Positions 1 to 41,167 of a stretch of 41,167 nucleotides of DNA are shown one piece after another. The notes under the pieces were generated by a model, which was not told where the DNA came from, ran no database searches, and saw nothing but the letters and a program-made list of their open reading frames with translations. Numbering within the stretch: the stretch's first letter is position 1; the number at the start of each line of letters is the position of its first letter. This DNA is from Candidatus Epulonipiscioides saccharophilum (GTDB taxonomy: Bacteria > Bacillota > Clostridia > Lachnospirales > Cellulosilyticaceae), in assembly GCA_002007295.1 (NCBI GenBank), contig LNZM01000090.1, forward strand, positions 1 through 41,167. The letters run 5' to 3'. A program made the translations under genes and the position numbers.

Positions 1-67
1 GTGAGGGGGAGTGGTGCCCTCCCACTAGTCTGCACAAAATTGCGGGGAAGCGGTGCCCTCTCCGTCT

Positions 68-240
68 TTACAACATTGCAGGGAGGTGTCAGCGTTAGCT
101 GACAGAGGGAGAAAGCGTACATACAAGTTTTTGTTGCTTTCAAGTAAATTGCAAATTTTGCAAGTTCATATTTCTGTCATTCAGAATTTAATATTTGGAA
201 TTGTTAATGCGACAACCACTGTCAGCTTTAGCTGACTGAG
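68..240 (+). repeat. Dispersed palindromic repeat, copy 1, plus a second hairpin and an end motif
   Basis: The stretch before the MATE gene holds no convincing gene. It carries a plus-orientation copy of the dispersed repeat: a lead-in resembling ACAAAATTGCGGGG, a hairpin GTCAGC-GTTA-GCTGAC near 88-103, then GGAGAAAGCGTAC and an AT-rich tail to about 190 that matches the tails at 2090-2160 and 33475-33560. At 198-220 lies a variant of the end motif TTGTTAATGCAACAGCCCC in this orientation. A second hairpin, GTCAGC-TTTA-GCTGAC, sits at 221-236. The short reading frame across this region is explained by the repeat. Confidence 0.75.
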
Positions 241-285
241 AGGTTAGGGGTTGTCAACTAAAGGGAAATGAAAGGCTCTCAGCTA

Positions 286-1713
286 TCAATGAAGTTGACG
301 GATAGGTCGGATGGAGTATTTTCTATCTTTTTTTGCAGTAGGTTCATTTTTTTCTATCTCATCTGGCATGGATTTATTGACGTGCTTTATGACTATAATA
401 GACGTAATAATAGCCGCTGAAACAGCTACAATATCAGCTATAGGCTGAGCATAGATAATACCTATTACGCCGAAATACTTTGGCAAGATTAATATAAGAG
501 GGATTAGCACAACTATTTTTCTAAGCAATGCTATAAATATAGAACATTTTGCAAATCCGAAAGCCATAAACGTACCTTGGGCTGCCATTATGAGTCCTAT
601 CAATATAGATCCAGCAAAAAATATTATTGTTAATTGCGATCCTAAAGTAACTAATTCTTCACTGGACGTAAATATGCGGACAAATTCGTTTGAAAATCCA
701 ATTATTAGCGTTGTGCTGATTACCGAAGTAATGGCTGTGTAACCAAAAAGTAGTTTCAAGATTTTCATCACTCGTGTTTTATTTCCGGCTCCATAATTAT
801 ATGCTAAAATTGGTACGATACCTTGTCTGAAGGCTTCTATAGGTATGAACTGTATCGTAGTTAGGCTTAACAATATTGTTAGGGCAGCAATATAAAGATC
901 GTTTCCATAATATTTGAAGCTAGCATTGAATACTATATTGACCAAACTATTTGTGCTCTGCATAAAGAAAGAGGATAGGCCAAGCATAAAAATAATTTTG
1001 ATAAAATCTTTTCTGATTGCCAATTGAAATATATTTAGTTTTATGACACTCCTTTTAGATGACAAGTAACAAATTATCCATATTGCGCTTAATCCTTGAG
1101 ATACAATAGTAGCTAAGGCGGCACCTTTTACGCCCATATTCAATTTAAAAATAAATATTGGATCTAAAATGATGTTACTTATTGCGCCGATAAATATAGA
1201 TAACATGGCGACTGTAGCGTTTCCTTGACCGCTTATAAAAGGATTTAGACCGATACTGAGTAATACAAAAACTGTGCCGACTAAATAAATTGATAAATAA
1301 TCATTTGCATATGAGAAGGTTACATCGCTAGCTCCGAATAAATATAATAATGGTGTTTTTGCTATATATAAGATAAACATGGATAAAATAGAAAGAAGTA
1401 TCATTAAAGTGCTGGAAGTTTGCATTATATCTTTAGCGCTCTGATAATCATTTTTCCCCAAATATCTAGATAGCAAGGGAGCGCCACCCGATGCTGCAAA
1501 AGCACTTAAGGCCACGATAATTTGCAAGATAGGAAAAGTTATTCCAATACCTGTCAATGCTAACTCACCTTCGCCGGCTATTTTTCCTATGTATACTCTA
1601 TCTACAATATTATATAAAGCATTGATTAATTGAGCCATTAAGGTTGGCAAAACCATGCTAAATATCAATTTATTTAGCGATTCTGTAGCAAAACGTTTGT
1701 CACTATGATCCAT
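286..1713 (-). CDS. MATE-family multidrug/cation antiporter
   Basis: This encodes a 475-residue integral membrane protein, the usual length for MATE (multi antimicrobial extrusion) transporters, which export cationic drugs or metabolites in exchange for Na+ or H+. The N-terminus has the typical start LNKLIFSMVLPTLMAQLINALYNIVDRVYIG, i.e. first helix then a YNIVDR-like motif, followed by an alternation of hydrophobic segments consistent with 12 helices in two halves. It most resembles the MepA-like branch. The start is supported by AAAGGAT on the minus strand about 10 bases before the ATG. The C-terminal tail is short and basic (KKDRKYSIRPIRQLH). It is divergent from the giant gene and not obviously part of its locus. 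The substrate cannot be read from sequence. Confidence 0.93.
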   Translation of the reverse strand: MDHSDKRFATESLNKLIFSMVLPTLMAQLINALYNIVDRVYIGKIAGEGELALTGIGITFPILQIIVALSAFAASGGAPLLSRYLGKNDYQSAKDIMQTSSTLMILLSILSMFILYIAKTPLLYLFGASDVTFSYANDYLSIYLVGTVFVLLSIGLNPFISGQGNATVAMLSIFIGAISNIILDPIFIFKLNMGVKGAALATIVSQGLSAIWIICYLSSKRSVIKLNIFQLAIRKDFIKIIFMLGLSSFFMQSTNSLVNIVFNASFKYYGNDLYIAALTILLSLTTIQFIPIEAFRQGIVPILAYNYGAGNKTRVMKILKLLFGYTAITSVISTTLIIGFSNEFVRIFTSSEELVTLGSQLTIIFFAGSILIGLIMAAQGTFMAFGFAKCSIFIALLRKIVVLIPLILILPKYFGVIGIIYAQPIADIVAVSAAIITSIIVIKHVNKSMPDEIEKNEPTAKKDRKYSIRPIRQLH

Positions 1714-1765
1714 AGTCTCAGATCCTTTCTTAATATCTTAATAATATATACAAGTTACATATATT

Positions 1766-1795
1766 TTAATACATATTTATATTTTAATCCTGCAA
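1766..1795 (-). promoter_or_regulatory. Possible promoter of the MATE gene
   Basis: On the minus strand, TTGCAG (1790-1795) and TATTAA (1766-1771) are separated by 18 bases, about 50 bases upstream of the MATE start. The surrounding DNA is very AT-rich, so chance matches are likely. Confidence 0.3.
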
Positions 1796-1854
1796 AAAAA
1801 TTAGAATTATATAAGAAAAATTTGTACTCCTGTAATTAACATGAAAATTTTCGT

Positions 1855-1892
1855 AAGGGAGCTGTTGCATTAACAATCTAAAAATTACCCCT
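1855..1892 (+). repeat. Element-end motif GGGAGCTGTTGCATTAAC, left end
   Basis: The sequence AGGGAGCTGTTGCATTAACA followed by ATCTAAAAATTACCCC begins the repeat-filled part of the gap upstream of the giant gene. Related versions occur at 27709-27729 (inner part only), 36993-37022 (same orientation) and, inverted, at 198-220 and 35788-35803. In every case the motif lies at the edge of a repeat-rich stretch, which suggests a terminal inverted repeat of a small mobile element. The parent transposon was not recognised. Confidence 0.55.
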
Positions 1893-2004
1893 GTCGCTGA
1901 CTCCATTAGTTAGCTAAGTTCAAGTACAAAGGGCAAGTACGCAAATTCTTTTATTTTAAAAATAGAAGGATTATAATCTGGTGCCGTCATCTAACGACAG
2001 CTCC

Positions 2005-2160
2005 CATAGAAAATAAAATTGCGAGGAAGCGGTGCCTCCCTCCGGGAGTGAGGTGTCAGCATTAGCTGATGGAGGGAGAAAGCGTGCATACAAGATTTTG
2101 TTGTTTTTAAGTAAATTGTAAATTTTGAAAGTTTGCATCGTTTTTCTGTTATCGAAAATT
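2005..2160 (+). repeat. Dispersed palindromic repeat, copy 2
   Basis: This is a full-looking plus-orientation copy: ACAGCTCCCATAGAAAA lead-in, AAAATTGCGAGGAAGCGGTG, a first hairpin around CCTCCCTCCGGGAG, a second hairpin GTCAGC-ATTA-GCTGAT (2055-2070), GGAGGGAGAAAGCGTGC and an AT-rich tail with TGTTTTTAAGTAAATTG. The copy at 33420-33560 shares the same lead-in and tail. No reading frame is present. Confidence 0.75.
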
Positions 2161-2213
2161 TAATACAAAGTGCTGTCCTCCATCCATTGACTAAAGTTAA
2201 ATTTCAAGTGAAC

Positions 2214-2246
2214 TCAACCTTTCCGTCACTTCGTGACACCTTGCCT
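2214..2246. repeat. Small hairpin repeat GTCAC-TTC-GTGAC
   Basis: CCGTCACTTCGTGACACC at about 2223-2240 forms a short perfect stem with a TTC loop. The same short form is found in the giant coding region at 9063-9075 and in the cluster near 27790 and 27950, so it is a member of the dispersed hairpin family with another stem sequence. Confidence 0.6.
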
Positions 2247-2259
2247 AGAAGGCATAGCC

Positions 2260-2400
2260 GGGAACTTAAGAAGTTACAAAATTGCGGGGGAGGTGTCAGC
2301 GTTAGCTGACGGAGGGAGAAAGCGTGCCTTCTAGTTGTAGTTGCTTATGTGATCTGTATACAAAATTTATAAGTGATATAGTTAATTTTCTTAAGTTCCC
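2260..2400 (+). mobile_element. MITE-like element with 13-bp inverted ends GGGAACTTAAGAA
   Basis: A 141-bp segment is bounded by GGGAACTTAAGAA (2260-2272) and its exact reverse complement TTCTTAAGTTCCC (2388-2400). Inside is a copy of the palindromic repeat (GTCAGC-GTTA-GCTGAC, GGAGGGAGAAAGCGTGC), followed by GTTGTAGTTGCTTATGTGATC and an AT-rich stretch. It has no coding capacity. A 269-bp inverted copy lies at 28014-28282; the two match over the ends and about 85 bp of the right half, including flanking words CATAGCCGG and CATGTATG. This copy appears internally deleted relative to that one. Confidence 0.7.
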
Positions 2401-2631
2401 ATGTATGCTCCTAGAAGGAGAGGCTGGTCGGAGAGTCTAAAACAGTCCCCCTACAATTCCCATGGAAATTTCCGTTAATCTTATGCTATACCCCCATTTA
2501 TGGCCAATCATCAGCTTAAGTTATTGGTAAAATAACCGATATGTCTTATGAGTACTTATACAGGCTATTTTAAAGAATGATAACTATAAAAATAATATAA
2601 AAATAATATAAAAATGACTAGAAATGTTCAC
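2401..2631. other. Leader/upstream region of the giant gene
   Basis: No gene is seen here. A weak promoter-like pair, TTGGTA (2524-2529) and TATGAG (2547-2552), is spaced by 17 bases, but the match is poor. A small inverted repeat ATTGGT/ACCGAT surrounds the same place. Three copies of AAAAATAATAT occupy about 2588-2615 just before the ribosome binding site. The 3' half of 2430-2460 contains AACAGTCCCCCT, possibly a decayed element end. Confidence 0.3.
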
Positions 2632-2638
2632 AAGGGGG
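2632..2638 (+). promoter_or_regulatory. Ribosome binding site of the giant gene
   Basis: AAGGGGG ends 8 bases before ATG 2647. It fixes the start, which is followed directly by a good signal peptide. Confidence 0.75.
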
Positions 2639-2646
2639 ACTAGAAT

Positions 2647-5600
2647 ATGAAACTTAAAAAGGGTTTAGCGGCCGTTTTAATATCTACTACATTAACTAGT
2701 AATTTACCAATATATGCTCCTGTTTTAGCTAATACTTCTTTCGAGGATACTGACAATTTTAGCGATGAAATTTTCTTCGATGAACAGCTTTTTCTTCAGG
2801 AAAATTCTTTAGATTTATCCTTTTCGTCTCATGCCGATGAGTTGATTCTCTCGGATCAATTATTAGCCTTTGATGAGTTTTCTTCTCCTGACTTTAATTC
2901 GGATTCCTTTATCGATGACTCTTCTATTATCGAGGACTTCGAAATTATGGATCAGTTCTCTTTACCCGAAGAATTCGTACCAGAATCGATAGGATATGAA
3001 ATTCCTACCTTAGTCGATAATTCCTATGTCGATCATATAGAAGAAATTGATTATCTTCAGGACATTTTAGATGAATTTGACAGAGTGGAGGCGGAACGTA
3101 AACTCGTCCTTGTTTATGAAAACTCTACTGCTGAAATCCAAATCGGCCTTAAATGTATTTCTAAAGATCAAATGGACGCTTATATATCTGAGTTGACAGA
3201 ATTCAGAACAAACCTTCTTGGTTCTTATACAGACTTTATGGATGAAACTGCCTATAATTCACAAAAAGATATGTTAGAATCCATAGAACATAATTTCAAG
3301 CAACATTTAGATAAAGGAACTTATTTTAGTTTAAACTCTTTACAAACTTTACTGGACAACGCTCAAGATGTCATGTTCGGAATAATATCTGGCCCTCAAG
3401 CATCAGACGTAGCAAAAGGGGCCAAATTTGTGTCCCATACTATTTATGACGAACTAACTGTTCATATCACTGAAGCGGAAAGTTATTTAGCAATGTCCGT
3501 TGAGAATATAACTGAAATGATAATCGCAAATATAAAAACCCTAGAAACTAATCTTGCTCAGGCCACTCAATCCTTTATCGATGCAATAGAAATTGGTACT
3601 AGTATAGAAGGCGCCAAAGATTTGTTAGCAGATTTGATTTCCAACGCCGAAGATCTCAATGATAAGTTAGCTTGTATTGAGGATGGTGATCTATTATATG
3701 AAAACCAGCAATATATTCTAAAAGAAGATAAGCAGACATTTACGGATGCTATCGACGATGCACAAGAAATTTTAGATGCCATTTACGAAAACGGTTCAAC
3801 ACGAGATGTAGAGGGTGCGATATTAGCCATAAGACAAGCGACAGCGTTGATTGAAACTAAGGTTAGAATATACAAAGAGTTAGACACAATCGAGCTTGAG
3901 CAACTAATCGATTCAGCACTAAAATTATCGGCTGAAATTGAAACTCGGGATATAGCCCAAATATCTGTGCTAGAATTAATGTCGGACGAGGAAATTCCCG
4001 ATAACGCTTTTGTGACTAAAGAAGAAATGAAAGCATTGCTAAATGCTATCGAAATAGCCCAAGCTATTGTTGCCGATCCTAAAAATTTAACTACCATAGA
4101 CTTAGCGGTTCAGGACTTAAAGGTCGCCATTGCTATATTTAAAAATAATATAAAAATTGGATCCGAAGGAGAAATAGAAGATGTTCTCCAAAGTTTTGAC
4201 ATGTTCATAAACGATATAGAAGATCAATATGACGACATTATGGAGAAATGCAAAATTATTAATAAAGACCCAGAGGATGTTGACAAAGGTCAAGAATACA
4301 TCTCCAAACTTGCTGACAATACTATGCGAGACGCAATAGATAAGGCTAAAGAAATATCCGAGATGATCTTTAGTGATTTAGAAAATTGTCAGGCTACTAT
4401 ATTTCAGGAACGCAAAAATTTAGAACAAGCCTTAATAGTATTCAAATCATCTATACAAGTTGGTACTAAAAAGTTGGATGTGCGAATGCTAGAACGTTTA
4501 ATAGAGGATGCGCTAGAAGAAAAAAGTGATGTCGTGATTAGAAATGAATCCGAGGACGAAGTTGAAGCTTATATCTATTTTGTGGATGAAGAGACTATGA
4601 ATGAATTTAAGGCCGTTATCGAAGCCGCTCAAGAATTAGTAAAAAATCCACTAGATATCGATGATATCAACGCCATGGAAAATGCTTTAGATTTAGCCAT
4701 GGATAATTTCAAAGATGCTAAGTCAAGAGGTCGGGGCGAAAACAAGCAATATGTATTTGAAGATTTACAGACTGCTTTAAGCCAGACGTTAAGTGTGAAA
4801 AATGGTGTATTAATTCTAGAAGAAGATCAATTAACAGAGGATATAGCATTAGGAACTAAGTTTATATTAGCAGAAGATTTTGAGCTATTCGATAATAATA
4901 TTTCTCCAATCGAAAGAGAAGTAGAGAAGTTAGTCGAAGATCAATTAAGAGGATATACACCTAGAATAAATAGCAACAAGATCCGAGAATATATGGTTAT
5001 TCTTGAAGTTGCTGTAACCGACTTTACGGATTCCCTACAAATAGGCACCGGCCTAGTTGTCGAAGTCAATGAATTAGCCGAAGTCGTAAACAATGCTTTC
5101 GTAGCCAAAATGGATGTGTTCGAGGCGGAAAAATCTTCTTATGTTATGGACGGTAAAAGTTTTGTTACTCCTGAAATAATGGCTAAATTCAACGAAGCTA
5201 TCAATTCTGCCACTATTGCTATGGACAGTCCTCGTGATTTATTAACCGTGATCGACGCTAAACAGGCTTTAGAGGATGAAATCAGAGTTTTCAAATATGC
5301 AATTGAGCAAGGAACAAAAGTTTCTATCATAGACTTATCAGAATTAAGAAATGCTATAAACGGTTTAACTAGACAAACTAGAAACCTTATTGGTACCGAC
5401 TTATCTGCTGCTGAAGTACCGGATAGCTTAACCTTTGTAAGTCCCAAAGAATACGATATCATCCAAACTTATTTAGGCCGAGCTAACACTGTCCTTGTAG
5501 ACGCTGAAATGTTAAACGAGGATAGCGAGCTTTCTGAAATAAAGGACATGGAGAAACGTGTAAGTATTGCTCTAGATCACATATACGATGTCCCTTTCGA

Positions 5601-8600
5601 TATCGAAATTCATGACGGTAGACTCGAAATCTCAGAACTAGAAGAATTTTTCGATAACTGTCTCTTACTCCTAGAAAATGATATCGCTATTTATCCGGAT
5701 GATGTGCGTTCCGAGGATGTGGATCAATACGTAGAATATAGTACAATAACAGACTATAAAGCCCTTATGTTGGAAATGGCCAAAGCTCGATCTGTAATAG
5801 AAAATCCTTATGTTTTTGTTGACGACCAAGATTCAGATAAAATAGAATCGGTTATCGATACAACCTTAGAAAGTTTGCAAGAAGCTTACGATAGTTTTTA
5901 CGAAAGTACAAAATATGGAGACAAAGATCCGAACGAAAATTATAATGATCGTAAGCGAAATTATAATGAAGAAGACGATGAAAATTCTCAACTAAAAGAT
6001 GAATTAAAAGACGAGATAAAAAAATTAGAAGATCTACTAGAATCTGCTAATCATATAAAGTTTGGCATATATGTAATAGCAACCGATAATCAATCGGTAG
6101 AAGAAGGGATGGCCAAAGGCGTAAAATATGTAAGCATAGACGCTGTAAATGATCTAAACGATGAAATAAATGACGTTACCAACGACTTCGATAATACTTT
6201 ATCCGATTTTAATAATATCGAAGACGACGATATTTCTACCACAGAAATCGAAGACGTTATTTCTTCTTTAGAAGATTATCAGGATACACTACAAGATGCC
6301 ATCTCAGATTTTAAGTATGAAATCCAAGAAGGTGAAAAAGTATACGAACACCTTTCCAATATATCCGCATTAGTTGAAGAAATAGAGTCGGCTTACGCTG
6401 CAATGTACGGGGTTAAATCCATAAATTCTATTGCAGATTTAGTTTCTCTTGGTACAAAATTCGTATCTCCAGCGGAGTTAGAAGAATATATAATGAATAT
6501 AGCTCAAGCCGAATCAGTTATCAGGCTAGCGAGCAATGCTACCGAGCAACTAGTGGCCGAAACAATATATAGCCTAAACGATTCTATTCGCAAATTTAAG
6601 GATGCGATACAAGAAGGTAATTATCTTGATTCGACCGAACTATTAGAAAAAATAACAGAAATTAACAGATTACTTGGTAATGTTATTACTTTAGGAGACA
6701 GAATTCAAGAGAGCGAAGTAGACAAAGGGACTGTTTTTATATCTAGAAGTAACCGAAATAATATAATTGACTTAATTATTCAGGCTCAAACAGCTATAGA
6801 TAATTCGGATCCGATAGCCATGGATGAAGCGTTAGAATCTTTGGATGATATAATAAGGTTCGAATTTGCTGATTATATCAAAGTAGGTACTTTTGCTAAC
6901 AATACCAAACTGGAAAATCAAATAGAAAAAGCATGGCACTTAATCAGAAATACAATAATAATGGATGATGAGATGGAGCCAGGTAACGTAGCCAATGATT
7001 TAGTTTACGCCAATTATTCTATGTTAGAAACCTTGGCCGATGAGATTATAAACGGCACTTCTATATTACTAGATCCGGATGCTGAAATAGAAGAGATAGC
7101 AGAACAAAGTAGAGTAATAGAACTAGCTATGGAAGAATTCCAAAAAAATATTATACTCGGTGCCTTATTTACCCGGACTGGTTTGGACACCTCTGCGCTG
7201 ATTGAATCTATAGGCGAGGCTAAATCAGTATTGGAAGTAACAATGCCTGGTACTGACCCTTCTTTGGTAGAAACTGGGTTATATATTGTTGATGAAGAGT
7301 TCATAGATAACTTAATAGATAAGGTCAGAAATGCTGAATTTTTACTTCGAAATCCTGGTAGTAAGTATTCCATCGAATCCATTATCGAGGATCTAGACGA
7401 GCAAATTGATGAGTTAGTTAACAACCGAGAAGAAGCTAATGGTCCAGTCAATTTATCTATGATAGAATCTTTAATAAATAAGGCCGAAAATATAATAGCA
7501 GATGTGAATGAATCCGAAGATACGATTGACGAAGAAAAATTAATTCAACTTTTCAATAAAAATATATTTGAAGTACCTATCGGTATAAAGTTTGTTAACA
7601 CTTTTGAGTACAATGAATTAACCGAAGCACTAGACGATGCTCAAAATAAATTAAGCGGAAATAAGCAAGAAGTCGAAAATGCTACTCTCAATTTATCGGA
7701 TGCAATATCACTATTCCAAGCTAACATAAAATCCGGTAAAGGTTCGCCAGAATCAGGGGCGGATAACGTAGGTAAATTACTAAAAGCTATTCAAGAAGCG
7801 AATGATCAGAAAAAAAATGTGACCATTTTAGATTTACCACCGGAGCAAGTTGCCCAGGGTGTTAAGTTTGTAACCTCGTCTATGATGGAATCCCTTAACC
7901 AAATCCTATTAGAAGCTAACTTACTCTTAACCAAATTACTAAAAGAAGAAGGTTTACTGCAAAGTGAGCATTCCCAAATAGAAAATATAATAGATGAATT
8001 AGAACGTGTCCTAACTGAAGAGTTTAATATAGAAAAAGGTCAGTTAGAAACTGGTGATCTGATAGAATTAATAGCAGAAGCCAAATCTATTAGAGAAATG
8101 GACGGTGATCACAAAATATATATTTTGCTAGAAGATTCTGACTTTCTTGACTCGGATCCATCTAACGACACAAGAGATCCAATAACAGTAGATAAAGGTA
8201 TCCATTATGTATCTCCTAGTGTTGCGACCGAATTAGACTTGGCCATAGCCGATGCTGAGTCAGCTATGGCCTCCAGTAGATCCAGTGCGTCAAAAAGAAG
8301 TGTGGATTTAGAATATAATTTACAAACCGCTATCGAAACTTTTCAAAAATCGATTAAAATCGGTTCTGCAACCATAGGTCAGGCCACCGATACTAATAAC
8401 TTCTTCTATATGTACATGTCTACTTCATCCGATGATCAATCTTTAGCTCAGACTATTCAGGAGACCGAATCTTTGGTTAATAAATCAACTTCAGAAGAAA
8501 TCGGTATTTTGGGCACCGATAAATCCGCTTCCGAACTAGATTCTAGAGTTCAATTTGTGGACAAAGAATTAAGACAATCCCTCGATAACGCTTTAGATGA

Positions 8601-11600
8601 AGGTAAATCCAAATTAGCTCTACAAGAAAAAGGCGACGACCCCGATGATCTTTTCGACGTTGCTCGAGCTATCAACTCTATTAGAGTGCGTGAACAACAA
8701 CTCTTGGCTGCTGCCCAATCCGGTTTAGTTAATACAGAAGCGCTTCGGTCATTATTAGCCAATGTTATGTCTGATAACCTAACTATCGGTCAATCTACTC
8801 AATACGGTGTTGGTGACATCGATGATCCGGCCACTAACCAAACCGATTCTGATAAAAAAATTAAGGTTATAGATCGACCTGATGATGAGCCAGAATATTC
8901 TTTCGAATATGTCGACGCTAACGTAAAATTTATTTCTTCTCAAGAATTTCAACAAATAGAAGATAGAATAGAAGATACAATCAATAAATTATTGGCCTTA
9001 ACCGATAACCAAGTAGATGAAGACATTGCCATAAAACCACTCCCAACTTCCCTACTCCCTCCGTCACTTCGTGACACCTCCCTCGGAGAAGGAGGTAGAA
9101 GCCGTAGTATAGAACACAATGAAGTCTCCCAATTAAAACTTCAATTAGAAGATGCCTACAATTTATTATCAGAAGATAATTTAAAAGTCGGTTCAGCAAA
9201 TCTTTATGGAGAGTATGAAGATATACCTAGCGATAAAGAAGGAGCATCGTTAACTCAACGTATTTACTCTCTTCGTCGTCCAACTATGATATCTCCGGAT
9301 AAAGAAGCTATGATGATCGATACTATCCAAATATTAAACGAAGATCCTTCTAATGTTCAGTCCGCTATTCAATATGTAAGAACGACCGAGGATAAAACCG
9401 AATTAGTCAATGCTCTAGAATTTGCCGAAAGTTTGACTGTCGATAATTATACTGATCCATTCGATGTGTCTACCGCATTGTTAAGGTTAAAACGTGCTCA
9501 ACGAAAAGTTTTGCAGGGCGAAATCGATACTCCTAGCAATTATGAAGATTTAATTAAACTAATAGATTATGCTAATTCTCTACGAGCTATAGTGGGTGCG
9601 GGACTGTCCCCCTCCGGGAGGGGGATGTCAGCGAAGCTGACAGGGGGAGAATACGTTTATACTACAAATGCTTTAGCTCTAAACGATTTTGATACCCAAC
9701 TAGATATCGCTCAAAAATCTCTACTAAAATCTAATGGATCTGACGAAATTGCTTCGGCTATAAATAATTTACAAGCTGCTATTCAGCAATTTATACCTCA
9801 GCTAAAATGGGATACGGATCACTCTTTAACTATCGATGACTTGAGTGAATTATCTTTTTCTCACGCTAATACTAATGACTTAATTCAGGATTTCCAAATA
9901 GAAAAATCTATCAATCCAGATACTAGTAAAGAGATCTATGTTATTAAAATGCCCGTCGGAACCAATGCTTTTGCTATAGACTTAAACTTTAATTTAGGAT
10001 TATCCGAGGATCAATATGCCGAAGTAATTACAGATTTGGACGATGAAAATATTTTTGAAGATGATTCTAATAAATATAGCATAGCAATATCCGAGTTCCA
10101 ATATACTAACCCAACGATTGAAATTGAAAACTCTATGCTAAAAATTCATGACCTACGAACTTTGGCCGAAAATCAATTAACAATAAAATTAATGCACCAA
10201 TTTATTAGTCCGGATATGTCCATAGAATATCCATCTATAGAACGAGAGATCGTGTATAAATTCGAGGTGGCTAACACAGCAGAGACCAGCGATCTACTTA
10301 GTAGATTATCTTATGCTAACAAACTAATAACGGATTTAGAAGTTATCACCGATAAATCTATATTCGAATCCGAACAATTAGGATCCGAAGAGAATCCAAT
10401 TCACAAAGGTATTCGCTTTATTACACAAAGCAATGAAAAGATTTTGCGAGAAGCTCTAATCCAAGCCAATAACATGAAAGACGATCTACTACCTGATAAA
10501 CGGATATTAGCAGAAACAATCACCAACCTAACCCATGCTTTAGAAAGCATCGATTTGGGAGAGACAAGTAAACCAGAAATATACGAGCTGGAAAATGTAG
10601 AGAAGCTAAACAAACTAATAACAGATACACAATCATTACTCACCAAAGGTTCTTGGCCTTTTGGCCCGGTTAATCCAACACAAGAACCATGGTTAGAACA
10701 ATCCCTGGACGATAATTTAGACGATATTTCAGCCCAAGATTTATACAATGAATTGATCGTAGCTAATACTTATTATCATACACTTCAAGATGCTTACAAT
10801 ATCGAAGAAAGAATATCCGAATTAACTAAACGATCCGAGCAATTTGCTGATGCTTTAATGTGGAAAAATGGCCAAACTTTAGATCTCGAATCGCTAGAAA
10901 TATTAACTATAGCTGGCCAACCTATGCAAGGTGTAAATAATTCTGAATCGAAAATTGCTTGGGCGGATACCGGTTGGTCTCCAATAATGGACGAAAATAA
11001 CGAACCTACATGGCCGAATGAGTATGAACAGTTTGCTAAAATTTATCTTCCAGCTGGGTGTAATGAATTTTTATTAAAGGTAGCCGGAAAAGAAAGTGTG
11101 ATTGTAGAACCGATCCCTAAAGAGGACGAAGGTATATTCATAGAATCGGACGGATCCATAAAAATTGAAAATGTAAGTAACTTGAAAACAACCGAGGGTA
11201 CAGTGGATATAAGATTATCTAAAGCCATCGATGATTTAAAAGTATCTAAAGTTGTGAAATTTAAAATAGATATTGCTGACGATATTAGCTTGTCCGATAT
11301 TATTGCTACTGCTAAAGAAATGATGAGAGGCTTAAAAGTTGTTCCGAATAGTGTAATGTCAGAATACGAAGATTTAGATTTTGAAGAAAAAGTTCATAAA
11401 GGAACTAAATTTATCACGGTAGAAAATATGCAAACATTGCGTAGCGCTTTAAATGAAGCTGAAAAGAATCTTGAATTAGGAAATAATTTTGGGGCTGAAG
11501 CATTACAAATAGCGTTGGGTAAAATTCATGTAGGTAAAGCTCCCATCCCAACCCCGGATGAAATCAACGAGCTAACCACTAAACATTTGAACAAATTAGA

Positions 11601-14600
11601 ATCCGTGTTAAAAAAAGCAGAAGCTATTCTTTATTATACTACTCTTGTGTCTAACGAAAATGATCACAACGATATTTATGGCGATCCTACTTTAGATAAG
11701 TATTGCTTAACAGACATGGAATACCAAGCTTTCCAATCAGCTATAGCAAAGATTACGGCGATTTTTATAACCACTTACAGAGATATGCAACACAATACTC
11801 CAGTAGACCTTAATAAGGAAGAACACCAGTTAGAAGTGGACATAAAAACTGCTATAGATCAATTAAGTTGGAGGGGTAATTTAACTGAAAATGATCCTGA
11901 TTTTTATAAATTAGAACTAGGTGACGGTGAAGAATCTCCTCTAACTGACGCAATAACATTTTCGGATGCCAGCGGCGTTGAGATAAACGATATAGTCAAA
12001 AGTGAAACCGAAGAAAATACAATAGAATTGCAAGTGCCGTTAGGAATAACAAACTTTACAATGAACCTTGCGGTTAAACCACATTCTAGCATTCACGGTG
12101 CCGGCGAAATAGAAGTGACTGTGCCTGAAAGTGGCGAAACAGAATTAGAAGTAACGATGCAGCATTCATTAGCTAATGATTTAGTGTCCCAAGTTAATTC
12201 GCAAGAACAAACTACGGCCGCCGACGAAGTTCCGGAAATACCAACAATTTCTAAGACGATGAAATTTAGCATCGTACAAAATGAATCCACTGATTTATCA
12301 TCTGATTTGCAGTCAAGAATAGACTATGCTAAAAACGCAGCTCAGGGCGTAATAATGGTTTCCGACGGTACCGAAAATATATATTCTGGAGAAAAATTTT
12401 TAACTGTTACCGAAGCCAACTCTTTGGTTAATGCTATACAAAAAGCCGAAAGCTTAATAGACTCAGGAATAAGCGAAACTGACGAGATACAGGACGCAAT
12501 AAAAGCGATTACTTCTTCGGTAGAAAAAATAAAGGTTGGTTCTATGCCGACCATAGTGGTGAACGCCGAAGATATTTTGATCGAATTAAATAAAGCTAAA
12601 GCTTTAGCCGCAGCGAGTGTTTTCGCATTCAAAAAAACTGATGAACCAAATGATCGAGTAACTGATAAATTTGGTAATCAGGTAGAACATTATTGGACAA
12701 ATGATGAGGAAAATAAATTAGCATTCGATAAAGCTATTGCTAAAGCTCAAACAGCAATCGTTACTAGCCCAACTGTAGAAATATCGAATAAGGCTGAAAT
12801 CATAAACGATTTACACAAAGCTTATGGAATATTTGAATCAACTTTAAACTTTTATTCTGATCCTTCGTCTAATCCATCAAGCGTTAGATCGAATATTTTA
12901 CCTTCGGATATTACGTTTGCCACTGAAATAATTTCAGATGTGATCTATTCAAAATCAATAGATGAGCACAATAACAATATTCATACGCTTAAAGTTCCGG
13001 CCGGAACTAAGAAGTTAGATTTAGCATTAAAGTTAGATGATGGAGTAAACGTTAAGATTACTGAAGGAAATGACTTTACAGGATTAGAAGAGCCAAGTCT
13101 AGATAATGGAGAAGCGAAAGTCTCTATAGATGTTGTTCAAAACAATCCAAATGAGGATAAAAACGTTCAGTTGGAGAATAGGAAATTTGCAATAGAATTA
13201 GAGTGTTCTAAATTTTCAAGTGATACCGCCCACACAATATTCGATGTAGACGACCTCGGTACGGCTGTGCCGAATATAGAAAAAACCGAAACATTTATTT
13301 TAGAAGAAATGCTAGAGCCGACCAGAAATGATTTGGCCAAACGAATCGAATTTGCTGAAACTTTAATCAACGGATTAATAGTTCTAGAAAATCCAGAAGC
13401 AGGAACTGTGAAAAAAAGCATTAATATAGCAAATAAAATAGAGTTAGACAGAGCCTTAAGAGTTGCTAAACGACTTACTAGTACTTCTTCTGAAGTAGAA
13501 AATCAACGTGCCATAGAAAGATTAACCAATGCTTTAGAAACAATCCATAAAAATGAGAACGGAATAGACCTTGATGAAGACAATGCTATTTTACAAGGAC
13601 ACATGGCCGAAGTCGAAAAAGTCCAAACTCTAATTAGTTCGACTGTAATATCACCGGATGGAAATTATGATTTAGACGGATTATCGATAGAAAATTATTG
13701 GGTAAATTCTCAAGCAGTTGGAGAAACATTGGCCGAGAGTGCAAACGTTGATCACGACTTAGCATTAACTGCAATTTATCAAGCTATTGCAGAGGCAAAT
13801 ACTTCAATATATGGAGGTTCAGGTTTAAGTTCGTATGATTTAGAGACAGCCGTAGATAAATTTGTAGCGTATTTGAGATTTAAAAATGCTAGCGGTTTTT
13901 CTGCTATCAATATTTCACCGGCCATAGAATTTACCAATTCTAATGATGAATTAATTACTTGGATAACCTGTAAAAATAATTATGATAATTCTGACTTGTT
14001 AGCATTGGATCAATTTACAATATTAGCTCCTACTGGAGAATATAAATTCAATATGAAAATTACGCCACAACCTGGTGTAAAGATTAAAAGCATAGTAGAC
14101 GGATCAACAATACTGGACGATGCAATAATAGATAACTTTGTAGCAACGTCCGATCCGATTATTCTCGAAGTTGATAATAGGGCCGGATCATTTACGATAA
14201 ATTTAGCTCATGATTTCGGCGCAACCCCGATAGATTATCCAGAAGTGATAAATCAAATTAAGTTTACTATCGATAACACAACAGAGGCTTCTATTCCAGT
14301 ATCCGAGATTATTACTAAAGCCGAACAAGAGATGAACGAATTAGAAGTTATCGATGAAAATTTAGTAGAATCAACCTCTATTAATCTTTTTGCTGTTCCA
14401 GAACAATTGGCAAATAATGCGATCGCCAATAAAATACATGAAGGAGTAAAGTATATTTCTTTAGAGGATTGGATAGCGCTAGATAATGCTTTAAAAGCGG
14501 CTCAAGAGCTTAATAACGGGGGCAGTGCAACAGCAAATAGCTCTGAGATCCAAACTTTACTAACAGCGCTGGCTAATATCAAAAAGGGTAAAGCACCAAA

Positions 14601-17600
14601 ACCGACATTGGATAAAACAACACAAGAGAAATTAACAGAGTTGCGCAACAAAATTATCGAAGCCGAATCTATAGCCTATTATACGGTTAGAGAATCTTTG
14701 GATGATGATAATTTCAAATATCGTTTAGATGATCAATCTGAATGGGAAAAATTTAAAGGAGAAATAGCAAAAGCAAATACGATAATATATACGACGACAG
14801 GCTCGACCAGTTCAATGGATGAGGGCTTAAAAAATGCGGTCAACAACTTGCAGGCCGAAATCAATGCGTTTATAGATAAATTAAAATGGAGTGCTGCCGA
14901 CGGACTAACACCTGAATGTACTTTAGATTATATAGAAGTAAAAAATACGACGGCCGGCCAATTTTGGTCAGATTTATCTGGCCCGAATACTTCTACAGGA
15001 GAGCATAAAAGCTTAATTACAGATGATACGGGCTTAGCTATCCAGGATATTGAATATGAATTTACAGAGCCTACGCTAGAAAATGTTAATGATTTAAAGA
15101 CATATAAATCTAAAGCAACGATAACAGTACCAAAGGGAACGACGAAATTTAATTTAACTCTAAAAGTGAAGGACGATTCTAACATTTTAATCTCGGCCAA
15201 TAATATGACAGCCGAAGAGTGTTTGATTATTCCGGTAACTTTGCCGACAAGTGGAAAAACTAAGTTTAACGTAACTTTGAGCCATAACTTCGATAGACTG
15301 ATGAGTAGTCGGGTGAGGCCGGAAATTTATAGGCCGACTATTGTTAAAGAAATAGAAATCGAGGTTAAAACAGCCGACACAGGAGACTTAGGAAAAAGAA
15401 AAGAATATATTGGTCATGCTATAAGTAATTTAGATGATTTATCAACCTCCGATACGCTTGTAGATGAAATACAATTTAAGATGTTACCGAATGAAATAAA
15501 AGCAGAAGAGATAAATAAAAACGTAAGATTTACAACAGTCGATGAGATGCTTTATATTTATAATGCTATCAAAGAAGCCACCAATCCAGACGTTCAATTA
15601 GAAGCGATAAATAAGTTAACAATCGGTGCGGAAATGATAAAAAAAGGCCAACAAGAAACGGTAACAAGAATTGCGCCATTGAGTAAAGCGGCCGTAGTAG
15701 ATAGTTCTGAATTATTAGAATTGGTACTCGGTAAAATAGATTCTAACGGTACTTTGATGGACAATGATATTAAGTATAAAACTAGTGACGAAGCTATAGC
15801 GAAATTTATGACGGCGATAGGATTGGCGCAAGCAGAAATTTATTCTGGCCCCGAATCTAAGGTTATAGACGATAGGCAAACAGCGGAAGCTTTGTTAAAA
15901 TCCATGATGGAGTTTAGTGAACAATTATCATTGAAAACTCCGGTCGAAAGCACAAATCTATTAGACATGGAAATAGTCGGAGTTAAACACGCAAAAACGG
16001 GACAAAAAATTGACGCTGCAAAAGTTACCGAAAACATCGTCGATCTCTCATTTAAAGAAATTACTAATGAGGATATTTCTAACGAGACAAAATTAATTGT
16101 CGATAATAATGAAGCTTATACTATTTCGGTGCCAGCCGGGACAACGTCGTTTGCATTTGAGTTAAAACTTAATAAGGATGTGAAGGCACAAGTTTCTGAT
16201 GGATCTGATATATTAGCAACTGCAGACTATGAGATAAATCATAGCTCAACCGATAATGAAATGGCAACTATATTTATAGAGTACGATGATGAATCTGATC
16301 CTGCACAATGGAACATTATGGATGAGAGTGGTGGTAATTCTTCTCTAGTAGAAATGACGGCAAATAAATTTATGCTTCATTTAACTTATAGTTCGAATGG
16401 TAGTGATCCGGATATTAGTAAGCATATTAGATTTGAAATTGAGGAACAAGTGGCGGATTCGGAGTTAGCCTTAGAGAGTGTTATAGATTATGCTGAATCC
16501 CTAATATTAGATTCAAGCAAAAAAGTCGAAACTTTATTGATCGTTCCAGATGAGAGTTCGTTGAGTTCTGTTCCGGATACACAATATGCTATTTATCCAG
16601 CCGAAAAAATTAAGTTAGATCGAGCGTTGGCCGTAGCTTATGACCTTAGAGAAAAGCTTAAACAAGGTACCATCGTCGTTACTAAAGAGGCGATAAAATC
16701 CGCGGCCGAGAATTTGTCGGGAGCATTGGAAGCGATTCAACTTGGTGAAAATACTAGTGGCGGTGCTCAATATCCAAATCCGGATCCAAATCCAGAGAAT
16801 CCAACTTTGTTTGATCAAATTTATCAGGTTAGAGAATTAATTAAATCGACTTCGGTAACTAATAATTTAGGAGGGCAAGATTTAGATAATATAGAAATAG
16901 GAAATTATAAATATTGGATAGAGTTTGAGGATAAAGAATCAGCTTTAGGTTCAACTCCAGATGATTTGGACGATAATCTTTTAGATTTATATACAGCAAT
17001 AGCAAATGCTTATTCAGTTAGTGATACTGCGATTAATTCAGACCTTTCAAGTGCTTATGAATCATTTATAGATTATCTTCGATGGAATAATAGTTCGGCG
17101 GATAATCCGGGAATGATAAGTATCGATGAATTAGAAATAAGTTCGAATAAAGTTGATGGCGGATTGATAACAGGAGCGACATGGATAGGTGAGTGGACGG
17201 AAGCTCAAGAAAAGTTAACAAGCGCAAGTGGAGTCGAAGGTTCTGGTCAATCAACTCTGGCCGAAAATGCTGTGAAAGCTCTTGATAAAGTGATAATCAG
17301 TGTTCCGCAAGGTACTTTTGGTGAGCATGGATCAGAAGCGACAAATCTAGAAATAAAAATTACTCCGGCCGAATATGTGAAGATAGCAGAGCCAACGCCA
17401 AATAATCTACCAGAAATGAATGGTGAGTTCACACTTGAAAGTGGAATAACTATTAAAGTAGATGAAAATAATCCTAATTCCAGAATTATTATGATAGATA
17501 CTGAAACTGCTTCTCCTGATTTTGAATTTGCATTGACTTTAACACATGATTTAGATAGACATTTTGCGTTTGAAACTAATAAGTATCCTGAAGTAGAAAA

Positions 17601-20600
17601 TGAGATTACGTTTTCAATAGTAGAGGAGCAAGCAACTAGTAAAGTAGCATTAGAAGAGATGATCGAAAAAGTTAGCGTTAATTTTGACGATATTGAGATA
17701 ATCAATAATGATACTGTGGTGACGATAGACCAAATTCCAGCTGGAATTAAATTTATGACGGCTGCTGAGAAATACGCTTTAGAAAAAGCATTGGAGGATG
17801 CGAAGAGCTATGTATTAGTAAATGAAACTTCTATGACAAGCAGTTATGCTAATCCGATTACTTTGGATATGAATACAGCGATGAAAAATCTTGTTATTGC
17901 GTATAATCAAGTGAAAATAGGTACAGGTGCGGAGCAAACGCAAATAGTAGAAAGCAATGCTTATAAGGCTTTAAAAGGTTTGATAGAGGAGGCTAAAAAG
18001 TTACAAAAGGCTACAGTTGACATTGGTATAGGCGAAGATACAAGTAATATTTATGGAAGTTATTTTGTGAAGGATGCTGAAAGTAAGCGTACATTTGAAG
18101 AAGCGATTGCTACTGCAAATTATAAACTTTTGACTGCAAACGATATTGCTGGAGTTGAGGAATTAATAACAGCAAAGAGCAGTCTTTTAGCTGCGCAAGT
18201 TGTATTCGTGGATAAATTAATATGGCGTAATATTGATTCAGGTGCGAATGAATATTCTTTAAATGTAAGAGAAGCGATTAATAATGATGAATTTGATGAG
18301 GGAGATCTGGGAGACGTAACAACATCCGCAGGTGGCAAGATAGAAGGTGCTGAATTAGAAATAGAAACAGATTCAAGTACAAAAGAAATAACAGGAGAAA
18401 TTATAATTCCGTGGGGAACACCGCAATTTAAAGTAAAATTTGAAGTCAAACCAGCCGAAAATACAACGGATGAACCAGCTAAGAATAGCGGAATATTCTT
18501 TAGTTCGAGTTTGAATCCTGATAATTTATCAGAAGATAGCATAATTATTGAGGTGGATGATGTTTCAAAATTAACGAAATTAAACCCTTCACCTGAAGTG
18601 GGGCCAACAAACGAGGACGTAGAATACGCAGGCAGCTTCACAATTAAGATGTATCACAATTTAGATGGAGAGATTAGCATATCGGAAACATTATCCAAAC
18701 CGACAATAATGAGAGAAATTACAGTGAACGTTGCACGAAGAGCAGAAGCAAATCCTTCTCCAAATAGTTTAACACCTGTAATTGAGAATGCAAATGTAGT
18801 ATTGATCGAAGTGCTCAATGAAAGTATTAAAACTTTTCCGGATGGAACATTAAAAGAAAACGTTAAAAAAGGAGACAAATTCTTAACCACATCAGAGTGT
18901 GAAGCTATTGAGTCAGCCATTGCAAGTGCGAATGCTCTAAAAATAGAATTGGATACTGAGGAAATTGAAGATGAGGATATTTCAAAAATTCAGAATGCTA
19001 TTGCAGCTTTAAATTTTGCTACAAGTCAGGTTAAGATCGGTACAAACGACAATTTGATAAACAATCCTTTACCAGAAGTAGCCAAAGAAGATGAAAACGG
19101 AGAAATATTACCACCATCACCGGACTTAAGTTTTGGAGAAAATATCGTGACATGTAAAGAAACGATAAAAGCATTCGATCCAAAAGTTAATGAAGGAAGT
19201 GAAGAAGTTGTTTATGAATTAAAATTAGATGAGGATGGCGATATCGCCGAGAGTAACGAGGATGCTGTAATAATAAAAATAAGTCAAGAAGTTATGCATG
19301 AATATGAAGAGGCGATAGCCAAAGCGTACGCATCGTATTCGAATACGACTAAACCAGGCCAAGTAGCAAATGAGGAAGAATTAAAAGAGGCGCTATTAAG
19401 TGCGGATAGGAAATTTCAGCAAGAATGTTTAAATGCTATGTTGGGGGCGGCACAAACTCAAAGTGTAGTAGCTAATTTTGTAGCCGAGAATCAATGGGAT
19501 GAATCCGAGGTTCAGTTTATAGAGGAAAATCAATGGAATGAATCAGTCAACTTACAAGGGGCTAGAGTAATAAATAGTATATTACGAAATTATGCTTATA
19601 ACGAAATAAAGGCGGATACAGACTTTACCCATACTAATACGACCCATTTAATAGAAGATATCCAGTATGAAGGTGGATTTAATTCAAGATTTCAATACGA
19701 AAATACAATAACAGTTCCTTATGGTACTACTAAATTCGATTTGGCCTTAACTTTGACTAATTCAAAGGTAAAGGCAACTATAGAACCTGAGAGCATAAAA
19801 AATAAAGTTTCGATAAAGCAGAATCCGAATATAAATCCAGCTGATCCGAAAGAACAAATAATAACTGTAGATTTGGGAGCCGGAGAATTAGACTTTGATT
19901 TGAAATTGAAGTTAGGACGATTTATAAATTTAGATTTTCCGTTTGAAGTGAAAATAGCGAATGCGCCAAATATTAATGCGCTGAAAGAAAGAATAAAAGT
20001 GGCCGAAGCTTGGATGCGTGAGACTGTTGTTCTTAATAACGATAAACTTGGAGGGAATGTAAAATCCGGAATCAATTATATAACAGTAGAAAATAAAAGG
20101 GATTTTGATAAAGCACTAAAAGTAGCGAAAAATGTGCCGGATTCTGCTAGCGCCATGGAAATTAGTACAGCACTAGATAACTTGAATGGTGAGTTAGAAC
20201 ATATTTCATTGGGTACTGGTACTTTTTCAGATGTAAGTGCAGATACATTAAAAAATAATATTGTAGAAGCTCAAAAAATTATTGATAAAGTATTTATCTC
20301 ATCCAATGATGGAATTGCAGATGAAAACAGTCTGAATGTTGGAGAAAATTATTGGGTAGATGAAAATGCTGTAGAAACATTTTATGGAGTCATAGCGGAC
20401 ATTAATGAAGCAATATATTGCACTACAAGTGCACTCGATGAGACAGTGCAACTAAATAATTTAGCAACAGCTCAATTTGACTTTGTAGAGGCAATTAAAT
20501 GGGGGGCCGAAAAGAATAGTTTAGCATTCGAAAATTTGGCCGATATCGAGTTTACAGATTTATCTGGAAATAAAATAAGCGATATTGATGAAGCAAGTCA

Positions 20601-23600
20601 ATCTATTAGCGTGCCAGATATTACCGATGGTATGAAATTTAATATGCTGGTTAATCCATCGTCTAATGAGGTAGAAGTAGAGGCTTTGTATAAAAAATCA
20701 GGTAATCCAGGTACATTGGGAGAGTTCACAGTAGAACCAACAAGCGATAATAATTATTTAGTAACAGTAGATACAAGTTTTTGGGATTCTTCTGCAACAA
20801 ATAGTATGGAAATAATTTTAAAACACACAGATGGAGATAGAACTTTAAGCCAAATTTATCCGTTTGACATTGAGTTGACAGCTATAGATAACACTGCTTT
20901 GGACAAAAGATTAAAACAAGCTTATGAGTTTTTAGCATCCTTGGATTTAGCGACCGATGAATTGCCAAGTAAAGTTCATGCTGGAATTAAATTTATTGGT
21001 GAGAGTGAATATACAACTTTGATAAATGCTATAGAACAAGCGAATGAGAATACGGGAAGTGACTATGCTACGTTGGTTAAGAATTTAACAGAGAAAATGG
21101 AAATAACACCGAAAATCGGTATCGCAAGTAAGCCGAGCTTGGATTATACCGAGTTAGAAAGATATATAGCTATAGCGAAAGCTAATACCGTAATGGAAAA
21201 TTTACTCGTTAAAAATAATCATTCGGAAAGTTTAGGTACGGATGAATATTTAGTGAGTGTGGCAAATAAAAAGACTTTAGATGAAGCGATAATGGATGCT
21301 AAAATAGCCTTGTATACGTCGACGAATGCTAGTACGCAGCAGGAAATAGATACGGCGACAATTAAATTGGATATAGCAAATTCTAAATTTCTTGGAGAGT
21401 TAGAATGGGGTGATCCTACTAAATATAGTTTACAGATAGATGATTTAAAAGAAACAGTAGATTCAACACTAGGCAGTTTTAAAAATTCAGCAGGCCAAGA
21501 TTTGGCTAAGATTCAGTTAACCGATGGCGATGCAGATTCATATCCAATAATAACAGTACCAATAGGTATGAAAGAATTTTATGTAATAGTAAATAAAACG
21601 GAGGCAAATAACGATTCAAGCTTCACAATAAAGACAGATGAGGAAAATGTACAAATACCAAATATATCTGGCAGCGGTACGGTACCAGCCGTAAAGGCCA
21701 AGGTTGAAGATGGTGAATTAATTCTAAATTTAGCGAGAGCAACTGGCGAGCCAGCTTTGTCTCGATCCGTTAAGTATTTGATAGAGGAGAAAGACTTAGA
21801 TACGGCCAATGATTTGAAAAGAGAACTAGGTGAGTTAGCAAATTATGCTAAAGGATTATTGGATACGATTATAATTATATTGCCCGATAATACAAAAGCT
21901 GAGCAAGTTCACTCTGGAATAGTTTATGTAACTGAAACGGACTTAACTCAAATAAACTCTTTAATTACTTTGGCCAACACAACATCACAAGATTCAGACA
22001 ACGTAGATAAGGAAAAAATAAGAAATGTTATAGCTGAGTTAACAGCATTTTTGGAGAAAATTAAATCTGGGCAGGCCGAGGAACCGAGTGATTATTCAAG
22101 TAATGATAGTTCAAGTAATGAAAATTCAATATCTAGTATAATATCCAAGGCTCAAGACTGTGCAAATAAAGCAGGTGAAGAAGATGGCAAAAAAATTAAA
22201 CTTGTAAATATTGCAAGCGATCAAGTTGATAATCAATTCTGGATTGAGGAGTCCAAACATGAAACATTGCTTACTGCAATAAATGAAGCTGAAATAGTAA
22301 GACATGTAACGGATTCAACTTTAGTTGACGATACAGCGTTATTAATAACAACTTTTAAAGACGCAGCCAGAAAATTAGAGATTGCTCATTCTGAATATCA
22401 AGCTAATTTACATTGGCAAAGTAATGCGCAAAATACTTTATCTATTGGCACGATGCGTTTTAATAATACGGTTGGAAATACAATTTCTGATATAACCAAT
22501 GTAGCTGGAACAACAACAGAATGGCCGCAAATTATAATCCCAGCGGGTACCACTGAATTTAATATAGTCGTAGATAAACAAAATGCGGATATTACGTTAA
22601 AAGCTATGTTAAATAGTACAGCGTTAACTGAATCTACTTCGGGCCAAACTGTGACGATACCGATTACTGGATTAAATTTAACAGCTGAACAACCTACTGC
22701 GACATTACAAATTACTTTATCACACACTGTAGGTACTTTTAGACAAGATAGAATAATTAAATACACAATTAAAAATCTAGATACTGATAATCATGATTAC
22801 GATAATCTAACCGACAGAATGAACTATGTAAAAACTGTTATTTCAGGAATCGAGGTTATTGTGCCAAATGGCACTGTTAATACAAGCGTACCAGCAGGAA
22901 TTAATTATATTCTCGAGGACGATAAAAATACTTTGAAAGAAGATTTTGCACACGCTAAAACTTTAACATTAGGATCAGATCCAGATGATATAAAGACAGC
23001 GATTTCAAATTTAACAACCGAGATACAAAAAGTAAAGGTTGGAACTAAAATAGGGTTTTCAGATAACAATGCTGATTTGAAGAATACAATAGATAAGGCA
23101 ATCATTTTAGCAAAATCTGAAGATATTAAAGTTTCCGATAGTAATTCAGATAATAATTACTATTGGGTGCCACAAAGTGAAAAAAATATTTTTTTAGAAG
23201 CTATTAATACAGCTCAAAAGGTTAGATATGAAATAACATCAGGTGTAAGTGCAGAGGCTGCAACTAAAACTTTACTCCAAGCAAGATCGAAATATATTGG
23301 ATTAATAAAATGGGATGATGACAAAGCTTTGACACTGAGTGCGATTGCAACTGGAGATAATGGTCACTTTATCGACGCAATTGGTTTAAAAATTCCTGAT
23401 ATTTCAGTAGATGTTACACAACAAGAAAATGGAATATATATTATTTCAGTTCCTGAAGGTACAACGAAATTTAATTTAGAAGTATCGCCGACCGTGTCGT
23501 CTGATGTGACTTTAAGTGTAGAATCGGCAAATAATTGTCAGGCAACACTCAATGACAATACAATTTCTGTAATCGATATAACTAATCTAAGTGCCGATGA

Positions 23601-25644
23601 CAATAAATTTACGGTTAAACTTTCGAATAGATTAAATAGTTATAATTTAGAAAGAGAATTATATTTTAAAATTCAAACAGCAGATAATATTGAGGACAGA
23701 CAAGATTATCGGACGGCCGTTAAAGAGGCGATAGATATTTGTTTTCAAGATAACACTAATTTGGACGAAAGTACTGTTCATCCGGATATCATTTATATAG
23801 AAGATAGTCATTATGCTACCTTGTTGAGCGAATTAGAATCAGCTACACAAAATATAGCTAGCTTAACGGCAGCAATAGAAAGTGCTAAAAAAGGCAAAAA
23901 AACACCAACTTTTAATTTAAATGATAATTTAAAAACTGAAATTGACAATGCCGAAAAATTGGAAGCTTTAATTGTCACAACTGATCAAACAGGAAATCAA
24001 ACAGGAAAATATAAGGCTACTACACAAAATTTGACTAATTTTCAAAACGCAATTAATGTTGCAAAAATATCGTATGCGACTCACGATGCCAACATAGACA
24101 ACGCACAAAGTGATCTTATTTCAGAGAGGGATGAATTTGAAAGAACCCTTGTTTTTGATACTGATAAAACACTAGATAATTCTTTCACAGCGACAGTAGA
24201 AAACGGTGATTCTATAACAACAGTAGGATTCGATCAAGAAAATCCAGGAATATTTTTTAGTCCAACACCATCTGAAACGCAGGCATCTTTGAAATTTATA
24301 TATGATAATAATGAAGAACTTTCAATTGTGGCCAAAAAAGACGATGGTATAGATATAACAATAGATCCAGAAAAATCAACAGATGATAATACTAAGATAT
24401 ATACAATTCCAATCATAAAGACGGGCGGTACAATTAACGACATTATAGTTAATGGTAAAATATCTATAACTCGTACGCATCAATTTCCTAAAGTTAATTC
24501 AGTAACACCAGAACCGATAGAAATTACAACAGATTATTTAGTTACAATGATTAATGAAGAAAAGTCAACTTATCAAGATTTATCCAATGCGGTGAAATAT
24601 GCAAAAACTATTTGTTTTATAAATAAGACAAACAGTGACAGTGATTTATCTACTGTTCGTAAAGGAATTCGATTTGTCAATGTGACTGACCATGCTCAAG
24701 ATTTAGAAACAGCTTTGTTTAAGGCAAACGAAGCATTGCCTGAAGAATCAGGTATGAATACTGCATTATCTACTATGGACCAGCAAGAATTATTAACAAA
24801 TCTTACCAATGAATTTGAGAATATATTAGTTGGATCCAGTACTACTTTAAATGAAAATGTTGGGGTTTCGGAACTAAAAACAGCTATAAACACAGCTCGT
24901 GAATTACTGATTCAAACGAAAGTAGGTTCTGAAGGCGTAAGTTCACCGAATTATTTTGTAGAGCAGCAAGAGACCAAAAATACTTATATAAATGCAATAG
25001 CAACCGCAACTACTGTGTTGCATACAACAGGTGGCAATGTAAGTACAGCGAAAACTACTTTAGACGGAGCAACCGAGACATTTAAATCTGCATATTGTTG
25101 GCATAACGATAATTATGTTATAAAAAAAGTTGAGATTGATGGTTATGCTAATGCTAATGATTTATATGCACAGGCAAAAATTGATAAGACATCCGCAGAA
25201 AATAATATTGTTATTATTCTTCCTAACAGTATTACTGGTGAAAAAAAGTTAAGACTACAATTAACTGGAAAGAATGGTATTAATATAAGTGATATTACAA
25301 AGAATATAACAGATATTAGCGGTCTAACAGTTCATTTAAGTGATATTATTAATTCATCAGTTAATATTGATATAACAATATCTGATGGAGCAAATTTGAC
25401 TCCAAACCAAACATTTACAGTAACTTTAAATTCAAATTGTTCAGAGGAGAATGGAAAAATAGAATTAACTTTTTCAATTACAAAAGGAGAACCAACAAAC
25501 AGTTCTTCGCTCCATAGCATAGCACACCCTCACCCTACGGATGACCCAACACAAATAGCCTCAGCCCTTGCCAAACCTAGCTTAGCCAAAAATATGATCG
25601 GTAAAATCTCTCATGCTTTAAAAGGCGTTTTCGCAAGATTATAA
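2647..25644 (+). CDS. Giant secreted modular protein with FIVAR-like helical repeats and beta-sandwich-like modules
   Basis: A single frame of 7,665 codons (roughly 840 kDa). Residues 1-29 form a signal peptide (MKLKK, hydrophobic core, VLA-N). Residues 30 to about 150 are very acidic. Up to about residue 2385 I count about 22 helical units of roughly 100 residues, each with a helix, a G-x-K-F-V-[ST]-like strand motif, then two helices ending F-x-x-x-I-x-x-G-[ST]; this is the layout of FIVAR domains (PF07554-like). From W2388 to about residue 7600 a regular array begins: a beta-rich module starting near a Trp and containing V-P-x-G-T-x-x-F, then two helical units, 15 times, plus a last beta module near W7485. 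The beta modules resemble cadherin-like beta-sandwich domains, which is inference. No LPXTG, SLH, GW or LysM anchor is visible; the tail ends LKGVFARL. Probable role: extracellular fibre, adhesin or matrix protein. The ligand is unknown. Confidence 0.9.
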   Translation: MKLKKGLAAVLISTTLTSNLPIYAPVLANTSFEDTDNFSDEIFFDEQLFLQENSLDLSFSSHADELILSDQLLAFDEFSSPDFNSDSFIDDSSIIEDFEIMDQFSLPEEFVPESIGYEIPTLVDNSYVDHIEEIDYLQDILDEFDRVEAERKLVLVYENSTAEIQIGLKCISKDQMDAYISELTEFRTNLLGSYTDFMDETAYNSQKDMLESIEHNFKQHLDKGTYFSLNSLQTLLDNAQDVMFGIISGPQASDVAKGAKFVSHTIYDELTVHITEAESYLAMSVENITEMIIANIKTLETNLAQATQSFIDAIEIGTSIEGAKDLLADLISNAEDLNDKLACIEDGDLLYENQQYILKEDKQTFTDAIDDAQEILDAIYENGSTRDVEGAILAIRQATALIETKVRIYKELDTIELEQLIDSALKLSAEIETRDIAQISVLELMSDEEIPDNAFVTKEEMKALLNAIEIAQAIVADPKNLTTIDLAVQDLKVAIAIFKNNIKIGSEGEIEDVLQSFDMFINDIEDQYDDIMEKCKIINKDPEDVDKGQEYISKLADNTMRDAIDKAKEISEMIFSDLENCQATIFQERKNLEQALIVFKSSIQVGTKKLDVRMLERLIEDALEEKSDVVIRNESEDEVEAYIYFVDEETMNEFKAVIEAAQELVKNPLDIDDINAMENALDLAMDNFKDAKSRGRGENKQYVFEDLQTALSQTLSVKNGVLILEEDQLTEDIALGTKFILAEDFELFDNNISPIEREVEKLVEDQLRGYTPRINSNKIREYMVILEVAVTDFTDSLQIGTGLVVEVNELAEVVNNAFVAKMDVFEAEKSSYVMDGKSFVTPEIMAKFNEAINSATIAMDSPRDLLTVIDAKQALEDEIRVFKYAIEQGTKVSIIDLSELRNAINGLTRQTRNLIGTDLSAAEVPDSLTFVSPKEYDIIQTYLGRANTVLVDAEMLNEDSELSEIKDMEKRVSIALDHIYDVPFDIEIHDGRLEISELEEFFDNCLLLLENDIAIYPDDVRSEDVDQYVEYSTITDYKALMLEMAKARSVIENPYVFVDDQDSDKIESVIDTTLESLQEAYDSFYESTKYGDKDPNENYNDRKRNYNEEDDENSQLKDELKDEIKKLEDLLESANHIKFGIYVIATDNQSVEEGMAKGVKYVSIDAVNDLNDEINDVTNDFDNTLSDFNNIEDDDISTTEIEDVISSLEDYQDTLQDAISDFKYEIQEGEKVYEHLSNISALVEEIESAYAAMYGVKSINSIADLVSLGTKFVSPAELEEYIMNIAQAESVIRLASNATEQLVAETIYSLNDSIRKFKDAIQEGNYLDSTELLEKITEINRLLGNVITLGDRIQESEVDKGTVFISRSNRNNIIDLIIQAQTAIDNSDPIAMDEALESLDDIIRFEFADYIKVGTFANNTKLENQIEKAWHLIRNTIIMDDEMEPGNVANDLVYANYSMLETLADEIINGTSILLDPDAEIEEIAEQSRVIELAMEEFQKNIILGALFTRTGLDTSALIESIGEAKSVLEVTMPGTDPSLVETGLYIVDEEFIDNLIDKVRNAEFLLRNPGSKYSIESIIEDLDEQIDELVNNREEANGPVNLSMIESLINKAENIIADVNESEDTIDEEKLIQLFNKNIFEVPIGIKFVNTFEYNELTEALDDAQNKLSGNKQEVENATLNLSDAISLFQANIKSGKGSPESGADNVGKLLKAIQEANDQKKNVTILDLPPEQVAQGVKFVTSSMMESLNQILLEANLLLTKLLKEEGLLQSEHSQIENIIDELERVLTEEFNIEKGQLETGDLIELIAEAKSIREMDGDHKIYILLEDSDFLDSDPSNDTRDPITVDKGIHYVSPSVATELDLAIADAESAMASSRSSASKRSVDLEYNLQTAIETFQKSIKIGSATIGQATDTNNFFYMYMSTSSDDQSLAQTIQETESLVNKSTSEEIGILGTDKSASELDSRVQFVDKELRQSLDNALDEGKSKLALQEKGDDPDDLFDVARAINSIRVREQQLLAAAQSGLVNTEALRSLLANVMSDNLTIGQSTQYGVGDIDDPATNQTDSDKKIKVIDRPDDEPEYSFEYVDANVKFISSQEFQQIEDRIEDTINKLLALTDNQVDEDIAIKPLPTSLLPPSLRDTSLGEGGRSRSIEHNEVSQLKLQLEDAYNLLSEDNLKVGSANLYGEYEDIPSDKEGASLTQRIYSLRRPTMISPDKEAMMIDTIQILNEDPSNVQSAIQYVRTTEDKTELVNALEFAESLTVDNYTDPFDVSTALLRLKRAQRKVLQGEIDTPSNYEDLIKLIDYANSLRAIVGAGLSPSGRGMSAKLTGGEYVYTTNALALNDFDTQLDIAQKSLLKSNGSDEIASAINNLQAAIQQFIPQLKWDTDHSLTIDDLSELSFSHANTNDLIQDFQIEKSINPDTSKEIYVIKMPVGTNAFAIDLNFNLGLSEDQYAEVITDLDDENIFEDDSNKYSIAISEFQYTNPTIEIENSMLKIHDLRTLAENQLTIKLMHQFISPDMSIEYPSIEREIVYKFEVANTAETSDLLSRLSYANKLITDLEVITDKSIFESEQLGSEENPIHKGIRFITQSNEKILREALIQANNMKDDLLPDKRILAETITNLTHALESIDLGETSKPEIYELENVEKLNKLITDTQSLLTKGSWPFGPVNPTQEPWLEQSLDDNLDDISAQDLYNELIVANTYYHTLQDAYNIEERISELTKRSEQFADALMWKNGQTLDLESLEILTIAGQPMQGVNNSESKIAWADTGWSPIMDENNEPTWPNEYEQFAKIYLPAGCNEFLLKVAGKESVIVEPIPKEDEGIFIESDGSIKIENVSNLKTTEGTVDIRLSKAIDDLKVSKVVKFKIDIADDISLSDIIATAKEMMRGLKVVPNSVMSEYEDLDFEEKVHKGTKFITVENMQTLRSALNEAEKNLELGNNFGAEALQIALGKIHVGKAPIPTPDEINELTTKHLNKLESVLKKAEAILYYTTLVSNENDHNDIYGDPTLDKYCLTDMEYQAFQSAIAKITAIFITTYRDMQHNTPVDLNKEEHQLEVDIKTAIDQLSWRGNLTENDPDFYKLELGDGEESPLTDAITFSDASGVEINDIVKSETEENTIELQVPLGITNFTMNLAVKPHSSIHGAGEIEVTVPESGETELEVTMQHSLANDLVSQVNSQEQTTAADEVPEIPTISKTMKFSIVQNESTDLSSDLQSRIDYAKNAAQGVIMVSDGTENIYSGEKFLTVTEANSLVNAIQKAESLIDSGISETDEIQDAIKAITSSVEKIKVGSMPTIVVNAEDILIELNKAKALAAASVFAFKKTDEPNDRVTDKFGNQVEHYWTNDEENKLAFDKAIAKAQTAIVTSPTVEISNKAEIINDLHKAYGIFESTLNFYSDPSSNPSSVRSNILPSDITFATEIISDVIYSKSIDEHNNNIHTLKVPAGTKKLDLALKLDDGVNVKITEGNDFTGLEEPSLDNGEAKVSIDVVQNNPNEDKNVQLENRKFAIELECSKFSSDTAHTIFDVDDLGTAVPNIEKTETFILEEMLEPTRNDLAKRIEFAETLINGLIVLENPEAGTVKKSINIANKIELDRALRVAKRLTSTSSEVENQRAIERLTNALETIHKNENGIDLDEDNAILQGHMAEVEKVQTLISSTVISPDGNYDLDGLSIENYWVNSQAVGETLAESANVDHDLALTAIYQAIAEANTSIYGGSGLSSYDLETAVDKFVAYLRFKNASGFSAINISPAIEFTNSNDELITWITCKNNYDNSDLLALDQFTILAPTGEYKFNMKITPQPGVKIKSIVDGSTILDDAIIDNFVATSDPIILEVDNRAGSFTINLAHDFGATPIDYPEVINQIKFTIDNTTEASIPVSEIITKAEQEMNELEVIDENLVESTSINLFAVPEQLANNAIANKIHEGVKYISLEDWIALDNALKAAQELNNGGSATANSSEIQTLLTALANIKKGKAPKPTLDKTTQEKLTELRNKIIEAESIAYYTVRESLDDDNFKYRLDDQSEWEKFKGEIAKANTIIYTTTGSTSSMDEGLKNAVNNLQAEINAFIDKLKWSAADGLTPECTLDYIEVKNTTAGQFWSDLSGPNTSTGEHKSLITDDTGLAIQDIEYEFTEPTLENVNDLKTYKSKATITVPKGTTKFNLTLKVKDDSNILISANNMTAEECLIIPVTLPTSGKTKFNVTLSHNFDRLMSSRVRPEIYRPTIVKEIEIEVKTADTGDLGKRKEYIGHAISNLDDLSTSDTLVDEIQFKMLPNEIKAEEINKNVRFTTVDEMLYIYNAIKEATNPDVQLEAINKLTIGAEMIKKGQQETVTRIAPLSKAAVVDSSELLELVLGKIDSNGTLMDNDIKYKTSDEAIAKFMTAIGLAQAEIYSGPESKVIDDRQTAEALLKSMMEFSEQLSLKTPVESTNLLDMEIVGVKHAKTGQKIDAAKVTENIVDLSFKEITNEDISNETKLIVDNNEAYTISVPAGTTSFAFELKLNKDVKAQVSDGSDILATADYEINHSSTDNEMATIFIEYDDESDPAQWNIMDESGGNSSLVEMTANKFMLHLTYSSNGSDPDISKHIRFEIEEQVADSELALESVIDYAESLILDSSKKVETLLIVPDESSLSSVPDTQYAIYPAEKIKLDRALAVAYDLREKLKQGTIVVTKEAIKSAAENLSGALEAIQLGENTSGGAQYPNPDPNPENPTLFDQIYQVRELIKSTSVTNNLGGQDLDNIEIGNYKYWIEFEDKESALGSTPDDLDDNLLDLYTAIANAYSVSDTAINSDLSSAYESFIDYLRWNNSSADNPGMISIDELEISSNKVDGGLITGATWIGEWTEAQEKLTSASGVEGSGQSTLAENAVKALDKVIISVPQGTFGEHGSEATNLEIKITPAEYVKIAEPTPNNLPEMNGEFTLESGITIKVDENNPNSRIIMIDTETASPDFEFALTLTHDLDRHFAFETNKYPEVENEITFSIVEEQATSKVALEEMIEKVSVNFDDIEIINNDTVVTIDQIPAGIKFMTAAEKYALEKALEDAKSYVLVNETSMTSSYANPITLDMNTAMKNLVIAYNQVKIGTGAEQTQIVESNAYKALKGLIEEAKKLQKATVDIGIGEDTSNIYGSYFVKDAESKRTFEEAIATANYKLLTANDIAGVEELITAKSSLLAAQVVFVDKLIWRNIDSGANEYSLNVREAINNDEFDEGDLGDVTTSAGGKIEGAELEIETDSSTKEITGEIIIPWGTPQFKVKFEVKPAENTTDEPAKNSGIFFSSSLNPDNLSEDSIIIEVDDVSKLTKLNPSPEVGPTNEDVEYAGSFTIKMYHNLDGEISISETLSKPTIMREITVNVARRAEANPSPNSLTPVIENANVVLIEVLNESIKTFPDGTLKENVKKGDKFLTTSECEAIESAIASANALKIELDTEEIEDEDISKIQNAIAALNFATSQVKIGTNDNLINNPLPEVAKEDENGEILPPSPDLSFGENIVTCKETIKAFDPKVNEGSEEVVYELKLDEDGDIAESNEDAVIIKISQEVMHEYEEAIAKAYASYSNTTKPGQVANEEELKEALLSADRKFQQECLNAMLGAAQTQSVVANFVAENQWDESEVQFIEENQWNESVNLQGARVINSILRNYAYNEIKADTDFTHTNTTHLIEDIQYEGGFNSRFQYENTITVPYGTTKFDLALTLTNSKVKATIEPESIKNKVSIKQNPNINPADPKEQIITVDLGAGELDFDLKLKLGRFINLDFPFEVKIANAPNINALKERIKVAEAWMRETVVLNNDKLGGNVKSGINYITVENKRDFDKALKVAKNVPDSASAMEISTALDNLNGELEHISLGTGTFSDVSADTLKNNIVEAQKIIDKVFISSNDGIADENSLNVGENYWVDENAVETFYGVIADINEAIYCTTSALDETVQLNNLATAQFDFVEAIKWGAEKNSLAFENLADIEFTDLSGNKISDIDEASQSISVPDITDGMKFNMLVNPSSNEVEVEALYKKSGNPGTLGEFTVEPTSDNNYLVTVDTSFWDSSATNSMEIILKHTDGDRTLSQIYPFDIELTAIDNTALDKRLKQAYEFLASLDLATDELPSKVHAGIKFIGESEYTTLINAIEQANENTGSDYATLVKNLTEKMEITPKIGIASKPSLDYTELERYIAIAKANTVMENLLVKNNHSESLGTDEYLVSVANKKTLDEAIMDAKIALYTSTNASTQQEIDTATIKLDIANSKFLGELEWGDPTKYSLQIDDLKETVDSTLGSFKNSAGQDLAKIQLTDGDADSYPIITVPIGMKEFYVIVNKTEANNDSSFTIKTDEENVQIPNISGSGTVPAVKAKVEDGELILNLARATGEPALSRSVKYLIEEKDLDTANDLKRELGELANYAKGLLDTIIIILPDNTKAEQVHSGIVYVTETDLTQINSLITLANTTSQDSDNVDKEKIRNVIAELTAFLEKIKSGQAEEPSDYSSNDSSSNENSISSIISKAQDCANKAGEEDGKKIKLVNIASDQVDNQFWIEESKHETLLTAINEAEIVRHVTDSTLVDDTALLITTFKDAARKLEIAHSEYQANLHWQSNAQNTLSIGTMRFNNTVGNTISDITNVAGTTTEWPQIIIPAGTTEFNIVVDKQNADITLKAMLNSTALTESTSGQTVTIPITGLNLTAEQPTATLQITLSHTVGTFRQDRIIKYTIKNLDTDNHDYDNLTDRMNYVKTVISGIEVIVPNGTVNTSVPAGINYILEDDKNTLKEDFAHAKTLTLGSDPDDIKTAISNLTTEIQKVKVGTKIGFSDNNADLKNTIDKAIILAKSEDIKVSDSNSDNNYYWVPQSEKNIFLEAINTAQKVRYEITSGVSAEAATKTLLQARSKYIGLIKWDDDKALTLSAIATGDNGHFIDAIGLKIPDISVDVTQQENGIYIISVPEGTTKFNLEVSPTVSSDVTLSVESANNCQATLNDNTISVIDITNLSADDNKFTVKLSNRLNSYNLERELYFKIQTADNIEDRQDYRTAVKEAIDICFQDNTNLDESTVHPDIIYIEDSHYATLLSELESATQNIASLTAAIESAKKGKKTPTFNLNDNLKTEIDNAEKLEALIVTTDQTGNQTGKYKATTQNLTNFQNAINVAKISYATHDANIDNAQSDLISERDEFERTLVFDTDKTLDNSFTATVENGDSITTVGFDQENPGIFFSPTPSETQASLKFIYDNNEELSIVAKKDDGIDITIDPEKSTDDNTKIYTIPIIKTGGTINDIIVNGKISITRTHQFPKVNSVTPEPIEITTDYLVTMINEEKSTYQDLSNAVKYAKTICFINKTNSDSDLSTVRKGIRFVNVTDHAQDLETALFKANEALPEESGMNTALSTMDQQELLTNLTNEFENILVGSSTTLNENVGVSELKTAINTARELLIQTKVGSEGVSSPNYFVEQQETKNTYINAIATATTVLHTTGGNVSTAKTTLDGATETFKSAYCWHNDNYVIKKVEIDGYANANDLYAQAKIDKTSAENNIVIILPNSITGEKKLRLQLTGKNGINISDITKNITDISGLTVHLSDIINSSVNIDITISDGANLTPNQTFTVTLNSNCSEENGKIELTFSITKGEPTNSSSLHSIAHPHPTDDPTQIASALAKPSLAKNMIGKISHALKGVFARL
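9055..9095 (-). repeat. Palindromic element inserted in frame in the giant gene (minus orientation)
   Basis: CTCCCTCCGTCACTTCGTGA and the following ACCTCCCTCGGAGAAGGAGG match intergenic repeat copies (for example near 27785 and 2223). The hairpin GTCAC-TTC-GTGAC lies at 9063-9075. It is translated as LPPSLRDTSLGEGG (about residues 2137-2150), a Pro/Gly/Ser-rich stretch unlike the acidic helical sequence around it. It falls in the loop between the second and third helix of one FIVAR-like unit, keeps the frame and has no stop. Confidence 0.8.
9606..9655 (+). repeat. Palindromic element inserted in frame in the giant gene (plus orientation)
   Basis: The segment has two hairpins, CCCCCTCCGGGAGGGGG and GTCAGC-GAA-GCTGAC (9627-9641), followed by AGGGGGAGAATACGT. 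It aligns with the intergenic consensus of two hairpins then GGAGGGAGAAAGCGTGC. It is translated as LSPSGRGMSAKLTGGE (about residues 2322-2337), replacing the loop between helix 1 and the GEYVYTT strand of a FIVAR-like unit. The frame stays open. Confidence 0.82.
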
Positions 25645-25719
25645 ATTTTTTCCTTAAAATTGAAAAATTTTTCCTTTGATTGAATGTTATCTTAAATTCT
25701 TGTCCATAATACTTATTGT

Positions 25720-25739
25720 AGCTATCTTTTGGGATAGTT
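25720..25739 (+). terminator. Weak hairpin between giant gene and coiled-coil gene
   Basis: AGCTATC (25720-25726) and GATAGTT (25733-25739) can form a 7-bp stem with one G-U pair, followed by AAATTTAAATTTTT. It is a poor terminator, so read-through into the next gene is possible. The 132-bp gap holds nothing else I recognise. Confidence 0.3.
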
Positions 25740-25776
25740 AAATTTAAATTTTTATATTTATTAAGGAGTAATTCCA

Positions 25777-27696
25777 GTGATACTAGATAACATTCGATTC
25801 GCAGCCCTAAAGGCTATACACGAACAACAGATAAACGACAATAACTCTAATTCTGAGAAGGTTGATTTAATGAAAAGTCGTATGGCTAAACAGCACCAAA
25901 AATTTGTCGCTAAAGCTCAAGCCCAAAATGAGGAGTCCGTATCGGCGGATGTCGATCCAATTTCCAATTCCGATATGGATAATTTAGATGATCCTCATTA
26001 CGATGAATTCGATAACCCTCCTTATGTTCGCGACGATGAAGAGCAAGAAGCCTTTCTTCTCGCTTTAGAAAAAGAAATCCAATTTAAAACAGAACGTAAC
26101 CGTGCTATCCGAGAAGCCGAACCTAAAGAGCTAGATCCTAAAACTGAAAATAGAGTAAATTTCGAAGACCTACGCTTTGAACAAGAAATACTCTACTCTC
26201 AAAAATTGCGCATCTATGAGCTAAAACTTCGCTACCAGCAAGAACATGGTAAAGATCTAGACATCGACCAAGCTCTTCTATATGAACAAGAATTAGCAAA
26301 AAAAATACAACGAGAACAAACATTAGAGACTAAACAAGAAATACGCTACAAACAAGTACTAGAACGTGAAAAAGAACTGCTCCAGCAACAAGCACAATCC
26401 TTAGCCAAAGAAAAAGCACAAAAACTAGAGCCAGAATTAAACATAAAATTAGCCTCAGAACTAAAGTCAGAATTAAACATAAATTTAGCCCCTAAACTAG
26501 AGCCAGAATTAAACATAAAATTAGCCTCAGAACTAATAAAATTAACCCCTAAACTAGAGCCTGAATTAAACGTAAAACTAGCCCCTGAATTAGAGCCAGA
26601 ATTAAACATAAATTTAGCCCCTAAACTAGAGCCTGAATTAAACATAAAATTAGCCTCAGAACTAATAAAATTAACCCCTGAACTAGAGTCTGAATTAGAT
26701 GTAAAACTAACCCCTGAACTGGAGCCTGAATTAAACACAAAATTAGCTCCAGAACTAGAGTCTGAATTAAACACAAAATTAGCTCCAGAACTAGAGTCTG
26801 AATTAAACACAAAATTAACTCCAGAACTAGAGTCTGAATTAAACACAAAATTAACTCCAGAACTAGATTCAGAATTAAACATAAAATTAGCTCCAGAACT
26901 AGACTCAGACCCAGAACTTCAATCTTTAGAATATGAAGCAAAACGACTAGCCGAAGCTAAAAGACAAGAACAAGAAAAAAAATGGATGGCCAAGATTGCA
27001 GAAATAGAAGCAGACCCAGAATTTCAATATTTAGAATATGAAGCAAAACGATTAGCACGACTAACCGAAGCTAAAAGACAAGAACAAAAAAGAAAATGGA
27101 TGGCCATGAATACAAAAATAGAAGCTGAATTACAAGCCAAAGCACGAGAAAAAGAATTACAAGCCAAAGCACGAGAAAAAGAATTGCAAGCCGAGGTACA
27201 AGAAAAAGAATTACAAGCCGAGGTACAAGAAAAAGAATTGCAAGCCGAGGTACCAGAAAAAGAATTACAAGCTAAAGCACGAGAAAAAAAATTACAAGAT
27301 GAGGCACGAGAAAAAGAAATGCGCAATAAAGAAGTAGAACAAATAGCCAAACAACTAAACTTAGAGCTAGACAGTGGTATGAACTATAGAGAAGTTATAG
27401 AATTAGCACTAAAATTACGCTCTCAAAAAGAACAGGGACAAGAACTAGGGCCGGAACTAGAACTAGAAATACAACGTGTAATAGAAAATGGACTAAAACA
27501 AGTTGTGGAACAAGCAATGAAAAACATCCAAGGTACTAATTCTAAATCCTCTCCAAAATCTGATGAAGGTTATGCCTCAATGGCTGATGTAAACTTCGTA
27601 ATGAATAATTTCAAAAGATTTTTGGAGCATAATATTGCTAACATTTACAATAATAGTGTGGGTAACAGTGGGCATGAGCATGATGACGAGAGATAA
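25777..27696 (+). CDS. Repetitive charged coiled-coil protein of unknown function
   Basis: 639 residues starting at GTG 25777, supported by AAGGAG at 25763-25768. No signal peptide or membrane segment is seen, so a cytoplasmic location is likely. Residues 1-215 are charged helical sequence rich in Glu, Lys and Gln. Residues about 216-378 consist of a tandem 12-residue unit of the type LEPELNTKLAPE. Residues about 385-450 hold two diverged copies of a roughly 37-residue helical unit (LEYEAKRLAEAKRQEQ, KWMAK). Residues about 451-515 repeat an 8-residue unit (EKELQAKA-type). The C-terminal 100 residues are less repetitive and end GHEHDDER. It follows the giant gene by 132 bp on the same strand and may be cotranscribed. 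I recognise no family; a scaffold or filament-type role would be a guess. Confidence 0.85.
   Translation: MILDNIRFAALKAIHEQQINDNNSNSEKVDLMKSRMAKQHQKFVAKAQAQNEESVSADVDPISNSDMDNLDDPHYDEFDNPPYVRDDEEQEAFLLALEKEIQFKTERNRAIREAEPKELDPKTENRVNFEDLRFEQEILYSQKLRIYELKLRYQQEHGKDLDIDQALLYEQELAKKIQREQTLETKQEIRYKQVLEREKELLQQQAQSLAKEKAQKLEPELNIKLASELKSELNINLAPKLEPELNIKLASELIKLTPKLEPELNVKLAPELEPELNINLAPKLEPELNIKLASELIKLTPELESELDVKLTPELEPELNTKLAPELESELNTKLAPELESELNTKLTPELESELNTKLTPELDSELNIKLAPELDSDPELQSLEYEAKRLAEAKRQEQEKKWMAKIAEIEADPEFQYLEYEAKRLARLTEAKRQEQKRKWMAMNTKIEAELQAKAREKELQAKAREKELQAEVQEKELQAEVQEKELQAEVPEKELQAKAREKKLQDEAREKEMRNKEVEQIAKQLNLELDSGMNYREVIELALKLRSQKEQGQELGPELELEIQRVIENGLKQVVEQAMKNIQGTNSKSSPKSDEGYASMADVNFVMNNFKRFLEHNIANIYNNSVGNSGHEHDDER
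26421..26910 (+). repeat. 36-bp coding tandem repeat (12-residue unit)
   Basis: Units of about 36 bp around CTAGAGTCTGAATTAAACAC encode LE(P/S)ELN(I/T)KLAPE about a dozen times, with some irregular units that add KSELNINLAPK or lack part of the unit. Because the unit length is a multiple of three, other frames also stay open across it; those frames are shadows. Confidence 0.85.
27128..27320 (+). repeat. 24-bp coding tandem repeat (8-residue unit)
   Basis: About seven to eight units of 24 bp encode variants of KELQAKARE / KELQAEVQE. Neighbouring units are nearly identical at the DNA level, suggesting recent slippage or unequal exchange. Confidence 0.85.
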
Positions 27697-27708
27697 CGAC
27701 TAAATTAG

Positions 27709-28013
27709 AACAATCTAAAAATTACCCCTTTCACTACCCCCTTTGTCTTCACAAAATTGTGGGACAGCAGTGCCCCCTCTAATTCCCTTCGTCACTTCGT
27801 GACACCTCTCTCCCGGATAGAGGCAAAGGTCAAGTGTGTCGCTTCGATCTACTCTATCCGTATAGTCATCCTCTCTGAGGAGGAAAGCCACGAAGTGGCA
27901 AGGTGGAGTAACGCTACCACCTTCCGAACCTCTCAGTCACTTCGTGATAGCTCTACTAAAAGGAGAGCCTATATGGAAGGTTTAAGTGTGCTGCTACCCT
28001 ACATGTCATACAT
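27709..28013. repeat. Repeat cluster after the coiled-coil gene
   Basis: This gap starts with AACAATCTAAAAATTACCCC (27709-27728), the inner part of the element-end motif also seen at 1874 and 37010. It then holds hairpin repeats in minus orientation: CTTCGTCACTTCGTGACACC near 27788, a variant near 27850-27900 with GCCACGAAGTGGC, and CAGTCACTTCGTGATAGCTC near 27946 followed by a CTACTAAAAGGAGAG hairpin. A frame at 27757-28023 crosses it but has no plausible ribosome binding site or protein-like composition. Confidence 0.65.
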
Positions 28014-28282
28014 GGGAACTTAAGAAAATTAACTATGTCACTTATAACTTTTTTATACAGATCACATAAGCAACTACAACTTGAAGTCACGCTTTCTCCC
28101 TCCGTCCGCTTCGCGGCCACCTCCCTCCCGGAGGGAGGCACCGTTGTCCCGTAATTTTGTGAAGACGGAGGGGCACACCAAGCAGTCACTGAGTGAGGGG
28201 CACAACGTGTAGCGAAATAAACTAAAGGGGAGCAGGTTGCCCGCACTCTTAGTTAGCTTTGCCAAAAGATTCTTAAGTGCCC
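28014..28282 (-). mobile_element. MITE-like element, longer inverted copy
   Basis: It is bounded by GGGAACTTAAGAA (28014-28026) and TTCTTAAGTGCCC (28270-28282, one mismatch). Read on the minus strand it matches the 2260-2400 copy at both ends and flanks and across GTTGTAGTTGCTTATGTGATC. It carries about 128 bp more in the middle, including a palindromic repeat with stem GTCCGC-TTC-GCGGCC and a CCTCCCTCCGGGAGGGAGG hairpin. It has no coding capacity. It may approximate the undeleted form. Confidence 0.7.
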
Positions 28283-28388
28283 GGCTATGACCCTACATGT
28301 TGTAACTGACTGAGAGATTGGCAAGAGGCTCTAATTAATAACAACTATTTTACATTTTTGTAAAACTAATAAAAAAAGGAGGAAGATT
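28283..28388 (+). promoter_or_regulatory. Leader of the SLH protein gene
   Basis: A perfect hairpin TTTTACA-TTTT-TGTAAAA lies at 28348-28365, directly before AAAGGAGG (28376-28383) and ATG 28389. The hairpin sits in the likely 5' untranslated region and could affect mRNA stability or initiation. No clear promoter was found. Confidence 0.45.
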
Positions 28389-31300
28389 ATGAAGAAACAT
28401 TTTGCCTTATTATTGACTGCTTTATATTTTACAACCGGATCAAGTATGCTACCAAATATGAATGTAAAATTATTAGCGCAGGATCAATATACAAATGTGC
28501 TACAAAAAGCAACCGTGCATTTAACGGATGGCCAGGCATTAAAAGATTATAAAATTTATAATGAGGATGTATCCGGAGAGGACGGGTTAGAAGTATTACC
28601 GGAAGATATAGCAGAGACCGTAAAAAATATAGCTAGAGTCGAAATTTTGAATTCTTTATCATATGAAGATAGAATTATAGCGGAGGAATTTACGTTTTTT
28701 GTAACCAACTTATCATACATAGAATACGACGCAGTAACAGAGGACAATGAATATGGTATTGCCAAATGTACTATAGGAATACGAGTTCCAACTAAAGGTA
28801 ATGTTAGAAATACCGGAGCAACAGAATTAATAAATGTCCAAATACCTATTTATTATAACGATGCTTCTGCCGACGCAGAAAGGGCCACATTCGATGCTTT
28901 AATAACAAAATTAAGAGATGAAAATTTTGATTGGAATTTAGATATTGATACTACCAAAGAGTGGATTTTATCTGAGAGTACGATTACAGATTTCTATACA
29001 AAAACTGACGCTTATGCTCAAACTTTATTGACTGGTTCCGAAGGTGGCGGTCCTCAAACTCCAGAAACTCCTGAACCGCCCGAGCCTACGCCGACTGTTT
29101 TAGATTATTCTATGGCCAATAATTATTCGAGAGCCGATAATTCTAATGCTGCTTTAGATCATGCTAAGGCCACTAATTATTCCACAGCTTATGACGATTT
29201 TTTTAAGTCTAACAAGTATTATTATTATACAACCGAAGACGATTCCACAAACAAGGACGACTCCACAAACAAGAATGATTCCACAAACGAGGACGACTCC
29301 ACAAACAAGAATGATTCCACAAACAAGGACGATTCTACAACCGAAGGTCCGGTTACAGAACCGCCTATTGATATCTCGGCTATTGGAGCTACTTATCTCC
29401 CAGTTGAATATGGTAAAGACGGTCGTATCGAGTTTATTATCGTTGCTAAGAATATCGCTAAAGTTGAGGTTATCACAGCCACTATCATTAAACCAGAATT
29501 AACGGAAGACTATCAGTCTGTGTTTGATGAAGTCTGTGATATTATTTCTGATAATTTAGTTCTGTCTGAGTATTCTTTCTTAAATGATCATGGCGATAAT
29601 GGTCAAACCGCTCTGAAAGCTATAGAAGAATTAACTAAGTCTATTGCTTTACATAAAATAATGGCCCAAGGTGACACGGAAGAAGTGGCCAAAAAACGAG
29701 AGCTAGTAGAATATATCGACTTTAGCGCTAGTACAGATCCTATAGAAGGCGATGACACAACAACCGATAACGTCTTCGAATTTACTTTAAATCTTACAAT
29801 GAAAGATATTGATGGAAGAGAAGACACATTTAAAACTGATAGACTTTCAATAGCTTTAGTAAGTCCGTCTGAAGCACCGACAGATCCAACCACCCAGGAG
29901 TCTCGAGATGCGTATAACACAATCTTGGAACATTTATATCCGCAATTATTTTCTCCAGAACCAGATCCAGATACAGAACTAGTATTCGCAACTCATCCCT
30001 TTTTCGATACTATAAGGCCAGTAACGGATTGGGGCCTTACTAAAGATATTGTTGACTCTTGGAACGAAGATGTCTCTACACCTATGTCTAATGTAGAATT
30101 TTACACCAAGGGTACAGAATTTGCTCAATCTAAACTAAATCAAATAAGTGAAGTAGATGATTTAACGAAATTCGATTTTAAATTATATCCTGTAAAAAAG
30201 ACTTATGTTCCGCCCACAGGGGACAATGCTGGTCATGTAAACTATATACTGATCTCAGAAGCTATTAATAGAATAGAGCATATTTTAGTAAAAATAAATA
30301 AGCCCGATCCACAAGGCGATTATAATCATATTCTAAATTTAGCTATCGAAAAGTTAATGGATGATACTATTTTCGGTAAATACAAAATTGCTGACGATAG
30401 AGATGAAGATCAACTTGCTCAGGATTTAGCCATGGTCGCTAAAGCAGAATTGTTAGGGCTAACTTCCGGTAATGATCGAGCTTTAGCCGAATATATTGAT
30501 ATAAAAGTAGTGGTTCACGAAACCATTTCTGGGAATCCAGCATTCATAAGTGAGAGTATACCTACTAAATTGGCCCGTTTTGACATTACTTTAACTTTAG
30601 TCGATCCTCAATCTAACCAGATTACCGAAGTTCTATTAGAAGAACTTAGCGTTCCTTTATATAAATTAGATCTAGAGGAGGTTTCCGCCCAAACTGCGTT
30701 CACCACACTTATGAATTCTGCTCATGCTTGGGGCCTTAATATCGCTAATACTCAGTCTTGGAGCACCTTTAATGATATTTCCGCATTCTATACAGACTCC
30801 ACAACTTATTTGGATAATAAATATCAACGAATATTAGGGAAAGAAAATTATATAGAGATATTTAAGCCAGATCCAGACGACGAAACTGCCGAACCAGATC
30901 TGGTAGAAAAAATTGAAATTATCGATAGAATTATCCCTATAGCCAGAACCTATGTGCCAGCAACTCCTTCTTCTAACGGATCCATAGATGTGATTATAGC
31001 ATCGACCTACGCAGCCGATGCTGAAATCTTTACTATTCCGATTAACTTGGCTCCAGAATATCAAGAAGTTTTCAATGATATCGTTGCTTTTCTTACACCT
31101 CCAAAAGTTGATGATGAATTAAATCCGACGCCAGTCGACTATCCTTTATTTACTGATAATGAAATAGAAATTATGGATAAGCCGACTACCGATGAAATAG
31201 CTGTCGGTATCGAAAACATGATGAGGACGTTAGTCCTTACTTCTGAAGAAATCGCAGGGGATAAACGTGTCTTGGGTGAAAAATTTAATCTTACGGTTAA

Positions 31301-33296
31301 GCCCGGCATCTACGATGCTCCAGAAGCGGATCCGGATCATGGGTACTTAGAATTTGAGCTTTCAGTCTCCTTAGAAGAACCGATAGCTAGAACTGTTTAT
31401 ACTCACACTTTTCCAGAAACAATCGTTGTTCCTATTTACTTAAAAGCTGGTAATGTCGGTCAATTCGATAGATTAGTATCCATGCTAAATGAAGCCGATT
31501 GGGGACTTAACAGCTCAATTACAGGCGAATGGAGCATAGAAAATGATAGCGCCTCTTTCTACGAAGATGCTAGAAACTTTGCTCTCGGAGCAATCAAAAA
31601 TATTTTAAGTTATGATAACGAACTAACCGTAGACGGTGCTCCAGCCTTAGAAACGGTCGTAGATGATATTTACCCATGGGCCTATAGCTTTACAAAAGCA
31701 ACAGTTGGTGCCGACGGCCAATTACGATTCAATGCTATTTCGAGATATTTTAATACTGCTAAAGAAGTGGTCGTTACTATTCCGAAGCCACCGGTAATAG
31801 ATCCAGAACCAGAAGGACCACCAAATTTAGGGCCATTTGTAGCCAAAACATTAGGACTTAGAACTACGATGGAAATTAGCTACTTTGGAGATTTATACAT
31901 GATGCAGGGTATTGACTATTTGGTTAAAGAAGCCGTAAAAAGAAATTCTATCCCAGAATTAATTTTGAACATCGGTGGCAAAAAAGATTCTGCTTCTATC
32001 CAGCTTCATGGTGGCGTTTTAAATACTCTTCTTATTAATGACCGATCTATCTTGACTGTAAAAAGTAAAGCAGGCCAAATAGAGTTTTCTACCAATGCTT
32101 TGCGTTCCATTATTGCTAAGGCTTTAAAAGGTGCTGTCCAGGAGGAGGATGAAAATGATCCAGAGAATCCAGATTCCGAATTAATATATGATAATCCATA
32201 TGATATATATTTAGAATCGTTGCGTAATACTGATAAGCTAAATAACGACTCTATAGATGAAGTGCCGGATCCAGATTACGATGCGGTTATTCCTCCTGGT
32301 CATATGATTGAAATAATAATTGATATGGATGCTCGCTTAACAGATGATCAAGAAGACACTATTTGGGATCATCCATACTGGTTAATATCCGTAGAAATAG
32401 ATGGAGAACAGTTCGATGACATTGAAGGCGTGATGGAATTAATCTTACCTTACGATATGGAAGGTAGAGAACCGAGGGATGTTCATTTTTATTCTGTAAA
32501 TTCTTATGGGGAGTATAACCAACTAGGTATATCCTATGATGAAGATGAGGAAGAAATTAAATTGGATGTAAAAGAACTTGGCATTTTTATGGTCACTGAA
32601 GAAAATGTTAGATTAAACGATTTATTAGAAGATAGAGAAAAAGATCTTCGTAAACGTGAGGAAGAAGCAGAGATTAGGGAAAAAGCCGGAGAAAACGTAT
32701 TAACAGAAAAAACACAATTGTTTGATTTTGAAAACCCTTTCAAAGATATTAATCCATCCACCTGGGGCTATAATGAAATATTAACACTGTATGCTTATGG
32801 TCTAATGAGTGGAGAGTCAGCAACATCTTTTAATCCAAACGAAATCGTCAACCGTGCCACTGTCATTCAGTTGCTATATACTTTGGATGGCGAAAACAGC
32901 CAATACAATAATGCGCTGTTCAATTATTATACCGATGTAAACGAATACGATAACATTCTCCGTGCTAGCAATTGGGCCAGAAATACCTACATATATCAAG
33001 GAGAAAATAATGAATTTTTATCGGATGAGCCTCTTACGAGAGAGGATATGGGCGTGATATTATATAATTATATGGCCTACAAAGGCTTGGGCCAGAATGT
33101 AGCAGTTAACCTTTCCAGGTTTAGAGATCTAGAGGAAATTTCTATAGAGGCAAGACATCCACTGGGCGTTTTAATTTACAATGGCCTATTGTCCGGTACC
33201 CCGGATTACTACTTAAACCCTCAAGATAATCTGACTAAAATGGAATTGACAGCATTCATATATAGATTGATCGGATTAATTAACTACTATAGATAA
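28389..33296 (+). CDS. Secreted surface protein with three C-terminal SLH domains
   Basis: 1,635 residues with an excellent ribosome binding site. Residues 1 to about 31 form a signal peptide (MKKH, hydrophobic core, LLAQD). Four diverged repeats follow, recognisable by W-G-L-x-x-x-I-x-x-x-W-S, a later F-Y-x-x-x-x-x-[FY]-A motif and a closing T-Y-V-P-A-T block (clear in repeats 2-4, with DWNLDIDTTKEW in the first). Between repeats 1 and 2 is a linker with a Pro-rich part and a DDSTNK repeat. A different domain occupies about 1150-1440, then a charged helix (DLRKREEEAEIREKAGE). SLH domains cover about 1449-1505, 1512-1570 and 1578-1630 (FKDI...W, YTDV, FRDL...LNP). SLH domains usually bind pyruvylated secondary wall polymer. 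Its position downstream of the giant unanchored protein suggests, but does not prove, a shared surface structure. Confidence 0.92.
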   Translation: MKKHFALLLTALYFTTGSSMLPNMNVKLLAQDQYTNVLQKATVHLTDGQALKDYKIYNEDVSGEDGLEVLPEDIAETVKNIARVEILNSLSYEDRIIAEEFTFFVTNLSYIEYDAVTEDNEYGIAKCTIGIRVPTKGNVRNTGATELINVQIPIYYNDASADAERATFDALITKLRDENFDWNLDIDTTKEWILSESTITDFYTKTDAYAQTLLTGSEGGGPQTPETPEPPEPTPTVLDYSMANNYSRADNSNAALDHAKATNYSTAYDDFFKSNKYYYYTTEDDSTNKDDSTNKNDSTNEDDSTNKNDSTNKDDSTTEGPVTEPPIDISAIGATYLPVEYGKDGRIEFIIVAKNIAKVEVITATIIKPELTEDYQSVFDEVCDIISDNLVLSEYSFLNDHGDNGQTALKAIEELTKSIALHKIMAQGDTEEVAKKRELVEYIDFSASTDPIEGDDTTTDNVFEFTLNLTMKDIDGREDTFKTDRLSIALVSPSEAPTDPTTQESRDAYNTILEHLYPQLFSPEPDPDTELVFATHPFFDTIRPVTDWGLTKDIVDSWNEDVSTPMSNVEFYTKGTEFAQSKLNQISEVDDLTKFDFKLYPVKKTYVPPTGDNAGHVNYILISEAINRIEHILVKINKPDPQGDYNHILNLAIEKLMDDTIFGKYKIADDRDEDQLAQDLAMVAKAELLGLTSGNDRALAEYIDIKVVVHETISGNPAFISESIPTKLARFDITLTLVDPQSNQITEVLLEELSVPLYKLDLEEVSAQTAFTTLMNSAHAWGLNIANTQSWSTFNDISAFYTDSTTYLDNKYQRILGKENYIEIFKPDPDDETAEPDLVEKIEIIDRIIPIARTYVPATPSSNGSIDVIIASTYAADAEIFTIPINLAPEYQEVFNDIVAFLTPPKVDDELNPTPVDYPLFTDNEIEIMDKPTTDEIAVGIENMMRTLVLTSEEIAGDKRVLGEKFNLTVKPGIYDAPEADPDHGYLEFELSVSLEEPIARTVYTHTFPETIVVPIYLKAGNVGQFDRLVSMLNEADWGLNSSITGEWSIENDSASFYEDARNFALGAIKNILSYDNELTVDGAPALETVVDDIYPWAYSFTKATVGADGQLRFNAISRYFNTAKEVVVTIPKPPVIDPEPEGPPNLGPFVAKTLGLRTTMEISYFGDLYMMQGIDYLVKEAVKRNSIPELILNIGGKKDSASIQLHGGVLNTLLINDRSILTVKSKAGQIEFSTNALRSIIAKALKGAVQEEDENDPENPDSELIYDNPYDIYLESLRNTDKLNNDSIDEVPDPDYDAVIPPGHMIEIIIDMDARLTDDQEDTIWDHPYWLISVEIDGEQFDDIEGVMELILPYDMEGREPRDVHFYSVNSYGEYNQLGISYDEDEEEIKLDVKELGIFMVTEENVRLNDLLEDREKDLRKREEEAEIREKAGENVLTEKTQLFDFENPFKDINPSTWGYNEILTLYAYGLMSGESATSFNPNEIVNRATVIQLLYTLDGENSQYNNALFNYYTDVNEYDNILRASNWARNTYIYQGENNEFLSDEPLTREDMGVILYNYMAYKGLGQNVAVNLSRFRDLEEISIEARHPLGVLIYNGLLSGTPDYYLNPQDNLTKMELTAFIYRLIGLINYYR
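29238..29342 (+). repeat. 18-bp coding repeat (DDSTNK)
   Basis: About six 18-bp units around GACGACTCCACAAACAAG encode DDSTNK, NDSTNK and DDSTNE. This forms a hydrophilic, probably flexible linker between the first and second structural repeats of the SLH protein. Copy number is likely to vary. Confidence 0.85.
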
Positions 33297-33314
33297 GATG
33301 TTAAATTTTAGATG

Positions 33315-33560
33315 ACTATGCACGCTTTCTCTCTCTTGAATGGAGGTCAAGGTCAAGTGCAAGACTTCATTCATCTCAAATTAAATGATCATTATCTATT
33401 TCCGTTATATAGAGACAGCTCCCATAGAAAACAAAATTGCGAGAGAGGTGTCAGCGGAGTTGATGTAGGGAGAAAGCGTGCATACAAGTTTTTGTTACTT
33501 TTAAATAAATTATAATTTTGCACGTTCGCATTCTGCTTCTGTCATCAAAGGTCAAAGCTA
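33315..33560 (+). repeat. Dispersed palindromic repeat, copies between SLH gene and RNase Z gene
   Basis: A minus-orientation fragment GCACGCTTTCTCTCTC starts at about 33319. A plus-orientation copy spans about 33420-33560 with ACAGCTCCCATAGAAAACAA, a decayed hairpin GTCAGC-GGA-GTTGAT, GTAGGGAGAAAGCGTGC and the AT-rich tail that matches 2090-2160. The short frame at 33312-33515 is made of this repeat. Confidence 0.7.
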
Positions 33561-33616
33561 ACTAACCTCTTAGTTTAATTGTGGATAAATAATATGTTAA
33601 ATAATTCCTGCGCCCC

Positions 33617-33645
33617 TTGCCAAAAACTTGAAAATCAAGTATATA
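33617..33645 (+). promoter_or_regulatory. Likely promoter of the RNase Z gene
   Basis: TTGCCA (33617-33622) and TATATA (33640-33645) are spaced by 17 bases. The spacer contains the small inverted repeat CTTGA-AAA-TCAAG. The start codon follows about 40 bases later. Confidence 0.5.
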
Positions 33646-33687
33646 TATACATGAAATAATTTTACGCTCGAAAGGACAAATTGAATA

Positions 33688-34605
33688 ATGTTAGATATAT
33701 GCTTATTAGGAACAAGTGGCATGTTACCATTGCCCGATAGATACTTGACTGCTTTATTGTTAAGGTACGGAGGAAAAAAAGTTTTAATAGATTGCGGTGA
33801 AGGTACTCAAGTAACGATGAAAATCTTAGGTTGGGGCTATAAATCTATTGATATAATTTGTATCACCCATTATCATGGTGATCACATTACTGGATTAGCC
33901 GGCTTAATCCTAACCATAGGTAACTCCGGTAGAACAGAACCGTTAACTATAATGGGTCCGCCAGGACTTCATAAAATAGTCTCCGGGTTACTAGTGATCT
34001 GCCATGATATACCATTTAAAATAAATTTAGTAGAGTTGGAGATGTATAAAAAAACGATTCAGATAGATGAATTTTTCATTACAGCTATACCGCTTAATCA
34101 TAAAGTACCATGTCTTGGATATTCTGTAGAAATTAAAAGAAATGCTAAGTTTTTAGTAGAAAAAGCCGAAAAAAATAATGTACCCCAAGTTGCTTGGAGA
34201 TATCTACAACAAGGTGATACCGTGCAACTAGATGGTCAACAATATACACCTGATATGGTCTTAGGAGATTCTAGAAAAGGTTTTAAGGTCAGCTACATCA
34301 CTGATACTCGACCCAATGAAAAAATTGTAGAAGCAGTAGCTCAATCCGACTTATTTGTTTGTGAAGGTATGTACATGGATTACTCAGAATTAGAACAAGT
34401 TAAAAAATATAAACACATGCTCGGTGTCGAAGCCGCCGAAATGGCTAAGCAAGCTTGCGTAAAGGAACTTTGGTTAACTCATTTTAGCCCAGCTGTTCCT
34501 ACTAGCTCTTTAGATATTACGAATGTTAAACAAATTTTTGAAAATACTCAATTGGGTACAGATAGAAAAACATGTACTTTAATTTATAGCGATGAAGAAA
34601 GTTAA
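33688..34605 (+). CDS. rnz: Ribonuclease Z (tRNA 3'-end endonuclease)
   Basis: 305 residues, typical of the short bacterial RNase Z (about 300-310). It is a metallo-beta-lactamase-fold enzyme that cuts the 3' trailer from tRNA precursors. Visible motifs are LGTSGMLPLPDR at the N-terminus, IDCGEGTQ (34-41) and the zinc-binding H61-Y-H63-G-D65-H66. ITDTRP, an E-G-M-Y segment and LTHFSP (near 269) supply the later ligands. The start has AAAGGA at 33671-33676. The final residues TQLGTDRKTCTLIYSDEES lie inside a tandem repeat whose further copies continue past the stop codon. Next on the strand, 149 bp away, is a small membrane protein. Confidence 0.95.
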   Translation: MLDICLLGTSGMLPLPDRYLTALLLRYGGKKVLIDCGEGTQVTMKILGWGYKSIDIICITHYHGDHITGLAGLILTIGNSGRTEPLTIMGPPGLHKIVSGLLVICHDIPFKINLVELEMYKKTIQIDEFFITAIPLNHKVPCLGYSVEIKRNAKFLVEKAEKNNVPQVAWRYLQQGDTVQLDGQQYTPDMVLGDSRKGFKVSYITDTRPNEKIVEAVAQSDLFVCEGMYMDYSELEQVKKYKHMLGVEAAEMAKQACVKELWLTHFSPAVPTSSLDITNVKQIFENTQLGTDRKTCTLIYSDEES

Positions 34606-34724
34606 CCATAGACTTGGATACAGACAATGTACTCTAGGCTATAGTAATGAAGAAAGTGAATCACACAGTTGGGTACAAATAGAAAAATATGTACTCTATA
34701 AGTTATAGCGATGAAGAAATATAA
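34545..34724 (+). repeat. Tandem triplication of the 3' end of the RNase Z gene
   Basis: The last 60 bp of the gene (CAATTGGGTACAGATAGAAA to the stop) are followed by two diverged copies, about 34608-34660 and 34661-34724. Shared words are TTGG(G/A)TACA(G/A)A, ATGTACT, TATAG(C/T)(G/A)ATGAAGAAA. The copies outside the gene have stops or gaps, so they are non-coding remnants of a tandem duplication of about 60 bp. Confidence 0.8.
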
Positions 34725-34754
34725 AAATAAAATATTTTTCAGGGGGGATTTTTT

Positions 34755-35417
34755 ATGAATTTTTTAAAAAGATTATTAGGCTTTACTATAGGTGTCGGTT
34801 TAATTGCTACTTCTGTCATTTATACAAATGGCTGGATTCCAGGCTTCGCTCCAGAAGATGAGATGTTAGTTAAATATCAAACAAAGTTTGAAAATACAGT
34901 TGCAGACTTTAACAAAGGTTATCCAGCTTCTCCAGAGGAACTTGTTGAATTATATAGCGATTTATTAGAGGTTTGTTATGCTGAAAAAGCCGAAGAGGAG
35001 AATATAGAACAAGTTGTGCCTATGCTGAGAACTCTATATTCTACAGAACTAAGTCTGCTAAATGATGAGACAACTCAATTAGAGAAGTTCATCGCTGATG
35101 TCGATAAACATTCTCAGCAAGAAAATTATTTGTTGGCTAGCGAGTTAGTTAGAGTAGAATATTTAGGTAACGAAGAAGTTGATAAGTCAAAAATCACTGT
35201 TAAACATACCATGAGTAATATCCAAACTACTAGAGATTATACTATTCAAAAAGAGGAGGATGGTAGATGGGCTTTAGCAAATTTTAAAGATGTCCAAATA
35301 CAATATTTTACCCCGACAGGCCGAGATCTACTCGGTATAAGCGAGGAAGAAGGTAAAAAATATGAGAAATCCAAAGATGATACTTTCGAAGGTGATACTT
35401 CAGAATCTTTAGATTAA
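34755..35417 (+). CDS. Small membrane-anchored or secreted protein of unknown function
   Basis: 220 residues with a strong ribosome binding site AGGGGGG (34741-34747). The N-terminus has a short basic start and one hydrophobic segment (about 8-27), a signal peptide or anchor; there is no lipobox Cys. Residues 35-130 look helical. Residues about 135-190 look beta-rich (VEYLGNEEVDKSKITVKHTM, GRWALANFKDVQI), a pattern resembling NTF2-like or DUF4878-type extracytoplasmic domains, though I cannot confirm the family. The tail is acidic. It may share the RNase Z promoter. Confidence 0.75.
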   Translation: MNFLKRLLGFTIGVGLIATSVIYTNGWIPGFAPEDEMLVKYQTKFENTVADFNKGYPASPEELVELYSDLLEVCYAEKAEEENIEQVVPMLRTLYSTELSLLNDETTQLEKFIADVDKHSQQENYLLASELVRVEYLGNEEVDKSKITVKHTMSNIQTTRDYTIQKEEDGRWALANFKDVQIQYFTPTGRDLLGISEEEGKKYEKSKDDTFEGDTSESLD

Positions 35418-35439
35418 ATTTAACCTCTTAGCCTATCAG

Positions 35440-35803
35440 GTTGTTTCGCTACGGTGTACCACTACATCTTTACAAAATTGCGGGGGAGAAAGCGTGCATA
35501 AAAGTTTTTATTATTAATCTTAGCATGCAAAGTACGGAGCTAGAGTACCATAAGAACCCCTCAGTCAGCCGCGCTGACAGCTCCCAACCTCTCAGTCACT
35601 GCGTGACAGTTCTCCTAGAAGGAGAGCTATGGCGGGAAGCAGGTTGCCAGCCCCTTAGTTAGCTTAACCAAAAGTTAATTTTCTTAAGTTCCCATGTATG
35701 GGAGCAGGGGCCAACAACTTAGATATTGTTCCTACTTCCCTGGAGTCTACGGACACCCCTTTTTGCTTGAAACAAAATTTGTCACTTTAATGCAACAGCC
35801 CCC
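35440..35803. repeat. Repeat cluster between the small membrane protein gene and tsaD
   Basis: At about 35465-35510 is a plus-orientation copy, TTACAAAATTGCGGGGGAGA followed by AAGCGTGCATA, that lacks the central hairpin. Hairpins CAGTCAGCCGCGCTGACAG (35563-35581) and CAGTCACTGCGTGACAG (35594-35611) follow. Next come CTCCTAGAAGGAG and a stretch with GGAAGCAGGTTGCC and TTAGTTAGCTTAACC that matches the inside of the 28014-28282 element. TTCTTAAGTTCCCATGTATG lies at about 35683-35702, and the inverted end motif TTAATGCAACAGCCCC at 35787-35802. The frame at 35441-35662 is made of these repeats. Confidence 0.7.
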
Positions 35804-35862
35804 TATAATATAAAATGATAGAGAATATAATATAAAATGATAGATAATATATAAAAGATAGG
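35804..35862 (+). repeat. 22-bp tandem repeat upstream of tsaD
   Basis: TATAATATAAAATGATAGAGAA (22 bp, two nearly identical units at 35804-35825 and 35826-35847) plus a partial third unit leads straight into the ribosome binding site. It contains several TATAAT-like -10 sequences, so it may hold the tsaD promoter; no clear -35 box is seen. Confidence 0.65.
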
Positions 35863-35871
35863 AATTTTGAT

Positions 35872-36960
35872 ATGAAAATATTAGCAATTGAAACTTCATG
35901 TGATGAAACCGCAGTTTCAATAGTAGAAAATGGGCGAAAAATTATAACAAATGTAATAGATTCGCAAATAGATAAACATAAAATATTCGGCGGTGTAGTG
36001 CCAGAAATAGCTTCAAGAATGCATATAGAAAAAATTACCGCTTGCGTTAAAGAAGCTTTAATTAGCTATCCAGAATGTGAAACTGAAGCACTAAATAGCA
36101 ACCTCGGATGCGCCGACACTAAGTTGCACGAATTAAAGGAGCTGGATAAAATCGATGCTATTGCCGTAACCTATGGCCCCGGATTAGTCGGTGCTCTCCT
36201 TGTTGGATTAGCCTTCGCTAAGGGGTTAGCATTCGCAACGAATAAACCATTAATCGGAGTACATCATATAGAAGGTCATATAGCAGCAAACTATTTAGAA
36301 CATAAAGATCTCAAGCCTCCCTTCTTATGCTTAGTAGTCTCCGGTGGACACACCCACCTAGTTGACGTAATAACTTATACTAAATTTAACGTAATAGGCA
36401 AAACTAAAGATGATGCCGTCGGCGAAGCCTATGATAAAGTAGCTAGAACCCTAGATCTAAAATATCCAGGGGGGCCGAAAGTAGACCGATTAGCTAAAGA
36501 AGGCAATCCGGATAGCATAAAATTTCCACGAGCCATGATAAATGATGGTTTCGACTTTAGTTTTAGTGGCATAAAATCTGCCGTACTAAACTATGTAAAC
36601 GCTGAAAAAATGAAAGGTAACCCAATAAATAAAGCGGATGTAGCAGCTAGCTTTCAGAAAACCGTAGTAGATATTTTGACGCACAAAACTATAAAATATG
36701 CAGTTGAAAATAATATTAAAACTTTAGTTATGGCCGGTGGTGTGGCCGCTAACTCAGGTCTTAGATCTCAAATGTCTAAAATGGCTAGCGAAAATAATAT
36801 AACCTTGTTTTATCCGAGCTTGTCTCTGTGCACCGACAATGCGGCCATGATTGGTTCGGCTGCTTATTACAACTTCTTGGATGGTATTCAATCCACCCAG
36901 AGTTTGAATGCTACACCTAGTTTAATCGTCGGACAAAAACCTCTTGTGGGATTTTTTTAA
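35872..36960 (+). CDS. tsaD: tRNA N6-adenosine threonylcarbamoyltransferase
   Basis: 362 residues of the Kae1/TsaD/YgjD family, which with TsaB and TsaE transfers the threonylcarbamoyl group to A37 of ANN-reading tRNAs (t6A). Diagnostic motifs: [16 protein letters not shown] (3-18), [24 protein letters not shown], the metal-binding HIEGH (132-136), [40 protein letters not shown] and CTDNAAMIG. Compared with common family members there is a longer segment (about 64-92, including [16 protein letters not shown]) before [11 protein letters not shown]. The start has AGGA at 35860-35863. The gene ends in a T-run (GGGATTTTTTTAA) that could act as a weak terminator. tsaB and tsaE are not in this window. 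Confidence 0.97.
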
Positions 36961-36992
36961 TAAAGTTATGAAATAGACTTAGAGGAAATTGC

Positions 36993-37165
36993 AAGGGGCT
37001 ATCGCACTAACAATCTAAAAATCAATTAAAATACTTAGTGATGATTCTTCCGATTCCATTCATCAGCTTTGCTTGAAAAGATCAAGGTCAAGTGCGTCGC
37101 TTCGCTCTTTTACTCTATCCGTCCGCTTCGCGACCACCTTCCTCAAGAGGAAGGCTAAGTGCAAA
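36993..37165 (+). repeat. Repeat stretch between tsaD and the sulfatases
   Basis: AAGGGGCTATCGCACTAACA and the following ATCTAAAAAT (36993-37022) is a variant of the element-end motif seen at 1855. Further on, GGTCAAGTGCGTCGCTTCG and CCGTCCGCTTCGCGACCACC (near 37115-37135) are hairpin variants, followed by TTCCTCAAGAGGAAGG. No gene is present. Confidence 0.6.
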
Positions 37166-37192
37166 TAAAATAGTGAATTGAGGTAAAAATTT

Positions 37193-38563
37193 ATGCAATT
37201 TCATTCAGATAAAAAACCAAACGTAATTTGGATATTAACCGATCAAATGCGAGCTAGTGCTATGAGCTTTCGTGGGGATGAAAACGTTAGCACCCCGAAC
37301 TTAGATAACATGGCCAGAGAAGGTGTAGCATTCATAAATGCGGTCGCCGGCACACCATGGTGTTGCCCATTCCGTGGCGCATTATTAACTGGGCTTTATC
37401 CTCACCAAAACGGTGTTACTGAAACTCCAAAAGCGCTCGATCCATCCATTGACACCATTACTAAACCGTTTAAACAGGCTGGCTATCATACAGCCTATAT
37501 CGGAAAATGGCACCTAGATGGCTCCAATAATGTAACCCACTATATTCCTAAAGATCGCCGTGGTGGTTTTGACTACTTCATGGGCTACGAAAATAACAAT
37601 AATCAAAATGAATGCTACGTCTTCGGTAATGACTCCGAAGAGCCAAAAAGATTAGATGGTTACGAAACCGATGCCCTAACTAATATGCTACTGAATCATT
37701 TAGAAGGCCATGTTTCTCAAGATGACTATAAACCTTTCTTTGCGGTCTTATCCGTTCAACCACCGCACGATCCGTTTATAGCCCCAACTTATACAGGTGA
37801 AGGCGTAAGATATTATCATAATCCGGCTAGCATTAAACTACGTCCTAACGTTCCTCCTGGAAAATGGTCCGATGAAGCTAGAATCGATTTGGCCGGTTAT
37901 TACTCCATGATTGAGAATATAGATACAAATGTTGGTCGCATTAGAATGGCTCTTAAAAATCTCAATATCGATCGTGAAACTTATCTTATCTTTATGTCCG
38001 ATCATGGTGATTGTCTAAACTCTCATGGCCAATGGAATAAATCTAGCCCCTGGGAAGAGGCGATCAGAATTCCTTTTATCGTTTGCAGAGTAGGCACCGG
38101 TGTGCATCAACAAACTGGCGAAAGAGATGCTGTAATTAACCATGTGGATATTGCTCCGACTACTTTAGGCTTGTGCGGTATTGATATTCCATCCAATATG
38201 GTCGGGTTCGATTATTCTCCTCTTTGTATCAAAAAAGATCAACCAGAGTATCACGAATTAACTTCTGATTTGCCAGAATCGGCTTATCTACAACAAATTC
38301 CAAGGAAATACCATGCTCATACAGCCAATAAAGAATGGCGAGCGGTCGTTACTAGAGACGGATTTAAATATGTTTGCTACGATAAACAGGACGTCATGCT
38401 CTTTAATCTAAATGATGACCCTTATGAAATGGCTAATCTATGCCATGATACAACTTCTCAGCCAATAAAAGAAAGGCTGCATGCTATTCTTCAAAGTTAT
38501 ATTCAGGATACTGGAGATAAATTTGACCTTCCCGACATTACTCTAAAACGAAGAAATAAATAA
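37193..38563 (+). CDS. Type I sulfatase, predicted cytoplasmic
   Basis: 456 residues of the formylglycine-dependent arylsulfatase family, which hydrolyses sulfate esters. Residues 9-18 (PNVIWILTDQ) give the first metal-binding Asp (D17). C57-C-P-F-R61 followed by GALLTG fits the C-x-[PA]-x-R-x4-TG signature, with C57 as the residue to be converted to formylglycine. GKWH (104-107) and SDHGD (269-273) supply further active-site and calcium ligands. There is no signal peptide, so the substrate is probably taken up or internal. The ribosome binding site is GAGGT at 37180-37184. No maturase gene (anSME or FGE) is in the window. It is 83 bp upstream of a second sulfatase and probably in one operon. 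The substrate is unknown; sugar sulfate esters are the commonest for such pairs. Confidence 0.93.
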   Translation: MQFHSDKKPNVIWILTDQMRASAMSFRGDENVSTPNLDNMAREGVAFINAVAGTPWCCPFRGALLTGLYPHQNGVTETPKALDPSIDTITKPFKQAGYHTAYIGKWHLDGSNNVTHYIPKDRRGGFDYFMGYENNNNQNECYVFGNDSEEPKRLDGYETDALTNMLLNHLEGHVSQDDYKPFFAVLSVQPPHDPFIAPTYTGEGVRYYHNPASIKLRPNVPPGKWSDEARIDLAGYYSMIENIDTNVGRIRMALKNLNIDRETYLIFMSDHGDCLNSHGQWNKSSPWEEAIRIPFIVCRVGTGVHQQTGERDAVINHVDIAPTTLGLCGIDIPSNMVGFDYSPLCIKKDQPEYHELTSDLPESAYLQQIPRKYHAHTANKEWRAVVTRDGFKYVCYDKQDVMLFNLNDDPYEMANLCHDTTSQPIKERLHAILQSYIQDTGDKFDLPDITLKRRNK

Positions 38564-38633
38564 GAAATTAGGAAATGCTACAGCGAAATAATAGATAGGA
38601 AATGAGGAAATGCTGCAGCGAAAAAATAGATAG
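38564..38633 (+). repeat. 35-bp direct duplication in front of the second sulfatase
   Basis: GAAATTAGGAAATGCTACAG plus about 15 more bases (38564-38598) is repeated with few changes at 38599-38633. The second copy contains an in-frame ATG at 38602, and the real ribosome binding site AGGAG (38632-38636) starts at its end. Confidence 0.8.
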
Positions 38634-38646
38634 GAGATTATTTAAA

Positions 38647-40137
38647 ATGCAGAAACGAAAAAATATTTTATTTATTTTAACTGATCAACAAAGAGCAGAT
38701 TTTTGCGGTTGCTATGGTGCCACTTGGCTCAAAACACCTAATATAGATATGCTCGCTAGCGAAGGTGTCTTATATAAGCATGCTGTCACTCCTTCGGCCG
38801 CCTGTGTTCCGGCTAGAGCTTCGTTGTTAACCGGCCGATCGCCGATAGAAAATAGGGTCATAAACAATGCTCAATGGTTACGTCCGGATCACACTGATAT
38901 GAATATATTCACTTGGCCACAAATTTTAGCTAAAGAAGGTTATCACACAGCTTCTATCGGTAAAATGCATTTTTATCCTTGGGATATTAGTGAAGGTTTT
39001 CAATATAGAATAATTGCTGAAGACAAAAGACATAACGGTATTCAAGACGATTATTCAATGTTTTTGAAAAAGCATGGCTACGAACGTGTTCATGGCTCAA
39101 TCTCAGAAGGCTATTACGAAAACTTAGGCGCTACCGTTAGCCACCTCCCAGAAGAACTACAAATTGATCGATACGTTTGTGATCGGACTTTAGAATATTT
39201 GGATTTACTAAACAACCAGAATAATCTAAATGCTAAAAATCAAAAAGAAGAAGTACCTTTTGCTATGATGATTGGCTTTCCAGGGCCACATTGCCCATAT
39301 GATCCTTCTCAAGAAATGTTAGATAAAATGCAAGATAGTGATGATATCCCGAATCCAGCACCTAGAACCAAAACGTCCGATACTCTTCGAGACCGAAATA
39401 TAAGGGATAATTCTCTTAGCTGGAACGGCGTTGATATAACTGAATTTTCAATAGAAAAAGCCCATAAAGTTAGACTTCACTACAGCGCCTTAGTTCAAGC
39501 AATAGATGAATATTTGGGCCAAATAATTGCTAAACTAAAAGAGCATAATATGTATGACGACACCATTATTATTTTCTCTTCAGATCATGGAGACTATTTA
39601 GGCGATTTTGGAATGGCTGGCAAAGCCCATTTCTACGAAGGTGCTATTAGAATCCCTATGATAATTAGAAATCCAGGTACCCAACCTCTAGAAATAAATC
39701 ATCCGGTTTCACTAACAGACATTTTCAATACAATATTAAATTTTGCAGGTCTAAATCCAGTGGATACATTCGACAGTACGACGTTAGCTCCGTTCGGTTC
39801 GTCCGAAAAACGTGAAGATATTTTTGGCTGCATCGATTTAGGTTGGATGCTATTATCCGGACAGTTTAAATACTGCGTGTATTATAATGGTACCCAGGAA
39901 TTATTCGATATATCATCTGATAAGCTAGAACAAAATAATTTATTGGAAGATGAAAACTATTCTCTTCTAGCCAAACAAATGAGGACAGAATTAGATAAGC
40001 GCGTCTTCGCCGCCATTTTAGCCGGAACAGCTGATAACGTCGCTCAGGAAAAATTAGAAAATAGATCTAGATCCGCTAGCAATCCTTTTAGCCATCATGG
40101 TTGGGAAAGAACATATCCTAATAAAGTCGATTTTTAA
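38647..40137 (+). CDS. Type I sulfatase, second paralogue
   Basis: 496 residues from ATG 38647. This start is preferred over the in-frame ATG 38602 because AGGAG lies 10 bases before it and the family-typical KNILFILTDQQR begins immediately; the upstream 15 codons come from a duplicated non-coding segment. Motifs (numbered from 38647): D13-Q14 in LTDQ, C53-V-P-A-R57 with ASLLTG (formylglycine signature), GKMHF near 106-110 and SSDHGDYLG with GKAHFYEG further on. There is no signal peptide. Sequence around the active site differs from the first sulfatase (CVPAR against CCPFR), so the two are likely to have different substrates. A strong terminator follows. Confidence 0.93.
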   Translation: MQKRKNILFILTDQQRADFCGCYGATWLKTPNIDMLASEGVLYKHAVTPSAACVPARASLLTGRSPIENRVINNAQWLRPDHTDMNIFTWPQILAKEGYHTASIGKMHFYPWDISEGFQYRIIAEDKRHNGIQDDYSMFLKKHGYERVHGSISEGYYENLGATVSHLPEELQIDRYVCDRTLEYLDLLNNQNNLNAKNQKEEVPFAMMIGFPGPHCPYDPSQEMLDKMQDSDDIPNPAPRTKTSDTLRDRNIRDNSLSWNGVDITEFSIEKAHKVRLHYSALVQAIDEYLGQIIAKLKEHNMYDDTIIIFSSDHGDYLGDFGMAGKAHFYEGAIRIPMIIRNPGTQPLEINHPVSLTDIFNTILNFAGLNPVDTFDSTTLAPFGSSEKREDIFGCIDLGWMLLSGQFKYCVYYNGTQELFDISSDKLEQNNLLEDENYSLLAKQMRTELDKRVFAAILAGTADNVAQEKLENRSRSASNPFSHHGWERTYPNKVDF

Positions 40138-40152
40138 AAAAATTGTGCAACT

Positions 40153-40202
40153 AAAGCAGTCAGGTTTTTAACTTCGCAGTGAGCTAAAGCTGACTGCTTT
40201 TT
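40153..40202 (+). terminator. Rho-independent terminator of the sulfatase genes
   Basis: AAAGCAGTCAG (40153-40163) and CTGACTGCTTT (40190-40200) form a perfect 11-bp stem followed by T residues. It lies 16 bases after the stop codon. Confidence 0.85.
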
Positions 40203-40224
40203 AACATCTTAGTAAGCTAAAATG

Positions 40225-40285
40225 GACTGCTCGCAACATCTCAGTCACTGCGTCTTTTGCGTAGTCATCACTCCAGGAGAGCATT
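40225..40285. repeat. Remnant of the dispersed hairpin repeat
   Basis: CATCTCAGTCACTGCGTC followed by TTTTGCGTAGTCATCACTCC and AGGAGAGCATTGG resembles the pattern CTCAGTCACTGCGTGACAG then TCCTAGAAGGAGAGC at 35592-35625, interrupted and partly decayed. Confidence 0.45.
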
Positions 40286-40319
40286 GGCTGAGGAAAAGAA
40301 AAATTTCGTTTTAAATCTA

Positions 40320-40349
40320 TTGACAACCATTACTACTTTATGTTACGAT
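40320..40349 (+). promoter_or_regulatory. Strong sigma-A-type promoter without a following gene
   Basis: TTGACA (40320-40325) and TACGAT (40344-40349) are separated by 18 bases. No open reading frame with a ribosome binding site follows; the transcript would begin near 40356 and run into the structured region. Confidence 0.55.
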
Positions 40350-40355
40350 AGCGGG

Positions 40356-40620
40356 GATTAAGTATGTATATATTTGACACTCCACACGCCTAAAGGCGGA
40401 GGATTCTAAAGTGATTAAAGGACATACAAATTCATTTCTGAGCGTCCAACCTTTAGTTAAGGGTATGCCATTACCCTGCATACAACAGGACATATAGTCT
40501 TGTATGCAGATACACTTTTACCATGTATTCGAGACTGAGTCTTTAAGAAATCGTTTTAACGACTTTTTCTTGTCGTGTTTCACTTTAGAAACATTTTCGA
40601 TGCATTGAATATTTTACGTT
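40356..40620 (+). ncRNA. Candidate structured non-coding RNA
   Basis: Downstream of the promoter there are many stems. They include CTCC...GGAG enclosing GCC-TAAA-GGC (40380-40402), GGAC/GTCC (40420-40447), GGGTA-TGCCAT-TACCC (40461-40476), a perfect 10-bp stem CTGCATACAA/TTGTATGCAG (40476-40485 with 40500-40509) and ACGAC/GTCGT near 40560-40580. GTATGC at 40463-40468 can also pair with GCATAC at 40478-40483, competing with the 10-bp stem. The shape recalls the transcribed ends (omega RNA-like) of IS200/IS605 or IS1341-type elements, but a standalone RNA or leader is equally possible. I could not assign it to a named RNA family. Confidence 0.4.
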
Positions 40621-40749
40621 AGAAATGACTACTTCTAGCAACCATCTATATTCAGGTGTAGCTATAGTGTAGCAAAAAAACAAAAGATATAAACATCTTT
40701 TGAAAAAAAATTTTTAATAGCCTTATATCCCCATAGCTAAAGCTAGGGG
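40378..40749. mobile_element. Possible remnant of an IS200/IS605-like element
   Basis: The segment is framed by two TAAA-loop hairpins: ACTCCACACGCCTAAAGGCG-GAG (40379-40402) and CCCC-A-TAGC-TAAA-GCTA-GGGG (40729-40749). Imperfect hairpins of this type with a conserved loop stand near the ends of IS200/IS605 and tnpB-only elements. No tnpA or tnpB frame is present, so this would be a deleted or non-autonomous derivative. The judgement rests on resemblance only. Confidence 0.35.
40674..40702 (-). terminator. Terminator for minus-strand transcription
   Basis: CAAAAGAT-ATAAAC-ATCTTTTG (40681-40702) is a perfect 8-bp stem. On the minus strand it is followed by seven T residues (40680 down to 40674). 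It may end a transcript entering from beyond the right edge. Confidence 0.6.
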
Positions 40750-40966
40750 CTTTACGGCTTATCTGGTAATATAAGTATATTAAAGCATAATTGCGATAAT
40801 TTCAATAGATATATCGAAAATATAAAAGTAAATTATTCCATGTACGTGTAAGTTAATGTAAAGTATAGTATAAGAGAGAGTAAGTTACTTTACATATTAA
40901 ATTTAAGTTTGAATACAGTACATAATATATAAAATACGAAAAAGGTATTAAAGATTATCTTAATAA
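40750..40966. other. AT-rich non-coding stretch with an inverted repeat
   Basis: No gene is seen. ATGTAAAGTA (40856-40865) and TACTTTACAT (40886-40895) form a perfect 10-bp inverted repeat around a 20-base loop, which could be an operator or a hairpin. Confidence 0.5.
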
Positions 40967-41167
40967 AAAGTAAGTTTCTAAAGATTGACTATTATTATAG
41001 AAGATAAACTTCTAAAGATTGACTATTAATTTATAGAAGATAAGCTTCTAAAGATGGACTATTATATATGAAGATAAGCTTCTAAAGATGGACTATTATA
41101 TATGAAGATAAGCTTCTAAAGATGGACTATTATATATGAAGATAAGCTTCTAAAGATGGACTATTAT
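40967..41167 (+). repeat. 34-bp tandem repeat array, continuing past the window
   Basis: The unit AAGATAAGCTTCTAAAGATG plus GACTATTATATATG (34 bp) occurs from 41037 on without change (41037-41070, 41071-41104, 41105-41138, then 41139 to the edge). Two diverged units precede it (about 40967-41000 and 41001-41036). There are no spacers between units. Confidence 0.93.

Follow-up and report, generated by a model that had tools for sequence, protein, structure and literature searches.

The 7,665-residue protein encoded in the window (the whole 41,167-nucleotide stretch of DNA analysed here) consists of 20 helical units of one class, N, followed by 16 copies of an A-B-beta triplet, in which two further classes of helical unit precede a beta module. 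Our overall reading, to which we give a probability of roughly 75%, is that this is a secreted modular rod that grew by triplet duplication and would serve as an extended adhesive or coat filament. The composite repeat, two specialised FIVAR-like bundles plus a predicted Ig-like module, was not seen outside the genus in the genomes sampled, and the gene offers what appears to be a clear case of stepwise growth, from unit to triplet to block of three triplets.

Layout and phase of the repeats

The protein is read from one intact ORF (2647–25644, + strand) with an ATG start. The features of the gene and its product, in window coordinates, are listed below.

2632..2638, +, Shine–Dalgarno sequence AAGGGGG, 8 nt before the ATG; by sequence a strong ribosome-binding site
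2647..25644, +, giant ORF, 7,665 aa
2647..2730, +, signal-peptide-like N terminus MKLKKGLAAVLISTTLTSNLPIYAPVLA, from sequence inspection
2731..3030, +, acidic, Phe-rich N-terminal segment, residues 31–128 (net charge −27 in 98 aa, 13% Phe)
3031..9231, +, 20 N-class FIVAR-like three-helix units, residues 129–2195 (profiles, class scores, AlphaFold2)
9235..10227, +, triplet 1 (A-B-beta); its helical pair was earlier counted in the first array
10249..11271, +, triplet 2 (A-B-beta)
11257..12198, +, triplet 3 (A-B-beta), first of the probable duplicated block 3–5
12256..13266, +, triplet 4, in the probable duplicated block 3–5
13288..14274, +, triplet 5, in the probable duplicated block 3–5
14308..15312, +, triplet 6, matching triplet 3 in the probable block copy
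15379..16377, +, triplet 7, likewise matching triplet 4
16426..17541, +, triplet 8, likewise matching triplet 5
17602..18687, +, triplet 9
18754..19923, +, triplet 10
19933..20874, +, triplet 11
20860..21786, +, triplet 12
21772..22773, +, triplet 13
22756..23676, +, triplet 14; beta13-A-B-beta14 (22384–23676) modelled with AlphaFold2
23668..24540, +, triplet 15; beta module picked up by the full profile but not by the initial one
24544..25482, +, triplet 16; includes the beta module earlier called lone
25483..25644, +, 53-residue tail, then stop; ends in a cationic, amphipathic-looking segment MIGKISHALKGVFARL

Iterative profiles built from the giant protein itself found 52 helical (three-helix) units. 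The first such profile gave 15 beta modules and the full profile 16, the additional one, at about residues 7160–7298, lying in a region that aligns and being recovered by the profile of all 16 with an E value of 9e-17. The two-part plan that had been proposed from the sequence is apparent in these module profiles, an N array being followed by a composite array. The proposed period of about 340 residues is borne out as well: beta modules are spaced by 281–424 residues (mean 339.8), and self-alignment of residues 2480–7665 gave a top offset of 335 residues, at 5.6 times the mean compared with 2.4–2.6 times in shuffled sequences, and a second offset peak at 1010.

Where the layout departs from the original prediction is in the phase of the composite array, which had been described as a beta module followed by two helical units, 15 times over, with a lone beta module at the end and about 22 units in the first array. 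Class profiles were made for the first-array units and for the helical positions A and B, and each unit was scored leave-one-out. With the original phase, A and B were assigned correctly in 29 of 30 units. The penultimate unit of the former first array scores 32 bits as A and 22 as N, the last unit scores 29 bits as B and 24 as N, and profiles in orthologues give mostly the order A-B-beta; we therefore set the phase as A-B-beta, repeated 16 times. The first array then has 20 units, the last two of the former 22 being the first A-B pair, and no beta module stands alone. In the alignment, this first pair also shares the Trp (or Phe) with which B ends immediately ahead of the beta module.

With the A-B-beta phase, all 32 A and B units were classed correctly in the leave-one-out scoring; when the labels were swapped randomly within pairs, 300 trials gave 16.4 correct on average and 27 at most. 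A and B are thus distinct classes, and the consistent divergence claimed for the two positions holds. The motifs said to mark them show a real bias, but a partial one: G-x-x-[FY]-hydrophobic is carried by 11 of the 16 A units and by 2 of the 16 B units, and [YF][WF][VIT] in half of the B units (8/16) and in none of the 16 A units. The GxKF[IV]T and YWV motifs of the original description occupy the same site in A and B, the short strand before helix 2.

Duplication of triplets

Mean identity among the copies is 23% for A, 20% for B and 19% for beta. Across the 16 triplets, the similarity matrix of A correlates with that of B (p = 0.0008), that of B with that of beta (p = 0.008) and that of A with that of beta (p = 0.039), as expected from the copying of whole triplets, and this supports the suggestion that the triplet was the unit of duplication. 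When all blocks and lags were searched, the best three-step diagonal was that of triplets 3–5 against triplets 6–8 (p = 0.0007), so a nine-module block was probably copied from the former to the latter. No general trend was seen for neighbouring triplets to be more alike than distant ones (p = 0.29), and only lag 3 stands out. Recent expansion at the DNA level was also considered; a tandem repeat search revealed no long array in the giant gene, so the duplications are old.

It is conceivable that each beta module entered between helical pairs by an insertion of its own, in which case the triplet was not the duplication unit. Linker lengths do vary, as the spread in spacing of 281–424 residues illustrates, and identity among triplets is only about 20%. 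However, the correlated matrices and the significant diagonal between triplets 3–5 and 6–8 are both at odds with such a history, as is the A-B-beta order largely retained in two orthologues, and we regard independent insertion as improbable. Duplication of whole triplets remains the preferred account.

Predicted folds and family relations

Structure prediction gave the folds that had been anticipated, helical bundles and a beta sandwich. The AlphaFold2 model of beta13-A-B-beta14 (19 rows; pLDDT 83.3) comprises a beta sandwich, two three-helix bundles and a second sandwich, and that of three N units (pLDDT 85.7) contains three bundles of the same kind. The modelled bundles run from helix 1 through an extended loop with two short strands to helix 2 and helix 3, the arrangement of a three-helix bundle with an extended helix 1–helix 2 loop found in solved FIVAR and F-repeat structures.

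The structure matches of the bundle include NagH (2ozn; Z 11.1, 77 residues at 2.1 Å), ZmpB (7jrl; Z 9.2), EbhA 2dgj, Embp 6gv8 and 4kjm, Z scores under about 13 not being decisive alone for helical bundles, for which the unrelated DnaK and SCIN score similarly. The top Foldseek match of the bundle was EbhA (E = 0.19), and weak PDB profile matches were obtained to Embp, a hyaluronidase FIVAR entry and ZmpB. At the sequence level, no Pfam family other than FIVAR matched more than two units. Seven of the 52 units match FIVAR at E ≤ 1 (best 5.5e-5), all below the Pfam cut-off; the best single unit reaches 23.1 bits against PF07554, where the gathering score is 29.2 bits. The triplet profile from the window does, however, reach genomes in which FIVAR is found at 50.4 and 48.5 bits, over the cut-off, in one protein with SLH domains and one with dockerin. 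The FIVAR identity claimed for the helical units is thus not established by any unit at the Pfam cut-off but is supported by fold and transitive matches, and the relationship would be a distant one.

Ig and cadherin domains dominate the matches to the sandwich (model residues 8–133), mostly at Z 6–8. The beta module is therefore predicted to be an Ig-like beta sandwich, at the level of the fold only. The more specific proposal that it belongs to the cadherin-like family PF12733 did not stand, since the profile search matched just one of the 16 modules, at E = 0.074.

Orthologues and distribution

Orthologues are found in the Ca. Epulonipiscium congeners G008, G010 and G011, where N-type units are again followed by A-B-beta. 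In two of the other genomes of the genus, profiles trained on the giant protein alone traced N units succeeded mostly by A-B-beta, and in a third they traced a short version of the same plan. The congener orthologues have fewer triplets than the protein in the window, and those of G010 and G008 carry a C-terminal leucine-rich region that the latter lacks. Frame breaks interrupt the N-terminal part of the G011 orthologue (L059 1127–3368); either the gene is in decay or the assembly contains errors there.

Among the 392 genomes of the order searched, the beta module was confined to the genus. In a class-wide sample of 391 genomes, matches outside the window's own genome concerned chiefly the helical portion of the profile. 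Four of the five genomes of the genus contain 74–107 FIVAR-like units each and the fifth contains none; in other genera of the family the number is 0–29.

Ends of the protein and the giant-gene set

The giant protein has a net charge of −721. Scans of the whole protein against Pfam, NCBIfam and PHROGs gave nothing above cut-off; neither an SLH domain (Pfam scan) nor a Pfam match to DUF1542 was found, and no enzyme domain was detected. No YSIRK signal was seen, no LPXTG-type motif was found at the C terminus, and past the N terminus there is no membrane segment (no hydrophobic 19-residue window exceeds 1.6). We infer export from the N terminus, and surface location and a rod shape are likewise proposed. 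Given the lack of an SLH domain, an LPXTG-type motif and a membrane segment, attachment of the protein to the cell is not explained, and it could be released.

The protein also points to a set of giant genes. In the 3.19 Mb assembly, which is 92% complete, homology matches reveal at least 16 ORFs of 2.2–7.7 kaa, together about 171 kb or about 5.4% of the assembly. The count is a lower bound; for three of the ORFs the length given is that of the frame, and contig or locus ends truncate some of them. Several of the ORFs carry FIVAR-like units. No sortase was matched in the five genomes of the genus, control genomes being positive, so the anchoring of this set, about 5% of the assembly, is unexplained. 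SLH proteins are common, with 26 SLH matches.

Eight giants of 2,974–4,231 aa on other contigs of the same genome (L066, L067, L069, L070, L071, L072, L075 and L076, of which L070 is truncated at its 5′ end) have a 64-residue stretch with 36–42% Asp/Glu within their last 80 residues. In L067, L069, L070, L071 and L075 a short cationic amphipathic segment closes the C terminus after the acidic stretch; at the cut-off used (charge ≥3, hydrophobic ≥5, moment ≥0.5) 4 of 551 background ORFs pass. In L066, L072 and L076 a hydrophobic FLF/LLLF end follows the acidic stretch directly. An N terminus resembling MSLxxKYxKQxALxL is common to many of the eight. The acidic and cationic C termini of these paralogues are a possible new targeting or anchoring signal. 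The tail of the 7,665-residue protein is cationic like those of the five, but no acidic stretch precedes it, and the likeness is therefore partial.

Relation to known giant proteins and possible function

Epulopiscium is a bacterium of the surgeonfish gut whose cells are among the largest of bacteria; the literature searched yielded no description of its surface proteins. Proteins of this kind are already known: staphylococci have giant FIVAR adhesins, and Apilactobacillus has its Giant proteins. Within the genomes sampled and the literature searched, the novelty lies in the A-B-beta composite repeat, in the specialisation of its positions and in its confinement to the genus.

Embp of Staphylococcus epidermidis has 10 F repeats followed by 40 FG repeats, both types binding fibronectin; the repeats are rod-like in solution, measure about 7 nm per two bundles and offer weak fibronectin-binding sites, and the F-repeat has an extended helix 1–helix 2 loop (PMC7587433). 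Like Embp and Ebh/EbhA of S. aureus, the protein described here would be a giant secreted protein of FIVAR-type bundles, a plain array preceding a composite one, its export being judged from the N terminus. In contrast, the composite partner is another helical module in Embp and a predicted Ig-like sandwich following two specialised bundles here, and the YSIRK signal, DUF1542 and C-terminal membrane segment of Embp/Ebh are lacking. Giant1–5 of Apilactobacillus kunkeei are extracellular proteins of 3,000–8,000 aa taking up about 6% of the genome, with helical repeats of about 103 aa, elongated models and positively charged C termini (PMC12863079). By description they share with the present case the presence of several giant proteins, a similar genome share, helical repeats and a cationic C terminus, whereas they possess beta-solenoid N domains, DUF5776/SH3b-like C-terminal domains and a gene cluster, and no A-B-beta triplet has been described in them. 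The FIVAR modules of NagH and ZmpB of Clostridium perfringens, among the best structural neighbours of single bundles, occur singly or in small numbers within enzymes, unlike the 52 units found here.

We propose that the giant protein is a secreted rod at the cell surface or in the matrix of an Epulopiscium-group bacterium. A Sec-type signal and the acidic segment would be followed by 20 FIVAR-like three-helix bundles stacked end to end and then by 16 composite units, each of two specialised bundles and an Ig-like beta sandwich; the whole triplet would have been the duplication unit, with at least one block of three triplets copied later. An Ig-like domain is about 4 nm long. If this length is combined with the 7 nm per two-bundle repeat of Embp (PMC7587433), the negatively charged filament would be about 250 nm long when extended. 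By analogy, it may hold many weak binding sites away from the very large cell, either for adhesion in the gut of the fish or as part of a fibrous coat there. We consider an extended filament at the surface, adhesive or coating, the most likely interpretation.

As to which of these functions applies, we give nearly even odds to a multivalent adhesin, with weak sites along the rod as in Embp/Ebh, directed at host mucus, algal polysaccharide or neighbouring cells. The FIVAR fold, the Embp-like array plan and the leucine-rich repeats that end its relatives are consistent with this, although the fibronectin binding of Embp need not apply to the giant protein. A structural coat or S-layer-like component, in which the giants form fibrous armour or a spacer and have no specific ligand, is possible but on balance unlikely. 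It would accommodate the strong negative charge (−721), the 26 SLH matches in the genome and the at least 16 giant ORFs (2.2–7.7 kaa, about 5.4% of the assembly), the majority of which have FIVAR-like units; on the other hand, SLH domains are lacking from the protein itself, and its units are, by the three class profiles, specialised rather than uniform.

A more elaborate version would be a lineage-specific, sortase-free coat of giant rods on the unusually large cells of the Epulopiscium group, some held by SLH domains and others by an undescribed acidic-then-cationic amphipathic C-terminal signal, with the A-B-beta rod as its longest element; this we regard as doubtful. Most improbable of all is a haem- or nutrient-capture protein built like IsdB/IsdH, with a helical linker between beta sandwiches. 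IsdB and IsdH chains were among the top Foldseek matches to the beta-A-B-beta model, but these alignments have TM below 0.2 and an rmsd of about 17–20 Å, and the YxxxY haem motif occurs in none of the 16 beta modules, and the NEAT/haem idea was rejected. The extended filament, adhesive or coating, is thus the reading that we retain.

Neighbouring genes

Just downstream of the giant gene, 25777–27696 encodes a charged, repeat-rich protein in which no signal peptide was seen; its DNA has tandem repeats whose unit lengths are 36, 72, 129 and 165 bp, and also 27 bp. The giant gene is also followed by a tandem-repeat region, a different one, in G010 and G011. At gathering scores, no RNA elements were found in the window.

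At 28389–33296 lies a gene for an SLH-domain protein of 1,635 aa (P0003), which is 51% identical to its counterpart beside RNase Z in Ca. Epulonipiscium viviparus; an 18-bp DNA repeat array within it (29229–29346) codes for Asp/Ser/Thr/Asn-rich sequence. A functional link between the giant protein and P0003 was considered and is not supported, since the two genes are about 370 kb apart in G011. The neighbouring RNase Z is 75% identical to that of Ca. E. viviparus and 62–71% identical to other fish Epulopiscium records, which would place the host in the Epulopiscium group; the SLH protein, RNase Z, TsaD and sulfatases stay together in E. viviparus. Two adjacent genes at 37193–38563 and 38602–40137 appear sulfatase-like on sequence inspection, and their products share 83% and 77% identity with neighbours in Ca. 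E. viviparus; the pair possibly acts on sulfated algal polysaccharides in the host diet.

Follow-up and report, generated by a model that had tools for sequence, protein, structure and literature searches.

Among the closest described systems are the Rickettsia palindromic elements (RPEs), which, in the available excerpts of the literature on them, are fused in frame in Rickettsia genes and dispersed both between genes and in unrelated protein genes, where they are thought to be tolerated (PMC2229807, PMC10969869; Ogata et al. 2000/2002). REPs belonging to the GTAG and CGTC super-families occur inside genes in several species, and in the excerpted part of the paper describing them the authors argue for flexible linkers or loops (PMC3733652). 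The excerpts of the Epulopiscium type B genome paper (PMC3416734) contain no mention of such repeats, and the open-licence PMC literature yielded no report of the element described here in Epulopiscium or Lachnospiraceae.

We analysed a stretch of 41,167 nucleotides (the window; contig LNZM01000090.1) from a 3.19-Mb genome that belongs to the Ca. Epulonipiscium genus, Lachnospirales. Members of this genus have giant cells and are highly polyploid, and the host organism is a relative of the surgeonfish symbiont. The plus strand of the window carries, at 2647 to 25644, the gene for a giant secreted repeat protein of 7665 aa, and within it lie two palindromic blocks. The second, at 9608 to 9651 on the plus strand, is a copy of a non-coding, two-hairpin REP/MITE-like repeat of about 44 nt that has multiplied in this lineage, very probably with gene-disrupting copies lost and tolerated ones staying. 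Two further kinds of repeat were seen in the window. The ORF at 25777 to 27696 contains in-frame tandem repeats with periods of 36 nt (26350 to 26952) and 27 nt (27093 to 27345), and a 34-nt tandem repeat occupies 40966 to 41167, up to the window end.

The stretch 9606 to 9655 contains two abutting perfect inverted repeats and a purine tail. Hairpin 1 (9607 to 9625, plus strand) is a perfect 9-bp inverted repeat with arms at 9607 to 9615 and 9617 to 9625, 1 nt apart; hairpin 2 (9626 to 9642, plus strand) pairs TGTCAGC with GCTGACA (arms 9626 to 9632 and 9636 to 9642) around the loop GAA, which places the copy in the GTCAGC sub-family with a 3-nt loop. Numbered from the ORF start at 2647, the codons at 9604 to 9651 of the plus strand are read as LSPSGRGMSAKLTGGE. 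A sequence-only reading had proposed an in-frame palindromic insertion at 9606 to 9655 that keeps both hairpins, and we agree on each point: the sequence is present, it is translated within the 7665-aa ORF, it is a genome-wide repeat, and the two inverted repeats stand side by side. The tail was misassigned, however. It had been taken for an intergenic consensus AGGGGGAGAA(T/A), but the consensus in this genome is GGAGGGAGAAAGCG, and a AGGGGGAG-type tail is seen in G008, a genome of the same family. The block bears the compensating changes TCCCCC/GGGGGA and AGGGGGAG, and no second copy of this sub-type was found in its own genome at up to 3 mismatches. The sub-type gave no match at up to 3 mismatches in 390 genomes of the class (own genome excluded), and was found in one of 23 other genomes of the family (G008), at two places. 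No Rfam family matched the window at the gathering score.

Three patterns together recovered at least 155 copies of the repeat in the genome (77 + 19 + 59), a lower bound because relaxing the pattern brings in further copies, such as one or more on contig C27; reversed-pattern controls for all three sets gave no match. The commonest intergenic form is CCTCCCTCCGGGAGGGAGG-TGTCAGC-loop-GCTGAC-GGAGGGAGAAAGCG, and profile matches span 44 to 48 positions with a conserved core of about 44 nt. An nhmmer DNA profile made from complete-flank copies, with both in-gene copies of the giant gene excluded, recovered the block at 9608 to 9651 with E=5.2e-7 and the first block (9052 to 9094, minus strand) with E=1.8e-13, and found no third match in the giant gene up to E=10. 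A blastn search with the block (E<=1) gave 43 matches in this genome, of which the top non-self one is at 3.4e-10. In the window, nhmmer placed intergenic copies on the plus strand at 2036 to 2082 (E=2e-12), 2278 to 2322 (E=4.8e-12), 80 to 115 (E=2.7e-9, with hairpin 1 replaced) and 33433 to 33476 (E=4.2e-6), and on the minus strand at 27780 to 27822 (E=9.2e-9, GTCAC sub-family) and 28092 to 28137 (E=6.8e-8). The core pattern was counted 91 times in this genome, against 0, 0, 1 and 0 times in the congeners G001 to G004 and once in G008, and there were no copies in the remaining 53 of 58 relatives. The repeat has multiplied specifically in this lineage of the genus.

Copies in this genome are mosaics of modules. 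Some are chimaeric, with a GTCAC-type element at the hairpin 2 loop of a GTCAGC-type one (for example at C44:2874, C51:6281, C94:12628 and C136:31616), and one identical GTCAC-in-GTCAGC composite was found again at several places. There are also head-to-tail arrays at C110:5475-5873, C27:5285-5595 and C81:6257-6479, with periods of 94, 72 and 99 nt.

The unit that carries the block (9538 to 9813, plus strand; aa 2298 to 2389) is a three-helix repeat unit, as defined by an iterated profile and an AlphaFold model; the profile finds 100 such degenerate units in the giant protein and its two orthologs. These units had been called FIVAR-like. No Pfam family matched the 7665-aa protein at E<=0.1, so the label stays a resemblance. 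The unit had no structural neighbours at E<=0.001, and the best ones were three-helix staphylococcal complement-inhibitor domains at E of 0.27 or higher. An AlphaFold2 model of the unit, built from 72 aligned units, has a mean pLDDT of 79.5 and sets the block at residues 31 to 46, between a helix (9 to 28) and a strand (46 to 50), with a mean pLDDT of 57 over residues 31 to 40. The model agrees with the earlier placement of the block in a loop before the strand, and the block is accordingly predicted to occupy a flexible loop between helix 1 and the strand of the three-helix unit.

Two congeners, G002 and G004, encode giant orthologs whose open frames span 6151 and 6204 aa. Relative to both, the window protein has 14 additional residues precisely where the block lies, with the order of the flanks kept over 480 residues at 28% identity, and the two ortholog loci had no match to the repeat profile up to E=10. 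The empty-site comparison in related genomes thus finds the block absent, and the loop 14 aa shorter. As the orthologs are just 28% identical, it does not give a base-precise empty site. The first block, compared with the same orthologs, gives a split gap, with 9 + 1 additional residues in the window protein. An insertion would be contradicted if the block were an ordinary part of the unit in homologues; the orthologous units are without it, but loop length is variable in sister units. In an alignment of ten units with hand-chosen ends, which included two near-identical orthologs and excluded a mis-cut fragment (W2), the equivalent loop ranges from 11 to 29 aa. The block-bearing loop, at 24 aa, is therefore not abnormal in length, and the case for an insertion rests on the repeat identity together with the ortholog comparison. 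These support the view that a dispersed element was inserted here in frame, in what is predicted to be a loop.

Five of the 155 copies are embedded in long ORFs (150 aa or more, with 30 aa or more to either side of the copy), and all five are in frame; alignments assign them to loops, to a linker or to an acidic tail. Besides the two in the giant gene, one (C37:8630) is in an acidic tail, in a protein whose open frame spans 2974 aa, one of GTCAC type (C160:23568) is in a conserved 501-aa protein, and one of GTCAC type (C15:11173) is in the linker between the ParB_N and HTH_ParB domains of a ParB-like protein. For the C160 protein, four of five homolog loci were informative (G001, G002, G004 and G008, the G002 and G004 loci being nearly identical, and the fifth alignment stopping at the block): both flanks align and 8 to 11 residues are missing at the block. 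The ParB-like block is absent from the interdomain linker in all six homolog loci compared, which were the six best-scoring loci covering the site and came from four genomes (26 of 59 genomes, own included, were matched). The gaps there are 11 or 12 residues in four loci, 17 in another and 6 in the last, which has additional residues later in the alignment. For a filled/empty comparison at the DNA level, the nearby fragments of this gene in the same genome have decayed and leave the insertion site uncovered; these ParB-like fragments lie at C15:11761-12641, downstream of the repeat-bearing copy. At the C37 site four of five loci align and are 2 or 6 residues shorter, in a low-complexity stretch.

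An alternative is that a pre-existing loop of the unit was overwritten by the repeat through recombination or replacement, with no site being split. Loop replacement would fit the block loop lying within the range of its sister units as well as the modular make-up of the repeats. It would also fit the shorter gains at other sites. At the GTCAC-type in-gene copies (9052 to 9094, C15:11173 and C160:23568) the net gain is about 10 to 11 residues for an element of about 14 codons, so that these sites are not cases of simple addition or have undergone later indels. At 9608 to 9651, however, the net gain of 42 nt (14 aa) nearly equals the 44 nt of the whole element, and the orthologs have a short loop of 11 aa, which makes replacement unlikely here.

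It is also conceivable that the block has been retained for a function, either as variation in a surface loop or as an mRNA hairpin acting as a brake on the giant protein's translation. Both of its hairpins are intact, and this one gene holds two of the five in-gene copies (binomial 5e-4, post hoc). But the block is absent from the orthologs, the model has low confidence in the loop, the RNA fold z-score of the sense strand is only -1.97, and the giant gene is long and repetitive, so that tolerance is to be expected. We consider a retained function improbable, and the insert would be neutral for the giant protein.

The two in-gene blocks had been seen as one element inserted twice in opposite orientations, which raised the question of whether the element is built for openness in more than one frame or whether only tolerated insertions survive. 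The orientations are indeed opposite. The first block (9052 to 9094, minus strand, also recovered by pattern match) belongs to the sister sub-family with a GTCAC stem, and the two are therefore not one element in two orientations. Selection for readability in many frames, as in a protein-coding palindrome that spreads through genes, could draw on the four of six frames that are open in the block, and on the in-gene copies coming solely from the two more open sub-families (none of the five from the 77 copies with a four-nt loop; hypergeometric 0.03). But the mean number of open frames (of six) in the three sets is 2.9, 4.0 and 3.8, below the 3.8, 4.4 and 4.4 of their dinucleotide shuffles, and 96% of the shuffles of the block itself have at least as many open frames as it does. 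Six-frame translation therefore shows no enrichment of open frames. In addition, the in-gene copies are read in differing frames and orientations in different genes (C15 and C160 share one), no peptide is conserved across the five of them, and 150 of the 155 copies are outside long ORFs. The shuffles and the differing frames led us to reject an element built for openness, and we hold this kind of selection to be very improbable. The second option fits better: against the five of 155 copies in long ORFs stand 1373 of 1968 random 25-nt stretches (70%), taken from the same fetched stretches at least 150 nt away from any copy, and the five are in loops, a linker and an acidic tail. With no enrichment of open frames and with frames and orientations that differ between genes, survivorship of tolerated insertions is the supported explanation of the in-gene copies. 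That the assembly joined two stretches at a repeat, which the at least 155 copies and 166 contigs might invite, can be practically dismissed, as both the frame and the order of the conserved units agree with the orthologs to the left and right of the block.

In the survivorship explanation, copies of the palindromic repeat of about 44 nt would land at many places, by transposition or copying; those that disrupt genes would be lost, presumably through purifying selection, which would account for the depletion from genes; and the copies surviving in genes would be those in loops, linkers or tails where the frame is kept open. The copy at 9608 to 9651 would in this way have lengthened, by about 14 residues, the loop that joins helix 1 to the strand in one three-helix unit of the giant secreted protein.

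As to how the repeat spreads, no complete transposase for it was found in the genome, which is 92% complete and has one 42-position fragment of Y1_Tnp (PF01797). The element ends, over the 155 copies, have CGTC 9 times and GTAG 3 times at the 5' side, and GTAG twice and CGTC 0 times at the 3' side; GTAG/CGTC REP tags do not mark them. The fragment-sized Y1_Tnp and the absence of the tags speak against a RAYT-driven REP. Of 24 GTCAC copies left after a rough filter against composites, which let some composites through, 7 are flanked by TA at either end, and this hints at TA duplication in that sub-family without amounting to a clean target-site duplication; TA on both sides is absent at 9608 to 9651. 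A search of a plasmid collection gave one weak match (30 nt at 93%, in Vescimonas fastidiosa, where it falls between annotated genes) and a phage search gave none, and a plasmid or phage origin of the repeat was discarded on these results.

The locus documents a case in Firmicutes, outside Rickettsiales, of a short dispersed palindrome inserted in coding sequence, with insert-free homologs for several genes. It yields a prediction that can be tested across strains, namely wide insertion with survival limited to loops and linkers, and the repeat family may be used for genome comparison within this uncultured genus. A bolder proposal is that in this giant, highly polyploid lineage a newly multiplied palindrome steadily supplies very large surface proteins with new loops, in which case such proteins would change repeatedly by in-frame insertion and not by rare accident; we regard this as improbable.

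Set against the excerpts of the papers on known systems, the element resembles RPEs in being inserted in frame in unrelated genes whose insert-free orthologs have conserved flanks (the giant gene, C160 and the ParB-like gene). It differs from them in length (about 44 bp, versus 105 to 150 bp) and in the share of copies in genes (5 of 155 in long ORFs, versus nearly half). A conserved peptide is reported for RPEs, whereas here there is none, frames differ and open frames are not enriched. Like the intragenic REPs it is a short, high-copy palindrome with a minority of copies in ORFs, but its ends are not marked by GTAG or CGTC and two different hairpins stand in tandem instead of one (PMC3733652). 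With small TA-ended bacterial MITEs (Correia, ERIC, RUP, RPE; PMC2229807) it shares TA boundaries in part of the GTCAC sub-family; unlike them, it has TA on both sides in only 7 of 24 copies, no established terminal inverted repeats and no parent transposase that we could find. Since harmless-looking palindromes within genes are known in other bacteria, the block is a new example and not a new phenomenon: it belongs to a new element family with a known behaviour.

Follow-up and report, generated by a model that had tools for sequence, protein, structure and literature searches.

What is encoded by a strongly structured stretch without a gene? Such a stretch lies near the right-hand edge of the window (the whole 41,167-nt stretch of DNA analysed here), where the initial annotation had described a promoter, an absent reading frame, many stems and framing hairpins, and had left the choice between an omega-like RNA, a regulatory RNA and an orphaned leader. 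The absence of a gene is borne out, as no ORF of at least 80 aa lies between 40137 and the window end. The strong structure is likewise real: as RNA, 40356–40749 folds better than chance (z −6.0, with 0 of 100 shuffles as good), as does 40356–40760 as DNA (z −4.4), and there is a perfect inverted pair of 11 nt (40404–40414/40580–40590). On its minus strand, 40374–40765 is one 392-bp copy of a repeated non-autonomous IS608-type IS200/IS605 element (MITE/PATE). Judged from sequence comparison, it is very probably a gene-less mini-element of IS608 type that carries a TnpB omega RNA (reRNA) scaffold on the minus strand (Table 1).

Ends, copies and parents of the element

The element was delimited by its copies, whose aligned edges are sharp: on the plus strand they start at TTGA and stop before GTAA, which on the minus strand reads as TTAC followed by the element and its terminal TCAA. 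Among 39 fetched loci of the window's genome plus the window itself, with a decayed parent (L029) included, TCAA is present in 27 of 29 right ends and TTAC in 23 of 25 left flanks (26 left ends, one running off its contig end), and the 29 right ends have 29 different flanks. In alignments of the copies, AAAG and GAAT directly adjoin the two hairpins, at their IS608 positions. One copy, L011 (330–714), interrupts a glutamate dehydrogenase frame. When its flanks are joined and a single TTAC is retained, a continuous in-frame stretch is restored, and the part of the rejoined flanks after an unrelated upstream in-frame stop matches Pfam PF00208 (2.2e-34). Since the joined flanks restore the reading frame, insertion without target duplication is indicated for this one copy.

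The window's genome holds at least 51 matches to the element, a lower bound with 40 of 96 first-look candidates scored, and the full-length ones are 85–93% identical. The omega core (element positions 36–126) is complete or within 2 nt of complete at 24 places in this genome and has been lost from some copies, in L026 by deletion and in L043 by deletion accompanied by a foreign-looking right end. The variant L043 (490–770), besides lacking the core, has a right-end hairpin of another kind, and an internal position shared by several contig breaks hints at more such copies.

A full parent is found in a related genome, G008 (L081, 764–2642), where tnpA (146 aa; PF01797, 1.9e-46) and tnpB (347 aa; PF07282, 1.3e-25, and PF01385) stand between the same ends. 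Homology to the mini-element covers positions 1–63, 1469–1497 (inside tnpB) and 1719–1879 of the parent, numbered in the parent's orientation. The last of these pieces takes in the final 16 nt of tnpB, continues as far as the right end and matches the retained 162-nt right block, so that about 160 nt are kept on the right versus about 63 bp of the left end. In the decayed parent of the window's own genome, the same ends enclose fragments of tnpA and tnpB. Farther afield, the window's 3′ hairpin and its flank match the left ends of elements from Campylobacter fetus, a Helicobacter phage and Megamonas, and in each case annotated tnpA and/or tnpB genes on the opposite strand follow closely downstream. 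Copy alignment, these matched left ends and the end counts together confirm that the framing hairpins are IS200/IS605 ends, as had been suspected.

No intact tnpA or tnpB of the element's type was found in the window's draft genome (92.4% complete, 166 contigs), which yielded one Y1 fragment, one TnpB-domain fragment with a stop and one 51-residue TnpB match. Repeats are poorly covered in this draft, because many of its contigs break inside the element. Intact tnpB is present in G008, and intact-length tnpA ORFs occur in G008 and G009. The search for tnpB elsewhere that had been advised recovered a full parent in a related genome but only fragments in the window's own. The suggested leader with a lost gene is apt solely insofar as a mobile element has shed its tnpA and the greater part of its tnpB. 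A locus of G009 (L155, 1501–2101) combines an intact 140-aa tnpA with the right-end half of the omega block, without tnpB.

Table 1. Features of the element and its surroundings, in window coordinates
Feature	Position	Strand	Basis
Promoter-like site of the initial annotation	40320..40349	+	outside element, antisense to omega RNA
Flanking DNA predicted to serve as the 16-nt guide of the omega RNA	40358..40373	-	position; ~16 nt flank in PMC8612924; 29 different flanks
Non-autonomous IS608-type IS200/IS605 element (MITE/PATE), 392 bp	40374..40765	-	copy alignments, end counts, empty site of copy L011
Putative omega RNA (reRNA) scaffold: internal stems + right-end hairpin	40374..40535	-	homologous to L081 tnpB tail + right end; model R1, 180.8 bits (row helped build R1)
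Right cleavage site CR, TCAA	40374..40377	-	27/29 right ends; IS608 CR = TCAA (PMC5934647)
Right-end hairpin IPR	40380..40402	-	sequence, copy alignment
Right guide tetranucleotide GR, GAAT	40403..40406	-	sequence; IS608 GR = GAAT (PMC5934647)
Stem D (40451-40456 / 40406-40411; inner 40444-40447 / 40420-40423)	40406..40456	-	covariation
Stem C (40472-40476 / 40461-40465)	40461..40476	-	contains first GTATGC; weakest stem in own copies, 66/84 cells paired
Stem B (40500-40507 / 40478-40485; inner GAC/GTC 40497-40499 / 40489-40491)	40478..40507	-	covariation; contains GCATAC + second GTATGC of the initial annotation
Stem A (40523-40529 / 40509-40515)	40509..40529	-	two-sided changes in 4/7 pairs (A2), 7/7 (A3)
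tnpB interior remnant	40553..40581	-	93% over 29 nt to intact tnpB of L081
Left-end hairpin IPL	40729..40749	-	near-identical to Helicobacter/Campylobacter/Megamonas left ends just upstream of tnpA/tnpB
Left guide tetranucleotide GL, AAAG	40750..40753	-	sequence; IS608 GL = AAAG (PMC5934647)
TTAC target / left cleavage site CL, retained in left flank; expected TAM	40766..40769	-	23/25 left ends; IS608 CL = TTAC (PMC5934647)

The right-end block and its stems

The orientation of tnpB points to a minus-strand RNA. The earlier suggestion of an omega-like RNA therefore stands as to kind, a free-standing omega RNA scaffold, but not as to strand: the RNA would be read from the minus strand, with the 3′ end of the scaffold at 40374 and the would-be guide running from 40373 downwards. 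A strand test on alignment A2 (below) gave 45 G·U versus 25 A·C cells, yet 15 versus 19 distinct events. Inside the element, the minus strand showed no sigma-70-like promoter. The plus-strand promoter reported earlier, TTGACA-18-TACGAT (10/12), is indeed the best of six promoter-like matches in 40100–41167, but shuffles average 5.6 such matches, and 24 bp separate it from the element. The proposed Rfam check assigned no family to the element at gathering score, with only three weak unrelated matches up to E 10, and the omega RNA of IscB (HEARO) was matched neither at gathering score nor up to E 10.

Pairing was assessed in alignment A2, which comprises 29 rows from five genomes under a 40-pair structure set by hand on the window copy and omits further, mostly partial, copies (40 are listed in all). 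Of its 1106 cells, 91.0% are paired, versus 36–53% when the partners are slid. Two-sided changes affect 13 of the 40 pairs (shuffle mean 9.1; 4 of 500 shuffles reach 13) and 72 cells (shuffle mean 24.1; 0 of 500 reach 72). One measure runs contrary, with 27 further pair types against a shuffle mean of 30.4. In alignment A3 (16 rows), to which six matches from three further genomes were added and fitted to R1, the covariance model built from A2, two-sided changes rise to 24 of 40 pairs and 90 cells, figures reached in 0 of 500 shuffles. Comparison of the consensus of 17 rows from the window's genome with that of seven rows from relatives (five G014 rows with deletions were left out) revealed eight differing pairs, all changed on both sides and seven of them paired in both consensus sequences. 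Stem B exemplifies the pattern, reading CATACAA/TTGTATG here, CCTAGGG/CCCTAGG in relatives and CCTACAG/CTGTAGG in L137. As read from these alignments, the compensatory changes show that the RNA stems have been under selection in this element family.

When this selection acted is a separate matter. Diversity among the copies of the window's genome is 0.095 in the omega block versus 0.064 in the neighbouring tnpB scrap (148–260). Stems are less variable than loops in these copies (0.067 versus 0.111), and the order is reversed in the other genomes (0.126 versus 0.080). The omega RNA of the G008 mini-element differs at 9 of 126 positions from its resident parent and at 7 of 126 from the G003 mini-element; because it is about equally close to both, the stem changes may have arisen in full elements and then passed to mini-elements.

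Relatives and known systems

A search with R1 retrieved the omega block from 8 of 392 genomes of the order. Matches at the 3′ ends of annotated TnpB genes are weak in Megamonas, the Helicobacter phage and Campylobacter (22.0, 20.3 and 17.2 bits; E-values 0.0078, 0.018 and 0.083, respectively), and a further match immediately follows an intact TnpB frame of 402 aa in G311. The same tnpB scrap is found in full-length mini-elements of G003, G008, G009 and G014, those of the last two genomes with two extra internal stretches. Gene-less elements that carry the omega block with other insides were observed at L137 887–1303 (G338, 417 bp) and L160 1279–1642 (G177, 364 bp). These two genomes belong to two other families of the order, and the omega block was therefore probably retained more than once in evolution. 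An exact-pattern scan for the window's own stem type gave nothing in genome_contigs or viral_contigs, and the conserved omega pattern returned 11 stretches in genome_contigs, all Epulopiscium, and 0 in viral_contigs.

The element type itself is already known, from IS608 and from PATEs. With IS608 of Helicobacter pylori, as described in two papers (PMC5934647, PMC8612924), the element shares CL TTAC, CR TCAA, GL AAAG, GR GAAT, subterminal hairpins and insertion 3′ of TTAC without duplication; it differs in being a 392-bp mini-element without tnpA or tnpB. Its make-up is the same as that of a PATE-like element of Halanaerobium hydrogeniformans described in section 3.8 of PMC7290912, which has no tnpA and retains the left-end hairpin, the terminal 58 nt of tnpB and a complete right end of 160 nt. 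That element is present in one copy and its section does not discuss a guide RNA, whereas here the omega core occurs at 24 places and covaries across relatives. For ISDra2, PMC8612924 describes an reRNA of about 150 nt that derives from the tnpB 3′ end and right end and carries a further 16 nt or so of flank, with the TAM equal to the transposon target. The retained block 40374–40535, a predicted guide RNA scaffold, is the same piece of an IS608-type element; unlike ISDra2, it has no tnpB in cis, and its target is TTAC rather than TTGAT.

Guide RNA loci without an adjoining nuclease gene also exist as the stand-alone omega RNAs of IscB systems. The mini-element's guide RNA locus resembles them in this respect; the IscB omega RNA is a different RNA from that of TnpB and lies 5′ of its gene. 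The literature searched, in which coverage was limited and subscription papers were few and represented in part, contained no gene-less elements carrying TnpB guide RNAs. Within similarly limited coverage, nothing was found on Epulopiscium with TnpB, and none of the best 10 literature matches concerned Epulopiscium transposons. A word search of PMC9956272 for non-autonomous elements, MITEs and PATEs gave no relevant passage. As far as these limited searches go, the new aspect is that a guide RNA has been identified, and covariation of its stems demonstrated, for an element family with many copies.

Rival readings, possible function and surroundings

The initial annotation described competing folds, and one rival reading is a plus-strand regulatory RNA or riboswitch-like leader with two exclusive GTATGC/GCATAC pairings. 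The motif positions given earlier are correct (GTATGC at 40463 and 40502, GCATAC at 40478), all three motifs are present and the plus strand folds well (z −3.8 for 40374–40521). The first GTATGC, however, sits inside a small stem of its own, and across the 29 aligned copies the first-site GTATGC, GCATAC and second GTATGC occur 5, 2 and 15 times, respectively, with all three together only in the window copy; among the pairings only the stem 40478–40485/40500–40507 is kept, by compensatory change. The competing folds were accordingly rejected, and a regulatory switch built on them is not supported. A plus-strand leader also fits poorly with at least 51 genome matches at unrelated sites, a promoter outside the element and the lack of any gene of at least 80 aa downstream on the plus strand within the window. 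Because the parental tnpA and tnpB run on the other strand and known left ends match the window's 3′ hairpin, we rejected the plus-strand reading; a plus-strand regulatory RNA or leader with the two folds we consider very improbable. A self-splicing group I intron inside IS605 ends, as in IStrons, would likewise place some 400 nt of structured RNA between such ends; there is a string near 40489 that we take to be S-element-like, and the window's genome has two group I intron matches elsewhere. The element itself gives no group I (RF00028) match up to E 10, its core strings are in the wrong order for a group I intron, and blastn of the element against the two intron loci, which are unlike it, returned nothing beyond 22 bp at E 0.29; we rejected this candidate and give it virtually no credence. 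The intron matches themselves lie at L031 1501–1839 (63.8 bits) and L032 1501–1720 (51.5 bits), the second alone reaching gathering score when the loci were rescanned.

A third alternative accepts the gene-less IS608-type element and disputes only its function: the omega block would be merely the inherited right end of a defective transposon, a dead relic whose ends are copied together, with no working guide RNA. We give this an even chance. Intact tnpB is absent from the draft genome, conservation among the copies of the window's genome is no higher in the omega block than in the tnpB scrap, and copies without the omega core exist. Against a relic stand the unequal lengths kept (about 160 nt on the right, about 63 on the left), the two-sided changes that maintain the stems and the retention of the block by gene-less elements in three families.

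If the block does function, the predicted guide RNA could plausibly act in trans with TnpB. Cas12 is regarded as a descendant of TnpB, whose guide RNA is believed to help keep full transposons from being lost. The Y1 TnpA of a full element would act in trans on the mini-element, transferring it in single-stranded form by peel and paste to positions 3′ of TTAC, a step suggested by the ends and the copy number. A minus-strand transcript passing through the right end into the flank would supply the scaffold together with about 16 nt beyond TCAA as guide. This scaffold RNA would load TnpB provided in trans, TnpB would cut the emptied TTAC site, and repair after the cut would put the element back. 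That the scaffold is a working guide RNA in trans, now or recently, is a tentative proposal from comparative data, which we hold possible but somewhat short of probable. A multi-copy gene-less family keeping its guide RNA by compensatory change would mean that the transposon's parasites also exploit the RNA-guided step.

A bolder proposal, which we regard as unlikely, is that mini-transposons lacking genes retain a functional TnpB guide RNA and rely on TnpB supplied in trans, each copy programming cuts of its own empty sites. The hosts here (Epulopiscium type) we take to be giant fish-gut bacteria with very many chromosome copies, and in so polyploid a cell the elements would act as a gene drive spreading insertions through the chromosome copies. 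If true, this would account for the RNA having been preserved by compensatory evolution once the genes were gone. Epulopiscium-type cells would lend themselves naturally to testing a TnpB gene drive that acts on chromosomes instead of plasmids, the latter being the case treated in PMC11870625.

The rest of the window contains further features. A single ORF of 7665 aa spans 2647–25644 (+), and another, of 1635 aa, lies at 28389–33296. Directly after a sulfatase gene, two 33-nt repeat units (40151–40216) form a hairpin (40153–40167/40186–40200, 93%) followed by a T run, which is perhaps the terminator of that gene. From 40971 to 41167 and onward in the contig there are 34-bp tandem repeats (AAGCTTCTAAAGATGGACTATTATATATGAAGAT), which in L138 make up two arrays (5.7 and 5.5 copies), and a 30-bp array of 7.4 copies follows further on (L138 4285–4504).
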